From: Pseudomonadota bacterium
GTDB taxonomy: Bacteria > Desulfobacterota > Desulfobacteria > Desulfobacterales > RPRI01
Assembly: GCA_018901125.1 (NCBI GenBank)
Contig: JAHIFE010000072.1
Location: 1-54,495 of the forward strand
Length of the DNA stretch: 54,495 bases
Reading direction: 5' to 3'
Part shown: positions 1-54,495 of the stretch, piece after piece
Layout: each line of letters starts with the position of its first letter
Numbering within the stretch: the first letter of the stretch is position 1
The notes under the pieces: model-generated
What the model saw: the letters and a program-made list of their open reading frames with translations, nothing else
The model's database searches: none
What the model was told of the DNA's origin: nothing
Position numbers and translations under genes: made by a program

Positions 1-78
1 ATACATGGAGTATTTCGAGGATTAAAATTTTCACCCAACGCAGAGATCGGCCAAAATGGGACGTTTTGAAACTGGCTC
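1..78. repeat. MITE-like repeat, copy 1 (left part cut by window edge)
   Basis: Right half of an element seen in full at 3726-3867 and 11400-11564. It shares the internal stretches GTATTTCGAGGAT and ACGCAGAGATCGGCC and the terminal ACGTTTTGAAACTGGCTC with those copies. It ends 14 bp before the ATG of the DUF4037 gene, so it could affect that gene's promoter. No coding capacity. Confidence 0.8.
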
Positions 79-92
79 GATAGTATGATATT

Positions 93-1019
93 ATGAAAGG
101 ACTTGAACTCAGTCGCAGGTATTATGATCAAATATACAGGCCCGCAATTGAAAAAAGTTTCGGGGATCGTACCGACAGGATGGCGTTCGGACTTGTGGGT
201 GAAGGCTCGGAATGCTACGGCTTTGACGATGAAATATCGCAAGATCACGATTTCGGGCCACGTGTCATTATTTGGCTGACGACCGGCGATTTTGGGGACT
301 TTGGCGCCGAGCTTCAAGCGGCGGTTTCGAAACTGCCCAAGCAATTTTTGGGATATGATGGTGTAAATACCAGCCAATACGGTGAAGGGCGAGAGGGTGT
401 ATTTACGATTCCTGAATTTTACGCAAGATTTATTGGAATGGATCATCCGCCGGATACAATTCGTGAATGGCGCCTTCTGCCGGAGGTAAATCTCTCAATT
501 GCAACGAACGGGGAGGTTTTTAGTGATCCGCTGGGAGAGTTCACAAAGTTTCGAAGTGCGCTGCTTGCTGGTTATCCCGAGGATCAGAGGCTTAAAATGA
601 TGGCTGCGCGCTGTATGAAGATGGCTCAGTCCGGCCAGTATAATTATCCGCGCAGTATCAAAAGAAACGAATTTGTCGCTGCCCAAATGGCTGCCGCCGA
701 GTTTACCGACGCAGCATCATCTTTGATATACTTAATAAACAATAAATATAAGCCTTTTTATAAATGGATGCATAGGGGACTTTTGGTAATGCCGGTGTTA
801 GGAGAGGAAAGCTACAATTTACTTGCCGCTATAGCAACATCAAGCTCCTTTGAAGAAAATATCAGCGGTATTGAAACTCTTTGCGGCTTGGTTATAAATA
901 AGCTGAGGGATATGGGGCTTACCGATTCATCATCGGATTTCCTTTTAGACCACGGACCCCAAATTCAGCAGAGAATAAAAGATGAGCAACTCAGGAATAT
1001 AGTACCCTGGGGTGAATAG
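93..1019 (+). CDS. DUF4037 domain-containing protein
   Basis: 308 aa. The N-terminal part (AFGLVGEGSECYGFDDEISQ, then DHDFGPRV) has the glycine-serine plus acidic pattern of the nucleotidyltransferase-like fold described for DUF4037 proteins. The substrate is unknown. A helical C-terminal half follows (about 150-300). The next gene, a DUF4125 protein, starts 17 bp downstream, and I recall these two families being neighbours in anaerobes, so a shared role is likely. No strong ribosome binding site is visible before the ATG at 93, which sits just after repeat copy 1; transcription may start inside or before the repeat. The family assignment rests on the N-terminal motif; the function is not known. 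Confidence 0.75.
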   Translation: MKGLELSRRYYDQIYRPAIEKSFGDRTDRMAFGLVGEGSECYGFDDEISQDHDFGPRVIIWLTTGDFGDFGAELQAAVSKLPKQFLGYDGVNTSQYGEGREGVFTIPEFYARFIGMDHPPDTIREWRLLPEVNLSIATNGEVFSDPLGEFTKFRSALLAGYPEDQRLKMMAARCMKMAQSGQYNYPRSIKRNEFVAAQMAAAEFTDAASSLIYLINNKYKPFYKWMHRGLLVMPVLGEESYNLLAAIATSSSFEENISGIETLCGLVINKLRDMGLTDSSSDFLLDHGPQIQQRIKDEQLRNIVPWGE

Positions 1020-1035
1020 AAAGGAGTACTTTAAT

Positions 1036-1662
1036 ATGGAACGCAAGGAATTAACAAAAAGCATACTTGAGCTTGAATGGGAGATGTTCACAAACGTTTC
1101 AAATGCCGATGGGCGGGCCTCATGTCAGGATGACAGACCGACCTTTATGATCATGCGAAAGGCACAGGCCGATATATGGGATATGGATACACTATCCAGC
1201 TATTCAAATGATCTGAAAGCCGCAAAAGAAAATAAAATAAACCTGATGACGATAAAATACGCGCGCATGATGGAAATAACTTTCCCGGATGAATATGAGG
1301 CTATTAAAAACGAGCTTCCGCCTGTATCGCCCCGGTCTCGTGAACTTGTTGATGAGATCGTAAAATATCACTTAAATTGGTCCATAGAGGCGTCCGGCAA
1401 ATATCCGAAGCTTTTTTCGCTTGGGCGTCCGGTAACTGCAGCAAACAGCAGGATTGGACACTTTTCCGCTTCAATCGACAACTATTTACAAAGTGAGCTG
1501 CTTACCTATTCAGAGGCAACGCTTGAGCTTTGTTTAAAAAATACCCTTGAGGCAGTAAGAAATGATGTAAACCTTTCTCTCGAAATATTAAAAAACACGG
1601 CTAAAAGCTATGGTTTCGAGACACTGGATGCAATCGAAGAAGCATTGTCTGAGAAGCGATAA
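1036..1662 (+). CDS. DUF4125 family protein
   Basis: 208 aa from the ATG at 1036, which has AAGGAG at 1021-1026. An in-frame ATG at 1012 overlaps the preceding gene and lacks such a site, so the later start is preferred. The N-terminal block (ILELEWEMFTNVSN, then CQDDRPTFMIMRKAQ) is the DUF4125 signature as I recall it. No signal peptide or membrane segment is seen, so it is probably cytoplasmic. It forms a two-gene operon with the DUF4037 gene upstream. It ends 19 bp from the convergent mtfA gene. Function unknown. Confidence 0.75.
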   Translation: MERKELTKSILELEWEMFTNVSNADGRASCQDDRPTFMIMRKAQADIWDMDTLSSYSNDLKAAKENKINLMTIKYARMMEITFPDEYEAIKNELPPVSPRSRELVDEIVKYHLNWSIEASGKYPKLFSLGRPVTAANSRIGHFSASIDNYLQSELLTYSEATLELCLKNTLEAVRNDVNLSLEILKNTAKSYGFETLDAIEEALSEKR

Positions 1663-1681
1663 GGTTTTTGGTGATTTTTTC

Positions 1682-2482
1682 TCACTCTTTAACTGAACAG
1701 ATGCGCTTCACGCGCAATGCCGGTTCCTGCCGGTAATAGGCGCTGAGAACGTGGTAGAGGTCGGGGGAATGCTCCTTTAGGGAGATGGGACGATCGAAGA
1801 ACTCCTCGGTGGCCACGGCAAAGAACTCGGCCTCGTTCTTCGCACCGTATGCGTCGAGGAAGGTTTTATGGCCTTTCTCGGCGAGGCTGCGCAGTCGAAG
1901 GAATTCGCGGGAACACACGGCCACCCATTCAGCTAACTGTTCGCGGTCGGAGAGAGGTGGAGTGCCGTCGGCAGCTCCGTCAAGCATATCGAGCTTGTGG
2001 GCGAACTCGTGATAAACAACGTTATGACCCTGCTCAGGGTGACGCGCTCCGTGTAGAACTGCATCCCATACGAGTATTACCGGACCCTGGGCGAAGGCCT
2101 GGCCCATAAGGGGGACGGGAACCTCCACCGGGCCGTTTACGCGCTCGAAGAAGCCGGGGCGGTGTTCGGGAGGAACAACGGTGGATGGGTAGACAAGAAT
2201 TGAATCAACGTTGCGATAGTAGTTGTGGGGAAGTCCCAGCAGCAGCAGACACGCCTGTGCCGCAATAGTAACGCGAATCTCGTCGGTAAGGTCGAGGCCG
2301 CCACAGCCCTCCCAGTGCTTCTCCTCCAGGAAAACCTGCATCAATGCTCGCAGATCGGCACGTTCAATCTCATTGAGCACACAATAATGGAACACGTTTG
2401 CACGCACAAAGCCATCCCACTCAGCTGGAAACTGACGCTTTCGTATCTTTGCGCGGCGATGATCGCGAAACCAGTGGAACAT
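1682..2482 (-). CDS. mtfA: MtfA-type zinc peptidase (M90 family)
   Basis: 266 aa, the usual MtfA length. The zinc-binding HEFAH motif is at residues 158-162, followed by KLDMLDG, and a downstream AEFFAVATEEFF block supplies the likely third ligand region, as in peptidase family M90. E. coli MtfA binds the repressor Mlc and has aminopeptidase activity; whether that holds here is unknown. The gene is visibly more GC-rich than everything around it, with many G/C third positions, which suggests recent acquisition. It stands alone, convergent with the DUF4125 gene. Probably cytoplasmic: no signal peptide. Confidence 0.88.
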   Translation of the reverse strand: MFHWFRDHRRAKIRKRQFPAEWDGFVRANVFHYCVLNEIERADLRALMQVFLEEKHWEGCGGLDLTDEIRVTIAAQACLLLLGLPHNYYRNVDSILVYPSTVVPPEHRPGFFERVNGPVEVPVPLMGQAFAQGPVILVWDAVLHGARHPEQGHNVVYHEFAHKLDMLDGAADGTPPLSDREQLAEWVAVCSREFLRLRSLAEKGHKTFLDAYGAKNEAEFFAVATEEFFDRPISLKEHSPDLYHVLSAYYRQEPALRVKRICSVKE

Positions 2483-2793
2483 GGACTACGCTCTCCTGTA
2501 GTGCAATATAGGATAAATGCCTATGAAATATATTTGAAGCTCAGATCATAAGAATACAATAATCGGAATATTATTATGATAAACACTATACAATGTTTTA
2601 TAGAATCGTCTACAGTTATTTCGTCCGGGGCTTTTAATAAAGAGATTTGGGAGCTTGAATCTGATTACTCAAAAGTACGTCCGGTTTATTTTTGAAACGA
2701 GAAAAGCTCCGCTTTAATTTAGATGACCAGTTTCAAATAAAATTAATAACGACCGTTTTGCTCTATAGCTTACCGCACTATACTGCTATGCGT
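2483..2793. other. Intergenic region without recognised gene
   Basis: 311 bp between mtfA and the ydjY-like gene, both on the minus strand. It is AT-rich, in sharp contrast to mtfA. It should hold the mtfA promoter. No convincing ORF, repeat or terminator was seen. Confidence 0.5.
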
Positions 2794-3687
2794 TCATTTA
2801 CTACCGTCTTTTGTAGATGATAAACGATGTGGTCCATATATTGACTTGATAACCACCTCTACTATAGACCCTACTGGCGGCATACGATCCCAGTTGACCT
2901 TGTAGTAGTTTACAGTAGTTTTCAAAGGCAGCACATTGTCGGTAATTATGCCGCCGTTGCAGTCGGAAGGGCAGACAATGCAGCCTGAAGGAAAATTTAA
3001 GGCCTCGCCTGAGCCGTGATAAACAAAATGAGGCGTATAGGGCTTGATCACATCTTTTCCTTCCACAATAATTTTTTCCTGAATGAAATCTTCAAGAGCT
3101 GCTTCCACGATATCGCCGTTTTTCTCAAAGCGAATGGTTACAATAACAGGATCGCCGTCCAGATAATCCTCAATTGTAGTGGTGGGTTTAAGACCGGTGC
3201 GGGCGGCCACTTCCTCAAATGGAATAATCCTTCTTGATTGAACACCTATTGCCTGAATGGATTTGTTGATATCGGTGCGGGAAACATCCGTGGTAAATAT
3301 AAAAAAACTCTCCATTTTGCCGCCTTTTGCCCCGAAAAAAGCCTGAAAGCGCCTGCCCCAGTCAACCACGGAAGGCTTGGTCACATCCTTGGTAACGATC
3401 GCAGAAATGCGCAATTCCTTGTTTGCGTTATCCACAATCATCATCCCACCTGAAGTTCCTTTAAAAATTTTCATCTCAGAGTTCTTCTTTGCTTCTGCAA
3501 AGGCACTTGTTCCGGCAAGCGTACTTACTCCTAAAACACTTGCAGCCAAGGTCTTTAAAAATATTGATCTTGTCATTTCACCTGGTTTTGTAATTTCCTT
3601 TGCCCCGACTTCCCCACCTAAGAGCACATCACCGGATGTGGTATTACAACAGGAACATCCGCAGTTTTGATTTTTTTTTGAATCCAT
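2794..3687 (-). CDS. YdjY-like exported protein with N-terminal Cys cluster
   Basis: 297 aa. A short cysteine-rich head (CGCSCC at residues 9-14) precedes a hydrophobic signal-like segment (about 38-65, ending in AFA), so the mature part is probably exported. The export segment carries only one arginine (TRSIFLK), so it is not a proper twin-arginine signal. The remainder resembles the YdjY domain and includes a late SGCIVCPSDC motif. The first ATG is chosen because GGGAGG lies six bases upstream; an internal ATG at codon 38 would remove the Cys head. In E. coli, ydjY sits between two TVP38-type genes, ydjX and ydjZ, and TVP38-like genes lie just upstream here too. The function of YdjY is unknown; a redox role is inferred from the cysteines and neighbours. 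Confidence 0.65.
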   Translation of the reverse strand: MDSKKNQNCGCSCCNTTSGDVLLGGEVGAKEITKPGEMTRSIFLKTLAASVLGVSTLAGTSAFAEAKKNSEMKIFKGTSGGMMIVDNANKELRISAIVTKDVTKPSVVDWGRRFQAFFGAKGGKMESFFIFTTDVSRTDINKSIQAIGVQSRRIIPFEEVAARTGLKPTTTIEDYLDGDPVIVTIRFEKNGDIVEAALEDFIQEKIIVEGKDVIKPYTPHFVYHGSGEALNFPSGCIVCPSDCNGGIITDNVLPLKTTVNYYKVNWDRMPPVGSIVEVVIKSIYGPHRLSSTKDGSK

Positions 3688-3725
3688 TCTAAACCTCCCT
3701 GGGCTTTGGCAACCCTTTTTCTATT

Positions 3726-3867
3726 GAGCCTCTTTCAAAACGTTTCAGTTTGGTCAAGGTCAAGGCGGGCGAAAATTTTAACCACAGGAATACATTTAGT
3801 ATTTCGAGGATTAAAATTTGAGCCCAACGCAGAGATCGGCCTAAATGGGACGTTTTGAAACTGGCTC
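3726..3867. repeat. MITE-like repeat, copy 2
   Basis: 142 bp starting GAGCC and ending GGCTC, with terminal inverted repeats around TTTCAAAACGT / ACGTTTTGAAA and inner complementary blocks (GAAAATTTTAACC / GGATTAAAATTT). It could fold into one long hairpin. Same orientation as copy 1, opposite to copy 3. No ORF. It sits between the ydjY-like gene and the gene encoded upstream of it. Confidence 0.85.
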
Positions 3868-3883
3868 TATTGTTAATCGGACC

Positions 3884-4504
3884 TTAATGGATATAAACCA
3901 AGGCCATTTTGATTAAAATTCCAGAAACCATAAAAATTATAAAATTTCTGAATTTGATTTTAAACAATGCCGCCAGGATTGACGGTAGTAAAATTGTTAA
4001 ATATGGGATGCAATACAATGTGCATAGAACCACCTGCATCCACCAGGATTTTGAAAAAGACGCCTTGTCTTTAAATAAAGGAATGCCTCCCAGGAAAAAG
4101 ACTCCTAGACCAAATATACACATCCCCATGAGTGTGCTGGTGATTATGTTAAGAAGTATCCCGGAACCGGGTCCGAAAGCATTGATTATTGAAACCGCAA
4201 GCGCAGACCAGGAAAAGGGAGTTATAAAGGCAGTGATAAATTGGGCCAGGAAAAGCTGGGGAAGGCAGGCAACCGGACCTAAAGTTTTGAAATATTCTGA
4301 AAGTAAGGGCACATTTGCTGCTTTCAGATTATTTATCAGAAATAAGCAGTGAAATTCTGCCGTGTAAATATAGCTGTTAAGAATATAAAAGAAATGGATA
4401 ATTAAAAAATACGTTATCGCACATAGCGCGCCCACTCCGAAAAGGATATATATCTTTCTTTTCAATATAGACATAGTATTTGAAGACATATCAGCTTTAT
4501 TCAT
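3884..4504 (-). CDS. Multi-pass membrane protein, possibly divergent TVP38/TMEM64-like
   Basis: 206 aa from the ATG at 4504, one base after the TAG of the upstream Fe-S/TVP38 fusion gene, so the two are probably translationally coupled. A longer reading frame upstream lies inside that gene and is unlikely. Several hydrophobic segments are seen. The middle part (FITPFSWSALAVSIINAFGP, then a glycine-rich GLGVFFLGG) loosely follows the TVP38 pattern of a proline-rich re-entrant loop plus a G-rich helix, but without its usual charged GR motif. The pairing with ydjY and a TVP38 domain mirrors E. coli ydjXYZ. The family call is tentative; a membrane protein is certain. Confidence 0.55.
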   Translation of the reverse strand: MNKADMSSNTMSILKRKIYILFGVGALCAITYFLIIHFFYILNSYIYTAEFHCLFLINNLKAANVPLLSEYFKTLGPVACLPQLFLAQFITAFITPFSWSALAVSIINAFGPGSGILLNIITSTLMGMCIFGLGVFFLGGIPLFKDKASFSKSWWMQVVLCTLYCIPYLTILLPSILAALFKIKFRNFIIFMVSGILIKMALVYIH

Positions 4505-4505
4505 T

Positions 4506-6356
4506 CTACAAAGGATCCGATATCCCTTTTCCGGTCTTATATTTTTTATAAAAAAGCGGAATAAGAGAAACCAGAACAATGAGTATGATTCCTGCCACTA
4601 AACTCCCCGATACTTTTCCCTTTATCAGATCTAAAAGCGAACTTGAAAACACGATGAAAGCAATACATGCCGGAAGCATACATATAAAAGTGGTCAGCAC
4701 ATAATGTATAAATTTAATTTTAGTCAGACCAAAGGCGTAGTTTAAGAGGTTAAAAGGAAATAAAGGGATCAGCCGGGTAAAGGCTACCACCTTCCATCCA
4801 TATTTTTCAACCCCCTCATCCAGCCTTCGCCATTTGGAACCCGCAAGTTTAGCGTTAATCCAGTTTCTGGCCACGTAGCGTGATATCAAAAAAGCCACAC
4901 TGGCGCCAATGGTAGCACTGGTGATCGTATAAACAACTCCCCAGAAAGGCCCGAAAAGGATACCGCCTACAATAGTAATTGGAAGGCCGGGCAAAAAAAG
5001 AGCAGGTGCAATAATATAAATCAACATATAAATGACAGGTGCAAGAACCCCTTTGGATGCCACTAGTTCTCTTAAGGTATCTGTCTCAAAATATTTTGCA
5101 GCTCCGCCGGCATGAACAAGTATAATTGCGGATACGACAGCCAGGATGATAATGACACGCTTTACTACCACGGATTTGCTTGCTGTTTGCTGAACTGAAA
5201 ATGTCCTTTCCCTGGATATGGCAGTATTCAGTTTATTTTTTAAATGCTGTTTAAGTCTCAAACGCTTCCAGTAGGTTATCGGAGCTTTGCAAACTTTTGC
5301 TTTGCCTGCCAGTGTGTTTTCCGGATCAAAATACAGATCAAGAATATGATCGGCGGGCATAAATTGATTCAAAAAATTCGCACATCCTGCGCAATAGGTG
5401 ATAACGCGGTTTCCATTATGTTCCTGTTTTCGGATTCCCGCCCATTTATAAGAAAGATCGGGAGACAAAGCCCCCACTGATCCGCCTTCGCCGCAACAGA
5501 TTGTATTTTTCCCGGAATGCGGCATTTCCTGAATTGTAAACCCCAGTTGCTCTATGAGCCTTCGCACGGAGCTTTGGACCGGCTCCTTAAAGCGCATAGC
5601 ACATGGGTCATGGACAGTCACAGTTTGTGCAGATATTATTTTGGCGGGAATATCAAGCTTGGCAAGAAACTCATAGACACTCATAACGGAAAGATCCCCG
5701 CCGTATTGATCAAATATCTTGTAGCAATTAGGGCAGGCCACCAGTACTTTATTGATTTTATTCTGAATCAGAAAATCCTTCATTTCTTCAAACATGACGT
5801 TAAAAAATTCATTCCGTCCCAGATCATGAGATGGCTTGGTACAGCAGTCCAGCACAATCCCGATAGAGGGAATTTTTTGCTGAATAAGTTCAAACAGAGC
5901 AAGCGTCTTATCAGCTCTGGTGCCGGGAAGTGTGCAGCCGGGGAAAAATATTGTATCGCACCCTTCCGGCAAACCATACCAACTGAAGAGTTTTGATGTG
6001 CCCTTTTTTTCATAGGCCAAAATACCGCTGTGCTCCTGAAAGACACCGAGCCCTTGCCTTACAGCCTCACGTCGCATTTCAAGAAACATACTTGCCGGAT
6101 TCACCTTTGCCGGACATACCGCTGCACATAACCCGCAGAGGCTGCATTCAAATGCCATTGTCTTAAAGGTCTTGTCTGAAAGATCAAAAGTTTCGGCGAT
6201 CTCTTTAGGCTTGCCGTATTGTTTTAGAAATTCGCACTCATTTTGACAAAGCTTACAGTTGGTACATTTCAAAGAGACAGTTTGTAATTCTTGCTGCAAT
6301 GCAAAATTTTGTGTTTTTACAGATGATTCGGTTTTTCCTGAATAGGGACTATTCAT
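4506..6356 (-). CDS. Fusion of HdrD-like Fe-S/CCG oxidoreductase and TVP38/TMEM64 membrane domain
   Basis: 616 aa. Residues 31-41 and 71-81 are two CxxCxxCxxxC [4Fe-4S] motifs. Two cysteine-rich (CCG) domains follow: PGC...DCC...CPNC and HDPC...CCGEGG...CAGC, the type that binds substrate thiols or non-cubane clusters in HdrB/HdrD and GlpC. From about 395 the protein becomes membrane-embedded and matches TVP38/TMEM64 (FLPGLPITIVGGILFGPFWG, then LISRYVARN). The electron-transfer part should be cytoplasmic, tethered by the membrane part. The join carries WKRLRLKQHLKNKL, which resembles the region after the CCG domains in the oxidoreductase at 35538-37811. Likely operon with the DsrE-like gene (6377) upstream and the membrane gene downstream. 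Substrate unknown. Confidence 0.82.
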   Translation of the reverse strand: MNSPYSGKTESSVKTQNFALQQELQTVSLKCTNCKLCQNECEFLKQYGKPKEIAETFDLSDKTFKTMAFECSLCGLCAAVCPAKVNPASMFLEMRREAVRQGLGVFQEHSGILAYEKKGTSKLFSWYGLPEGCDTIFFPGCTLPGTRADKTLALFELIQQKIPSIGIVLDCCTKPSHDLGRNEFFNVMFEEMKDFLIQNKINKVLVACPNCYKIFDQYGGDLSVMSVYEFLAKLDIPAKIISAQTVTVHDPCAMRFKEPVQSSVRRLIEQLGFTIQEMPHSGKNTICCGEGGSVGALSPDLSYKWAGIRKQEHNGNRVITYCAGCANFLNQFMPADHILDLYFDPENTLAGKAKVCKAPITYWKRLRLKQHLKNKLNTAISRERTFSVQQTASKSVVVKRVIIILAVVSAIILVHAGGAAKYFETDTLRELVASKGVLAPVIYMLIYIIAPALFLPGLPITIVGGILFGPFWGVVYTITSATIGASVAFLISRYVARNWINAKLAGSKWRRLDEGVEKYGWKVVAFTRLIPLFPFNLLNYAFGLTKIKFIHYVLTTFICMLPACIAFIVFSSSLLDLIKGKVSGSLVAGIILIVLVSLIPLFYKKYKTGKGISDPL

Positions 6357-6376
6357 TTAAGCTTTACTCCGGCTCA

Positions 6377-6709
6377 TTAAAGAGTAATCACCTGATCAAT
6401 CCCCGCTCCGGCCAGCGCCTTATATAAATCCGGAAAACAGCCTATGGTCGCTGCTTCCACCAGACAGTCCTGGATTCTGCGATCAATAACACATTTATCA
6501 CATCCCATGAGCAACATTCCTTTTTCCGCAGCAATCCGGGACAGACGTTCTCCCACATCATTGCCTTCTACCAGCATAAAAGTATTATCTAAAAAAAAGA
6601 ACATACCGCACACTTCAAATCCGTGTGTACCTGATTCCAATTGCGGAATGATCATATTACTCAAAATATAGTGTGTATTGGAGGTGGAAAAAATATAGGC
6701 TACTTTCAT
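6377..6709 (-). CDS. DsrE-like small sulfur-relay-type protein
   Basis: 110 aa from the ATG at 6709, which has a GGAG site close upstream; an ATG four codons earlier overlaps that site. The fold pattern (VAYIFSTSN at the start, GMFFFLDNTFML, then LLMGCDKCVIDRRI) is that of DsrE/DsrF-like proteins, which carry sulfur or selenium on a conserved cysteine. Cysteines in GCDKC and later in EAATIGCF are candidates. It lies 20 bp upstream of the Fe-S/TVP38 fusion and probably starts that operon, which suggests a thiol or persulfide partner for the CCG domains. It may belong to the DsrE-related group called SaoD in protein-family databases, but I cannot confirm this. Confidence 0.65.
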   Translation of the reverse strand: MKVAYIFSTSNTHYILSNMIIPQLESGTHGFEVCGMFFFLDNTFMLVEGNDVGERLSRIAAEKGMLLMGCDKCVIDRRIQDCLVEAATIGCFPDLYKALAGAGIDQVITL

Positions 6710-7125
6710 GAAAATCTCCATAATAAGTCATATTACAGCGGTTGTAGTTTCTTTGTTAGTGCAAATCCGGATATGGTTATCTACTATTAATGGAAGGAGA
6801 TATTGTCAAATCGATAATTATTATACCTTCAGAATGGATGTATTGATAATTTGTATGTATACATATTGTCTGTACAATCTTCGCCTATGACTTACGGCCA
6901 AAATGAAAGCGTGATAAAGTAATCAGTCAATAATTTTGTGGTGGAATAGAGTGATGCCTGTGTGGATTAACATAAGGATTGGGTTAGTTGCCCATGATAA
7001 TAGTATGGCTACTATAGCTATTTTTAAATTCTGTTTATTCATTTGTCTCTTGCAACAGTTTAATCACCGGCCCGGTTTTTTGGGTCCGGTGAATTTTCAG
7101 GTGGCGGGTTTTTTAAATATGATTT
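6710..7125. other. Intergenic region
   Basis: 416 bp between the DsrE-like gene and the toxin gene. It should contain the promoter of the DsrE-like/Fe-S-TVP38 operon. Apart from the hairpin at 7064-7092 nothing specific was recognised. Confidence 0.5.
7064..7092 (-). terminator. Hairpin downstream of toxin gene, possible terminator
   Basis: Arms TCACCGG (7064-7070) and CCGGTGA (7086-7092), extended by CCC/GGG with one bulged T, around an A/T-rich loop. It lies about 34 bp beyond the stop of the YoeB-like gene on the minus strand. There is no clear T-run after it, so termination is only suggested. Confidence 0.4.
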
Positions 7126-7386
7126 TTAATAATGATAACGCGCTTGCACAAAATCGATTCTATCATGCCCAACAGCGTAAACCAGCCGGTGTTCTTGGGT
7201 TATTCGACGGGACCAGACACCTGATCCAAGAAATTTAAGAGGTTCGGGTTTGCCGATTCCATGAAAAGGGTCTCTCAAAACCGCTTCTATCAATTGAAAT
7301 ATACGAAGGGCTATTTTTCGATCAGTTTCCACCCAGTATCGCAGGTCCTCTCTAAATTCCGGCTGGAATACGGATTCCGTTGGCAT
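7126..7386 (-). CDS. yoeB: YoeB/Txe family toxin (ribosome-dependent mRNA interferase)
   Basis: 86 aa from the ATG at 7386 (CAGGTG upstream), close to the 84 aa of E. coli YoeB. Frames starting further upstream would overlap the antitoxin gene. Family hallmarks are present: YWVETDRKIALRI, the GKPEPLKF block, WSRRITQEHRLVY, and the C-terminal ARYHY with the catalytic His-Tyr. YoeB binds the ribosome and cleaves mRNA in the A site; the antitoxin blocks it. It lies 28 bp downstream of the YefM-like antitoxin in one operon. All residues expected for activity appear present. Confidence 0.92.
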   Translation of the reverse strand: MPTESVFQPEFREDLRYWVETDRKIALRIFQLIEAVLRDPFHGIGKPEPLKFLGSGVWSRRITQEHRLVYAVGHDRIDFVQARYHY

Positions 7387-7414
7387 TTTAGCACCTGAAC
7401 GGTTTTTGATTTTT

Positions 7415-7693
7415 TTACTCAAGACCGACCTCGTTTCGAAGGTCATCGATCGTTTGGGAAACACCGGAGCCTTTTTTGACCCTGTCCAGTGCCGTTAAAA
7501 GCCGCTTTGCATTTTTAGGTGATCGAAGAAGGTGCGCTGTTTCAAGCACACCAGCCAGCTCACTTGCGGTTATCATGGCGACATCTTCGCGGCCACGCCT
7601 CTGAATGATAACGACCTCTCTGTTTTTCGTGACCTCATCCATTAAAGATGCCAAGCCCGCACGAGCTTGAGTGTATGTGGTTTGTATTGCCAT
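7415..7693 (-). CDS. yefM: YefM/Phd family antitoxin
   Basis: 92 aa. The N-terminal half (TYTQARAGLASLMDEV, then EVVIIQRRGREDVAMITASE) is the Phd/YefM DNA-binding fold. The acidic C-terminal tail should wrap the toxin. A strong GGAGGG site precedes the ATG. The palindrome at 7711-7731, 18 bp upstream, contains the TGTACA element known for YefM operators, so autoregulation is likely. The pair looks intact and stands as an isolated two-gene operon. Confidence 0.92.
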   Translation of the reverse strand: MAIQTTYTQARAGLASLMDEVTKNREVVIIQRRGREDVAMITASELAGVLETAHLLRSPKNAKRLLTALDRVKKGSGVSQTIDDLRNEVGLE

Positions 7694-7710
7694 ATTTCCC
7701 TCCTGTTTTA

Positions 7711-7731
7711 ATGTACAGGTTAACAGTACAT
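7711..7731. promoter_or_regulatory. YefM-type operator
   Basis: Inverted repeat ATGTAC (7711-7716) and GTACAT (7726-7731) around a 9-bp spacer that itself centres on GTTAAC. It includes TGTACA, the hexamer bound by E. coli YefM. It lies just upstream of the antitoxin's ribosome binding site. Confidence 0.7.
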
Positions 7732-7950
7732 GTTTTATAGGGGGTTGTCAATACATTTGAAATAAGTCTCAGATGCAAGTGATCGCCAACGTTCACCGGC
7801 GGGGACGGAGCGGAGCGGAGTTCCCGTCCGTGTGCAAGGCGTGGTTCGATGATTCTGGTTTCCAGTTGTCTTTGACGAGTCTTCCGTCAATTAAAAAAAA
7901 GTTTAGTTGACATCGGATCAAGTCCGCTCTTGAATCTCCTTGCATTATTA

Positions 7951-8775
7951 TTACTTAACTACTCTCAGCTTATGAGTTTTCTGCAACTTTTCCCATATTT
8001 CTTTAATAATCACTAATGAAGCGCGTTCGGCATCGATATTTTTTCCGCCGGAAGCAATCCGGCATGATTCTAATAATTCTGCATTTTCTCCCCATAATCC
8101 AAAATGATTTCGTATGAATTCACCCAATGAAATTTGCAAGTCGCTCAAATTCTCGGTTCTCATATTCGCAAGTGTTGATTTATCTTTTAACGACAATTCT
8201 GAGATAATAATATCCACTGCTTTTTCAACGGTTTTGGGTAATTCATTCGAACCTGTTTTATCACCTGGCATATTTGGGGAGCGAGTGCTGTCAGGCATAC
8301 CTGTGCCCATTATATTTAGATAAAGGACAGCTTCTAAAATGTCCGAAGCAAGCATATAAATGTCAGGGTCTTTGCTTGCACGAGGTCCTGCGACATTCAC
8401 GACTTTAATATCATGGCTTAGCAGCCAAGAGTTAATCTCATTGGCCGCTTTAAATGGTGCAACACTATTAAGGTCTATATGCAGTAATGGTTTTTCATGT
8501 TTTTCTGCAAAATTTTGTGTTAATGCCGATCCGCCTGTAAGTTCACCATGAGATATAATCAATGTTCCGTCTGATTCAATTACGTTTTCTTCAGTGCGTT
8601 TATCGCTGCTGGCAGTTGCCATCTCCTGCAATTTATACTTTTCATGCAATACGCCGTCTTCAGTCTTACGTCCTTTTGCAATCCATCCGCCGTGCGGGAT
8701 TGCAAGTTTTATGGCAACATCCAGTGCGGCTCTGTCAACGCCTGTTTGTCCTCCTGATATGATTTTTTTAAGCAT
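7951..8775 (-). CDS. Putative molybdenum-carrier-like SLOG protein with C-terminal DUF6794-like domain
   Basis: 274 aa from the ATG at 8775 (AAGGAAG nearby); a TTG ten codons earlier is a weaker choice. The first 150 residues (IISGGQTGVDRAALDVAI, then GGWIAKGRKTEDG and GTLIIS) match the family annotated as putative molybdenum cofactor carrier, a SLOG/Rossmann-like nucleotide-binding fold. Residues about 190-270 (IRNHFGLWGENAELLESC, then IIKEIWEKL) resemble the small DUF6794 domain. Direct evidence that such proteins carry molybdenum cofactor in this lineage is lacking. It is monocistronic or follows the 37-codon gene at 8872-8985. A 40-bp repeat just upstream is shared with that gene. Confidence 0.7.
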   Translation of the reverse strand: MLKKIISGGQTGVDRAALDVAIKLAIPHGGWIAKGRKTEDGVLHEKYKLQEMATASSDKRTEENVIESDGTLIISHGELTGGSALTQNFAEKHEKPLLHIDLNSVAPFKAANEINSWLLSHDIKVVNVAGPRASKDPDIYMLASDILEAVLYLNIMGTGMPDSTRSPNMPGDKTGSNELPKTVEKAVDIIISELSLKDKSTLANMRTENLSDLQISLGEFIRNHFGLWGENAELLESCRIASGGKNIDAERASLVIIKEIWEKLQKTHKLRVVK

Positions 8776-8790
8776 ACTTCCTTTTACCTT

Positions 8791-8830
8791 TTTAACAAAG
8801 GTCAAACAGAATTTTAAACTCTTTCATACA
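8791..8830. repeat. 40-bp direct repeat, copy 1
   Basis: Begins TTTAACAAAGGTC and ends CTTTCATACA. It matches 9055-9094 at most positions. It lies directly upstream of the SLOG gene on the minus strand and may contain its promoter. Confidence 0.7.
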
Positions 8831-8871
8831 CTACTAAAGCTGTAGCCCAGATTTCTGTACTTTGATTTCTA

Positions 8872-8985
8872 TCAAGGCTTTCTTTTTGGCTGCTTATCAA
8901 GCTTGTTTTTTGATTTTTGATTCTGTTTTTCGTTGTTTTGTTTCTGACCCTTTTCCTTATTTTTCTTACCGCCCTTGTCTCCCAT
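8872..8985 (-). CDS. Small lysine/glutamine/asparagine-rich protein
   Basis: 37 aa, beginning MGDKGGKKNKEKGQKQNN and ending KQPKRKP. It is highly basic and low in complexity, with no cysteine and no membrane segment. A clear AAGGAGAG site precedes the ATG. Similar very basic small proteins starting MGDKGKK-like are, as I recall, widespread and unannotated in bacteria, so this is likely a real gene rather than chance. Nucleic acid binding is possible but unproven. It sits between two copies of a 40-bp direct repeat, one before each minus-strand gene. Confidence 0.7.
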   Translation of the reverse strand: MGDKGGKKNKEKGQKQNNEKQNQKSKNKLDKQPKRKP

Positions 8986-9054
8986 TAAGTCTCTCCTTTT
9001 CATGTTGTCGAAAACATCTTGCAGTGAATAATAAAGGAGGTCTACTCTCGCCGC

Positions 9055-9094
9055 TTTAACAAAGGTCGAACGGAGATTTAACCCCTTTCATATA
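9055..9094. repeat. 40-bp direct repeat, copy 2
   Basis: Begins TTTAACAAAGGTC and ends CTTTCATATA. Partner of 8791-8830 in the same orientation, about 70 bp upstream of the 37-codon gene. Confidence 0.7.
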
Positions 9095-9169
9095 TGCCAC
9101 AATGGCCTATATATCCCCGGAATGATTTTCCCGTCTGCAATGTCCGTCAGACAGGGTTTAAAATGACCA

Positions 9170-9874
9170 TCACTTATTGTTCAGCTTATCAACCCAATTA
9201 TAAATAACATTACGGTATCTGTAACCTATAATTAGAAATATAATACAAATGACCGTTATGATAGTAAAGGCTCCGTATGATTTATCATAAAGGGACGCCC
9301 CCTGGAAACTTAGCATTAAAGTACCGGGCATGCGCCCAATGGTGGCAAGAAGAATAAATACTTTAATCGGAAGAGCGCTCAAACCGAGAAACATGCAGAG
9401 ATAGTCTTTTGGAAAGCCCGGAAAAACAAATAAAACAAAAAGGACCATGACCCCCTGGTGTTTGATGACGGAATCAAATTTATCCAGATAACGGGTTGGA
9501 ACTATTTTTCTGATATAATGCTTGCCTAAAAAACGGCCTATTAAAAAATTTATCCACGAACCAAGCCCAAGTCCTATGCTTGAATAAATAAAACCCTGTA
9601 ATGCTCCGAAAATATATCCGCCGATAAAACCTGTCGCTTCTCCCGGAATGGGAGCAAATATAACCTGAAGAACCTGAACTGCGATAAAAGCTATCGGTGC
9701 GACAATTCCAAATGAAGTGATGAAAGCTTTAATCTGTTCCCTGTCGGAAAAAAGATTCCAATAAAAAAGAGTCTGATTCCATAAGGGAGTTCTGAAAATA
9801 TATATTAATACTGCAATCGCAAGAAGGCAGATGCCAAACAGAATTTTGAATTTATGAGAACGAAGATTTGTCAT
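9170..9874 (-). CDS. TVP38/TMEM64 family membrane protein
   Basis: 234 aa with five or six hydrophobic segments. The core (FAPIPGEATGFIGGYIFGAL, then GSWINFLIGRFLG and VFPGFPKDYLCMFLG) is the TVP38/DedA (SNARE-associated) signature, including the proline-containing re-entrant loop and the GR motif. Members of this superfamily are linked to lipid flipping; the substrate here is unknown. It starts 22 bp after the pgk stop and is probably the last gene of the operon that begins with the 92-aa Cys-rich protein. Confidence 0.88.
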   Translation of the reverse strand: MTNLRSHKFKILFGICLLAIAVLIYIFRTPLWNQTLFYWNLFSDREQIKAFITSFGIVAPIAFIAVQVLQVIFAPIPGEATGFIGGYIFGALQGFIYSSIGLGLGSWINFLIGRFLGKHYIRKIVPTRYLDKFDSVIKHQGVMVLFVLFVFPGFPKDYLCMFLGLSALPIKVFILLATIGRMPGTLMLSFQGASLYDKSYGAFTIITVICIIFLIIGYRYRNVIYNWVDKLNNK

Positions 9875-9895
9875 AAGTAAGAACAGCTCTCATTT

Positions 9896-11095
9896 TTATC
9901 CTGTTTTTTGCTGGGCTTTGACCAAAGCTGCAACAGCAGCAGGCAAGGCCTTGCCTTCAAGCAGTTCAAGGAAAGCACCGCCGCCGGTTGAAATAAAGGT
10001 CATTCTGTCTGCTTCTCCTGCTTTATGGACAGCCATATCAGTATCTCCTCCACCGACTATCGTCATGGCGTAGGAATTTGCCAGGCTGTTTACCATAGCC
10101 ATTGTGCCCCTGCTGAAAGCATCCATTTCAAATGCTCCGAGGGGACCATTCCAGATTATTGTTTTGGCATCGTTCAGTGCTTCCGAAAAAAGCAGTGATG
10201 TCGCCGGCCCTATATCAAGGAACATCCATCCTTTTGGTATTTCAGCAACAGGTACATTTTTAGTTACGGCATCCGCAGAAAAAGAATCCGCCGCTACACC
10301 GTCAACCGGAAGATATAGTTTAATACCTTTTTCATAAGCTTTCTTCATTGTGGATGCGGCAACTTCCAGAAGATCTTCTTCAACCTTTGAATCTCCTACA
10401 TCAATGCCCTGGCTTTTTAAAAAAGTATTGGCCATTGCCCCGCCTATTATCAGTTTATCCACACGCTGAATCAAATTTTCAAGAGCCGCCAGCTTGCTTG
10501 ACACTTTTGCTCCTCCTATAACGGCAACTAGCGGCCGCTGGGGATTTGCCATGGCTTTATTAAAGTAATCCAGTTCTTTCTGAAGTAAAAATCCGGCAAC
10601 CGATACAGGCGCATGTTCTGTTATTGCAACAACCGAAGCATTCGCCCTGTGTGAAACTGCAAAAGCGTCATTAACATAAACATCGCAATGCATAGCCAGT
10701 TTTTTTGCAAAATCATCGTCATTTTTTTCTTCTTCAGGATGAAATCTCAGATTTTCAAGAAGCAGCACATCTCCATCGGACATTGAAGATATCAAAGAGT
10801 TCACATCAGCCCCTATACAGTCTGGCGCCATCTTAATTTCTTTATTGAGATAAGCAGCAAGACATTTTGCAACCGGCGCAAGACTGAACTGGGGAGAAAC
10901 TTTACCCTTTGGTCTTCCAAGGTGAGATGCAATAATAAGTTTTGCTTTATTTTCGATTGCGTAATTTAAAGTCGGAAGTACGGAAGTAATTCTGTTATCG
11001 TCGGTTATATTCAGCTTTTCATCCAAAGGCACATTAAAATCGACTCTGATAAATACCCGTTTGCCTGAAAGGTTAACATCTTTTATTGTTTTCAA
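9896..11095 (-). CDS. pgk: Phosphoglycerate kinase
   Basis: 399 aa from a TTG start at 11095, which has AAGGAGG five bases upstream and gives the normal family length and N-terminus ([20 protein letters not shown]). An in-frame ATG at 11128 overlaps the upstream gene and would put the ribosome binding site inside the coding region. It converts 1,3-bisphosphoglycerate and ADP to 3-phosphoglycerate and ATP in glycolysis and the reverse in gluconeogenesis. Signatures are [29 protein letters not shown] and the C-terminal GGGDTDMAV / [13 protein letters not shown]. Cytoplasmic. It is followed closely by a TVP38 gene. Confidence 0.97.
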
Positions 11096-11105
11096 AACGC
11101 CCTCC

Positions 11106-11384
11106 TTACTTCGTTGTATTTTTTTCATCTATCTTGCGGGATAACTCTTTTTTATCAGACCATCTTTTAAAAAAACCGATCAAACCCGCTTCATAAAACC
11201 TGTCGGTTAATTCTTCACGCACTTTAAGACCTTCTTCCTGATTCATAGCTGTTTTGAGGCAATCAGTCTTTAAATCACAGGTAAGGCAGGTATCCGGTGA
11301 ACATCTTAAGCCGTTTTCTGCCTTTGGGAAAACAACATCCAGTTTTCCGAAACAATCCGGTTGGGTTATTTTGTTTACAGTCAT
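11106..11384 (-). CDS. Small Cys-rich hypothetical protein
   Basis: 92 aa. Cysteines occur at CFGKLD and then in a tight [15 protein letters not shown] cluster, which suggests a metal or Fe-S site. The second half is charged and helical. It ends 10 bp before the pgk TTG start and probably leads that operon. Repeat copy 3 begins 15 bp upstream of its start, so its promoter may lie within the repeat. I do not recognise the family. Confidence 0.6.
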
Positions 11385-11399
11385 TTCTACAATCTTTTT

Positions 11400-11564
11400 G
11401 AGCCAGTTTCAAAACGTCCCATTTTGGCCGATCTCTGCGTTAGGTGAAAATTTTGCACTTTAGTGAAGCTTTAGCGCTATCCTCGAAATACACCGTGTAT
11501 TCCTGCGGTTAAAATTTTCACCCGCCTTGACCTTGACCAAACTGAAACGTTTTGAAAGTGGCTC
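11400..11564. repeat. MITE-like repeat, copy 3 (inverted, with internal insertion)
   Basis: 165 bp starting GAGCC and ending GGCTC. Its reverse complement matches copy 2 almost throughout, with an extra stretch of roughly 23 bp (containing AGCGCTAAAGCTTCAC) near the middle. Terminal repeats TTTCAAAACGT / ACGTTTTGAAA are intact. It lies between radC and the 92-aa/pgk operon. Confidence 0.88.
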
Positions 11565-11570
11565 TTTTGC

Positions 11571-12302
11571 TTAAAGCTCTTTTATCTGTGCATCAAATTC
11601 GCGGTTAATTTTTTCAATATAACCATGATCCGCAAAGCTGAAGTATTTATTGTCCCCTATTACAATATGTTCATGAACAGCCACACCCATCACCTTGCAG
11701 GCGAAAATAAGCTGCCTTGTAACTGCAATGTCTTCAGGAGAAGGTGCAGGATCACCTGATGGATGGTTATGCGCAAATATCAGAGCTGCTGCATGATAAT
11801 CAAGAGCAGCCTTTGCAACTTCCCTTGGATATACGGAACTTGATGTAAGCGAGCCTTTAAAGAGTGTTTCCGTTCTTATGACTTTATTCTTGGCGTCTAA
11901 AAAAATTACTTCAAAGCACTCAATATTTTTATCCCGCAGATTATGGTTAAGATAATCAAACAATTCTTTGGAATTGTTTATAGGGTCTTTGTTAATCAGT
12001 TTTTTTTCAAGATACCTGCTTGCCACTTCATTGACAAGCTTGATTCCAAATAGATTTACAGGTCCTATCCCTTTAATCTCACTCAATTCAGCGGGGGAAG
12101 CTTCAAGAACTCCCTGAAAAGTCTTAAATTTATACAAAGCATCCTTTGCAGCTTCCTTGCAGTCTTTACGCGGGGTTGCAAGGGTCAGCAAAAGTTCTAT
12201 TACTTCATAATCATGAAAACCGGAAAGGCCGGAGGAAAGGAATTTATCACGAAGTCTTTCTCTGTGGCCTTCGCCCTTAATATGTTTTCTATCTCTGTTC
12301 AT
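11571..12302 (-). CDS. radC: RadC family JAB/MPN-domain protein
   Basis: 243 aa. The N-terminal UPF0758 region (GHRERLRDKFLSSGLSGFHD) and a helix-hairpin-helix (LSEIKGIGPVNLFGIKLV) precede the C-terminal JAB domain. That domain keeps the metal motif HNHPSGDPAPSPED, and an upstream glutamate is present. Historically tied to DNA repair, but the biochemical role of RadC is still unsettled. It overlaps the end of gpsA by 14 bp, so the two are translationally coupled. Confidence 0.93.
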   Translation of the reverse strand: MNRDRKHIKGEGHRERLRDKFLSSGLSGFHDYEVIELLLTLATPRKDCKEAAKDALYKFKTFQGVLEASPAELSEIKGIGPVNLFGIKLVNEVASRYLEKKLINKDPINNSKELFDYLNHNLRDKNIECFEVIFLDAKNKVIRTETLFKGSLTSSSVYPREVAKAALDYHAAALIFAHNHPSGDPAPSPEDIAVTRQLIFACKVMGVAVHEHIVIGDNKYFSFADHGYIEKINREFDAQIKEL

Positions 12303-13326
12303 CTACTTCCTGCTTAAGATCACGCGTCATAAGCCTGAGAACAGCCTCTTTTGGAGAAACATCTTCGTATAATATGCTGTATATTTCCTGGGTAATAGGC
12401 ATTTCAACACCAAGTTTTTCAGAAAGATTATAAACCGATTTTGTAGTCTTAATTCCTTCGGCGACCATACGCATTTCTGAAAGGATTTCTTTTAATTTTT
12501 TGTTTTGCCCTATTTTTTTGCCAACAGCATGATTTCTGCTCAAATCACCGGTGCATGTAAGCACCAAATCACCTACGCCGGCAAGGCCTGTAAATGTTTC
12601 CGGCTTTGCGCCCATCACCAGTCCGAGACGTTTTATTTCTGCAAGTCCCCTTGTTATAAGCGCCGCTCTAGTGTTTAACCCCAGATCAAGGCCATCTATA
12701 ATTCCTGCAGCAATGGCAATAACATTTTTTACAGCGCCTCCCAATTCAACTCCAATCATATCATCGCTGGTATAAACCCTGAAAAACGGAGTTGCAAATA
12801 AATGCTGGACAAAAGCTGCAACATCAGGATTTTTTGATGCCACCGTCACAGCTGTAGGAAAGCTTTTTGCTACTTCCTTTGCAAAGCTAGGCCCTGAAAG
12901 AACGGCAAAATTATCTTCGGAAACATTTTTGATGCATTCTTTAAGAACACCTGTCATGGTTAAATGCGTACCATTTTCTATTCCCTTGGAAGCAGATACA
13001 ATTATAGTGTTTTTATCAATCAGCCCTGAAATCTTTATAGCTGTTTCACGCATCACATGCGATGGAACAACTATCAGCACCAGGTCTTTTCCTTTAACAA
13101 CATCGGCAATATCATTTGAAGGGGAGATATTTGAAGAAAGTACTATATCCGGAAGGAAAACTTTATTCTCGCAAAACTTTTCAATCTGTTCTTTTATTTC
13201 CTTTTCAAAAACCCAGAAATCAACTTTAAACCCTTTATTCCCGAGAAGATTTGCAAGCGCCGTACCCCAGCTTCCTGCCCCCACCACACCAATTTTAGCA
13301 TTGTTGACATCTGATATAATATTCAT
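12289..13326 (-). CDS. gpsA: Glycerol-3-phosphate dehydrogenase [NAD(P)+]
   Basis: 345 aa. The N-terminal Rossmann motif is GVVGAGSWGTALA. The central signatures VVPSHVMR, SASKGIE and LSGPSFAKEVA and the C-terminal catalytic block GGAVKNVIAIAAGI with NTRAALITRGLAE are all present. It reduces dihydroxyacetone phosphate to sn-glycerol-3-phosphate for phospholipid synthesis, in the cytoplasm. It lies between gyrA and radC on the same strand and overlaps radC. Confidence 0.96.
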   Translation of the reverse strand: MNIISDVNNAKIGVVGAGSWGTALANLLGNKGFKVDFWVFEKEIKEQIEKFCENKVFLPDIVLSSNISPSNDIADVVKGKDLVLIVVPSHVMRETAIKISGLIDKNTIIVSASKGIENGTHLTMTGVLKECIKNVSEDNFAVLSGPSFAKEVAKSFPTAVTVASKNPDVAAFVQHLFATPFFRVYTSDDMIGVELGGAVKNVIAIAAGIIDGLDLGLNTRAALITRGLAEIKRLGLVMGAKPETFTGLAGVGDLVLTCTGDLSRNHAVGKKIGQNKKLKEILSEMRMVAEGIKTTKSVYNLSEKLGVEMPITQEIYSILYEDVSPKEAVLRLMTRDLKQEVDEQR

Positions 13327-13398
13327 TAATAAATCCGAATTATTAGCATTATTTTAAGCCAAGGAAGAGCTTAACTTGTCCCCTGATTAAAATCTGAT

Positions 13399-15825
13399 TC
13401 AGTCTTTTTCTGCAAGCCTCGCCGCTCCGATTACTTTTTCAGTAGCTTCCCTGTTAATCAGCTTTACACCCTGGGTATTACGGCTGATTACAGAAATGCC
13501 GCTTATGGGTGTGCGAATTATTTTACCCGAATCCGCCATAAGCATAAGGTCATCATCCTCATCTACAATCAGTATTGCAACAACCTGGCCGTTTCGTTCG
13601 CTCGTTTTTATGCCTATAACACCCTTTCCTCCTCTTTTATGAACAGGATATTCATCAATGGATGTGCGCTTTCCGAAACCGTTTTCCGTAACAGCAAAAA
13701 GTGTCTGCCCATGGCTCAAGACTTCCATTCCCACTATTCTGTCATCCTTGGCCAAACGCATACCGCGGATTCCTCCCGTTACACGACCGGTTGCCCGTAT
13801 ATCCGATTCGTGGAAACGAATAGATTTACCCATAGCGGAGCCTACAAAAACATTAAGCGTACCATCTGTTATACGCACTGCTATAAGCTCATCTCCGTCA
13901 TCAAGCTTTAAAGCCTTGATACCACCTACTCTTGGTCGGCTGTATGCCATGATGTCAGTCCTTTTAATCTGCCCCCGCCTGGTTGCCATAATCACAAAAG
14001 AACCCGGCTCAAAATTCTTCACAGCAAGAACGGTAGTCAGTTTTTCACCTTCTGCAAAGTTCAGGAGATTAACTATTGCTTTGCCCTTGCTTGTACGGCC
14101 GGCTTCAGGAATATCATACACCTTGCACCAGTAGACTTTCCCCTGGTTTGTAAAAAACAGAAAATAGTGGTGTGTAGATGCGACAAAAAGCATCGAAACG
14201 AAATCTTCTTCTTTTGTCAGCATCGCGGTTTTACCTTTTCCTCCGCGACTTTGTGCATCATAAATGCTTGCGGGTGTCCTCTTGATATATCCATTCTTGG
14301 AAACAGTAACAACCATATCCTCTTCTACGATTAAATCCTCAATGGAGATATCTTCCGTTTCATCAATAATTTCTGTACGCCGCACATCGCCGTATTCGTT
14401 TTTTATCTGGGTAAGCTCATCTTTTATAATATTCAATACAAGACTTTCGCTGGCAAGAATTTCTCTGTATCTTGCGATATCTTTTAATAAACTATCATAT
14501 TCCTCAATTATCTTTTCACGCTCAAGGCCGGTAAGCCTTTGAAGGCGCATATCCAGCACAGCCTGAGCCTGAATAGTTGTCATATCGAATCTGGATATAA
14601 GTGATAGTTTAGCCTCTGCTGGAGATTTAGAGCTCTTGATCAATAAAATCACTTCATCTATATTATCTATTGCTATCTTTAATCCCTCAAGTATATGTGC
14701 CCGTGCTTCAGCCTTCTTCAACTCAAACTTTGTTCGCTTTATTATAATATCTTTGCGGTGCAGCACAAAATACTCAAGGATTTCCTTTAATGTCAGGACC
14801 TCCGGTCTGTTATTGACAACAGCAAGCAAGATAATTCCGAATGTGCTTTGCATCCGGGTATGCTTAAAAAGCTGATTTATTATAATCTTTGCCATCTGGT
14901 CTTTCTTAAGACCAAGAGCAATCCGCATCCCTTGCCTGTCCGATTCATCCCGTACATACCTTATTCCTTCTATATGCTTGTCGCGGACCAACTCGGCAAT
15001 TTTTTCTATCAGCGTTGATTTATTGACCATGTACGGAAGCTCTGTAACTACTATAGTTTCGCTTTGGGTCTTTTTATCCACTTCCACCAGAACACGGGCG
15101 CGGACCTTTACTTTACCTCTTCCGGTGGAATAAGCATCATGTATTCCGCTTCTTCCGTGAATTATACCGGCTGTCGGAAAATCCGGGCCAGGAACAATTT
15201 CAATAAGTTCCTCACAGGTAATGTCCGGGTTATCTATAAGACTTTTTATTGCGTCTACAATCTCGGAAAGGTTATGTGGAGGAATGCTTGTAGCCATACC
15301 GACAGCAATACCTGAAGATCCGTTTATCAGAAGACACGGAATTTTAGCGGGCATTATTGAAGGCTCGGTCATGGACTCGTCATAGTTCGGCACAACATCA
15401 ACGGTCTCTTTGTCGAGATCTTCCATCATTTCCTGCGCAAGACGCGTCAACCTGATTTCAGTATAACGCATTGCTGCCGGGGGATCTCCGTCCACAGATC
15501 CGAAATTACCCTGGCCGTCGACAAGCAGATACCGTAACGAAAAAGTCTGGGCCATACGGACAATTGTATCATAAACAGCCGTATCGCCATGCGGATGGTA
15601 CTTACCTATTACATCACCAACTATTCTGGCTGATTTTTTATACGGCTTGTTCCAGTCATTTTTAAGCTCGCGCATGGCATAGAGAATGCGGCGATGTACA
15701 GGCTTAAGGCCATCACGTACATCAGGTAAAGCCCTCCCGATAATAACGCTCATGGCGTAATCGAGATAAGACTTTTTCATTTCCGTCTCTATTTTGATCT
15801 CTGATAATTTTTCAGTTTCCATCAT
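13399..15825 (-). CDS. gyrA: DNA gyrase subunit A
   Basis: 808 aa. The breakage-reunion domain has [20 protein letters not shown] and, in the quinolone-determining region, [16 protein letters not shown], with the active-site tyrosine in the AMRYTEIRL block. Thr replaces the E. coli Ser83. Residues about 500-800 form the six-bladed beta-pinwheel that wraps DNA, with a GyrA-box-like QSRGGKGK, which favours gyrase over ParC. It introduces negative supercoils with GyrB. gyrB is not in this window. Confidence 0.96.
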
Positions 15826-15875
15826 AATAAAAAGCCTTCAGTTTTCAATTATCTGCCCGAATGGGCGCATATTCT

Positions 15876-16034
15876 TTATGCTTTAGCGGCAAAAGCTGCT
15901 GCAACAAGCAAAAGAATAATTTCATATACAATCACAGGAGCATAACTGCCAAAAACAGCATATACTATACCTCCGCCGATTATGGCAGGTATTCCGCAAA
16001 AAATAAGAATCCCCAATTTTCTGCTAAGATCCAT
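15876..16034 (-). CDS. Small membrane protein downstream of thiolase
   Basis: 52 aa with two hydrophobic segments (LGILIFCGIPAIIGGGIVYA and IVYEIILLLVAAAFAA), so a small two-helix membrane protein is predicted. The ATG at 16034 lies 11 bp after the thiolase stop with a modest AAGGG upstream, so it is probably co-transcribed with the thiolase. Function unknown. The overlapping plus-strand frame through here is a shadow. Confidence 0.6.
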   Translation of the reverse strand: MDLSRKLGILIFCGIPAIIGGGIVYAVFGSYAPVIVYEIILLLVAAAFAAKA

Positions 16035-16045
16035 ATTATAATCCC

Positions 16046-17335
16046 TTATTTTCTTTCAATAACCATAGCCATTCCCATTCCGCCGCCTATGCACATGGAA
16101 ATAAGCCCTGTAGAATATCCTTTTCTTTTCATCTGGTTCATTCCCGAAACCATCTGGCGCGCTCCGGTACAGCCAATTGGGTGCCCCAAAGAAATGCCGC
16201 TTCCCAGTTCATTCGGCCTGTCATTTTCAATACCAAGTTCGCGCATACAACCAATAGCCTGGGACGCAAATGCTTCATTTAATTCTATCATGTCAATGTC
16301 TTTTAATGTCATGCCGGATAGTTTCAATGCTTTTTTAATGGCAGGAACAGGGCCAAGACCCATATATGCCGGATCAACACCGCCGGATGCAAAAGACTTG
16401 ACATAAACAATAGGCTCAAGACCAAGCTCTTTTGCCTTTTCCAGGCTCATCATAACAACTGCCGCAGCACCGTCATTTATTCCCGAAGCATTTCCAGCTG
16501 TCACGGTTCCGTCTTTTTTGAATGCCGGTCTTAATTTTCCCATTTTTTCAACGCTTGTTTCCATGGGGCGCTCATCCGTATCAACTACAGTGTCACCTTT
16601 TCGCGTTTTTATAATAACAGGTGTTATTTCCTGGGCAAATATGCCGTTTTTTATTGCAGCCATAGCTCTTTCATGGCTCAATGCGCCAAGCTGATCCTGC
16701 TCTTCCCTGCTGATTTCATACATAGCAGCAATATTTTCAGCAGTTAATCCCATATGATAGCCGTAAAATATCTCATATAATCCATCCAAAACCATTAAAT
16801 CATTTATCTGGCCGTTTCCTGAGATTTCCATTCTGTAACCCCAGCGGGCTTTTGGAAGCGCCATCGGCACGAGGCTCATGTTTTCCTGCCCTCCGGCTAT
16901 TATGACATCAGCCTGTCCGGCCATTATGGAAGTTGCGCCCAAAGCAATCGCCCTAAGTCCTGAACTGCACACTTTATTAATGGTAAAGGCAGGGGTCTCC
17001 TTCGGAATACCGCCACGAATCATTGACTGTCTTGCAGGATTTTGGCCCAAACCGGCCTGAAGTACATTTCCCATTATAACTTCATCAATTTCAATTGGTT
17101 GTTTTGAATTATCCCAATCAGAATATTTGCTTTCAAGCTCGGTTATTCCCTTATCTTTCAGTTTTTCGGGAGCATTATCCATTGTTTCTGCTCCTACAAC
17201 AGGCCTAAGACCCGTTCTTTTAAGAGCATCTTTTATAACCAGACCTCCTAAGTCAATAACAGAAACGTCTTTTAAGCTTCCCCCAAATGAACCTACAGCA
17301 GTTCTTGCACCTCCAACAATTACGACCTCTCTCAT
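16046..17335 (-). CDS. Acetyl-CoA C-acyltransferase (thiolase)
   Basis: 429 aa from the ATG at 17335, which has AGGAGG nine bases upstream; a longer frame reaching 17401 has no such site. The catalytic set is complete: nucleophile Cys in NKVCSSGLRAI, NEAFA, GHPIGCTGAR, and the second Cys in the C-terminal CIGGGMGMA. It catalyses thiolytic cleavage or condensation of 3-ketoacyl-CoA. Compared with the usual 390-400 aa, an insertion of roughly 35 residues (about 42-80, rich in charged residues) lies between the first helix and EVIMGNVLQAG. The chain-length specificity cannot be judged. It is transcribed away from the regulator at 17797. Confidence 0.93.
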   Translation of the reverse strand: MREVVIVGGARTAVGSFGGSLKDVSVIDLGGLVIKDALKRTGLRPVVGAETMDNAPEKLKDKGITELESKYSDWDNSKQPIEIDEVIMGNVLQAGLGQNPARQSMIRGGIPKETPAFTINKVCSSGLRAIALGATSIMAGQADVIIAGGQENMSLVPMALPKARWGYRMEISGNGQINDLMVLDGLYEIFYGYHMGLTAENIAAMYEISREEQDQLGALSHERAMAAIKNGIFAQEITPVIIKTRKGDTVVDTDERPMETSVEKMGKLRPAFKKDGTVTAGNASGINDGAAAVVMMSLEKAKELGLEPIVYVKSFASGGVDPAYMGLGPVPAIKKALKLSGMTLKDIDMIELNEAFASQAIGCMRELGIENDRPNELGSGISLGHPIGCTGARQMVSGMNQMKRKGYSTGLISMCIGGGMGMAMVIERK

Positions 17336-17796
17336 ATCAAAAAACCTCCTGATTTTGACGGCTCCATAGAATCCATCCGTTTGGCTTGAATGAACTATCA
17401 TTTCGTCTGATAATTTTATTAATAAACCGTAACTTCCTTAATCAATTTAATTTTATATAAAATAATTCATATATCTGCAAAAAATAAAATAAGATATTAT
17501 TAACATATAAAAAGACAAAAGGTCAATGATAAGAAGAAAATAAGAAATAATAATAATTCCATCTAAATCATAATGTTTTAATAAAACAACTCTGCATATA
17601 GCCAATCACAAATTTTGGCATTGTTGAAAAATATTGACACTATCATTTATTTAACATATGACACACATGTCATATGTTAGCCATAATATACATATTAACC
17701 GAATATATATTACCGGCTCGATTTTTACCCAGGAAAAATCAATAAGCTTTCCTGTCGGGTGCTGACTGGAGTATAATCATAATATCAACACATACT
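17336..17796. other. Divergent intergenic region
   Basis: 461 very AT-rich bp between the thiolase and the GAF/PAS/LuxR regulator, transcribed in opposite directions. It contains the palindrome at 17653-17678. A TATAAT at 17772-17777 could be a -10 box for the regulator, with only a weak -35, which would leave a very short leader. Nothing else recognised. Confidence 0.5.
17653..17678. promoter_or_regulatory. Palindromic operator-like site
   Basis: Perfect inverted repeat: AACATATGACA (17653-17663) and TGTCATATGTT (17668-17678) around CACA. A related site with the same arm and spacer geometry is at 40961-40982. It lies about 120 bp before the LuxR-type regulator and about 320 bp before the thiolase. 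Confidence 0.65.
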
Positions 17797-19440
17797 ATGA
17801 AACACAGACAGTCTTTTGAAAACACAGATACAAAGATGAAACATTCTGAGCTTGATATACTATCCGAGGATTGGTCGGATGATCGCATGGATAGTATTAT
17901 CCGTCTTTGGGAAGTTTTGCGAAATATTGGAAAATTAGATAAAAAACTTCAGATTATCACCGATACAGTTAATGACATTTTTAAAGCGAAATTCACCATA
18001 TTATGGATTGTTAAAGAAGGGGATCGGTGCAATTCCGGTTGTCCATTTTCACAAAGCGGTTTTGGTAACAAAACCTGTAGAGGTGACATTGAATGTCTGC
18101 ATCTGATAGCCGGTTCCGGTTTCGATAGCCACATAGATGCAGATCTTAACAGGATACCGTTAAGCCATTTTAAAACCGATAAGATTACTATTGGCATCAG
18201 TGAAAAATCAGCAATAAATAAATTCATTAAAGATTTATTTATCCATAATGAAAAGGGGATTAGCACCCAGGATATTAAATCAGTTGTCAGGTTAAAGCTT
18301 TTTTCGGATTACGACAAGGCCATAGGTGTACTTACCGTGTTCAGCCAACAGGTGATCAGCTCTCCTGATATTGTTCATATCGAATGTTTCTCCAATTTGG
18401 CAGCTCAGGTTATAAAAAATTCTCAACTGGAAGATTCACTGATAAAATATCGCGAACACCTTGAGGGTCTTATAAAAGTACGTACTGATGATCTGATGGA
18501 AACCAACCGGAAATTACAAAAGATAGTTAAGGAAAAAGCCCATATTGAAAAATCTCTTATAGAAAGCGAAAAAAAGTTTCGCAGCGTTCTCGATAATTCA
18601 TATGATGTTATTTACTTTATGAATTTTAAAACATCAAAATTCGAATATCTAAGCCCGTCTTCCAAAAAAATAACCGGTTATACTCCCGAAGAAATCATAT
18701 ATTTGCAGGAAAGCGGAAATTTTGACTTCCTTCATCCTGAAGAGGAAGATAATGTCCATGAATTCTTTAAGCAGCTGAACATTCGTCCGGATGAGGATGA
18801 TATTAACAGAACCATAACCTTCAGAATGAAACATAAAACAAATGGCCACCGCTGGGTCAGCACCACGCGTTCAGTTATTTTTGATGAAAATGGAGAACCG
18901 GCAGCTATTGTTGGTAATCTTAGAGATATTACCGATATAAAAAATGCTGAAGAACAAGAAAAGAAAATGAAAGATAATCTTGAAAACATGGTTCAGGAGC
19001 GCACAGTTGAACTTGAGAAGAACAACACAGCCTTAGAAGTACTTTTAAAAAAGCGGGAAATGGATAAAACTAAGCTTGAAGGAAAACTGATTTTTAATAT
19101 TAAGCAATTAATTGTTCCGTATCTTGAAAGATTAAATAATACTACATTAGATAATTATCAGGAGAATTTGATACATATTATTGAAGCGAACTTAAATGAC
19201 ATTCTTACTCCGCTAATTCCGTTTGTTTCTCCTTCTCAGATAGACCTGACACCGTCGGAAATTCAGGTTGCAAGCCTCATAAAGCTGGGAAAAACCACCA
19301 AGGAGATAGCAAACACTTTACACCTGGCTATGAGCACAATCCATTTCCACAGAGATAATATAAGAAATAAAATCGGAATTAAAAACAAAAAGGTTAATCT
19401 TAGAAGCTATCTTTTATCTTCGGAACAAAACATCTGGTGA
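17797..19440 (+). CDS. GAF-like/PAS sensor with C-terminal LuxR-type DNA-binding domain
   Basis: 547 aa. Residues about 30-205 look like a GAF-type sensor domain that carries four cysteines in a [12 protein letters not shown] ... [10 protein letters not shown] arrangement. Coiled coil follows (about 215-260), then a PAS domain with PAC tail (about 262-390), a second coiled coil, and a LuxR-type helix-turn-helix (about 480-545: [22 protein letters not shown]). No receiver or kinase domain is seen, so it probably acts as a one-component regulator responding to a ligand or redox signal. It converges on module A, ending 15 bp from the ligase stop. A palindrome upstream is a candidate for autoregulation. 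No clear ribosome binding site was found. Confidence 0.82.
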
Positions 19441-19455
19441 GTTTGCATAATCATT

Positions 19456-20853
19456 TTATCTGTTGCCGTATCTTTTGTCGACGATTCTTCTTTTCTGCTG
19501 CCTGCCCCCTCTTCTTAAAATACCTGCTTCTACAAACTGGATTTCGGGATTTCCCATAAGCCCTTCTTCCATATTTTTCTTAACAGACGGTACGGAATTT
19601 ATGCAGCCGATGATCCTGGCTGTTAAATCATCCGGATTTTTCAGCACCTCAACACAGCATTTAATATGATTCCGGCCGTCTTTTCTGGTGATAAATATTC
19701 TGTAATCTATCAGCTCAGGAATGGCGTATAATCTGTCATCAAAAAGAGATGTATATATTTTATCGTCTTCTCCTATATTGACCATCAGTGCTTTTCTTCT
19801 TGGAATTTCACCGATTCTAAGCAAAGTACAAGCACCACATTCACAGGGACTTCGGATAAGCCGGGCAAGATCTCCTGTACGATAGCGAATCAAAGGCATG
19901 CCAATACGATTTAAAGTAGTAAAAACCAGCTCTCCTTCCTCTTCTTCATTATTTATCGGTTCACCTGTTTTAAAATCTACTATTTCAAAATAAAGATCAC
20001 ATTCATTAAAATGGTATCCCTGATGTGCTGTGCATTCTATACCGATAGCAAAGCCAGGTTCTGTCATTCCGTAATGATGGTATACTTTTGCATTCCAAGC
20101 TTTTTCTAAAGCCTTCCGCATGGCAGGGGAAAGATATTCGGAGGTAATAAATACGAATTTTACGCCAATATCGGCCAGATCAAAAACAGACTCGGATTCT
20201 TTTGTTATGCGCCATATGCGAAAGGCTGATCCCATGATCATATCCGGTTTAAATGCTTTTATGCTTTCAATTTGAGGTCGGGTGGGACTATCGCATTGGC
20301 CGATTAATGGGATGCCGTTAAGATTTTTTACTCCTTTTGCGATCATTCCGGCCATACTAAGCGGAGGAGCATTATCAGGCAAAAATATCTGAACTCTGCA
20401 TCCGTCAAAACAAAACTGATCGTTTCCATCTGAAATAACCGTATGCATTATGGCTGCCATGGATTCGATGATTGCATCTGCATCCTGCTGCGCGAAAAAT
20501 ATTTTTTTGGGTTTTCCGGTAGTACCTGTTGTAAAATGGCTGTATATCCTGTCAATTTTTCCCAATGAAACACAAAGAAGCTTATATGGGCTGTTTCTTA
20601 AATCATCGGGTTCGGTAAAAGGTAGATGTCTGATACTTTCAAGAGAATCAATTTTGGCGATTTTATCTTTAAGAGGTTTATAAAATACGCTGTTATCGGC
20701 AGCATAGCAAAGTGTCTTTATCAGCCTGTCAAGCTGATACTGCTCAATATCCTTACGGGTCAGGCAGTTTGGGCTTTGACCGAATTGTTTTCGGGAGTAG
20801 TTTTTATTAAAAGAATTTTTAATTCTGTTATGAATCCAATTTTCCAGGATCAT
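19456..20853 (-). CDS. Phenylacetate-CoA ligase-like AMP-forming ligase (module A)
   Basis: 465 aa, like PaaK or coenzyme F390 synthetase. Adenylation motifs are clear: TTGTTGKPKKIFF (P-loop type), HHYGMTEPGFAIG, and LIRYRTGDLARL. A Cys pair region (CECGAC) near 340 may bind zinc. It should activate a carboxylic acid to its CoA thioester through an acyl-AMP. It is the last gene of module A, directly after the MaoC-like gene. The paralogue at 31188-32555 holds the same end position in module B. Substrate unknown; aromatic or other organic acids are plausible from family knowledge. Confidence 0.85.
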   Translation of the reverse strand: MILENWIHNRIKNSFNKNYSRKQFGQSPNCLTRKDIEQYQLDRLIKTLCYAADNSVFYKPLKDKIAKIDSLESIRHLPFTEPDDLRNSPYKLLCVSLGKIDRIYSHFTTGTTGKPKKIFFAQQDADAIIESMAAIMHTVISDGNDQFCFDGCRVQIFLPDNAPPLSMAGMIAKGVKNLNGIPLIGQCDSPTRPQIESIKAFKPDMIMGSAFRIWRITKESESVFDLADIGVKFVFITSEYLSPAMRKALEKAWNAKVYHHYGMTEPGFAIGIECTAHQGYHFNECDLYFEIVDFKTGEPINNEEEEGELVFTTLNRIGMPLIRYRTGDLARLIRSPCECGACTLLRIGEIPRRKALMVNIGEDDKIYTSLFDDRLYAIPELIDYRIFITRKDGRNHIKCCVEVLKNPDDLTARIIGCINSVPSVKKNMEEGLMGNPEIQFVEAGILRRGGRQQKRRIVDKRYGNR

Positions 20854-20862
20854 TTTGCTTAT

Positions 20863-22017
20863 TTATCTTTCTCTATCGTTTATTCTTTTATCTATCGGCC
20901 CAAGCTTATCATTTCGTGATGGCAGTATAATAGTCGATTTTGCAGGCATAACATCATCACCTCTTTGATTAATAGCTTTTGATACTATATCAACACAGCA
21001 TTCTTTATTATCATCTATATATTTATCTGTAACATAGCCGGAAATTCTGATGGCATCCGAAAGATAAACCAGACCCTTGAATCTTGCATGGCTTCTTTTT
21101 ATCCAGCCCTTGTCACCCATCCAGTTAGTCAGAAAATGGATAAGCCAGCAATGCCTTTGAACAGCGGTATCGTATGGGTAAGGCAATCCGCATTCATTGG
21201 CTGCTTCAATATTATAATGCACACTAAAAACAGGTTCCATAGCGGATGTTTTGCTGTCTCTAAATGCCCAGGCAGGATGTTTACGGTAAGTTCTAAGTGC
21301 CGATCCGTGTGCCTGCAAAGGGACAGGAGAAGCGCCGATGCAAAAGGATATAATATCGGTTATCCCGAGAGGCCCTTTGATGATGTCGGATAATGCTTCC
21401 CCTTTTTGTACATCTTCAAAATAAAGCGGTTTTGCACCCCTATAATTTTCTGCAAGCACATGATCTTCGATTTCTTCCAGTTCATGTAGTTTCCAGGGGT
21501 GAGGCAATTTGATATTTTTACGGTAAACATCCTTTTCCTCCAGGCGCCGTTCAACCCTGAATGCAGATGAGTTTACGCTGGCTACTAAATGTCCGTCCTG
21601 GTTTATATATTTTACTTCCTGCTGCTCAAAAACGGATTTTCCGTATAATTTGCTGTTGACCTTTTTGCACCCTGTCAAAAAACATTGAGGACTGATTCGG
21701 TCATTTGCCAGAACAGGTTTGTTGTATTGCCAGTCTACACTTGTTTGTAATGCGTGAACTCCAGGCAAACCCTGCAACACCCAAGTAGGAAGAACGCTGT
21801 TAAGCCATGAAGGAGGAGCTGGAATTGTTTTATAAGAAGTTGAAGCCGCATAATTTTCATCTTGCCACAAAATATTGGGATCACCTATGCCGTCGGCGAA
21901 TTTTTTAATCGCATCTTCTGTGGCGACACTGTTAAATTGATAGTTGACGCGAAGTTGTGTTCCTACCCGGCTTCTCATTTCTTCAAAGGCTGCATCCGTA
22001 ATTTTACTCTTTTCCAT
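20863..22017 (-). CDS. MaoC-like / FAS1-type double-hotdog dehydratase-like protein (module A)
   Basis: 384 aa. The N-terminal half (YQFNSVATEDAIKKFADGIG, then PSWLNSV and DWQYNKPVLANDRI) matches the N-terminal MaoC dehydratase-like hotdog. The second half (LYFEDVQKGEALSDIIKGP, then HARFKGLVYLSDAIRISGYV) is a second hotdog. Such proteins hydrate enoyl-CoA or dehydrate hydroxyacyl-CoA. The strict catalytic D-x4-H of R-hydratases is not obvious, so activity is uncertain. It lies between the radical SAM and ligase genes, where module B has no counterpart. This suggests that the module A pathway handles a CoA thioester with a hydration or dehydration step. Confidence 0.72.
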   Translation of the reverse strand: MEKSKITDAAFEEMRSRVGTQLRVNYQFNSVATEDAIKKFADGIGDPNILWQDENYAASTSYKTIPAPPSWLNSVLPTWVLQGLPGVHALQTSVDWQYNKPVLANDRISPQCFLTGCKKVNSKLYGKSVFEQQEVKYINQDGHLVASVNSSAFRVERRLEEKDVYRKNIKLPHPWKLHELEEIEDHVLAENYRGAKPLYFEDVQKGEALSDIIKGPLGITDIISFCIGASPVPLQAHGSALRTYRKHPAWAFRDSKTSAMEPVFSVHYNIEAANECGLPYPYDTAVQRHCWLIHFLTNWMGDKGWIKRSHARFKGLVYLSDAIRISGYVTDKYIDDNKECCVDIVSKAINQRGDDVMPAKSTIILPSRNDKLGPIDKRINDRER

Positions 22018-22025
22018 ACACTCTT

Positions 22026-23429
22026 TTATCCATAATAATTGCTCGGCCCGGGCTGTATTTTTTTGTGCAGATTGTCACCTTGCGAGCCGGTCAAATAGTA
22101 GCTGCAAAAAGGAATCAGCCGTTTATCAGCAGATATTACATGGATACAGCAGCCCTTAAGTCTTTTAAGATCAATTGTCCAGGCATCCATAAAAGGCATG
22201 CCGGATATGGATAAATAGTGAGTCTGAATACGTTCGTAAAAATTATTAAAAAGTCCGTTTGGCGTTTTGCATGAACATTGTTGTACTACAGGTTCTATAA
22301 ATCTTGATTTTTCAGTTATAAAGCGACGCACATGAGCAGTCGGGCTTTCTTTCTTTTGGCTTTGTATACATGTTGCTTTGTTTTCAATAAGAGTGGATTT
22401 ATCGGGATGAAAACGGGTAGTCGCCTGTAGTTTTCCCTTATCATTTAAGATATAAAATCCTGAAAATCCGCAATGAGAATCCATTTTCCTGCGGGGCTGG
22501 AAATCATGAGCCTTGATTTCACCAGAGGTTTGAATTTCAAGCAATCTTAATATTTCAGGAGTAGTAATTCTGCTTTCATTTGATGGGCAAAAGTTATAGC
22601 GTCCGGAATAGGTAACAGGCTGGAAATGAATTCCTTTAATAACCGGCATATATTTTTTTGCAAAAAACAGAATATCTCCTAGTTGAGAGTCGTTTATCTT
22701 CGGAATTACAGTTGGCACCAATTGAACACCCAGCTTAACCTCAGAGCAGTTTTCAACCGCTTTTATCTTAATATCAAAAAGGTTTGTTCCTCTTATTATT
22801 TGGTAAATATCATCTGTCACACCATCAAATTGAAGATAAATCAAATCAGTTCCGGCATCTTTTAAAGCCTTTAAATAAACTTTGTCTTTTGCTATCCTGA
22901 TGCCGTTGGTATTAATCTGGACATGACCCAACCCGGCATTCTTTGCAACACTCACAATTTCAGGAAGATCATCTCTTACGGTCGGTTCACCGCCACTTAA
23001 CTGGATAGGACAGTTTCCGGCAGCAGCCACTACCGCTTCACACATTTCCTTAAGCTGATTAATATCCGGGGTATTTAAAGAAGACTGCTGACGATTACCG
23101 GCAAAACAAGTCGGGCAGGAAAGGTTACATCTATCTGTTACTTCCATTAAAACAGTACAGGTATCCGCCTGGTGTTCCGGGCATATCCCACAATCTTTCG
23201 GACATCCTGAAATGGTTTTCGTCTGTTTTTCCTGAAGCGGCTGTGAGAATTCTCCGTGGCCCCATTCTTCATATGTCGGATCACCTCTCCAGATTACGGT
23301 TTTAAATTCGCCATGATCAGGACAGGTTTTTTTAATAAAAACATCTTCTTTTTCTAAAATCTTTACAGCCGGTATTACAGCAAGACAATGAGGGCAAAGG
23401 CTTGTTGTCTCGCCTATAATTTTTTGCAT
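22026..23429 (-). CDS. Radical SAM enzyme, MJ0619/Tes-like architecture (module A; TrsS-type)
   Basis: 467 aa. An N-terminal knuckle uses C12, C15, C36 and H39 (LCPHC ... CPDHGEF), followed by a CPKDCGIC cluster (76-83). The radical SAM motif CNLSCPTC spans residues 101-108, with QLSGGEPTVRDD and IHFQPVTYSGR after it. C-terminal cysteines occur in CSC and CCIHVISADKRLIPFC. This layout resembles the MJ0619/tetraether synthase (Tes) group, which acts at unactivated carbons, and I recall the label TrsS for the version found beside aldehyde oxidoreductases. The reaction is unknown. It lies between the methyltransferase and MaoC-like genes; its paralogue is at 32555-33973. Confidence 0.82.
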   Translation of the reverse strand: MQKIIGETTSLCPHCLAVIPAVKILEKEDVFIKKTCPDHGEFKTVIWRGDPTYEEWGHGEFSQPLQEKQTKTISGCPKDCGICPEHQADTCTVLMEVTDRCNLSCPTCFAGNRQQSSLNTPDINQLKEMCEAVVAAAGNCPIQLSGGEPTVRDDLPEIVSVAKNAGLGHVQINTNGIRIAKDKVYLKALKDAGTDLIYLQFDGVTDDIYQIIRGTNLFDIKIKAVENCSEVKLGVQLVPTVIPKINDSQLGDILFFAKKYMPVIKGIHFQPVTYSGRYNFCPSNESRITTPEILRLLEIQTSGEIKAHDFQPRRKMDSHCGFSGFYILNDKGKLQATTRFHPDKSTLIENKATCIQSQKKESPTAHVRRFITEKSRFIEPVVQQCSCKTPNGLFNNFYERIQTHYLSISGMPFMDAWTIDLKRLKGCCIHVISADKRLIPFCSYYLTGSQGDNLHKKIQPGPSNYYG

Positions 23430-23511
23430 TTATCAATCCTGTTTCATATTCGAATATCGAATTGCGAATTTCGCTTTCCTGTTCCCTGAACCCCGATCCC
23501 TGATCCCTTTT

Positions 23512-24291
23512 CTACAATGGTTTGCGAAAAGAAAATACAGCATATCCCGGTTTGCTTTCTGCAAAAAGTCTTTTCCACTCAATTTGCGGATCAGTGCCGT
23601 TTTTGACGGTTGAGCAGCAGGAAATACTTCTGCCTGCAAACTGCTTCCAGAAATCATTTAATGAACCATAGCCTGAGATCAATCTTAAAGCGATTTTTTT
23701 TAATTCAATGGAATGGTCTTCAAATAGGTCATATTCCAATCCAGCTTTAGAAAATACTTCAATGTATCCATCTTTTGTCAATGCACCGGTAAAACAACAA
23801 TTAAAAAGAACCTCATCTTTTAAATCGGAGATTAAGGGATGATTTAAGATAACATCGGACATCGAGAATTTGCCGCCCGGTTTAAGAACACGTATAATTT
23901 CTCTTGCAACTGTTGTCTTGTCAGGAAACAGAGAAAAAGCACATTCCGTAATAACCGCATCAAAAACCGAGTCGGCAAACGGCAATGATTCGGCATCGGC
24001 TAAACAAAATTCTGCTTTATTAGAAAGCGGCAACTTTTGGGCTTTTTTCCTGGCAAGAGATGATGATTCAAGCGATAAATCCGTGCCTATAACCCGGCAA
24101 TCAAAAACATCGGAGATAAAACAAGCGCTTGATCCTCTGCCGGATGCAATATCTAAAACCAGATCTCCATTTTGAATACCGGCTGATTCGGCGGTTTTCT
24201 TTGTGAGTTCCAATCCGCCGGGATGTAATATCTCATCCAAGACCTGATTAAACTCATTTGCTTCATAGGCTTTAACAATAGAAGATTTCAT
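23512..24291 (-). CDS. Class I SAM-dependent methyltransferase (module A)
   Basis: 259 aa. SAM-binding motif I is VLDIASGRGSSACFIS, with acidic motif II in VIGTDLSLES, then LADAESLPFADSVFD and VLKPGGKFSMSD, as in UbiE/ArsM-like methyltransferases. An unusual shared block in the C-terminal half, CCFTGALTKDGYIEVF, corresponds to SSCLSGAMSREEATDVV in the module B paralogue at 34620-35339. The conserved cysteine there may be functional. Substrate unknown. About 80 bp separates it from the next gene; that gap holds short self-similar AT-rich and GATCCCTGA-like repeats. Confidence 0.82.
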   Translation of the reverse strand: MKSSIVKAYEANEFNQVLDEILHPGGLELTKKTAESAGIQNGDLVLDIASGRGSSACFISDVFDCRVIGTDLSLESSSLARKKAQKLPLSNKAEFCLADAESLPFADSVFDAVITECAFSLFPDKTTVAREIIRVLKPGGKFSMSDVILNHPLISDLKDEVLFNCCFTGALTKDGYIEVFSKAGLEYDLFEDHSIELKKIALRLISGYGSLNDFWKQFAGRSISCCSTVKNGTDPQIEWKRLFAESKPGYAVFSFRKPL

Positions 24292-24311
24292 GAAAGCACA
24301 GCTTTAATTTT

Positions 24312-24500
24312 TTATCCGAACTTTGCTTCCATTTCGGCTTCGGTTTTGTTCATTTCCATGGCGACTTCTTCAGTTATAAATTTAATCTTGCATCCGGGGC
24401 ATTCCAGACCGCTTTGGAAACCAAGCATTTCATAATAAATTAAGGAAAGATCTTTTACTTCCATAGGTTTTTCACATTTACAGCATTGCCAGTTTGCCAT
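24312..24500 (-). CDS. Small zinc-ribbon-like redox protein, DVU_1557-like (module A)
   Basis: 62 aa. The pattern is WQCCKCEKPM ... LECPGCKIKFITEE, two CxxC knuckles suited to zinc or rubredoxin-like iron. The paralogue at 35326-35538 has WKCYKC ... PVCPQCGFVFISEE. I recall this family as the DVU_1557 redox protein, always beside the methyltransferase. It lies 2 bp after the 92-aa gene and 20 bp before the methyltransferase, so it is tightly coupled. Confidence 0.78.
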   Translation of the reverse strand: MANWQCCKCEKPMEVKDLSLIYYEMLGFQSGLECPGCKIKFITEEVAMEMNKTEAEMEAKFG

Positions 24501-24502
24501 TT

Positions 24503-24781
24503 TCAGCTCTCCTCGTCAAAAGCGCTTTTAACACAATAAGCAGTATGAATTTTATAGATATCAGCCTCTTTTGAATACCGGACAAAATAAAGCGCATTGC
24601 CGATAGTCTTTTTTCCTAAAAATTCATTATTGCCGGTATCGCAAAGCTTTTCATTTGTTGTTTCGGAATCATAAATTACCATTTTAAGCTCATCATCGGA
24701 AATGCCTCTTGATTCCAGCAGTTCCGAAACTTCAGAGCTTTTGTTTATATTAATTGTATCGTATCCTTCCACATTGCTCAT
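24503..24781 (-). CDS. Stand-alone form of the C-terminal domain of the module oxidoreductase
   Basis: 92 aa. It aligns with about the last 85 residues of the 757-aa oxidoreductase of module B: SEVSELLESRGISDDELKMV parallels SEVWQILEDRRILVTDLEEV, and ALYFVRYSKEADIYKIHTAY parallels TFWLEYTTSDNGFTIYNAYS. The order relative to the oxidoreductase is the same in both modules, so this is a gene fission or fusion. The role is unknown; a docking or accessory subunit for the oxidoreductase is the simplest inference. It starts about 30 bp after the 829-aa oxidoreductase ends. Confidence 0.7.
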   Translation of the reverse strand: MSNVEGYDTININKSSEVSELLESRGISDDELKMVIYDSETTNEKLCDTGNNEFLGKKTIGNALYFVRYSKEADIYKIHTAYCVKSAFDEES

Positions 24782-24812
24782 TAGTTACTCTCCTTTGTTT
24801 ATCTGCAAGGCT

Positions 24813-27302
24813 TTATGAATAAATCTCAGTAAGCTTTGCCTTTAAATAGGATTGGTTTTCTTTTTTGATATTTGCCGGATTAGGCGGCTTTGCCTTAATC
24901 TCATCCCAGTTGGGATTAAACAACAGATCAAGAACATGAATAGTAGGTTTGTGTTGAGCCAGAGCTTCCCTGCATGTAGCACAATAAGTAAGAATATCGT
25001 GTTTTGCTTCTTCTACTCTTTTTTTGGTGATTTTTTGGGCCAGATCAAAAGAAGCAAAAGCTATCATACCTCCCATACCGCAGCAAAGGCCGTTTTCTCC
25101 ATGATGCTCCATTTCGATAATGCTGCTACCGGTTTGAGATACCAGTTTACGGATATTATCATGAATATCTTTTCTGAATCTGCCGGCGCAAGGATCATGG
25201 ATGGAAAATATACCTGTTTTATGACTATCTGCTAAAATTTTTCCCTCTTCGGCCAGAACATCATACAATGATCTTATTTTAATTCCAGAGGCACGCTGGT
25301 TTATAGTTCTAAGACAGTTAGGACAGGCCAGAATAAGCTCATCTGCCCCCATCCGTTTAATTTCATCCGTAAGATCTTTAATCATATTTTGAAATGATGC
25401 ATGATCTCCTAATGAACGGGTTGGATTTCCGCAGCATTTTAAAATAATACCCGTATCTTTATCGTTTGATATCAGCCAGTCATAAGCTGAAATTACAGAC
25501 TGCGGCGAATATGCCGACAGGTGGCAGCCCGGCATGAAAACCCTGCTGCTTTTTCTTTTATCAGGATTTGGAATGCTTAACATGAATTCATCCGATCTTA
25601 CCCAATCCTGATCTTTTATAACAAGCTTGTGCGTTGGAAGCGGGCCTTTGCCGCACTCAACCAGCTCTTGTTTTGCTTCGTTGCACATTTTTCCGATATT
25701 AAGTCCTTCGGGACATACTTTTTCACAAAGATCGCAAATATTGCAACAATATGGAATCGCCGGTCTTTTAATAAAAGCGCCATCTTTGTATTTGTTAACA
25801 AGATCTTTGGGGCTTTCGCAAAAATGATTTAGAAATTCACAATCCGTCATACAGCTTTTGCATTCACAGACAAGGCATCTTTGGGCTTCTTTAATCGCAG
25901 TTTTTTCATCAAAACCAAGTTCCACTTCATCAAATCCCAATCGCTTGTCAATAGCTGTTTCCGGCATTTTGGATCTTGGAATCGGTTTTGCGTCTTTTTT
26001 AAAAGTATCTTTTAAGACCTTATATGTCTTTTGTCTTCCTTCATAAAGATCCTGACCGCTTAAGTATCTGTCGATGGAAACGGCTGCTTCTTTACCGGCG
26101 GCAACAGCTTTGATAACAGTAGATGCACCTGAAACAACATCACCTCCGGCAAAAACTCCTGCCGTATTTGTCTGCATTGTAATCTCATCAACTACTAAAG
26201 TCCCCTGTTTGTTAAGTTCAGGCATTATCGGCAGTTTTGATTTATCTATGCTTTGACCAATTGCGATTATTACATTATCGGTATCTAAAACAAACTCTGA
26301 CCCTTTAACCGGTATGGGACGGCGTCTGCCGCTGGCATCTACTTCTCCCGGTTTCATTTCAAGACACTCAATGCCAATACATGTTCCGTTATTTTCAATA
26401 ATTTTAACAGGAGCAACATGAAAACGGATGTTAACACCTTCAAGCTCTGCTTCATTGATTTCAAGCGGATCAGCAGGCATTTCTTCACGGGATCTTCTGT
26501 AGATAATGTTTACATTATCTGCTCCAAGCCTTTTGGCTGCTCTGGCGCTGTCAATAGCAGCATTGCCGCCTCCGACAACAATTACCCGTTTTCCAAGAGA
26601 GGGTTTTTCGCCACAGTTAACAGCCCTTAAAAAACCAAGCGCGGGAAATACGCCGCTGTTATTCTCACCATACAAACCGGCATTTGTAGAAGCTTGTGCC
26701 CCAGCTCCCACAAATACTGCATCATAATTTCCATTGCCAAGCAGATTATCTATGCTAAGAACGGGCTGGTCAGTTTTTATCTCAACACCCAGTTCTCTGA
26801 TATATTCAATATCATTATCAAGACAAGTATCAGGCAATCTGTATGCCGGAATGCCATAGCGCATAAGCCCGCCTGTTTTCGGCATTGCTTCAAAAATGGT
26901 TACAAAATAACCTTTTTTTATCAGATCGTATGCACAGGAAAGACCTGCCGGTCCAGAACCTATAATTGCAACCTTTTTATCTTTGGTGATTTCGCAGGGG
27001 GCAGCCTTTTCTCTGCCGTTTTGAACTTCAAAGTCTGATACAAATCTTTTAAGAGCCCGAATTGCTATAGGTTGATCAATATTATTACGTTCACATTTAC
27101 TTTCGCAGGGGTATGTGCAAACTCTTCCGCATACCGCAGGAAAAGGCATGCTTTCTCTTATTACTTCCAGAGCTTTTTGAAACTCTCCTTGTGAGATTAA
27201 GGATATATATTTTCTTATATCAATATGCGCAGGACAGGCATCCTGGCATCGGGGATAAGCATCTGCATTACAGTTTGCAATTATTTTATCTATCTCTTTC
27301 AT
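24813..27302 (-). CDS. NAD(P)H/FAD oxidoreductase with Fe-S and CCG domains (module A)
   Basis: 829 aa. Domain order: an N-terminal GltD-type Fe-S segment (CQDACPAHIDIRKY, then CGRVCTYPCESKC, residues 10-70); a FAD domain with GSGPAG at 115-120; an NAD(P)H domain with GGGNAAID near 245; two [4Fe-4S] motifs (CCNICDLCEKVCP near 510); and two cysteine-rich CCG domains (PGC...KCCGNP...CPNC and HDPC...LCCGMGG...CATC). It looks like a complete electron path from NAD(P)H to an HdrB/D-like centre. It overlaps the activase by 4 bp, so it may supply electrons to the activase and dehydratase. GltD itself is excluded by the long Fe-S/CCG tail. Confidence 0.88.
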   Translation of the reverse strand: MKEIDKIIANCNADAYPRCQDACPAHIDIRKYISLISQGEFQKALEVIRESMPFPAVCGRVCTYPCESKCERNNIDQPIAIRALKRFVSDFEVQNGREKAAPCEITKDKKVAIIGSGPAGLSCAYDLIKKGYFVTIFEAMPKTGGLMRYGIPAYRLPDTCLDNDIEYIRELGVEIKTDQPVLSIDNLLGNGNYDAVFVGAGAQASTNAGLYGENNSGVFPALGFLRAVNCGEKPSLGKRVIVVGGGNAAIDSARAAKRLGADNVNIIYRRSREEMPADPLEINEAELEGVNIRFHVAPVKIIENNGTCIGIECLEMKPGEVDASGRRRPIPVKGSEFVLDTDNVIIAIGQSIDKSKLPIMPELNKQGTLVVDEITMQTNTAGVFAGGDVVSGASTVIKAVAAGKEAAVSIDRYLSGQDLYEGRQKTYKVLKDTFKKDAKPIPRSKMPETAIDKRLGFDEVELGFDEKTAIKEAQRCLVCECKSCMTDCEFLNHFCESPKDLVNKYKDGAFIKRPAIPYCCNICDLCEKVCPEGLNIGKMCNEAKQELVECGKGPLPTHKLVIKDQDWVRSDEFMLSIPNPDKRKSSRVFMPGCHLSAYSPQSVISAYDWLISNDKDTGIILKCCGNPTRSLGDHASFQNMIKDLTDEIKRMGADELILACPNCLRTINQRASGIKIRSLYDVLAEEGKILADSHKTGIFSIHDPCAGRFRKDIHDNIRKLVSQTGSSIIEMEHHGENGLCCGMGGMIAFASFDLAQKITKKRVEEAKHDILTYCATCREALAQHKPTIHVLDLLFNPNWDEIKAKPPNPANIKKENQSYLKAKLTEIYS

Positions 27303-28099
27303 GCAACTTCTTCCTGTTTTCTGTTTTTCCCGACATCAACATCGGCTAATAAAGCCGCACCCAAAGCTCCTATAATTTGCGGCACTTCGGGCAATACGAC
27401 TTCTTTTTCAAGCAATTCCTGAATAAATTTTACAACCCCGCTGTTTTTAGCCACACCTCCTGTAAAAACAATCTTGTCATTATAGCCCACCGATCTTCCC
27501 ATTATAATAACCCGCCGTGAAACCGCTTTGTGTAATCCTGCCACCATATCCTCACGATTGGTTCTGTCTGCTCTTAAAGATATAATTTCAGATTCTGCGA
27601 AGATAGTGCAGGTGCTTGAAATATTGGACGGACTTACACTCTTAAGTGAGTCAGGCCCCATCTGGTCAATTGTAAGATTCAAAACGGAAGCCATAACTTC
27701 TAAAAATCTTCCGGTGCCAGCAGCGCATTTATCATTCATAACAAAACTTTTTACTGTTCCGTTTTCTCTCATACCAATAACTTTGCTGTCCTGGCCACCA
27801 ATGTCAATGATTGTCCGGGCTTCGGGAATTAAAAAGCTGGCTCCTTTGGCATGACAAATAATTTCACTGATGCTTTTATCAGCGAATTTCACACTGTCTC
27901 TGCCATAGCCGGTCGATACAAAACGATCTACATCCTTAAATGTGTACCCGGCTTTTTTAAGTGCTTTTTCCGTTACCTCTTTTGAAGATTCTGTTACATA
28001 ATCTCCTGTGGGTATAACTTCATAAGCCACAAACTCGCCATCTTTTAATATGGCCGTTTTAGCTGTAGCAGCACCAACATCAACACCTACTATTAACAT
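27299..28099 (-). CDS. 2-hydroxyacyl-CoA dehydratase activase (BadF/BadG/BcrA/BcrD ATPase family)
   Basis: 266 aa. The actin-like ATPase motifs GVDVGAATAKTAI and IIDIGGQDSKVIG are intact. Cys125 (MNDKCAAGTGRF) and Cys164 (SSTCTIFAESE) match the pair that bridges one [4Fe-4S] cluster across a homodimer in HgdC-type archerases. It should inject one electron, driven by ATP hydrolysis, into the dehydratase-like complex encoded divergently at 28577-31174. AAAAGGAGA precedes the ATG. It heads module A and overlaps the NAD(P)H oxidoreductase gene by 4 bp. Only one activase gene is present, which favours a homodimeric dehydratase-type activator over the BcrA/BcrD heterodimer. Confidence 0.92.
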   Translation of the reverse strand: MLIVGVDVGAATAKTAILKDGEFVAYEVIPTGDYVTESSKEVTEKALKKAGYTFKDVDRFVSTGYGRDSVKFADKSISEIICHAKGASFLIPEARTIIDIGGQDSKVIGMRENGTVKSFVMNDKCAAGTGRFLEVMASVLNLTIDQMGPDSLKSVSPSNISSTCTIFAESEIISLRADRTNREDMVAGLHKAVSRRVIIMGRSVGYNDKIVFTGGVAKNSGVVKFIQELLEKEVVLPEVPQIIGALGAALLADVDVGKNRKQEEVA

Positions 28100-28576
28100 G
28101 GGTTCTCCTTTTGTGCTGTTTTTATTTCTAACAAATCAGAAGATTTATAATATAATGGAGGCTTCCTAAGAATCTGTATCGTATTAGTTGCATTTTCTCA
28201 TATATATTTATTAATACAAGGTGAGAAAACTATGGGTATAATATGGTGCCTGTCCCCATATATATCCATCTTCAATTTGTTTTAATCGAAGTTTTAAAAA
28301 ACCGAAATCACCAATATTGATAATATATCATTAACAGCTTATATTTAATAAAATATAATGTCGGGATCATCCCGACTTTTTAACCTCAATTTTCCAATCT
28401 TACTTTTTTCCGCAGTTTATGTAAAAATCACACTGAAATTTTAGTCTTGGATACTCATTTTTAAAGAAGACGGAAAGCAATCGGCACCGTCTGAGAGTGT
28501 AGATATTTAAATTCAATAATAAGCTCATCTGAGCGGATTTGCCGAAAGAACTACAACCAAACGAAGGAGAAACAAT
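28100..28576. other. Divergent control region between activase and dehydratase operons
   Basis: 477 AT-rich bp that must hold promoters in both directions. It contains ATATGG/CCATAT arms at 28241-28261 and a terminator-like hairpin at 28360-28381. A shorter stem (GACGG ... CCGTC) lies near 28470-28492. No ORF was recognised. Confidence 0.5.
28360..28381 (+). terminator. Terminator-like hairpin in the leader of the dehydratase operon
   Basis: GTCGGG (28360-28365) and CCCGAC (28371-28376) around ATCAT, followed by TTTTT (28377-28381). Shape and T-run fit a plus-strand intrinsic terminator, yet no plus-strand gene lies upstream for more than 8 kb. It may be an attenuator in the 5' leader of 28577, or may stop antisense transcripts. 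Confidence 0.55.
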
Positions 28577-29719
28577 ATGTTAGCTATGGAACGGCTGAAA
28601 AAACATTTGTCGGACAGAGCCTCGACATTAAGGAAACAAAAAAACGATGGTGTCAAAATTGTCGGATACACACCTGGCGGTTTCATGCCTGAAGAAATTG
28701 TACATGCAGCGGGTGCAATTCCGATTTGTTTGCTAAAAGGTGGCGATGCAGATTCCGTAATCGAAAGTTTAAAGTACAATCCAAGGTTTTTCTGCACTTT
28801 CTGCAAGACCCAGATTGCGTATCTTATGGGCGGCGATCTGGTATATAATCTGCCTGATATACTTATTGTTCCTCATACCGACTGTAACCACAAGCTTATT
28901 GCTGATTCCTGGAACTATTACGGCAATACTGATGTATTGCGATACGGTGTTCCCCACAATAAAGGAGAGTCTGCACGCGCCTATTTCAAAGGGGGGCTGG
29001 AAATACTGAAGAAAAAGCTTGAAGATCTTACCGGAAACAAAGTTACTGATGAAAAGCTTTTTGATGAAATACAGACCGGAAACAAAATAAGAAGCCTTTT
29101 AAAAGAAATCAGCTTTGCTCGAAAAACAAACCCGGCTGCAATAAGCAGCAGGGATTTTACAATGCTTCAGCATGCATCCACATTTGCGGACAAGGATTTT
29201 ATTGTTCAAACCTTGGAAGCAGTCCGCGATGAAATAAACGAAAAGCCTACAGCCGACAAAAACCGGAAACGGGTTATGATGATAGCATCTTCTTTGGCGA
29301 ACGGCGATAATCTTGTATTTGATATTATTGAAAATACCGATGCTGATATTGTTTATGAAGAGGTTACGGAAGGATACCGTCCATATCTGGATAATGTGGA
29401 GGTTAACGGAAATGACCCAATACAAAACTTATCCGATACATATTTTGACAAGCGTGTACCTGCTCCCTGGGATCGTCCCTGGGGAGACCGTATGGAACGG
29501 CTTATTGAAAAGGCAAAGGAATTTTCCTGCGGCGGAGTTGTCTGGTATCAGATGATGTACCGTGACGGATTTGATATCCAGGCCCATTATTTTAGTAAAA
29601 TGTTAGAAGAGCAAGCAAATATTCCGATGGTCAAGATTGAATCCGATTATGCTCCGGCTGAAAAAGGCCCGGCGCGTACAAGGATTGAGACCTTGGTTGA
29701 AGTAATGAGTGCCAACTAG
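28577..29719 (+). CDS. 2-hydroxyacyl-CoA dehydratase-like subunit (HgdB/BcrC/FldC-like)
   Basis: 380 aa. The N-terminal region (VGYTPGGFMPEEIVHAAGAI) and the CTFC pair at 73-76 with Cys103 (PHTDCNH) match the cluster-binding face of this family. In the C-terminal domain the usual cysteine after the DGVI-type strand is not seen: the stretch reads GGVVWYQMMYRDGFD. The partner subunit follows 45 bp downstream. Members reductively dehydrate 2-hydroxyacyl-CoA or, as BcrB/C, reduce benzoyl-CoA, via ketyl-radical-type chemistry driven by the activase. The substrate here is not known. GAAGGAGAA precedes the ATG at 28577. Confidence 0.85.
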   Translation: MLAMERLKKHLSDRASTLRKQKNDGVKIVGYTPGGFMPEEIVHAAGAIPICLLKGGDADSVIESLKYNPRFFCTFCKTQIAYLMGGDLVYNLPDILIVPHTDCNHKLIADSWNYYGNTDVLRYGVPHNKGESARAYFKGGLEILKKKLEDLTGNKVTDEKLFDEIQTGNKIRSLLKEISFARKTNPAAISSRDFTMLQHASTFADKDFIVQTLEAVRDEINEKPTADKNRKRVMMIASSLANGDNLVFDIIENTDADIVYEEVTEGYRPYLDNVEVNGNDPIQNLSDTYFDKRVPAPWDRPWGDRMERLIEKAKEFSCGGVVWYQMMYRDGFDIQAHYFSKMLEEQANIPMVKIESDYAPAEKGPARTRIETLVEVMSAN

Positions 29720-29764
29720 AGATTTTAGTATATCAGATATCAAATCAATATCAGGAGATTTATT

Positions 29765-31174
29765 ATGTATACAAATTTATTCAAACTATGCGGATTCAGC
29801 GATGAAGAAATCGACGAACAAAAACCAAGGATAGAAAAGACCTTAAAAATTATCGGATCAGATACAAAGGAAATGATTGCAAAGGCTGAAAAAAATGTCC
29901 AGTCAAACTTTGATTGTTCTCTTGAAGGCATACGCATGCTGCTTAAAGTCATGATGAAGGAAGTTATGGATGCTGTCTTGTCGGGTGAAGAATACGAAAA
30001 AAGAGTTTATTACAATTGGCCCGGTCTTAGTCCTTTAGCACAGGCTATGATAGTTGCCGGCAGAGGGACAAATGTATACGCATGTCTGGCAAAACAATAC
30101 CTGTGGATGGGACTTGGTAATATCTTTGATACGGTAAATGATCTTCTTGACTTGGGAGAACTTATCGGACAAACCGCAGGAAGAGCACATTGCCCGGAAT
30201 ACCAGATATATACTGCATTGTACGAAAGAAAGATTCTTCCCATCCCAACAATAGTTTTAAATTGCGGCTGGTGCTGTGATCAGGGCCCTGAAGTTGAAGA
30301 ACTGTGCACAAAGCTATACGGCTATGAGGCTACTTACCTTGATGGAACCAATGACTGGGAATGGGGAAGCTGGCCCAATATGGATAAACGCGCAATTGAA
30401 TACAACGCAAGCACAATTAAAGCTTCAATAGCCCGTGTTAAAGAAACAACAGGCCTCGATATTACCGATGATCACATTAAAGCAGCATTGCAGGAAATAA
30501 TGCAGATTACAATGGGCTATATGACTCTTATCGGAATGGTGTCAAAGGCTGATCCGCAGCCTATAAGCCAGGCCGATATCGGATTGGTTTTTTTAATCAA
30601 GGGTGCCGGAACACGTTATCCCAAAGATGTAATCAACGGCATTAATATGCTCATTAAGGAAACAAAACAAAAAATTGATGCAGGAGTTGGAGTAGTGCCC
30701 AAAGGTGCTCCAAGGGTATATGTGCAGCTTAGAACACTTGTGGATCAGAAACCGATGAGAGCCATCGAAGAACTGGGGCTTGCAATACCGATGATGATGG
30801 TTGACGGTTACCACCCATATGAAACTCAGCCTACAAATTATCCTGATGATCGATGGATGTCTCTATCCGAGCAAGCATTTCGCAAACCTCAGCTCAGTTC
30901 CGCCGAAGGAAGTCTGCGATACTGGGAATGGGCTGCAAAGGATCAAAAAGTAGATGGAGTCATAATGATGTATCCTATATCATGCCGTCCTTTTTGCAGT
31001 CCAACGTTTATAGGAAAAGATTATATAGAAAAAAGTACGGGTCTTCCAACTATACTGGTTGAAGCGGACGGCTACGATACAAGAAACTACAGCTCAGGGC
31101 AGATAAAGACACGGATTGAATCATTTGCCGAAATTTTAAAAGCCAACAAAAAGCTTGCTGCCGGAACTCTTTGA
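29765..31174 (+). CDS. 2-hydroxyacyl-CoA dehydratase-like subunit (HgdA/BcrB-like)
   Basis: 469 aa. Cys-rich sites are Cys143 (GRAHCPEYQ), the cluster CGWCC at 167-171, Cys181, and Cys407/Cys411 in PISCRPFCSPTF, so this subunit keeps cysteines in both halves. Length and the C-terminal block GLPTILVEADGYDTRNYSSG fit the larger subunit of the family, whose end commonly binds the cluster and partner. CAGGAG lies upstream of the ATG. Together with 28577-29719 it forms a two-gene operon that converges on module B. Confidence 0.85.
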   Translation: MYTNLFKLCGFSDEEIDEQKPRIEKTLKIIGSDTKEMIAKAEKNVQSNFDCSLEGIRMLLKVMMKEVMDAVLSGEEYEKRVYYNWPGLSPLAQAMIVAGRGTNVYACLAKQYLWMGLGNIFDTVNDLLDLGELIGQTAGRAHCPEYQIYTALYERKILPIPTIVLNCGWCCDQGPEVEELCTKLYGYEATYLDGTNDWEWGSWPNMDKRAIEYNASTIKASIARVKETTGLDITDDHIKAALQEIMQITMGYMTLIGMVSKADPQPISQADIGLVFLIKGAGTRYPKDVINGINMLIKETKQKIDAGVGVVPKGAPRVYVQLRTLVDQKPMRAIEELGLAIPMMMVDGYHPYETQPTNYPDDRWMSLSEQAFRKPQLSSAEGSLRYWEWAAKDQKVDGVIMMYPISCRPFCSPTFIGKDYIEKSTGLPTILVEADGYDTRNYSSGQIKTRIESFAEILKANKKLAAGTL

Positions 31175-31186
31175 TTTTTCTTACCT

Positions 31187-31221
31187 GTCATATACCTTCG
31201 AATTCGCCGGAGGTATATGAC
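31187..31221. terminator. Hairpin between convergent genes, possible bidirectional terminator
   Basis: Perfect 11-bp arms GTCATATACCT (31187-31197) and AGGTATATGAC (31211-31221) around a 13-nt loop. It starts 12 bp after the stop of the dehydratase operon and overlaps the last codons of the convergent ligase gene. No T-run on either side, so the terminator role is inferred from position. Confidence 0.5.
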
Positions 31222-32555
31222 TGTTCCTTTCGATTATCCGACAAAGTTCGCTTCTGCGTACCGGAGCTTATAATTAAATCTGAAATGTATTTTACAGGTT
31301 CAATAAAAAGCTGCTTTTTGGATGCTTCAATCTGAGGAATCAGCTTTATTTTCTTCATCGCAGCAGCACAAACTTCATCATCGTTCGCTTGTGCAGCAAG
31401 AACAAGCTTTATTTTAAGGCAATCTTTATCCCCTTTATTTTCAAGCTCTGCTGTAAAATCCATAACATCCGGCAGCTCGAAAAGCGCTTCATCCAGAAGC
31501 GGCATAAAAAGCGGCTCTCCCGAAGCAAGATAAACAACACTGTTTATACGGCAGGCAATTTTATCCAATCGTTTTAAAACCGTACCACAAGGACAGGGGT
31601 TGGTAAGAAATCTTGACATATCGCCTGTGCGGTAACGGATCAGTGGCATCCCGATACGGTTTAAGGTTGTCAGGACAATTTCTCCCATTTCTCCATCGGG
31701 AAGTATTTTTCCTGTTTTAGGATCAATAATTTCAATAAAAAGATCGGCTTCTCGCATATGATGACCGCAGCGAGCGCTGCATTCAACTCCTCCGCCGTAT
31801 CCCATCTCGGTCATACCATAATGGCTGTAAACCTCACAATTATAAATATTTTCCAATACCGTGGAAATGATGGAGGGAACATAATCGGTTGTTAAAAGCA
31901 CTTTCATACTTCTGTCTTTTAAATTTTCTTTCCCTTTGTTGCATCGAAAAAGCGCAAGTATTTGAACAGGTGTTCCAACAAGGCATGTTATGTCATCTTT
32001 TAAAACATCATTTAATGTTTTTTCAGGATTTGTAACAAAACCATGTTTAATGCTGTTTACATTAATGCGAAGCAAAGCCCTTGAAAGAAGATCGCCAACA
32101 CTGTCCGGTCTGTCACCGGGCAAAAGAATCATAACTCTGTCCCCGGCTTTTACCAGTGTGGACATGCCATGATGGAAAAAATCCAGAGTGTGCTCCAGAT
32201 CTTCTTTTGTGAAAAAAATTCGCTTGGCAGAACCAGTAGTAGCAGAACTTTGCAATGTAACACAGCGTTCAATAGTGCTTTGAGAAACACAGAGAAACTG
32301 CATAGGTTGGTCTTTCAAATCATCGGATGTGGTGAAGGGAAGTATTGATAAATCCTGAAAACTTCTTACAGGATTACTGCCAAAACCTGCCAAAAGCTTT
32401 TTATAGAAAGGACTTTTTAACCGGGCGTAAGCAATGGTTTCTTTTATTTTCTCAAGCTGAAAGTTTTCAATGGTTGCTCTGCTAAGATTTGACGAATCTT
32501 TCTTGGGCGATATTTTTTTTAAAATCCAGTCTTCCAAAGGAGTTTTGGAAATCAT
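31188..32555 (-). CDS. PaaK-like AMP-dependent CoA ligase, DVU_1553-like (module B)
   Basis: 455 aa, paralogue of the module A ligase. It keeps SHYGMTEMGYGGGVEC and LIRYRTGDMSRF, but its P-loop reads SSATTGSAKRIFF instead of the usual TGTTGKPK, so the phosphate-binding loop is altered. A CPCG cysteine pair is retained. Its ATG overlaps the stop of the radical SAM gene by one base (TAATG), so the two are coupled. Last gene of module B. It may activate the acid produced or consumed by the aldehyde oxidoreductase; this is inference. Confidence 0.83.
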   Translation of the reverse strand: MISKTPLEDWILKKISPKKDSSNLSRATIENFQLEKIKETIAYARLKSPFYKKLLAGFGSNPVRSFQDLSILPFTTSDDLKDQPMQFLCVSQSTIERCVTLQSSATTGSAKRIFFTKEDLEHTLDFFHHGMSTLVKAGDRVMILLPGDRPDSVGDLLSRALLRINVNSIKHGFVTNPEKTLNDVLKDDITCLVGTPVQILALFRCNKGKENLKDRSMKVLLTTDYVPSIISTVLENIYNCEVYSHYGMTEMGYGGGVECSARCGHHMREADLFIEIIDPKTGKILPDGEMGEIVLTTLNRIGMPLIRYRTGDMSRFLTNPCPCGTVLKRLDKIACRINSVVYLASGEPLFMPLLDEALFELPDVMDFTAELENKGDKDCLKIKLVLAAQANDDEVCAAAMKKIKLIPQIEASKKQLFIEPVKYISDLIISSGTQKRTLSDNRKEQSYTSGEFEGI

Positions 32556-33973
32556 TATCGTCCCCGGTAAATTGGTATGTTTTGGCTGTCTGTAAGATTA
32601 TAAGCACAAAAGGGGATCAGGCGGCCGTCATTTGACACAGTATGGATACAGCAGTCCTTAAGACGCTCCAAATCCAGATTCCATATATCCTGAAAGGCCA
32701 TTCCCGAAATGGAAAAAGATCGAGTAAGTACAAAATCCAGAAAACCGTCAAAATCCATATCGCAGATTTCCTCTTCTTTCTTCTGCCCTACTCTTTCTGA
32801 TCCATGACAACCGTCAACCTGATCCCCAATCCCTGATCTCTGGGCTCTTATTCCACTCCACTGTCTGGCAACAGAAGTTATTGACTGTCTTGCTCCTATA
32901 TCGGCTTTTATCGGCTTATTGCAACAGGAACTATTTTCGGATATCAACGGCTTTAAATGTCCGCCGGACATCACAAGAAATTTACCGTTAAAAGAACAAA
33001 GAGCGTTTTCGCATCCGGGAGGACGAAAATCTGAGGCTCTTACCATCCCGTTGCTCTGGGTTTCAAGAGCCGTTATTATCTCAGGAATAGTAATGCGATT
33101 ATTATTATCTATGTTTTCCGGATGTCTTCCGAAATAACTGACCGGCTGAAAATGGATACCTCTTACCCCAGGATATTCTTTTAAAGCAAATTCCAGAATT
33201 GAGCCGATTTCATGAACATTTATCCCCGGAACTATCATTGGAACCAGCACAACACCAATCCCGGCTTTTGCGCATCGCTCTATTGCCAGCAGCTTTTTGG
33301 CAAGCAATTTTTGCCCTCTTAAAGCAAGATATGTTTTATCGCTGAGCCCATCAAACTGAAAAAAAACCGAAGCAAGACCTGCTTCTTTAAGCCTTGCCGC
33401 ATAATCTTCTTCCTCGGCCAAACGCAGGCCGTTTGTATTTAACTGGATAAATCCGAAACCCGCCTGTCTGCCGATTTCTACGATTTGCGACAGATCATCT
33501 CTTAATGACGGCTCGCCGCCGGAAAGTTGAATATTACTTGACGGAGCGGCTTCTTTGACCCGCTTAAACCAGAACTCTATCGTCTTAATATCAGGATCGG
33601 AAACAGCAGATTTTTCTGAGGATGCAAAACAATATTTGCAATTAAGATTGCAGCGCTGTGTGATTTCAAGAAGAGCTGTGCATGTGATCTGCCTGTGCAA
33701 AACACATAAACCGCAGTCAAAAGGACAACCTTTTGTAATTTCACTATAGCACACAGGAGGTTGAACAGGTACTTTGGGTTTTACCCATTTCTCAAAAGAC
33801 GGATCTTTACGCCATATTACTGCAGAAAATTTCCCGTGGGATTCACAGTGCTTTTCAAGATATACATCGCAGCCATCCGTTACCCTGAATGCCGGGATCT
33901 TTTCAAGACATACCGGACACAGGCTTTCCGTTTGTGATAAAACCCGGTACTCCGGAGATGCTTCAGTCTTCAT
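32555..33973 (-). CDS. Radical SAM enzyme, TrsS/MJ0619-like (module B)
   Basis: 472 aa from the ATG at 33973, which overlaps the end of the C_GCAxxG gene by 11 bp; a longer frame to 34012 begins with a non-ATG codon. C19, C22, C43 and H46 form the N-terminal knuckle, CPFDCGLC lies at 83-90, and the radical SAM motif CNLNCKYC is at 107-114, with QLSGGEPSLRDD and IHFQPVSYFGR following. Near residue 390 it has an extra segment (QWSGIRAQRSGIGDQ) absent from the module A paralogue. This segment is encoded by GATCCC-type repeats like those in nearby gaps. The C-terminal CCIHTVSNDGRLIPFC is conserved in both. Confidence 0.82.
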   Translation of the reverse strand: MKTEASPEYRVLSQTESLCPVCLEKIPAFRVTDGCDVYLEKHCESHGKFSAVIWRKDPSFEKWVKPKVPVQPPVCYSEITKGCPFDCGLCVLHRQITCTALLEITQRCNLNCKYCFASSEKSAVSDPDIKTIEFWFKRVKEAAPSSNIQLSGGEPSLRDDLSQIVEIGRQAGFGFIQLNTNGLRLAEEEDYAARLKEAGLASVFFQFDGLSDKTYLALRGQKLLAKKLLAIERCAKAGIGVVLVPMIVPGINVHEIGSILEFALKEYPGVRGIHFQPVSYFGRHPENIDNNNRITIPEIITALETQSNGMVRASDFRPPGCENALCSFNGKFLVMSGGHLKPLISENSSCCNKPIKADIGARQSITSVARQWSGIRAQRSGIGDQVDGCHGSERVGQKKEEEICDMDFDGFLDFVLTRSFSISGMAFQDIWNLDLERLKDCCIHTVSNDGRLIPFCAYNLTDSQNIPIYRGR

Positions 33974-34424
33974 AGCTACATGGATCAGACGGATCAAAAC
34001 CGTTTTGGACAAGAATTTCCATGACCTGATTATAGGTATCTGTAAGGAGCCGACCGCAGATATTGGAGTCCGGCACGCTTGCTTCTTCTCCTATAATATC
34101 TTTGCATAAAACCCCGTTGTAAGATGCACAGGCGGTTTGTTCAAACCATTCGCTTAACTCGGAATACATCAATGGCAGTTTTTCATTTTCCTTTTCGCTG
34201 TCTTCTCCTTTTGCAGCATATAAAGCAAGTATGCAGGCCGCACCGGTAAAAACACCGCAAGCATTTCCGCTGCCTGCCCCACCCATGCAAAGACCAGACA
34301 TTGCCCTCACAAGATCAGGATTTGTTTTGCCCTGAGCTTCCAATGCAAGGATTATCAGTACCTGGCTGCAACAGTATCCGCGTCCGGCCAGTTGCAATAA
34401 TCTGAAACCAATTTCGTCTATCAT
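33963..34424 (-). CDS. C_GCAxxG_C_C family redox protein, DVU_1555-like (module B)
   Basis: 153 aa. The family motif is present: RGYCCSQ, then GAGSGNACGVFTGAACIL, and later cysteines in CASYNGVLC and NIC. Members are redox or metal proteins of unknown chemistry, some with a C-terminal tail in anaerobes. It lies between the methyltransferase and radical SAM genes; module A has no copy. It overlaps the radical SAM start by 11 bp. An unusual inverted repeat (34455-34620) separates it from the methyltransferase. Confidence 0.85.
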   Translation of the reverse strand: MIDEIGFRLLQLAGRGYCCSQVLIILALEAQGKTNPDLVRAMSGLCMGGAGSGNACGVFTGAACILALYAAKGEDSEKENEKLPLMYSELSEWFEQTACASYNGVLCKDIIGEEASVPDSNICGRLLTDTYNQVMEILVQNGFDPSDPCSYED

Positions 34425-34454
34425 TATGTACTTCTCCTTAGGAGAAAGGGATCC

Positions 34455-34620
34455 ATGATTCGAGGATTCAAGGGTTCGAGTGTTTTTGATGTCGGGCCAA
34501 AACCCCTCGTTTTATGAAATGCTTTAGTCGTTTTATAAAGTTTAAGATATGGTTGATAAAGCTTTTACTGAACCAATAATTCTTTTGCATTTCGCTTGAA
34601 CCCTAGAATCCTTGAATCCT
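34455..34620. repeat. Imperfect long inverted repeat between module B genes
   Basis: Arms of about 28 bp: 34455-34482 (containing GGATTCAAGGGTTCGAG) and about 34593-34620 (reverse complement containing GGATTCTAGGGTTCAAG) match with around five differences. The element is about 165 bp, non-coding, and ends on the methyltransferase stop. The GGGTTC-type motif recurs at 37823-37880. Confidence 0.6.
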
Positions 34621-35339
34621 TAAATACCCTGTTTTTTGCGTGCAATCATCAGGAAATATCCCGGCCTGGCATCACGCGCAGATTGCTTGTCCCCGGAAGA
34701 ACAATTAACCGGCATCATTATATTCATAAGCATATCAAGCGAGCCCAACTTCCACACTATTTCGGCAGTAAGCTGCACCAGAGCATCTGAATGATCCTCC
34801 CACAAAAGCACATCAAAACCAGAGCTTTGCACCACATCGGTTGCTTCCTCACGACTCATGGCACCTGAAAGACATGAAGAAGCATGAGAACAATAGCTTT
34901 TTTGCTTCTTTCCAGGATTTCTTAAATAAATATCTGAAATAACCAAAAACCCTACTTTTTGCAACACCCTGTAAAATTCATTCAGAGCTTTGTTTCGATA
35001 AGATAACAAAGAAAGCACGCATTCGCAAAATACGCCGCTAAAACTATCGGCTGCAAATGGCAGCTCTTTGGCGCTTGATTGAACAAATGAGAACTCACCG
35101 GAAAACTCGGAAATATTAAGATCAATGCCGTAAACCGCACAACCATATTTTTGATGAAGATATTTAAGAGTCGCCCCGAAGCCGCAACCGATATCTATAA
35201 TTTTATCTTTTTGCAAAAACCCGCAGTAATCCGACGCTCTTTCGGTAAGAGCCAGACCTCCGGGCCTTAATGCATCACCAATGATTGAACGCAATTCAGA
35301 AGCTATGCCATAGGAGGTCATCTGTTCATTTATCTTCAA
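34620..35339 (-). CDS. SAM-dependent methyltransferase, DVU_1556-like (module B)
   Basis: 239 aa. SAM motif I is IIDIGCGFGATLKYL, with VYGIDLNISEF and LPFAADSFSGVF following. The shared block SSCLSGAMSREEATDVV corresponds to CCFTGALTKDGY in module A, and both C-termini end in a PGY-type strand (RPGYFLMIARKK; KPGYAVFSFRKP). This supports a common origin and probably a common substrate type. It overlaps the preceding zinc-ribbon gene by 14 bp. I recall it as the DVU_1556 or TrsM family; the methyl acceptor is unknown. Confidence 0.82.
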   Translation of the reverse strand: MKINEQMTSYGIASELRSIIGDALRPGGLALTERASDYCGFLQKDKIIDIGCGFGATLKYLHQKYGCAVYGIDLNISEFSGEFSFVQSSAKELPFAADSFSGVFCECVLSLLSYRNKALNEFYRVLQKVGFLVISDIYLRNPGKKQKSYCSHASSCLSGAMSREEATDVVQSSGFDVLLWEDHSDALVQLTAEIVWKLGSLDMLMNIMMPVNCSSGDKQSARDARPGYFLMIARKKQGI

Positions 35340-35538
35340 GAATCTGCTCTACTTCAGCCATTTTACCGAGAGCAAGTTCTTCGGAAATAAACACAAAACC
35401 GCATTGAGGACACACAGGAAGCTGGGCCTTGATTTTATTGCCCATATAAATTAAGGTTGCAGGACCTACAGATAAAAAGATATTACATTTGTAGCATTTC
35501 CATCTCAGATCTTCGGGACTGGCATAATTATTTTTCAT
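35326..35538 (-). CDS. Small zinc-ribbon-like redox protein, DVU_1557-like (module B)
   Basis: 70 aa. CxxC pairs in WKCYKCNIF and PVCPQCGFVF, then a helical acidic tail. Its start overlaps the stop of the oxidoreductase gene by one base and its end overlaps the methyltransferase start by 14 bp, so all three are translationally coupled. Same position as the 62-aa gene in module A. Confidence 0.78.
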   Translation of the reverse strand: MKNNYASPEDLRWKCYKCNIFLSVGPATLIYMGNKIKAQLPVCPQCGFVFISEELALGKMAEVEQILEDK

Positions 35539-37811
35539 TACTTTTCCTTCCCCGAAACAACCATCCGGTGACTGTAGGCATTATATATTGTAAAACCATT
35601 ATCAGAAGTCGTGTATTCTAACCAGAATGTGGTATTATACAGTTTCAACGAAGTTTTAAAATGCCTGGTGTCGGGGTTAAAAAACTTCTGGCCGCTTGTT
35701 TCGGCATGACGGATAACTTCTTCTAAATCAGTTACAAGTATTCTGCGATCCTCTAAGATCTGCCATACTTCGGAAGAAATATTTAATACTATTCCATCAT
35801 TATCTTTTCTATTAGTCTCATCTTTTGCCCAAAGATCACTTAGTAAATCGTGTTTTAACCGTAAACGGTTTTCCTGCCGCTGTGACCATCCTGGTCGTTT
35901 ACGGGCTGCCGGGACAGATTCGCCGTCTTTGTTAAAGATAAGATCCAGTATATGAACTGTTCGTTTTTCGGCTCCGGCAAGATTATCCCTGCAAACAGCA
36001 CAATAGGTCACATAATCTGCCGAACTTTTGCCGGCCAGTCTTTTTATAACTGTTTTTGCCAAATCAGGATTAGCATTTTGCATAAGGCCGCCATAACCGC
36101 AACACTCTGCATATTCGCGTTTTGCTGTCAGCTCCAAAAAAGGCTGATCTATCTTTTGCAATAAATTACGAACATTGTTTTGCAGTGCTGATTCGTATCG
36201 TGTAGTACATGGATCATGCAATGCAAGAGGCACATCAGATTTTATAACGGTGCAATCGCGCGGCAGGCCGGTTTCGTCCAGAATGCTCCATAAAGATACT
36301 ATATTGGCTTTATTAAGATTTTCCTTAAATATTTTATAACATGTGGAACAGGCTAAAATAATCTGGGGTCTGCCAAGATCCGCCCACTTGCCTGAAAATA
36401 TTGAAAATTGCTTTTCAAAAAGCTCTTCTTCTCCGGCCCAGAATGCCGGAGCATTGCAACATCCCAGCATGAGGCCTACACCGCCGCTTAGCGTTTCTCT
36501 TAAGTGTGCATAAACATTTTTTACTTTATCAGGAGAAGAGGCGCAAAGCTGGCATCCCGGGAAAAAAACATATGCGCTCGATTCATGACCCGTTTCATGC
36601 TGGGCCATGGCAAACCGGTCGCTGTTGCTAAACTGCATATCAAGCAATGCAAATTCATGAGCCGATACCGGCATCTTGCCCTTTTGAACCATATCCCTTC
36701 TTGCTTCAAGACACAGCGTCTGCATTGCAAAATTTTCCGGGCATATTGCCTCACACAAGCCGCATAGGCTGCATGAATTAACCAGTTTATTGGCCTGCCG
36801 CGGCCCCATGACAATAGATGAGTTATTGTAGATTTCCCTGGAATATTTTCTGGGATAAGAACCGAACTTCTCAAGATAGGAACAAGCCTTGACGCATTCA
36901 AGACATTCACAGTGTAAACATCGGCCTGCTTCCTGCATTGCCTCCTGGGGTGTATATCCCGATTCATCATCCAGAGGCTTTACTGCCGTAGCAAAAGCAA
37001 CATTATCAATATTGGTATAAAGACGGGTTGGAAAAGGGCCATCTTTTTCCCTTCCTGCCGTCTGCGATACCTTTTGCAAATAGCGATCTATGGAAGTTGC
37101 AGCCCAGCGGCCTTCTGCCGCCTGCCATACCGGAGACTTAGCTTTGTAATGTGAAAAACCTCCGGAAAAAACATTTTCCCGTTCTAAGAAATTTGAAGAT
37201 AAGCCGCCGTCATCCGGCCCAACATAGAGGGCATCAAATCGATTTAAAAGATCAGAAAGAAACTTTTCATCATCAACAGAAGAATTTAATACCGCTTCAA
37301 CACCCAGTGAGAACAGAATACCCAACTCTTCTCTCACCAGATCATGCGGTAACATTTCATCAGGCATTGAAAGCAGATTTTCTCCAAGTTCGCCACCTGC
37401 CTCAAATATTGTAACTTCGTAGCCCTTGCGAGACAAATCCCATGCTGCGGTTAGGCCACTTAGTTTACTTACTGCAATTGCAATACACTTTTCTTTTTTT
37501 GGAAGCGGTATAATCCGCTGCTTTGGTGCCTGTGTTTTCACACAAGCTTGCTCCAACATCCCAATCTCAATCGCTTGGCCGGCCCCTTTGCGTTTGCAAT
37601 ACTCTTTGCAAGGTGCATCGCATATACGGCCTAAAATACCGGGAAAAGGCATGGTTTTTCTTAAAATCTTCCACGCCTCTTCCCATTTTCCGCGCGCAAC
37701 ATTTGCTATAAAAGTACGGACATCTATATGAATAGGACAGGCTGCCGTACACTCAGGCGGTTCTTCCTGTATACATTTGCTTTCAATCAGCCGTAATTCT
37801 TTTTGATCCAT
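35538..37811 (-). CDS. Fe-S/CCG oxidoreductase with decayed flavin domain and fused C-terminal domain (module B)
   Basis: 757 aa from the ATG at 37811; an earlier TTG is possible. It parallels the 829-aa protein of module A: an N-terminal GltD-type Fe-S segment (CTAACPIHIDVRTF, then CDAPCKEYC); Fe-S motifs (CLHCECLECVKAC and CSLCGLCEAICP); and two CCG domains (PGC...GCC...CSTC and HDPC...CCGYGG...CAVC). The FAD fingerprint, however, is lost: AVSKLSG stands where GSGPAG should be (about 113-119), and the NAD(P)H domain is largely missing. The final ~85 residues equal the separate 92-aa protein of module A. It probably transfers electrons between Fe-S centres without NAD(P)H, next to the aldehyde oxidoreductase. 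Confidence 0.83.
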   Translation of the reverse strand: MDQKELRLIESKCIQEEPPECTAACPIHIDVRTFIANVARGKWEEAWKILRKTMPFPGILGRICDAPCKEYCKRKGAGQAIEIGMLEQACVKTQAPKQRIIPLPKKEKCIAIAVSKLSGLTAAWDLSRKGYEVTIFEAGGELGENLLSMPDEMLPHDLVREELGILFSLGVEAVLNSSVDDEKFLSDLLNRFDALYVGPDDGGLSSNFLERENVFSGGFSHYKAKSPVWQAAEGRWAATSIDRYLQKVSQTAGREKDGPFPTRLYTNIDNVAFATAVKPLDDESGYTPQEAMQEAGRCLHCECLECVKACSYLEKFGSYPRKYSREIYNNSSIVMGPRQANKLVNSCSLCGLCEAICPENFAMQTLCLEARRDMVQKGKMPVSAHEFALLDMQFSNSDRFAMAQHETGHESSAYVFFPGCQLCASSPDKVKNVYAHLRETLSGGVGLMLGCCNAPAFWAGEEELFEKQFSIFSGKWADLGRPQIILACSTCYKIFKENLNKANIVSLWSILDETGLPRDCTVIKSDVPLALHDPCTTRYESALQNNVRNLLQKIDQPFLELTAKREYAECCGYGGLMQNANPDLAKTVIKRLAGKSSADYVTYCAVCRDNLAGAEKRTVHILDLIFNKDGESVPAARKRPGWSQRQENRLRLKHDLLSDLWAKDETNRKDNDGIVLNISSEVWQILEDRRILVTDLEEVIRHAETSGQKFFNPDTRHFKTSLKLYNTTFWLEYTTSDNGFTIYNAYSHRMVVSGKEK

Positions 37812-37822
37812 AATAAACAATA

Positions 37823-37874
37823 GGGTTCAAATAGTAGAGACGCAAAATTTTGCGTCTCTACCTAATTTGAACCC
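37823..37874. repeat. Palindromic intercistronic element
   Basis: A perfect 28-bp palindrome (37834-37861; half-site GTAGAGACGCAAAA) sits inside flanking arms GGGTTCAAAT (37823-37832) and ATTTGAACCC (37865-37874). It lies between the aldehyde oxidoreductase stop and the 757-aa gene start. It can form a stable RNA hairpin, perhaps tuning expression of downstream module B genes. Confidence 0.8.
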
Positions 37875-37891
37875 TCGAACCCTTCTTTTTT

Positions 37892-40609
37892 TTATTTTTT
37901 CAAACCTGCCAGTACTTTTTCAGGCAAAGCAGGAAGCTTGGTGATTCTGACGCCTGTTGCATTTGCAATTGCATTGATAATCGCAACATGAGATGAGGTC
38001 AGAGGAAGCTCACCTACACCGGCTGCTCCAAAAGGTCCGTGTTCACGAGGTGTTTCCACATAATGGATATCAATTGAATCAGGGACATCTTTAGTATAGG
38101 GAAGACCGCAGGCAATCAGGTTTGTGTGCTTTTTCAGATCTTCAAAATCTTCCGTTAAAGCAAGCCCGATGCCCTGAGCGACTCCACCATAAATCTGGCC
38201 GTCTACTGCAAGGCGGTTGTTTATTTTACCTACATCGGCAAATACCGTGAACTTGTCCACCTTGGTTTTTCCAGTTTCTGTGTCTACAGTAACTTCAGCC
38301 ATGAAAACGCCATACATGTAAACTGAAAACGGTGATCCCTGGGCATTTTCATCGCAGGGCGTACATACGGATGCCGTCCATGCACCAGAATACTTGAGCG
38401 GGATATTTTCGGCTACCATTTCATCGTATGTGCGGTAAGATCCGTCCGGTTTGCGCATGGCATTTAACAGCATTTCACAACCGTTTTTAATGGCGTTTCC
38501 TGTCACTACCTGCTGGCGGCTTCCGCCCGAAGGCCCGCTGTTTGGAACTTTTGCAGTATCATTCATCACAAGTTTGATCTGATCCGGTTTGATTGCAATA
38601 GGCAAAAGCCCTTCATGGCAGGTGCCTAAAGCGCCGATGTCTGCACCCTGACCATGATCTTCCCAGCCTGTGCTCAAAGTTACGCCGTCTTTTGTTAATT
38701 CAATGGCTATTTCGGAAGCATCAGGGCCGTCAAGTCCGCAACCGTAAATTCCTATGGAAACACCAACACCCTTTTTCTTGGACGGATTTGATCCTTTTTT
38801 ACATTTTTCCATCGCATCCTTATATAAAGGCCGCAGTTTATCAATCATTCCAGAAAGACTGTATACATCCGGGGCCTGCCCGGTAGGTGTTGTATCTCCC
38901 TTGCGGTAAACATTGATAGAGCGAAGTTCAAGAGGATCCATGCCCATCTTTAAGGCCAGTTCATCCATTAAACTTTCAGATGCGAAAAAGCTTTGAGGCG
39001 AACCGTAAGATCTGAAAGCAGAACCCCAGGCATGGTTTGTACATACTGTCCTTCCCAAACCTCTGATATTTGGAGTACCGTAGCCCGCTCCTATAAACTG
39101 TGCCCCGCGCAGAGTAAGAAGATCTCCAAACTCGGAATAAGGTCCGTGATCAACGCTCCAGTCGCTTTCCATGGCAAGAAGTTTGCCACTCTTATCGGCG
39201 CCTAATTTAAGATTGACAAAGAAGGGAGAGCGTTTTCCGGTATATGTTATATGCTGAAAATAATCGTACTTTAATGTAACAGGTTTGTTTACGGCCATTG
39301 CAGCCACACCCAGCAGTGCCTCCATTGTTGGGCTGAACTTGTATCCAAAAGTTCCGCCGGCCGGGTTTTGTATTATTCTGAGTTTTTCCGGCTCAATTCC
39401 CAATCCCGGACAAATCATTGCATGATGAAGATGTATTCCAATGCTTTTGGATTGAATGGTAAGCCTTTCTTCTTCGTCAAAATAAGCAAGCCCAACGTCA
39501 GGTTCCATAGTAAGATGGGGCTGGCGCTGCAGATAAAAATTATCTTCAACTGTATATGCAGCCGAACTCATAACTGGCGCTGTTTCACCGCCTTTGGCAA
39601 TTTTTTGTTCAAAATAAATATTTGGCGTTCCGGGATGAATTTCCATTGCATCTTCCGCCATAGCAGCAGGAGCACTCATATAAGCAGGAAGTTCTTCCAG
39701 ACTCACTTTAACTTTATCTGCCGCTGTTTTTGCGTTGCTTTCCGTATCTGCCGCAACGATTGCAATGGCATCCCCGAATTGAAATACTTTCTCATCGCAA
39801 AGGATAGGACGATCCCAGCCGTCGCCTTTGTTTGTAGGAAAGGTAATCAAACCGGTAATCCGGTTCTTGCCTTTAACATCCTTATGGGTGATAACTTTAA
39901 CGACCCCGGGCATTTTTTCCGCTTCCGAAGTATCTATGGAAAGAATTTTGGCATGTGAGGTTTTTGCCTGAACAAGAGCAAGACGAAGCGTACCTACAGG
40001 CATTTTAAGGCCGATATCAGCCCCGTAGTCTGTTACACCGGTTACCTTGTCAATAGCGCTGGGCCTTGGATACTTGCTCCCCCAGATCCGGTTGTCAGCA
40101 GGCATCTTGAATGCAAGATCATCCTCGGTTATTTCACCACGAAGGACTTTGGCAGCATCCACAACTGCGTCAACAAGGGGTATATAGCCGGTGCAGCGGC
40201 AGGCATTACGGTGTTTTTGAAACCAGTCTCTTACATCGTCTCTTGTGGGTTTTGGATTTGTATCAAGAAGGCCCTTTGACGAAACAATGAATCCAGGGCT
40301 GCAAAAACCGCACTGAGCGCCGCCATGCACGGTCCAGGAAAGCTGAAGCGGATGGAGTTTTTCCGGGCTTCCGATTCCTTCAATTGTTGTGATACAGGCA
40401 CCTTCGGGAACCCTGTTCATTTTTGTAACACAGGATCGAACAACTTTTCCATCCAATAAAACCGAACATGACCCACACTGTCCCTGCCCGCAACCAACCT
40501 TTGTTCCTGTCAGTTTCAGCTGTTCGCGCAAAGTATCTGCTAATGAAGTTTCGGAGTCCGCCACAACAACAATTTTTTTCCCATTGACGTTAAGATTCTT
40601 CTTTATCAT
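37892..40609 (-). CDS. Molybdenum aldehyde oxidoreductase, Desulfovibrio MOP/DVU1559-like (module B)
   Basis: 905 aa, near the 907 aa of D. gigas MOP. Two [2Fe-2S] clusters: Cys40/45/48/60 (plant ferredoxin type) and Cys100/103/136/138 (CGFC ... CRC). The molybdopterin domains follow with no FAD domain, which separates it from three-domain xanthine dehydrogenases. The catalytic glutamate is Glu867 in GVGELPLTSS, equal to Glu869 in MOP. It oxidises aldehydes to acids at a Mo centre, probably in the cytoplasm: there is no signal peptide. A GGAG lies about ten bases before the ATG. It heads module B. Confidence 0.95.
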   Translation of the reverse strand: MIKKNLNVNGKKIVVVADSETSLADTLREQLKLTGTKVGCGQGQCGSCSVLLDGKVVRSCVTKMNRVPEGACITTIEGIGSPEKLHPLQLSWTVHGGAQCGFCSPGFIVSSKGLLDTNPKPTRDDVRDWFQKHRNACRCTGYIPLVDAVVDAAKVLRGEITEDDLAFKMPADNRIWGSKYPRPSAIDKVTGVTDYGADIGLKMPVGTLRLALVQAKTSHAKILSIDTSEAEKMPGVVKVITHKDVKGKNRITGLITFPTNKGDGWDRPILCDEKVFQFGDAIAIVAADTESNAKTAADKVKVSLEELPAYMSAPAAMAEDAMEIHPGTPNIYFEQKIAKGGETAPVMSSAAYTVEDNFYLQRQPHLTMEPDVGLAYFDEEERLTIQSKSIGIHLHHAMICPGLGIEPEKLRIIQNPAGGTFGYKFSPTMEALLGVAAMAVNKPVTLKYDYFQHITYTGKRSPFFVNLKLGADKSGKLLAMESDWSVDHGPYSEFGDLLTLRGAQFIGAGYGTPNIRGLGRTVCTNHAWGSAFRSYGSPQSFFASESLMDELALKMGMDPLELRSINVYRKGDTTPTGQAPDVYSLSGMIDKLRPLYKDAMEKCKKGSNPSKKKGVGVSIGIYGCGLDGPDASEIAIELTKDGVTLSTGWEDHGQGADIGALGTCHEGLLPIAIKPDQIKLVMNDTAKVPNSGPSGGSRQQVVTGNAIKNGCEMLLNAMRKPDGSYRTYDEMVAENIPLKYSGAWTASVCTPCDENAQGSPFSVYMYGVFMAEVTVDTETGKTKVDKFTVFADVGKINNRLAVDGQIYGGVAQGIGLALTEDFEDLKKHTNLIACGLPYTKDVPDSIDIHYVETPREHGPFGAAGVGELPLTSSHVAIINAIANATGVRITKLPALPEKVLAGLKK

Positions 40610-41345
40610 ACCATTCTATCTCCTTTTAATTGAATTTCAATTATTACTTACTATGCCAAAAGCAAAATGATTTGCTATGTTTCTATCAGTAGTAGATAAA
40701 CCCGCAGAAAGCCCATTAACAGTTAAAGGTCGGATAATCACGGGCCTATAAAAAAGTCTGAACCGTTTCAACCGGAACAGCAAACCGCCTTCTCCATAAA
40801 TTGTTTCGTGGAATATGAATAAATCTGAAATTTATTAACATTTCTTAATCCAAAGATTTATCGCTGTTTGCATCGAAGAGTTTCACTTAGCTTAAGCAAC
40901 GGAAGGTAGATGGAAAACTCTTTTTCCCTGCATAAAATTTCGGTTTTCTTGCTTATTCTGCATATGTCATAATTGACATATGTCGTAATTGTCATTAGAA
41001 TAGGTTCCAAAATATGTCAATAAAAAATAACTAAAAATAAGGGAATTGAAAATCAAACTGGATTTAAATACAACAGATACTCATCATTCAGCCATTAAAC
41101 TCTAAAAATCTGCTAAACACCTGTTGCAATTCAAACTGTCACACCTTATAAAGTATTGGAATTTTATAGTTCAGGATTAATGTAGTTTCCATTGTCAAGC
41201 CGCTTCATGGATAATCCGTTGCAAAACTATATGAACTCGTATAATAAGCTTCAAAATACCCTTTTTCATAGCTGTTTTTATAAGATACAAGTTCGTATTA
41301 TTTATTTTACTGACTTTAGGTAATAAGACATAAAATAATTTTTAT
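40610..41345. other. Divergent control region between module B and sensor kinase
   Basis: 736 AT-rich bp with no convincing ORF. It must carry the module B promoter and the promoter of the kinase cluster. It contains the palindromic site at 40961-40984. Imperfect copies of a GTTCGTATTATT-like motif occur near 41233-41250 and 41288-41305. Confidence 0.5.
40961..40984. promoter_or_regulatory. Palindromic operator-like site
   Basis: Arms CATATGTCA (40961-40969) and TGACATATG (40974-40982) around TAAT; the right arm also extends into GACATATGTC (40975-40984). Same geometry as 17653-17678: CATATG, WCA, four-base spacer, TGW, CATATG. It lies about 350 bp upstream of the aldehyde oxidoreductase and about 360 bp upstream of the CHASE kinase. 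Confidence 0.62.
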
Positions 41346-43007
41346 ATGAAAATTCTCAGTTATAAAAAATCACTATCCATTCTTATTTTTCTTCTGTGCT
41401 TCTGCATGAGCATCTTCTTGTGGCAAAATCAGAATAAATATGATCGCACTTTGATTATGCATCAAACAAATGCCTCGGCAGAACAGATACAGATTCGTAT
41501 AGAAGGCATGATGACTTCAAGGATAGCTTCCCTGGATTTGCTTGCCCGGAGATGGGTGGATAGAAGCCCTCCTGATTTCAGCAAACAGCGTTTTATCCGG
41601 TTCGCAGAAACTGTTTACGGACACTACCCCGGTATCCACGGCATCAACTGGATCGATCCTGAGGGGATGTTTCAATGGGCTTTCCCGGAGCAAAATAATA
41701 CAGAACTAAAAGATAAAAATATCCGTCAGATGGATGCCGGTATTCGCAGCACTTTCGAAAGAGCCCAAAAAACTCTTGAATTCGAAACATCACCATGTCT
41801 TGGAATCAAAGATAGAGAAATTTACTTTTACACATTCTGGCCTCTGGTCTTTAGAGGCAGCATACAGGGCTATTTTTGCGGCGTGTTTCAAGTTCAGAAA
41901 ATTATGGACATTTGCCTTGGAAAAAATATGGAGAAAAATTTTTGTATCCGATTATATGAAGATGGTCAATTAATTTATTTGAATGAAAAGCAGCACAAAC
42001 ACCAGGATGAATCTTTTTATAACAGGTTTCGTGTTATTCGAGCTATCAGTTTTCCGGGAAAAACCTGGCAGATGTATATTGAACCAAGATCATCAGTATT
42101 TGAATCTAAAGACATTTCAAACCGTTTTTTTCTTTTTTTTGCAATTACAATATCCTTTATTCTTTCAGTGGTTTTTTTTCTTTTTCTTCAGCGCATGGGA
42201 ATGTACCGCAATGCCAGAGACAGTGCTCTTGATGAAATTGAAAAAAGAATACATACGGAAGAGGCTCTTCGGGAAAATGAAAAAAAGCTGGAATATACCA
42301 TGGAAAAACTGGTTGCAAAAAATACCGAGATGGAGTCTTTCCTGTACTCGATATCACATGATCTGAAAACACCAATTGTAACAATTGATGGTTTTATAGG
42401 CGCATTGCGCGAAGACTTTGGAAATGATCTTCCGAAAAGCGCTCAAAGCTATTTTGAATACATAAGTGACGCCACAAAAAAAATGGGGCTTCTTATAAAT
42501 GATCTCATTGAACTATCACGTATTGGCCGGGTAAATGAGAAAAAAATGTCGCTGCCGTTTGGAGAAATTGTTGAATCGGCTACGAGTATGCTTAACCCGC
42601 AAATTGAAGCTAAAGGCATTTCTTTAAATATACAACAGGATCTTCCGGTTGTATACGGTGAAAAGAAACGACTGGTTCAGGTTATTGAAAACCTTCTATC
42701 AAATGCAATTAAATATATAGGTAAAGACAACCCCGTGCCTCAAATTGAGATCGGGCACAAAAAAAATGGTGTGCAGGATGTTTTTTTTGTTAAAGATAAT
42801 GGCATAGGTATACAGCAAAGGTATCAAAAAATTATTTTCCAGGTATTCCAACGGCTGCCCGATGCAAAAAAAGCAGGGGAAGGCACCGGCATAGGGCTTG
42901 CTATAGTGGAAAGGGTAATTAAACATCATGAAGGAGAAATCTGGGTGTCATCCGAACCCGGAAAAGGAAGTACATTTTTCTTTACACTAAATAAAAGTGA
43001 GGTTTAA
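41346..43007 (+). CDS. CHASE-domain sensor histidine kinase
   Basis: 553 aa. A first membrane segment (about 9-27), then a periplasmic CHASE-like sensor (about 45-240, with YPGIHGINWIDPEG), and a second membrane segment (about 258-282). A short coiled coil follows, then a HisKA domain with phospho-accepting His in SISHDLKTPIV. The HATPase domain has LLSNAIKYI (N box), DNGIGI (G1) and GTGIGLAIV (G2). The sensed ligand is unknown. The next gene starts one base after its stop, so it is probably coupled to the Rcp-like regulator. No clear ribosome binding site before the ATG. Confidence 0.9.
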   Translation: MKILSYKKSLSILIFLLCFCMSIFLWQNQNKYDRTLIMHQTNASAEQIQIRIEGMMTSRIASLDLLARRWVDRSPPDFSKQRFIRFAETVYGHYPGIHGINWIDPEGMFQWAFPEQNNTELKDKNIRQMDAGIRSTFERAQKTLEFETSPCLGIKDREIYFYTFWPLVFRGSIQGYFCGVFQVQKIMDICLGKNMEKNFCIRLYEDGQLIYLNEKQHKHQDESFYNRFRVIRAISFPGKTWQMYIEPRSSVFESKDISNRFFLFFAITISFILSVVFFLFLQRMGMYRNARDSALDEIEKRIHTEEALRENEKKLEYTMEKLVAKNTEMESFLYSISHDLKTPIVTIDGFIGALREDFGNDLPKSAQSYFEYISDATKKMGLLINDLIELSRIGRVNEKKMSLPFGEIVESATSMLNPQIEAKGISLNIQQDLPVVYGEKKRLVQVIENLLSNAIKYIGKDNPVPQIEIGHKKNGVQDVFFVKDNGIGIQQRYQKIIFQVFQRLPDAKKAGEGTGIGLAIVERVIKHHEGEIWVSSEPGKGSTFFFTLNKSEV

Positions 43008-43008
43008 G

Positions 43009-43458
43009 ATGATATATGAACCATTGAGCATACTTCTTGTAGAAGATGAAAAAGCTCATGCAGAGTTAACAAAGCGGGCGATCCGCAGAGCAGGCAATGT
43101 TAACCGTATCATAGTTGCAGGCGATGGTGAAGAAGCGCTGGATTATCTTTATAACAAAGGCAAATACGCTGATAGACTTAAAAATCCTACAGTAGGACTG
43201 ATACTGCTTGACATAAAACTTCCCGGAATAGATGGCATTGAGGTGTTAAAACAAATCAAGGAAGATCCCAAACTAAAAAAAATTCCCGTTATCATGCTTA
43301 CAACCTCTGATCGGGAAGAAGATATTGATAATTCCTACGATCACTATGCAAACAGCTACCTTACCAAGCCTGTGGGATTCAAGGAATTTGAAGAAAAAAT
43401 TATGCAGTTAAATTCTTACTGGCTGCTTATTAATGAGCCGCCGGTATTTGAAGAATAG
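43009..43458 (+). CDS. Single-domain response regulator (Rcp1-like)
   Basis: 149 aa from the ATG at 43009, with GAGG six bases upstream; it begins right after the kinase stop. Receiver features: acidic pocket VEDEKAH, phospho-accepting Asp in LLDIKLPGIDG, Thr in MLTTSD and Lys in LTKPVGF. No output domain, so it acts through protein contacts, likely as direct partner of the CHASE kinase. Confidence 0.92.
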   Translation: MIYEPLSILLVEDEKAHAELTKRAIRRAGNVNRIIVAGDGEEALDYLYNKGKYADRLKNPTVGLILLDIKLPGIDGIEVLKQIKEDPKLKKIPVIMLTTSDREEDIDNSYDHYANSYLTKPVGFKEFEEKIMQLNSYWLLINEPPVFEE

Positions 43459-43490
43459 ATACTTCACTTTCATAAGGATTTGATATTATA

Positions 43491-44987
43491 ATGGATGATA
43501 AAGCAAAAACTCTGCAAGTTGCCATTATCGAAGATGAGGATGCACATTATTTTCTCATAGAACGTGCTATTATAAAAAAAATTCCTTTCTCCTCGATACA
43601 TTCTTTCAAGTCTGCCGGTGAATTTCTGGAAAAATTTATTGAAACCAGTTTTGATATCATCGTTACCGATTACCAGCTTCCGGACATGACCGGCATAGAG
43701 CTTTTGGAAATTCTAAACAACGAAGGAAATAAAATTCCTGTCATCATGGTTACCGGTCAGGGAAATGAGATGGTTGCCGTGCGGGCCATGAAGCTTGGAG
43801 TCTGGGATTATCTGGTAAAATCCAATGATTTTTTTTCCCTGCTTCCTATGGTTATAGAAAAGGTTGCCCACGAGCGAAATCTTGAACTGTCCTTACAAAA
43901 AAGCGAAGAAAGATTCAAAATTGTTTTTGAAAACTCACCCATAGGCATAGGACTTTACGATTCCAAAGGATACCCGATAGAGATAAACAATTCTCTTATG
44001 AATATATTCGGAATATCCGATTCTAAAGATTTAAAAAAATTTACAATACATGATGACGTCAATATGACTGATTCAATAAAGACAAAATTATTTAATGGTG
44101 AAACAGTTTGCACCGAATTATGTTATAATCTGGATTTGGCAAAAAAAGCAGCCCTGTTCAATACAATAAAATCAGGTACCATTGATATTGATTTACTTAT
44201 CAGAAAGTTAGGCTCTATAGACGATCATGGCTCATCAGGGTATTTAGTTATTGTCCAAGATATTAGCGAACGCAAAAATGCTGATGCAAACATTCACAGG
44301 CTTTCACAGCAACTGCTTCAGGCTCAGGAAACGGAAAGACAGATGATTTCCCGTGACCTGCACGACAAAATTGCCCAGGATCTTTCCATGCTTAAAATCG
44401 GATGTGAAACCCTTTTCGACAATAATGGTCATCCGACTGAAGATATTAATAAAAGAGTTTCACAAATATCGGATATACTTCATGGGATAATAACTGCTGT
44501 AAGGGATATGTCTTACGATTTGCGGCCTCCCGGTCTTGATCAATTCGGCATAGAATCAACTATATATCAATACTGCGAGGATTTTTCTGAAAAAACCAAT
44601 CTGAATATCGACTTTAATTCGGCAGGTATTAATGACATAAACCTGAACCCTGATATCGAAATAAATCTCTATCGTCTGGTTCAGGAAGGACTTAATAACA
44701 TCAGGAAACATGCAGATGCCGACCATGCTATTATAAAGATAGTTGCTTCTTATCCTAATATCATCCTGCGAATAGAAGATAACGGCAAGGGATTTGACGT
44801 AAATAAACGTCTGGCCGGATTGACGAATGAAAAACGAATGGGGCTTCGCAGCATGGAAGAAAGGGTGAGTTTGCTTGAAGGCAAAATGGCAGTAACTTCT
44901 CATCCGGGCAAAGGAACAAAAATCTTCATAGAAATTCCCTGCAAGGAGAAAAACAATGGCCTCGAAAAAAACTGTTCTGATTGTTGA
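43491..44987 (+). CDS. Receiver-PAS-NarX-type histidine kinase
   Basis: 498 aa. An N-terminal receiver (about 8-125; Asp in VTDYQLPDMTG, Lys in YLVKSND) is followed by a PAS domain (about 135-265). A HisKA_3 dimerisation domain with the His in SRDLHDKIAQDL comes next, then an HATPase domain (RLVQEGLNNIRKHA, EDNGKGFD). HisKA_3 kinases pair with NarL-type regulators, and one starts 32 bp before this gene ends. Cytoplasmic: no membrane segment. Confidence 0.92.
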   Translation: MDDKAKTLQVAIIEDEDAHYFLIERAIIKKIPFSSIHSFKSAGEFLEKFIETSFDIIVTDYQLPDMTGIELLEILNNEGNKIPVIMVTGQGNEMVAVRAMKLGVWDYLVKSNDFFSLLPMVIEKVAHERNLELSLQKSEERFKIVFENSPIGIGLYDSKGYPIEINNSLMNIFGISDSKDLKKFTIHDDVNMTDSIKTKLFNGETVCTELCYNLDLAKKAALFNTIKSGTIDIDLLIRKLGSIDDHGSSGYLVIVQDISERKNADANIHRLSQQLLQAQETERQMISRDLHDKIAQDLSMLKIGCETLFDNNGHPTEDINKRVSQISDILHGIITAVRDMSYDLRPPGLDQFGIESTIYQYCEDFSEKTNLNIDFNSAGINDINLNPDIEINLYRLVQEGLNNIRKHADADHAIIKIVASYPNIILRIEDNGKGFDVNKRLAGLTNEKRMGLRSMEERVSLLEGKMAVTSHPGKGTKIFIEIPCKEKNNGLEKNCSDC

Positions 44988-45633
44988 TGATCACCCCCTT
45001 TTCAGACAGGGAATCAAAGCACTCTTAGACAAACAACCGGGATACGAGGTTGTAGATGAAGCCGGTAGCGGCAAGGAAGCGATCCAGAAGGCAAAAAAAC
45101 TTAAGCCGGATCTTGTTGTAATGGATATATCTCTGCCGGATCAAAGCGGTATTGATGCTACCCGTGAAATAATCGGTTTTCTCCCTGCAACACGTATCAT
45201 GATTTTAAGCATGCATTCCAAGATCGATTATATCGCAGAAGCATTCCAGGCAGGTGCTTTTGGGTATGTAGTAAAAGAATCAGCGGTTGACGGACTCATA
45301 AAAGGCCTTGATATCATATCGAAAGGTGAATATTTTCTAGACAACTCTCTTTCGCATGAAGTAGTTAACCGCTTAATGGAAACCCCCACAAACAAAACAA
45401 AAGTAAAAGACCTTGCTTATGGAGCCCTTACTCCAAGGGAACAGGAAGTATTGCGGCTGCTGGCGGAAGGAATGACTCCAAAGGTTATAGGAGAAAAACT
45501 TTTTATCAGCCCGAAGACAGTTGAAAACCACCGGGCAAATATCATGAGCAAACTTGACCTTCACAGCACCCTGGATCTGGTCCGTTATGCTGCCAAACTC
45601 GGCCTTATTGATGTAGATCTATGGAAGGGCTGA
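44956..45633 (+). CDS. NarL/LuxR family response regulator
   Basis: 225 aa. Receiver (VDDHPLFRQG, phospho-Asp in VVMDISLPDQSG, Lys in YVVKES) and a C-terminal LuxR helix-turn-helix (LTPREQEVLRLLAEGMTPKVIGEKLF). CAAGGAGAA precedes the ATG, supporting this start even though it overlaps the kinase gene by 32 bp. Likely partner of the kinase just upstream. The shared CCCTATTTACA motif at 45709 and 50814 could be one of its sites, but this is a guess. Confidence 0.93.
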   Translation: MASKKTVLIVDDHPLFRQGIKALLDKQPGYEVVDEAGSGKEAIQKAKKLKPDLVVMDISLPDQSGIDATREIIGFLPATRIMILSMHSKIDYIAEAFQAGAFGYVVKESAVDGLIKGLDIISKGEYFLDNSLSHEVVNRLMETPTNKTKVKDLAYGALTPREQEVLRLLAEGMTPKVIGEKLFISPKTVENHRANIMSKLDLHSTLDLVRYAAKLGLIDVDLWKG

Positions 45634-45708
45634 AGAATCAAGTTTTTTTAAAGCCCATAAAATCATGTGTCTCGCCCTGGGTATAATTCCTAATAAATTG
45701 TATCTTTC

Positions 45709-45728
45709 ACCCTATTTACATAGCCTGG
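45709..45728. promoter_or_regulatory. Shared motif CCCTATTTACA-W-AGCC, copy 1
   Basis: Upstream of the GH13 gene. It reads ACCCTATTTACATAGCCTGG and is followed by TTATTTTAGCAAAG; a similar stretch begins at 50814. It may be a promoter element or regulator site. Confidence 0.4.
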
Positions 45729-45872
45729 ATTTCTGGTTTATTTTAGCAAAGTAAATTCTTTATGCCAGACTTTTAAAAAAGCAAATACCCATACGATTCG
45801 AACAAGCTGCAATCGGAATATTCTTTTGGGAAATGCTGCAAAAAAAGCCTCATAACGAATTGGAGATATTCA

Positions 45873-47855
45873 ATGGATAATATAAAAACCATACTTAGTG
45901 CCAAAGCTCCCGGTAACCTTACCGAAGCTCTTGCAAATTGGCCAGTACGGGAAAAATACAATATATCACCCAGCGACTGGCGGGATCAGGTTTTTTATTT
46001 TCTGCTGCCCGACCGCTTCTCCAATGGGAAAGAACGCCCGAAAAAACTTCTTGATGCAGATCTGAGTACAGATGCCGGTCTGGCCAGAATACATGCTTTA
46101 CGCGGAAAAGAATGGTGTTGGGATAAATGGCAGAATTCCGGCGCAAACCGCTTTCAGGGAGGTACGTTGGCCGGAGTTCATTCCAAGCTGGATTATCTTA
46201 AAAATCTCGGAATAACTACCTTATGGATAGGACCTGTATTCCGGCAGCGAATAGAACTCAATACATATCATGGATATGGCGTGCAGGATTTTCTTGATAT
46301 TGATCCCGGTTTTGGCAGCCGACGCGATTTAATTGATCTTGTAAATGCCGCACATGACAGGAATATGTATGTTGTGCTGGATATTATCTTCAACCACTCC
46401 GGATGCAACTGGCTTTATGATACAAGCAGCGGCGATATTTTTCAGCCGGGGTATCTTCCGCCTTTTGGCAGTTACAGCCCCATCTGGCCGCGAAACGGAT
46501 TCGGCTCGGCAATCATGGATACTGAACAGGCATTGGGACGTGATGATTATGTCTGGCCGGTTGACTTACAAGGTTTACGGCATTATCTTCGAACAGGAAG
46601 CGGCGATCTTGGTAAAGGCGACATAGACGATGATAATGCCGAACATAAAAGGACGGATTTTTGCGATCTTCGCAAATTCGACCTTTTTTCCAACGACACA
46701 CTGGGTTTTTTGATTCTTGTTTACCAGTACTGGCTGGCTCTTACCGATATAGACGGCTACCGTATTGATACTTTTAAGCATGTGACATTTGAACAGGCCA
46801 GAAATTTCTGCAATGCGCTAAAAGAATATGCGGAAGATATTGACAAGGATGATCTGTTTCTTGTAGCAGAAGTTGCAGGAGGTAATTCCCCGCAAGATCA
46901 ATACCTTGATGTCACGGGACGGAACTTAAATTCCTGCCTGGATATCGGCGAACAACGGGAAATCCTCTGCAATACGGGCAAAGGCATAGAAGCTTCCGCC
47001 AGGTTTTTTGCCGGTTTTAACTATTATGATAAAGGCATGGGTTCACATCGCAACTGGGGTTCCAGACATCTTAGCGTTGCGAATGACCATGATCATGTGT
47101 TCGGATCAAAGCTCAGACTTGCCGTTGACGCTTCCAATGATCGCCAGGGTGCGGCCGTAACCGCCGTGCAGCTTTTTACTCTGGGGATTCCATGTATTTA
47201 TTATGGCACTGAACAGGGCCTGGCCGGTGGCGCAGAGCCCGATCAGCGTAAATATTTAAACGGCTGGGGCAGCAATGACTGCCTGCTGCGTGAAGCAATG
47301 TTCGGCCCCTTACATCCAAGAGCATCGGGCTTTGCCGGAACACTGGGAAAAACCGACAGGGCTTTACCCGGCTTTGGCCCCCACGGCACTTGCGGATGGC
47401 ATGTATTTAACACAAAGCACCCGGCATATGCGCGTATCGCCATGTTGTCGGAAATACGTAAAGCATTTAAACCATTGCGCCGCGGCCGGCAGTATCAGCG
47501 GCAAATTTCATTTTTCGGCAATAAATTCGCTTTCTGCGGTGCAGGAGAAATTATAGCCTGGTCACGCATATTTGATGATCAGGAAATGCTGGTAGTCATC
47601 AATCCTCATGGAACCCAAAGGCGCGGAGGCAGAGTTTTAGTTGATGGCCACTTGTCCGCCGAAGGCATGCAGATAGTAGCTAATACTGATCCTGCAGCTC
47701 CTGAACAGATGAAGGCAGGTGCAATTGTGAATGTCGATTCATTGAACGGGTATATGTTTGTGAGTCTGGATAAATGGCTGCTTGGTCCTTCGGAAACTAT
47801 GGTGCTGGCCAATCGCAGGGCAATAGAAGCCGCTGCATTAAGCTGGAATATATAA
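45873..47855 (+). CDS. GH13 alpha-amylase-family glycoside hydrolase
   Basis: 660 aa. The GH13 regions are all recognisable: DIIFNHSG (region I), GYRIDTFKHV with the nucleophile Asp (II), FLVAEVAGG with the acid/base Glu (III), and VANDHDHV with the stabilising Asp (IV). A C-terminal beta-sandwich follows from about 540 (RGRQYQRQISFFGN). No signal peptide is seen, so it should act on internal glucans such as glycogen or maltooligosaccharides. The exact specificity (amylase, transferase or phosphorylase-like) cannot be read. GGAG lies upstream of the ATG. It sits within two-component genes, so it may be controlled by them. Confidence 0.9.
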   Translation: MDNIKTILSAKAPGNLTEALANWPVREKYNISPSDWRDQVFYFLLPDRFSNGKERPKKLLDADLSTDAGLARIHALRGKEWCWDKWQNSGANRFQGGTLAGVHSKLDYLKNLGITTLWIGPVFRQRIELNTYHGYGVQDFLDIDPGFGSRRDLIDLVNAAHDRNMYVVLDIIFNHSGCNWLYDTSSGDIFQPGYLPPFGSYSPIWPRNGFGSAIMDTEQALGRDDYVWPVDLQGLRHYLRTGSGDLGKGDIDDDNAEHKRTDFCDLRKFDLFSNDTLGFLILVYQYWLALTDIDGYRIDTFKHVTFEQARNFCNALKEYAEDIDKDDLFLVAEVAGGNSPQDQYLDVTGRNLNSCLDIGEQREILCNTGKGIEASARFFAGFNYYDKGMGSHRNWGSRHLSVANDHDHVFGSKLRLAVDASNDRQGAAVTAVQLFTLGIPCIYYGTEQGLAGGAEPDQRKYLNGWGSNDCLLREAMFGPLHPRASGFAGTLGKTDRALPGFGPHGTCGWHVFNTKHPAYARIAMLSEIRKAFKPLRRGRQYQRQISFFGNKFAFCGAGEIIAWSRIFDDQEMLVVINPHGTQRRGGRVLVDGHLSAEGMQIVANTDPAAPEQMKAGAIVNVDSLNGYMFVSLDKWLLGPSETMVLANRRAIEAAALSWNI

Positions 47856-47909
47856 TAGTACATAAATAATTTACAGAAAACACCTCATTAAACTGCAAAA
47901 AGGTGCGGT

Positions 47910-48344
47910 ATGGTGAATATGATGAATATACATAATGAAAAACCCGTCCAAATGGTTTCGGATGGGGCTGTTGCTGAAATGGAAACGCTGCTTTTGGTCG
48001 ATGACGAAAAAGCCATACTGGAGCTTTGCAGATTATTTCTGGGAGATATGGGATATATCGTATTAACTGCCAATTCTCCTTATGATGCGATTCGTCTTGC
48101 TCAGGATTATAGCGGAAAGATTAATATGCTGATAACGGATATTATTATGCCTGTTATGAACGGCCTGGAACTTGCGGAAACACTCAGCTCTATAAGACCT
48201 GATATTAAATGCGTTTTCATTTCGGGATATCCGCCTGAAACAATCTTTACTGCCAGGATGTATGAAAGAGGTGTGAATTTTATACAAAAGCCATTTAAAT
48301 TGAAAGATTTTGCTGACAGAATACACAATATACTGAATAATTAG
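47910..48344 (+). CDS. CheY-like single-domain response regulator
   Basis: 144 aa. A receiver preceded by about 25 residues: VDDEKAILELC, phospho-Asp in ITDIIMPVMNG, FISGYPP, and Lys in FIQKPFKLKDF. AGGTG lies upstream of the ATG. No output domain. The receiver resembles those attached to hybrid kinases; its partner may be the multi-PAS kinase at 48502-50625. Confidence 0.9.
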   Translation: MVNMMNIHNEKPVQMVSDGAVAEMETLLLVDDEKAILELCRLFLGDMGYIVLTANSPYDAIRLAQDYSGKINMLITDIIMPVMNGLELAETLSSIRPDIKCVFISGYPPETIFTARMYERGVNFIQKPFKLKDFADRIHNILNN

Positions 48345-48392
48345 TAAATATGAATCATTTTCAATTTAGTTGAACATTGACAAGGGGAAAAT

Positions 48393-48450
48393 AGTTCGTA
48401 AGCTCATAAGTTCGTAAGCTCATAAGCTAATAAGTTCATAAGCTCATAAG
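48393..48450. repeat. Short tandem repeat, 16-bp unit
   Basis: Two exact copies of AGTTCGTAAGCTCATA (48393-48408, 48409-48424), a half unit AGCTAATA, then a third copy with one change (48433-48448). It lies between the CheY-like gene and the convergent multi-PAS kinase. Confidence 0.85.
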
Positions 48451-48501
48451 GGAAAGACAGTTTATGAGCCCGGTTTTCGATTTACTGTTAACCGTCAGCT
48501 G

Positions 48502-50625
48502 TCAACCGATAACCGCCAACGGTATTTCTACAGATATTCTCGTCCCAATACCTGGTTTAGACCGTATTTTCATACGCCCCCCTGCAGCTCTTGCTCTTTC
48601 CATCATAACCCGAAGCCCCATTCCAAGTGATCCTTTAGACAGCTCTTTAACAGCTTCAAAACCGGTTCCGTTATCAGTTATATTAAGTTTTATTTTCGAA
48701 CCGGCACGAATCAATTCGACAAAAGCTTTTTCCGCTAGCGCATGCCTTTTAACATTGCGAAGCCCCTCCTGAACAATACGGTAAAGATTGATCTGAGCAT
48801 TTTCTTCCAGTTGAATACTCTCCAGACCTGAGCAGGAAAACTCTACAGATAAGCCTGTTTTTTTCGCATACATTGTACAATGTTCTCGAAGGGCCTGAGG
48901 CAGCCCCAACTTATTCAGGCCGGGAGGCCTCAAATCGTACGACAGATCGCGCACAGAGCCGATACAATGGCGAAGTAAACCGGACAGCTTTTCAATCTCA
49001 TGCCGTAAGTCGGAAGACAATCCTTTCTTTTCGGTCAAGAGACCATCACAAGTTATCTTAACCGCAGCAAGGTCCTGGGCCACATGGTCGTGCAGATGCC
49101 AGGAAATCACCTGGCGTTCAGTTTCCTGTGCCTGTAATAATTGACCGCTGAGTTGACGCACACGATCTTCCGCCTTTTTCTGCTCCGTAATATTTTTTGC
49201 ACAGCCCCGGTATCCCGAAAGATTCCCCACCTGGTCATAAAGAGGCAGGCCGTTTGTTACCAGAAATACTTCTTCTCCTCCCTTGGTTACCCACCATGCA
49301 CCAATATCGACAACGGATTTTCTTTCATTGCCAAGTTTTGTAACAGTATCGGTAAACGCTGTTGCCTCATCTTTTCTGATAAATTCCATCGGCGATTTTC
49401 CGATAAGCTCTTCAGGAAAATAGCCCATTACATCTAATACCTTTCCGGTAGCAAACCTGAACTTAAATTCTTTATCCAACTCCCAGATCCAATCGGTTGT
49501 GCTTTGCGAAATATCATGGAAAAGGCACTCTTTTTCCCGGACTTCATTTAGCAGGCGTTTTTCAAGAGTGATGTCAACCCAACTTGACAGATAGTAGAGA
49601 GACCTCCCCGATTCCTTGACAGGTAAAGAATATATGTGCACAATAAAATCTTCGCCGTTTTTATTTCTAAAAACCTGTTCAAACCCGCTAACTCCCTTTG
49701 AGAATAGTTCCTGAAAAGAGTGCATCGTCTCATCAAGCACTTCTTCTCTCCACCATGGATAGGGAGGCTTTTGCCCAATAATTTCAATACTAGAAAAGCC
49801 GGTTTGTCTCTCCATGGCAGGATTTACATATTTAATCGAAGCATCCTGATTTACAACCTGGATTGGAATCGGACTGTTTTCCACCAGACTTTTGCTGAAC
49901 CTTTCGTTTTCTTTCAACGTTTTTTCAGTCTTTTTGCGTCTTGCAATCTCGGTTTTTAAGGCCTGATTAGAGCTTTTCAACTGCTTGGTCCGTTCCTCAA
50001 CCTGGGCCTCCAATTCACTGCTGGCCTTTTCATGCACAAGTTTTATATCTTTGAGAGCACTTAAATCCGTCGCAACGACTCTAAGTTCACGAAGCAGATT
50101 ATCATCATCAAGCACTGGAACCATATGTATATGAGCAAAAAGTCCCGACCCGTTATTTTTCAAGCGTAGCTCACAGGACTGCTCTTTTGAGGTATTCACA
50201 ACTTTTTTCAAGTACAGGTAGTAGTTATTTTGAGATTCCGGAAGAACAAATCGTGAAAAGTGAGCTCCGATCAAAGCACTTCTTTTCACACCCAAAAGAG
50301 CTGCAATTGTCAAATTGGCCTGAGCAATCCGGTTTTGGCTATCCAGAGTAAAATAGCCTACAGGTGCAAGGTCGTAAAGCTCGAAATATCGGTTTAATGA
50401 GACGTTAAGTTCAGCATGGACCCTTTGGAGTTCCTCATTCTGCATTTCAAGCTCAATATGCTGCACCTCAAGATCGTGGATAAGCGCATCCACATCTTTA
50501 TATGGCAATTTTTTTTTGCTTTTATTTCTTTGTGTGTAAGCAGTTTCCGCCCTGTTTCTAAGGCTCGGGGTCTCTGTTTCATATCCACTGTTTTTCATGG
50601 TAGTTTTATTTTCACGTTGGCCCAT
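48502..50625 (-). CDS. Multi-PAS NarX-type histidine kinase
   Basis: 707 aa. The N-terminal stretch is charged and coiled (about 40-75), then come three PAS domains (about 75-195, 240-360 and 365-480). A HisKA_3 domain with the His in WHLHDHVAQDL follows, then an HATPase domain (RIVQEGLRNVKRHA, TDNGTGFE, GLGMGLRVMMERA). No membrane segment. The start is uncertain: no good ribosome binding site precedes the ATG at 50625 or the one at 50598. HisKA_3 kinases use NarL-type regulators; the nearest is at 44956. Confidence 0.9.
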   Translation of the reverse strand: MGQRENKTTMKNSGYETETPSLRNRAETAYTQRNKSKKKLPYKDVDALIHDLEVQHIELEMQNEELQRVHAELNVSLNRYFELYDLAPVGYFTLDSQNRIAQANLTIAALLGVKRSALIGAHFSRFVLPESQNNYYLYLKKVVNTSKEQSCELRLKNNGSGLFAHIHMVPVLDDDNLLRELRVVATDLSALKDIKLVHEKASSELEAQVEERTKQLKSSNQALKTEIARRKKTEKTLKENERFSKSLVENSPIPIQVVNQDASIKYVNPAMERQTGFSSIEIIGQKPPYPWWREEVLDETMHSFQELFSKGVSGFEQVFRNKNGEDFIVHIYSLPVKESGRSLYYLSSWVDITLEKRLLNEVREKECLFHDISQSTTDWIWELDKEFKFRFATGKVLDVMGYFPEELIGKSPMEFIRKDEATAFTDTVTKLGNERKSVVDIGAWWVTKGGEEVFLVTNGLPLYDQVGNLSGYRGCAKNITEQKKAEDRVRQLSGQLLQAQETERQVISWHLHDHVAQDLAAVKITCDGLLTEKKGLSSDLRHEIEKLSGLLRHCIGSVRDLSYDLRPPGLNKLGLPQALREHCTMYAKKTGLSVEFSCSGLESIQLEENAQINLYRIVQEGLRNVKRHALAEKAFVELIRAGSKIKLNITDNGTGFEAVKELSKGSLGMGLRVMMERARAAGGRMKIRSKPGIGTRISVEIPLAVIG

Positions 50626-50909
50626 ATTATGTCCGAATTTGAAGTTTAGTTTGGCAAGAGCCCTTGCATAACATCCGATCTAAAGCCATATCGAAGTCTT
50701 TCGAGTTATTCAAAACTCTATTTCTAAAAAACATTACATCAATTTACCTGCATGTCAAATTTTTTGCTGACAATTCCTTAAAACGGGAAAAACCCCTATC
50801 CAATTAAGTCCTTCCCCCTATTTACAAAGCCGGTAATTCTAGTTATTTTGACAAAAATAGCAAAGATATTTGAATGCTGTGGAAATAATAGAAATAGTGG
50901 AGGAGTTAA
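50626..50909. other. Intergenic region
   Basis: About 280 bp between the multi-PAS kinase and the Hsp20 remnant. It contains the shared motif at 50814-50833. Nothing else recognised. Confidence 0.4.
50814..50833. promoter_or_regulatory. Shared motif CCCTATTTACA-W-AGCC, copy 2
   Basis: CCCCCTATTTACAAAGCCGG, followed by a TTATTTTGACAAAAATAGCAA-like tract similar to that after copy 1. It lies about 80 bp upstream of the Hsp20 remnant's strong ribosome binding site. Confidence 0.4.
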
Positions 50910-51019
50910 ATGGAACTTACCAAATGGAATCCTTGGAGAGAAATCGAGAGGAAATATTCTCCTGTTTCAATCAGCTTTTAAATCGTTTTGAGAAATACTT
51001 TGATTTCCGTAAACAATAA
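50910..51019 (+). pseudogene. Hsp20 N-terminal remnant with frameshift
   Basis: A strong GGAGGAG site precedes an ATG that encodes MELTKWNPWREIERKY, which resembles the start of small heat-shock proteins (xLxxWNPxREIE). The frame stops at 50981, but shifting one base resumes a family-like stretch, FNQLLNRFEKYFDFRKQ, ending at 51019. The alpha-crystallin domain is absent downstream. It is therefore a broken fragment, or a short peptide gene of 23 codons still translated from a good site. Confidence 0.5.
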
Positions 51020-51101
51020 AAAATGCAAGTTGTTTTAATGGGTAGATCCTGAGTTTCGCATTACTGCTTAATAGAAATTTAAAATCGGAAAGGACTAAGT
51101 C

Positions 51102-51326
51102 ATGCGTGATAAAATAAAGGTCTCAAATGTAAAAAAACTCGAGTGTAATGTTGGCTATGTTAAAAAAAGTCCTTGCAGAGATTGCAGCTTAAGGAAGAAA
51201 CTTCCGGATTGTTCCAATAAATGCAAAACAATTAGCCAATTGCAGGCAACATTGGTTGATGTAATCTCATGCTCAAATAATTATTCCGAACTTGAAGCAT
51301 TTTCACTGTCGTATCAGAATTTCTGA
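51102..51326 (+). CDS. Small Cys-rich hypothetical protein
   Basis: 74 aa. The middle holds CRDCSLRKKLPDCSNKC, four cysteines spaced to bind zinc or an Fe-S cluster, then a helical tail. GGAAAGGAC lies before the ATG. The family is not recognised. It is the first of a run of plus-strand small genes ending with the pyrophosphorylase-like gene. Confidence 0.6.
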   Translation: MRDKIKVSNVKKLECNVGYVKKSPCRDCSLRKKLPDCSNKCKTISQLQATLVDVISCSNNYSELEAFSLSYQNF

Positions 51327-51449
51327 TCCGCAAAGGAATCCATTAGCCTGCTTCTTTGATGTCTTGGTATGGCAGAAGAGATAATAAATGGAAACCTAAT
51401 AAAAAATATCTTTAACATCAAAAAGATATCAATAATAGGGGTTAACGGT

Positions 51450-51743
51450 ATGGCGTCAAATTTTAAAATTATTACCAGTCAAAGCAAAGGCAGCCTTCAT
51501 ATTGATCTGATAGGTGAATTTGACGGTTTTTCAGCAATAGAACTGATAGAAATTTTGAAAGATAATTGTGCGAACGTTAAAAATATCTTCATTGATACGA
51601 GCAGCCTTTTTTTAATTCATCCTGTAGCACTGGATATTTTTCAAAAGGAATGCCTTTCGAATAATTCTTTTCAGGATCTTTTATTCATTGGAAAATATGG
51701 AAATATCATGGAACCTCAAACAAGCGAATCATTCTGGTATTAG
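51450..51743 (+). CDS. STAS-like protein, paralogue 1
   Basis: 97 aa from the ATG at 51450 (AGGGG upstream). A longer frame from 51369 adds 27 residues that have no match in the paralogue at 52285. The pattern FKIITSQSKGSLHIDLIGEF with FDGFSAIELIE and IFIDTSSL resembles STAS or anti-sigma-antagonist folds, although the usual phosphorylated serine (DxSG) is replaced by DTSSL. Role unknown; it may be a protein-protein regulator. Confidence 0.6.
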   Translation: MASNFKIITSQSKGSLHIDLIGEFDGFSAIELIEILKDNCANVKNIFIDTSSLFLIHPVALDIFQKECLSNNSFQDLLFIGKYGNIMEPQTSESFWY

Positions 51744-51763
51744 TTTATCATAGGAGAAAATAT

Positions 51764-52159
51764 ATGAGCGCCATCAACCTTGCAATAAAGCTTGAAAGCA
51801 GTCAATCCGCGTTTGATACAAAGTCGGGATATAAACCGCTTCCATGTGTTGGGGACAGAAAGGGAAAGTATTCTTTCTGTGGTTATCACCAGGCAATTCT
51901 GCCTATGGATGAAGAAATTGCGGTTGGATTCGGTTATGCATTGTTAACAAAAAACAATGAGCGCGTATATTTATATGATGAAATGACGGCACCCGATTAT
52001 AACAATTGCATGACTGTGGCTCAGGCTGAAGAAATAGCTGCAGCAGATTCAAAACATGACTGGCGGATACACCTTATTGCTCCATTGAGCGAGCGCCACT
52101 ACCAGCGGCAGGGCAAGCGAAATTGGATTTTATATGAAACAGGCGCCGGATTTGCATGA
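51764..52159 (+). CDS. Conserved-looking hypothetical protein
   Basis: 131 aa with a clear GGAG upstream (TAGGAGAAAATATATG). It is a mixed alpha/beta, hydrophilic protein with a mid cysteine motif (FCGYHQAI) and a C-terminal RHYQRQGKRNWILYETG. It lies between the two STAS-like genes. I do not recognise the family. No signal peptide, so cytoplasmic. Confidence 0.6.
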   Translation: MSAINLAIKLESSQSAFDTKSGYKPLPCVGDRKGKYSFCGYHQAILPMDEEIAVGFGYALLTKNNERVYLYDEMTAPDYNNCMTVAQAEEIAAADSKHDWRIHLIAPLSERHYQRQGKRNWILYETGAGFA

Positions 52160-52284
52160 GAAAATAGACGCGCTTTTTACGAGCCAGTCGGGATTTGTAT
52201 CAAATCAATGAAAAAAATCATGAGGCAGTTAGAGCCTCTTTGAAACTCTGATGCTATAAAATAGCTGTGAAAGGAGAGTATAAA

Positions 52285-52587
52285 ATGGCAGCAAATTTTA
52301 AAATCCAGATTTTTAGAAACAGTGAAAATATTCATCTGAAATTATCTGGCGATTTCGATGGAAATTCAGCATATGAATTAATCAATACCATAAATGGGTT
52401 AAGCTATAAAGCCAAGCTGTTCGTGCATACCAGCTCTTTAAAACAACTCAATGATTTCGGCCTTGAAGTTTTCCGCAAAAATCTTCCCAGCCTTAATGTA
52501 CGCCCGGCTTCATGCTGGTTTACAGGAGATAAAGCAAACGAATTAATTCCAGATAAAAACACCACTTTTGTTGTAGCATATCAGTAG
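52285..52587 (+). CDS. STAS-like protein, paralogue 2
   Basis: 100 aa from the ATG at 52285, with GGAGAG upstream. It shares FKIQIFRNSENIHLKLSGDF, FDGNSAYELIN and LFVHTSSLKQLNDFGLEVF with paralogue 1, about one residue in three by eye. Here too the STAS serine site reads HTSSL rather than DxSG. The next gene follows 18 bp downstream. Confidence 0.6.
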   Translation: MAANFKIQIFRNSENIHLKLSGDFDGNSAYELINTINGLSYKAKLFVHTSSLKQLNDFGLEVFRKNLPSLNVRPASCWFTGDKANELIPDKNTTFVVAYQ

Positions 52588-52605
52588 AGAAAGGAAATTT
52601 CCAAT

Positions 52606-54030
52606 ATGTACTCGGCATTACCGGCAAAAAAAGATAACACATTTTTATTCAGAGATCACACTGACTATATCGAATATTGTCTGAATCAGGCAAAATACAA
52701 TCTCTGTCATTTTCAATCAATAGCTGAAATTAAACAGAATGAACCGGATATCAATGCATATGAAAATATAGATGCCCTTGAAGAATTGAAACACGTTTGT
52801 ATTCTTGATGAAAATTGCTTAAGTGATGTTGACAGGAATAGAGCCCTCAAATGTATTTTTGAGGGTAAACTGTTTTCAGAGCATACTTTTGCAGGAGAAG
52901 CAACACGACTTGGCCTCGGCACGAAATATATGATTAATATTTCAATAGATCTCTCTATTGATAAAATCGCAAAATTAATGTCAATGGAAAACGGCGTGAT
53001 CATTTCGAAAGAAGAAGTATTGCAACAATCAGGCTGCTATCCTGAAGAACTGCTTCCGTTATCCCTCGGCACAAGACATATGCTTCAATTTTCATTCGAT
53101 ATTGTTAAGCTCGCAAAAAAGCATAATTATGATCCTCAAAAGGCTCTCTCAAATCAAAAGATGCTTATCGTGCTTAATGAGTTAACTAGTAATGAAATTG
53201 TTAACGAATTTATTGAAAACAGATTTTTTGGTTTCAACAGACAAAATGTATTATTTATGGTTCAGGAAGCGTATCACGGCATCAATATGGTAAATAGCCG
53301 GTTTATTTATGATAAAAGTTCTCAAAAACGGCTTCATAACCATGGCCAGCTGGCAATGCAGCAAACCATGGATAACCAGATTTTTACAATCGATAACAAA
53401 GGCCAAAGGAGTTATCTTGCATCAGAAGTGTTTGGAAATGTCCTGAAACAAATGGACGACAAAATTTCTTATAATATCGAAGATATGGGATATTTAATAG
53501 AATCGATTGATTATGAAAGTTTAGCTCTTGCGCTGAAAAAAGGCAATGCCGGATACAGAATGCTGATGGAAATCGTGCATAACAACCCGCATAATCCTCA
53601 AAAAGGAGGCATGGCTGCTTTTGACAGGAAACTCAAAAAAAATGTGATCATTGAGGCCTACCGGTTAAAAGGCATAAAAAATCATGAAATAAAATCTCTT
53701 AACAAGAACTTTAATCATTATCCCAAACCTTATGAATCGTGGGCATTATTGAAAGAACAGTGTCTGAATATGGCAATATCTGTAAAAAACGACTATATAT
53801 ATTTTCAGCCTGTTCAGGGTGATATAAATTTTCTTGTAAAAACCGAATTTTTCAGAAGAAATAAATTAAAACCTATTAATGCATGGAAATCTCCTTTATC
53901 AACTCCACTGGCAATAAAGTACATGCGTTTGCAGGATCTGCAAAAAGGTTTCAGAGAATATTCCTCTTCACTGATAGGATCGGCCAAAACTTTTTGTACT
54001 TCCTCATTTAAGCTGAAAGTTATGGCTTAA
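52606..54030 (+). CDS. Divergent UDP-sugar pyrophosphorylase-like protein
   Basis: 474 aa. FAGEATRLGLGTKYMIN sits where UDPGP-family enzymes have their nucleotide loop (GGxGTRLG). SLGTRHMLQF, MLIVLNELTSNEIVNEFIEN, FFGFNRQNVLFMVQEA and HNHGQL follow the order of that family's sugar- and UTP-binding segments. The GG of the loop is altered to AGEA and no PKG lysine motif is evident, so activity could differ. AAAGGAA precedes the ATG. It ends a run of small-protein genes (51102-52587) and probably shares their operon. Confidence 0.5.
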   Translation: MYSALPAKKDNTFLFRDHTDYIEYCLNQAKYNLCHFQSIAEIKQNEPDINAYENIDALEELKHVCILDENCLSDVDRNRALKCIFEGKLFSEHTFAGEATRLGLGTKYMINISIDLSIDKIAKLMSMENGVIISKEEVLQQSGCYPEELLPLSLGTRHMLQFSFDIVKLAKKHNYDPQKALSNQKMLIVLNELTSNEIVNEFIENRFFGFNRQNVLFMVQEAYHGINMVNSRFIYDKSSQKRLHNHGQLAMQQTMDNQIFTIDNKGQRSYLASEVFGNVLKQMDDKISYNIEDMGYLIESIDYESLALALKKGNAGYRMLMEIVHNNPHNPQKGGMAAFDRKLKKNVIIEAYRLKGIKNHEIKSLNKNFNHYPKPYESWALLKEQCLNMAISVKNDYIYFQPVQGDINFLVKTEFFRRNKLKPINAWKSPLSTPLAIKYMRLQDLQKGFREYSSSLIGSAKTFCTSSFKLKVMA

Positions 54031-54230
54031 GAATTCAAACGATTCTGCTCTCACTCAAGACAGGAGCTTAAATGATCTCGGTCTGGTGATGGATTATTTT
54101 TACTAACCCATCAATATTCTATTTGCCTTAATAACTTTAGCTCTATATAATAAAAATCATGTTTATGGAATGATAACTTGTTTTAAATTCTAAATTAATA
54201 ATATTTTTTATTTAACAAAGGAGCAATTGT

Positions 54231-54495
54231 ATGAAAAAATTTTGGGCAACACTAATGTTTTCTGTTTTTGCATTATTAACTTTATTTATGACATCAGGTA
54301 TTGCCGAAGATCGACAAGGTGCATTTACAGTTACACCAAATATCGGCTGGTACTTTTTTGAAGGGAACCAAAACTTAGATGACGGAATTACATCCGGTAT
54401 AAATCTTGGATATAGCATCACTAAAAACTGGGCTGTGGAAGGATCAATTAATTATATCGATTCCGACCGCAAAGATTTTAAAGATTCTGAAGTGA
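54231..54495 (+). CDS. Outer-membrane beta-barrel protein, OmpA/OprF-like (cut by window edge)
   Basis: At least 88 codons. AAGGAG precedes the ATG. A signal peptide (MKKFWATLMFSVFALL, cleavage after the GIAE region near residue 25) is followed by alternating beta strands (AFTVTPNIGWYFFEG, SGINLGYSITKNWAVEGSIN) typical of OmpA-like barrels. The 3' end and any peptidoglycan-binding domain are outside the window. Confidence 0.7.
   Translation, partial: MKKFWATLMFSVFALLTLFMTSGIAEDRQGAFTVTPNIGWYFFEGNQNLDDGITSGINLGYSITKNWAVEGSINYIDSDRKDFKDSEV

Follow-up and report, generated by a model that had tools for sequence, protein, structure and literature searches.

A TrsS-type gene set in two branches, one beside a molybdenum aldehyde oxidoreductase and one beside a divergent dehydratase-like pair

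Closest described systems

The described locus closest to the one analysed here is DVU_1551-1559 of Desulfovibrio vulgaris (family models NF045645, NF045646 and NF045663-NF045669). NCBI family names exist for its TrsS set, and we came across no paper on the function of the set. The literature found under the DVU numbers consisted of proteomics-type papers only, nothing relevant was found on the set combined with a dehydratase or a ligase, and no biochemical data were found for the shared set of either of the branches described below. The radical SAM protein TrsS can be compared with the tetraether lipid synthase Tes (PDB 7tol). The enzyme pair encoded beside one branch, HgdS/HgdL, has described relatives in the (R)-2-hydroxyisocaproyl-CoA dehydratase HadBC with its activator HadI (PDB 3o3m), the class I benzoyl-CoA reductase BzdNO (PDB 8s02, PMC11971306) and the double-cubane cluster protein DCCP with DCCP-R (PDB 6eno, 7yyl).

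The window, that is, the whole stretch of 54,495 nucleotides analysed, holds two homologous and colinear minus-strand blocks, A and B, each running oxidoreductase, 92-aa domain, zinc-ribbon, methyltransferase, radical SAM TrsS and AMP ligase. Module B is a set of the DVU_1553-1559 type, as had been noted in the initial annotation, and matches the seven family models for 1553 to 1559 above the curated cut-off and in order. In other B loci the ligase gene is followed by XdhC and NTP-transferase genes, but B_lig of the window is not. Module A, in contrast, exceeds the cut-off only for TrsS, the ligase, the methyltransferase and the oxidoreductase model (via its C-terminal half). Unlike the DVU locus, it is devoid of a C_GCAxxG gene and of an aldehyde oxidoreductase (no NF045668 partner in block A), and has a MaoC gene, an activase and a complete flavin domain of the NAD(P)H type.

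Gene content, homology and phylogeny of the two blocks

All the genes claimed for the two modules were found at their place and on their strand (Table 1), including the MaoC-like gene between TrsS and ligase in A, the C_GCAxxG gene between methyltransferase and TrsS in B, and the heads of the blocks, a molybdenum aldehyde oxidoreductase for B and an activase plus the divergent plus-strand dehydratase-like pair for A. Six-gene colinearity stands as to homology and order, but in B the 92-aa domain has no gene of its own and constitutes the C-terminus of the 760-aa oxidoreductase.

Table 1. Features of the two blocks and their neighbours in the window
Feature	Position	Strand	Evidence
Regulator PAS-LuxR	17797..19440	+	Pfam PAS_3 + GerE
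A_lig, PaaK-like AMP-dependent ligase, DVU_1553 family	19456..20853	-	NF045666 300.9 bits (cut-off 300)
A_maoC, double hot-dog (FAS1-DH/MaoC) hydratase-dehydratase	20863..22017	-	PF13452 43.9 bits
A_rsam, radical SAM TrsS, A clade	22026..23429	-	NF045646 545 bits (cut-off 490)
A_mt, SAM-dependent methyltransferase, DVU_1556 family	23512..24291	-	NF045667 164 bits (cut-off 155)
A_zn, small two-CxxC protein (zinc-ribbon or rubredoxin-like)	24312..24500	-	PF24292 40.2 bits (cut-off 27)
A_92, 92-aa domain protein	24503..24781	-	NF045663 positions 673-752, E 6e-13
A_ox, NAD(P)H-type FAD domain + dicluster + two CCG domains	24813..27302	-	Fer4_20, Pyr_redox_2, CCG
A_act, acyl-CoA dehydratase/benzoyl-CoA reductase activase	27299..28099	-	TIGR00241 288 bits (cut-off 125)
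hgdS, small subunit, HGD-D fold	28577..29719	+	PF06050 215 bits
hgdL, large subunit	29765..31174	+	PF06050; alignment of 18; model vs 3o3m_A
B_lig, DVU_1553 family ligase	31188..32555	-	NF045666 465 bits
B_rsam, TrsS, B clade	32555..34012	-	NF045646 659 bits
B_cgc, DVU_1555 family C-GCAxxG-C-C protein	33963..34424	-	NF045669 177 bits (cut-off 103)
B_mt, DVU_1556 family methyltransferase	34620..35339	-	NF045667 226 bits
B_zn, DVU_1557 family redox protein	35326..35538	-	NF045645 88 bits (cut-off 60)
B_ox, dicluster/CCG oxidoreductase, C-terminal 92-aa domain	35538..37820	-	NF045663 1022 bits (cut-off 530)
B_aor, molybdopterin aldehyde oxidoreductase (Mop/DVU_1559 type)	37892..40609	-	NF045668 1673 bits (cut-off 1100)

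Judged by profile scores against cut-offs, the homology of the shared genes of A and B is far above chance. A_lig lies only just above its family cut-off, and A_zn matches the DUF7479 zinc-ribbon (40 bits, against 91 in B and a cut-off of 27) while staying under the NCBIfam cut-off (32 vs 60). A_92 corresponds to the C-terminal domain of the B-type oxidoreductase. Its predicted model (pLDDT 90) has BrnT/RelE-like folds as best structural matches, which are weak (Z 7.8 over 74-77 residues), and a RelE/BrnT-like function was not adopted at so middling a Z. A_rsam aligns with Tes over nearly its full length (329 bits), the C-terminal cysteine block included; the TrsS proteins differ from Tes in their TrsS-type operon partners and score under the Tes model NF045702 (374 for A and 358 for B, cut-off 450). 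Selenocysteine was considered for the TrsS proteins of the window and discarded, both genes being uninterrupted and the in-frame TGA of two relatives (L098, L102) being ordinary stops. An argument from an absent A10 lysine in the ligase was likewise dropped, since a one-residue gap leaves the position ambiguous. A_maoC had no match in the PDB at E 0.001.

The trees of TrsS, ligase and methyltransferase are congruent and place A in a separate, deep clade apart from B, nearer to a Chloroflexota metagenome-assembled genome (MAG) than to B, with A_lig in a clade of its own together with hgd-associated ligases. The term paralogous, used in the initial annotation, is apt at the level of families but misleading if taken to mean a local duplication within this genome. 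Such a duplication is not supported, as the nearest relatives of A beyond the genus are found in Chloroflexota and in a different family of the phylum. In these three families A and B share descent but are not each other's close relatives.

The oxidoreductases differ in their nucleotide-binding motifs. A_ox has an FAD motif at 111 and an NAD(P)H motif at 240, whereas B_ox has no GxGxxG motif and misses both nucleotide motifs; among 16 B-type oxidoreductases none has both, three have the first only and 13 have neither. The presence of both motifs in A_ox, against one at most in the B type, suggests that electrons may flow in opposite directions in A and B. The proposed role in electron supply is plausible for the oxidoreductase from its domain content, but unproven for TrsS, methyltransferase and ligase, which call for a different explanation.

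The HgdS/HgdL pair and its activase

PF06050, the D-component fold of the superfamily, is found in both HgdS and HgdL. The best match of the HgdL model is the catalytic HadB-type subunit (3o3m_A; Z 32.5, rmsd 2.8 over 387 residues), and the fold also resembles that of BzdNO (Z 28.5). Cysteines C143, C171 and C407 of HgdL are kept in all 18 aligned sequences and align with Cys95/128/380 of BzdO, one column being uncertain at C170/C171; HgdL hence carries the three putative ligands of the catalytic [4Fe-4S] cluster of the superfamily, as do HadBC and BzdNO. An ATP-dependent activase, as used by the superfamily, is encoded by a single gene in module A, as against two (PQ) in the BzdNO system; besides its TIGR00241 match, its Cys125 and Cys164 are invariant in six homologues. 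On profiles and, for HgdL, a predicted model, HgdS and HgdL belong to the 2-hydroxyacyl-CoA dehydratase/class I benzoyl-CoA reductase superfamily, and an activity on CoA thioesters is predicted.

The small subunit sets the pair apart. The second subunit of the known enzymes holds a [4Fe-5S] (HAD) or [8Fe-9S] (BCR) cluster (ligands from PMC11971306), whereas HgdS has no invariant cysteine in ten homologues; of the six positions that hold the cysteines of the BzdNO double cubane, two are cysteine in the window protein and none in most homologues. By alignment, the cysteines that bind this cluster, retained in both known classes, are gone from HgdS. Identity to HadBC is about 15%. The best NCBIfam match of both proteins is the DCCP model NF040772, far under its cut-off of 350 (HgdS 178 bits, HgdL 59), and DCCP differs further in having one kind of subunit rather than two. 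The dehydratase-like pair is, as had been proposed, a divergent subfamily, with HgdS cysteines lost and HgdL cysteines invariant. It points to an ATP-driven CoA-thioester radical enzyme without the second cluster, and could serve to test the purpose of that cluster.

Recurrence, mechanism and rival explanations

The module A arrangement (hgdS, hgdL, activase, 92-aa, zinc-ribbon, TrsS and ligase, to which MaoC, methyltransferase and oxidoreductase may be added) does recur, namely in five further genomes of two phyla: one from the same genus, two from another family of the phylum and two from Chloroflexota (G005, the congener; G463; G595; G878; and the Chloroflexota MAG JABMQN010000059, L135/G769). 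MaoC, methyltransferase and oxidoreductase are present in most of these sets, and A_maoC orthologues at 57-60% adjoin the A-type ligase in G463 and G769. The ligase and MaoC of G463 sit on a different contig from the rest of the set, G595 has no MaoC of the A_maoC type, and in G878 methyltransferase and oxidoreductase were not found near the locus. The hgd genes and activase lie beside six of the eight A-clade TrsS loci, a count biased upwards because most hgd-linked loci came from hgdL searches (G878 was found by TrsS alone). All 27 B-clade loci beyond the window lack them as neighbours. Moreover, the aldehyde oxidoreductase family NF045668 had no match in the four genomes outside the genus (G463, G595, G769, G878), nor in G495 and G428. 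Together with the recurrence, this bears out the idea of reuse of the shared set alongside a second enzyme. That the set accompanies two catalytic enzymes of unrelated kinds shows that maturation of the aldehyde oxidoreductase cannot be its whole role, and narrows this role to something that both partners need.

We consider it about an even call that A and B belong to one portable set of anaerobic genes that split long ago into two branches, B serving the molybdenum aldehyde oxidoreductase and A serving HgdS/HgdL with its activase. In branch A, NAD(P)H would reduce A_ox, a part that NuoEF with a CCG protein could play in the Chloroflexota MAG (G769), where the CCG half adjoins NuoE/NuoF-like genes. 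From A_ox, electrons would travel via the CCG domains and then the small redox protein as far as the activase. Its ATP hydrolysis would raise a single electron onto the one [4Fe-4S] cluster of HgdL, setting off a radical reaction that dehydrates or reduces a CoA thioester; A_lig would make this thioester, and A_maoC would add or remove water next to the radical step. In branch B the flow would be reversed, from aldehyde to B_ox, which has lost its NAD(P)H site. TrsS and the methyltransferase would most likely make or modify a component needed by both chains, the least certain step. A more specific proposal, which we advance tentatively, is that branch A is an undescribed system, an ATP-driven HAD/BCR-superfamily radical enzyme with a single Fe-S cluster that depends on its own TrsS-methyltransferase-ligase cassette for a cofactor or carrier also used by the molybdenum aldehyde oxidoreductase.

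An ordinary catabolic operon, in which ligase, HgdS/HgdL, MaoC, TrsS and methyltransferase act in sequence on one substrate and the likeness to B reflects related substrate chemistry, is a rather unlikely candidate. Ligase and MaoC are typical CoA-thioester enzymes, and hgd relatives adjoin 4-hydroxybenzoyl-CoA-reductase-like Mo genes (L039, L124), B12 acyl-CoA mutases (L116, L118) and thiolase/HMG-CoA-synthase-like genes (L124, L195; named by eye). However, ligase, TrsS, methyltransferase and redox proteins are kept with the aldehyde oxidoreductase as well, and also in sets with neither enzyme (L141, L142, L111 and L112), and one substrate pathway would not explain both. Counting against the two-branch reading, neither hgd nor aldehyde oxidoreductase adjoins two of the A-clade sets (G495, G428), G878, G595 and G463 show the departures described above, and hgdS/hgdL relatives often stand without the set (C143 and C49 of the same genome, three further loci in G463), so that the enzyme does not always need it in cis. 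Guesses at a substrate were given up, both from the thiolase at 16046-17401, which is absent beside module A in G005, and from glycyl-radical activases near L117 and L135, whose best matches are under specific cut-offs.

A further, doubtful reading is that the shared set makes a cofactor, either a small molecule or one bound to protein, for both partner enzymes, with TrsS performing a Tes-like C-C coupling or methylation and methyltransferase and ligase finishing the product. The almost end-to-end match to tetraether synthase fits such a role, and the ligases also resemble coenzyme F390 synthetase, with scores (83 and 105 bits) that fall far short of its cut-off, but no such cofactor is known and the G878 locus is without a detectable methyltransferase. 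An origin of module A by tandem duplication of B in this lineage, followed by a partner swap, is very improbable. In its favour, the two modules sit next to each other in the window and share their gene order. Among the genomes examined, this adjacency was seen in the present one only; in the congener G005 they are on different contigs, and since A groups with Chloroflexota and another family in three families, a recent duplication is rejected by the trees. That the hgd pair and module A ended up side by side by chance, as their opposite strands in the window might suggest, is hardly credible given that the association recurs in five other genomes of two phyla.

Finally, the PAS-LuxR gene probably encodes a regulator of the hgd and module A genes. 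It has homologues next to a second hgd copy of the same genome (72%), beside module A of G005 (95%) and at the hgd module of G878 (47%, over the C-terminus); a further one adjoins an hgd cluster of G463.

Ancestry of the two modules

As first noted, two blocks are present in the window, and family searches show that each gene common to modules A and B belongs to one family in both, namely the TrsS radical SAM protein, the DVU_1553 ligase, the DVU_1556 methyltransferase, the DUF7479 two-CxxC protein and the dicluster/CCG oxidoreductase. The first note needs one correction, concerning the 92-aa domain, which is a separate gene in A but forms the oxidoreductase C-terminus in B. Module B corresponds to the NCBIfam set named after DVU_1553 to DVU_1559, with all matches above the cut-off.

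Maximum-likelihood trees were built for TrsS (40 rows), ligase (34 rows) and methyltransferase (31 rows); in each, the A proteins form one clade apart from the B proteins, with support of 100/99, 100/100 and 100/99, respectively. This strongly supported separation in three families contradicts a local duplication; the modules are old sister branches brought together in the window's genome. The TrsS tree also separates A and B jointly from the Tes-like (tetraether synthase-like) and other outgroup rows (98/96). Inside the A clade, the closest relatives beyond the genus lie in a Chloroflexota MAG and in G463 and G595, genomes of another family of the phylum, and the methyltransferase A clade also includes a solitary homologue (L181). 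The congener G005 holds a complete module A with hgd genes (84-100% identity), and its module B and aldehyde oxidoreductase lie on contigs other than module A's.

Recurrence of the module A arrangement

Relatives of HgdL (E 1e-30) were found in 9 of 395 genomes of the phylum, and the surroundings of the matches were then read. G595 encodes hgdL, hgdS, hgdL, activase, 92-aa protein, zinc-ribbon, methyltransferase, TrsS and ligase, and on the opposite strand the oxidoreductase CCG half; G463 carries two hgdL genes, activase, CCG half, 92-aa protein, zinc-ribbon, methyltransferase and TrsS, its ligase and MaoC lying on a separate contig (C37). A GTDB scan revealed the complete A set, MaoC included, in the Chloroflexota MAG JABMQN010000059. 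When TrsS rather than hgd served as the query for 245 genomes from the class of that MAG, a further case emerged in G878, with hgdS, hgdL, activase, 92-aa protein, zinc-ribbon, TrsS and ligase.

Overall, hgd and activase genes accompany six of the eight A-clade TrsS loci. The remaining two (G495 and G428) comprise C_GCAxxG, 92-aa protein, zinc-ribbon, methyltransferase, TrsS and ligase; hgd and aldehyde oxidoreductase are both absent beside them. Outside the window, hgd and activase are both missing from all 27 loci of the B clade; most have aldehyde oxidoreductase, and several others are interrupted by contig ends. A model search for the NF045668 aldehyde oxidoreductase found none in G463, G595, G495, G428 or the Chloroflexota genomes G769 and G878. 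The earlier proposal that the shared set is reused with a second, undescribed enzyme is thus well supported. The A arrangement is rare: in a sample of 400 genomes from the phylum of the Chloroflexota MAG, HgdL (E 1e-50) occurs in one.

The HgdS/HgdL enzyme and its possible electron supply

PF06050 and PDB matches assign HgdL and HgdS to the superfamily of 2-hydroxyacyl-CoA dehydratases, benzoyl-CoA reductases and double-cubane cluster proteins. For the predicted HgdL model (pLDDT 90.7), the best structural match is the catalytic 2-hydroxyisocaproyl-CoA dehydratase subunit (Z 32.5, rmsd 2.8, 387 residues), with the double-cubane cluster protein and BzdO lower, at Z about 28.5. HgdL C143, C171 and C407, invariant in 18 sequences, correspond to BzdO Cys95/128/380, with a one-column doubt at C170/C171; these BzdO residues ligate the catalytic aqua-[4Fe-4S] cluster (PMC11971306). 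Six cysteines serve the double cubane in BzdN, and HadC retains a [4Fe-5S] cluster (PMC11971306), whereas in the window's HgdS two of the six BzdN positions hold a cysteine and in most homologues none do. Together with the lack of any invariant cysteine across ten HgdS homologues, this suggests that the second cluster is absent from HgdS.

An electron-supply role, initially proposed for the whole set, is plausible for part of it only. The module A oxidoreductase combines an intact FAD motif with an NAD(P)H motif; both are missing from 13 of 16 B-type oxidoreductases, and the other three have the FAD motif alone. Such a pattern would suit an A oxidoreductase donating electrons to the ATP-driven activase and a B oxidoreductase accepting those released by aldehyde oxidation. 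In the Chloroflexota module, the CCG protein adjoins NuoE/NuoF-like genes in place of an A-type oxidoreductase, which may again provide NADH entry.

The closeness of TrsS to tetraether synthase makes C-C coupling or alkylation possible, and the presence of MaoC and ligase suggests that HgdS/HgdL act on a CoA thioester. The window's genome has a second hgdS/hgdL copy (80-89% identical), which adjoins Mo genes that most resemble 4-hydroxybenzoyl-CoA reductase (below cut-off) and a PAS-LuxR regulator of module A's type; neither an activase nor the TrsS set lies in its vicinity. These neighbours make an aromatic or unsaturated acyl-CoA a reasonable, if tentative, guess for the substrate.

Other neighbourhoods

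Coordinates of the additional features
Feature	Location	Positions	Observation
92-aa domain, A and B	window	24503-24781; 35541-35825	predicted BrnT/RelE-family-like fold, Z up to 7.8 (weak); unexpected next to redox enzymes
Thiolase	window	16046-17401	best family matches begin at ~residue 100; insertion-like stretch in first 100 residues
Second hgdS/hgdL copy	L039 (G000 contig C143)	12165-14762	
XdhC-type aldehyde oxidoreductase maturation gene	G000:C233	4897-6290	matches in separate frames
352-359 aa protein adjoining hgd	L039	16937-18016	weak Lipocalin_9 match
352-359 aa protein adjoining hgd	L044	13205-14263	
352-359 aa protein adjoining hgd	L040	4654-5712	
B-clade set	L111	7283-11640	downstream of 604-aa acyl-CoA dehydrogenase
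B-clade set	L112	8110-12080	downstream of 604-aa acyl-CoA dehydrogenase
Distant TrsS-like and CCG proteins	L133	8774-11242	adjoin 697-aa and 733-aa proteins

Other B loci carry the XdhC-type gene downstream of the ligase, whereas the window's B ligase is followed by none; in the window's genome (G000) this gene sits on a different contig, C233. The B-clade sets at L111 and L112 have neither aldehyde oxidoreductase nor CCG oxidoreductase, and their acyl-CoA dehydrogenase setting is a possible third partner context. At three G463 loci (L116, L118, L154), hgdL or MaoC relatives adjoin genes of a two-subunit B12-dependent acyl-CoA mutase, with periplasmic-binding-protein-like genes as well at L118 and L154. 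Judged by eye, the two large proteins of L133 have the appearance of DMSO-reductase-type Mo enzymes.
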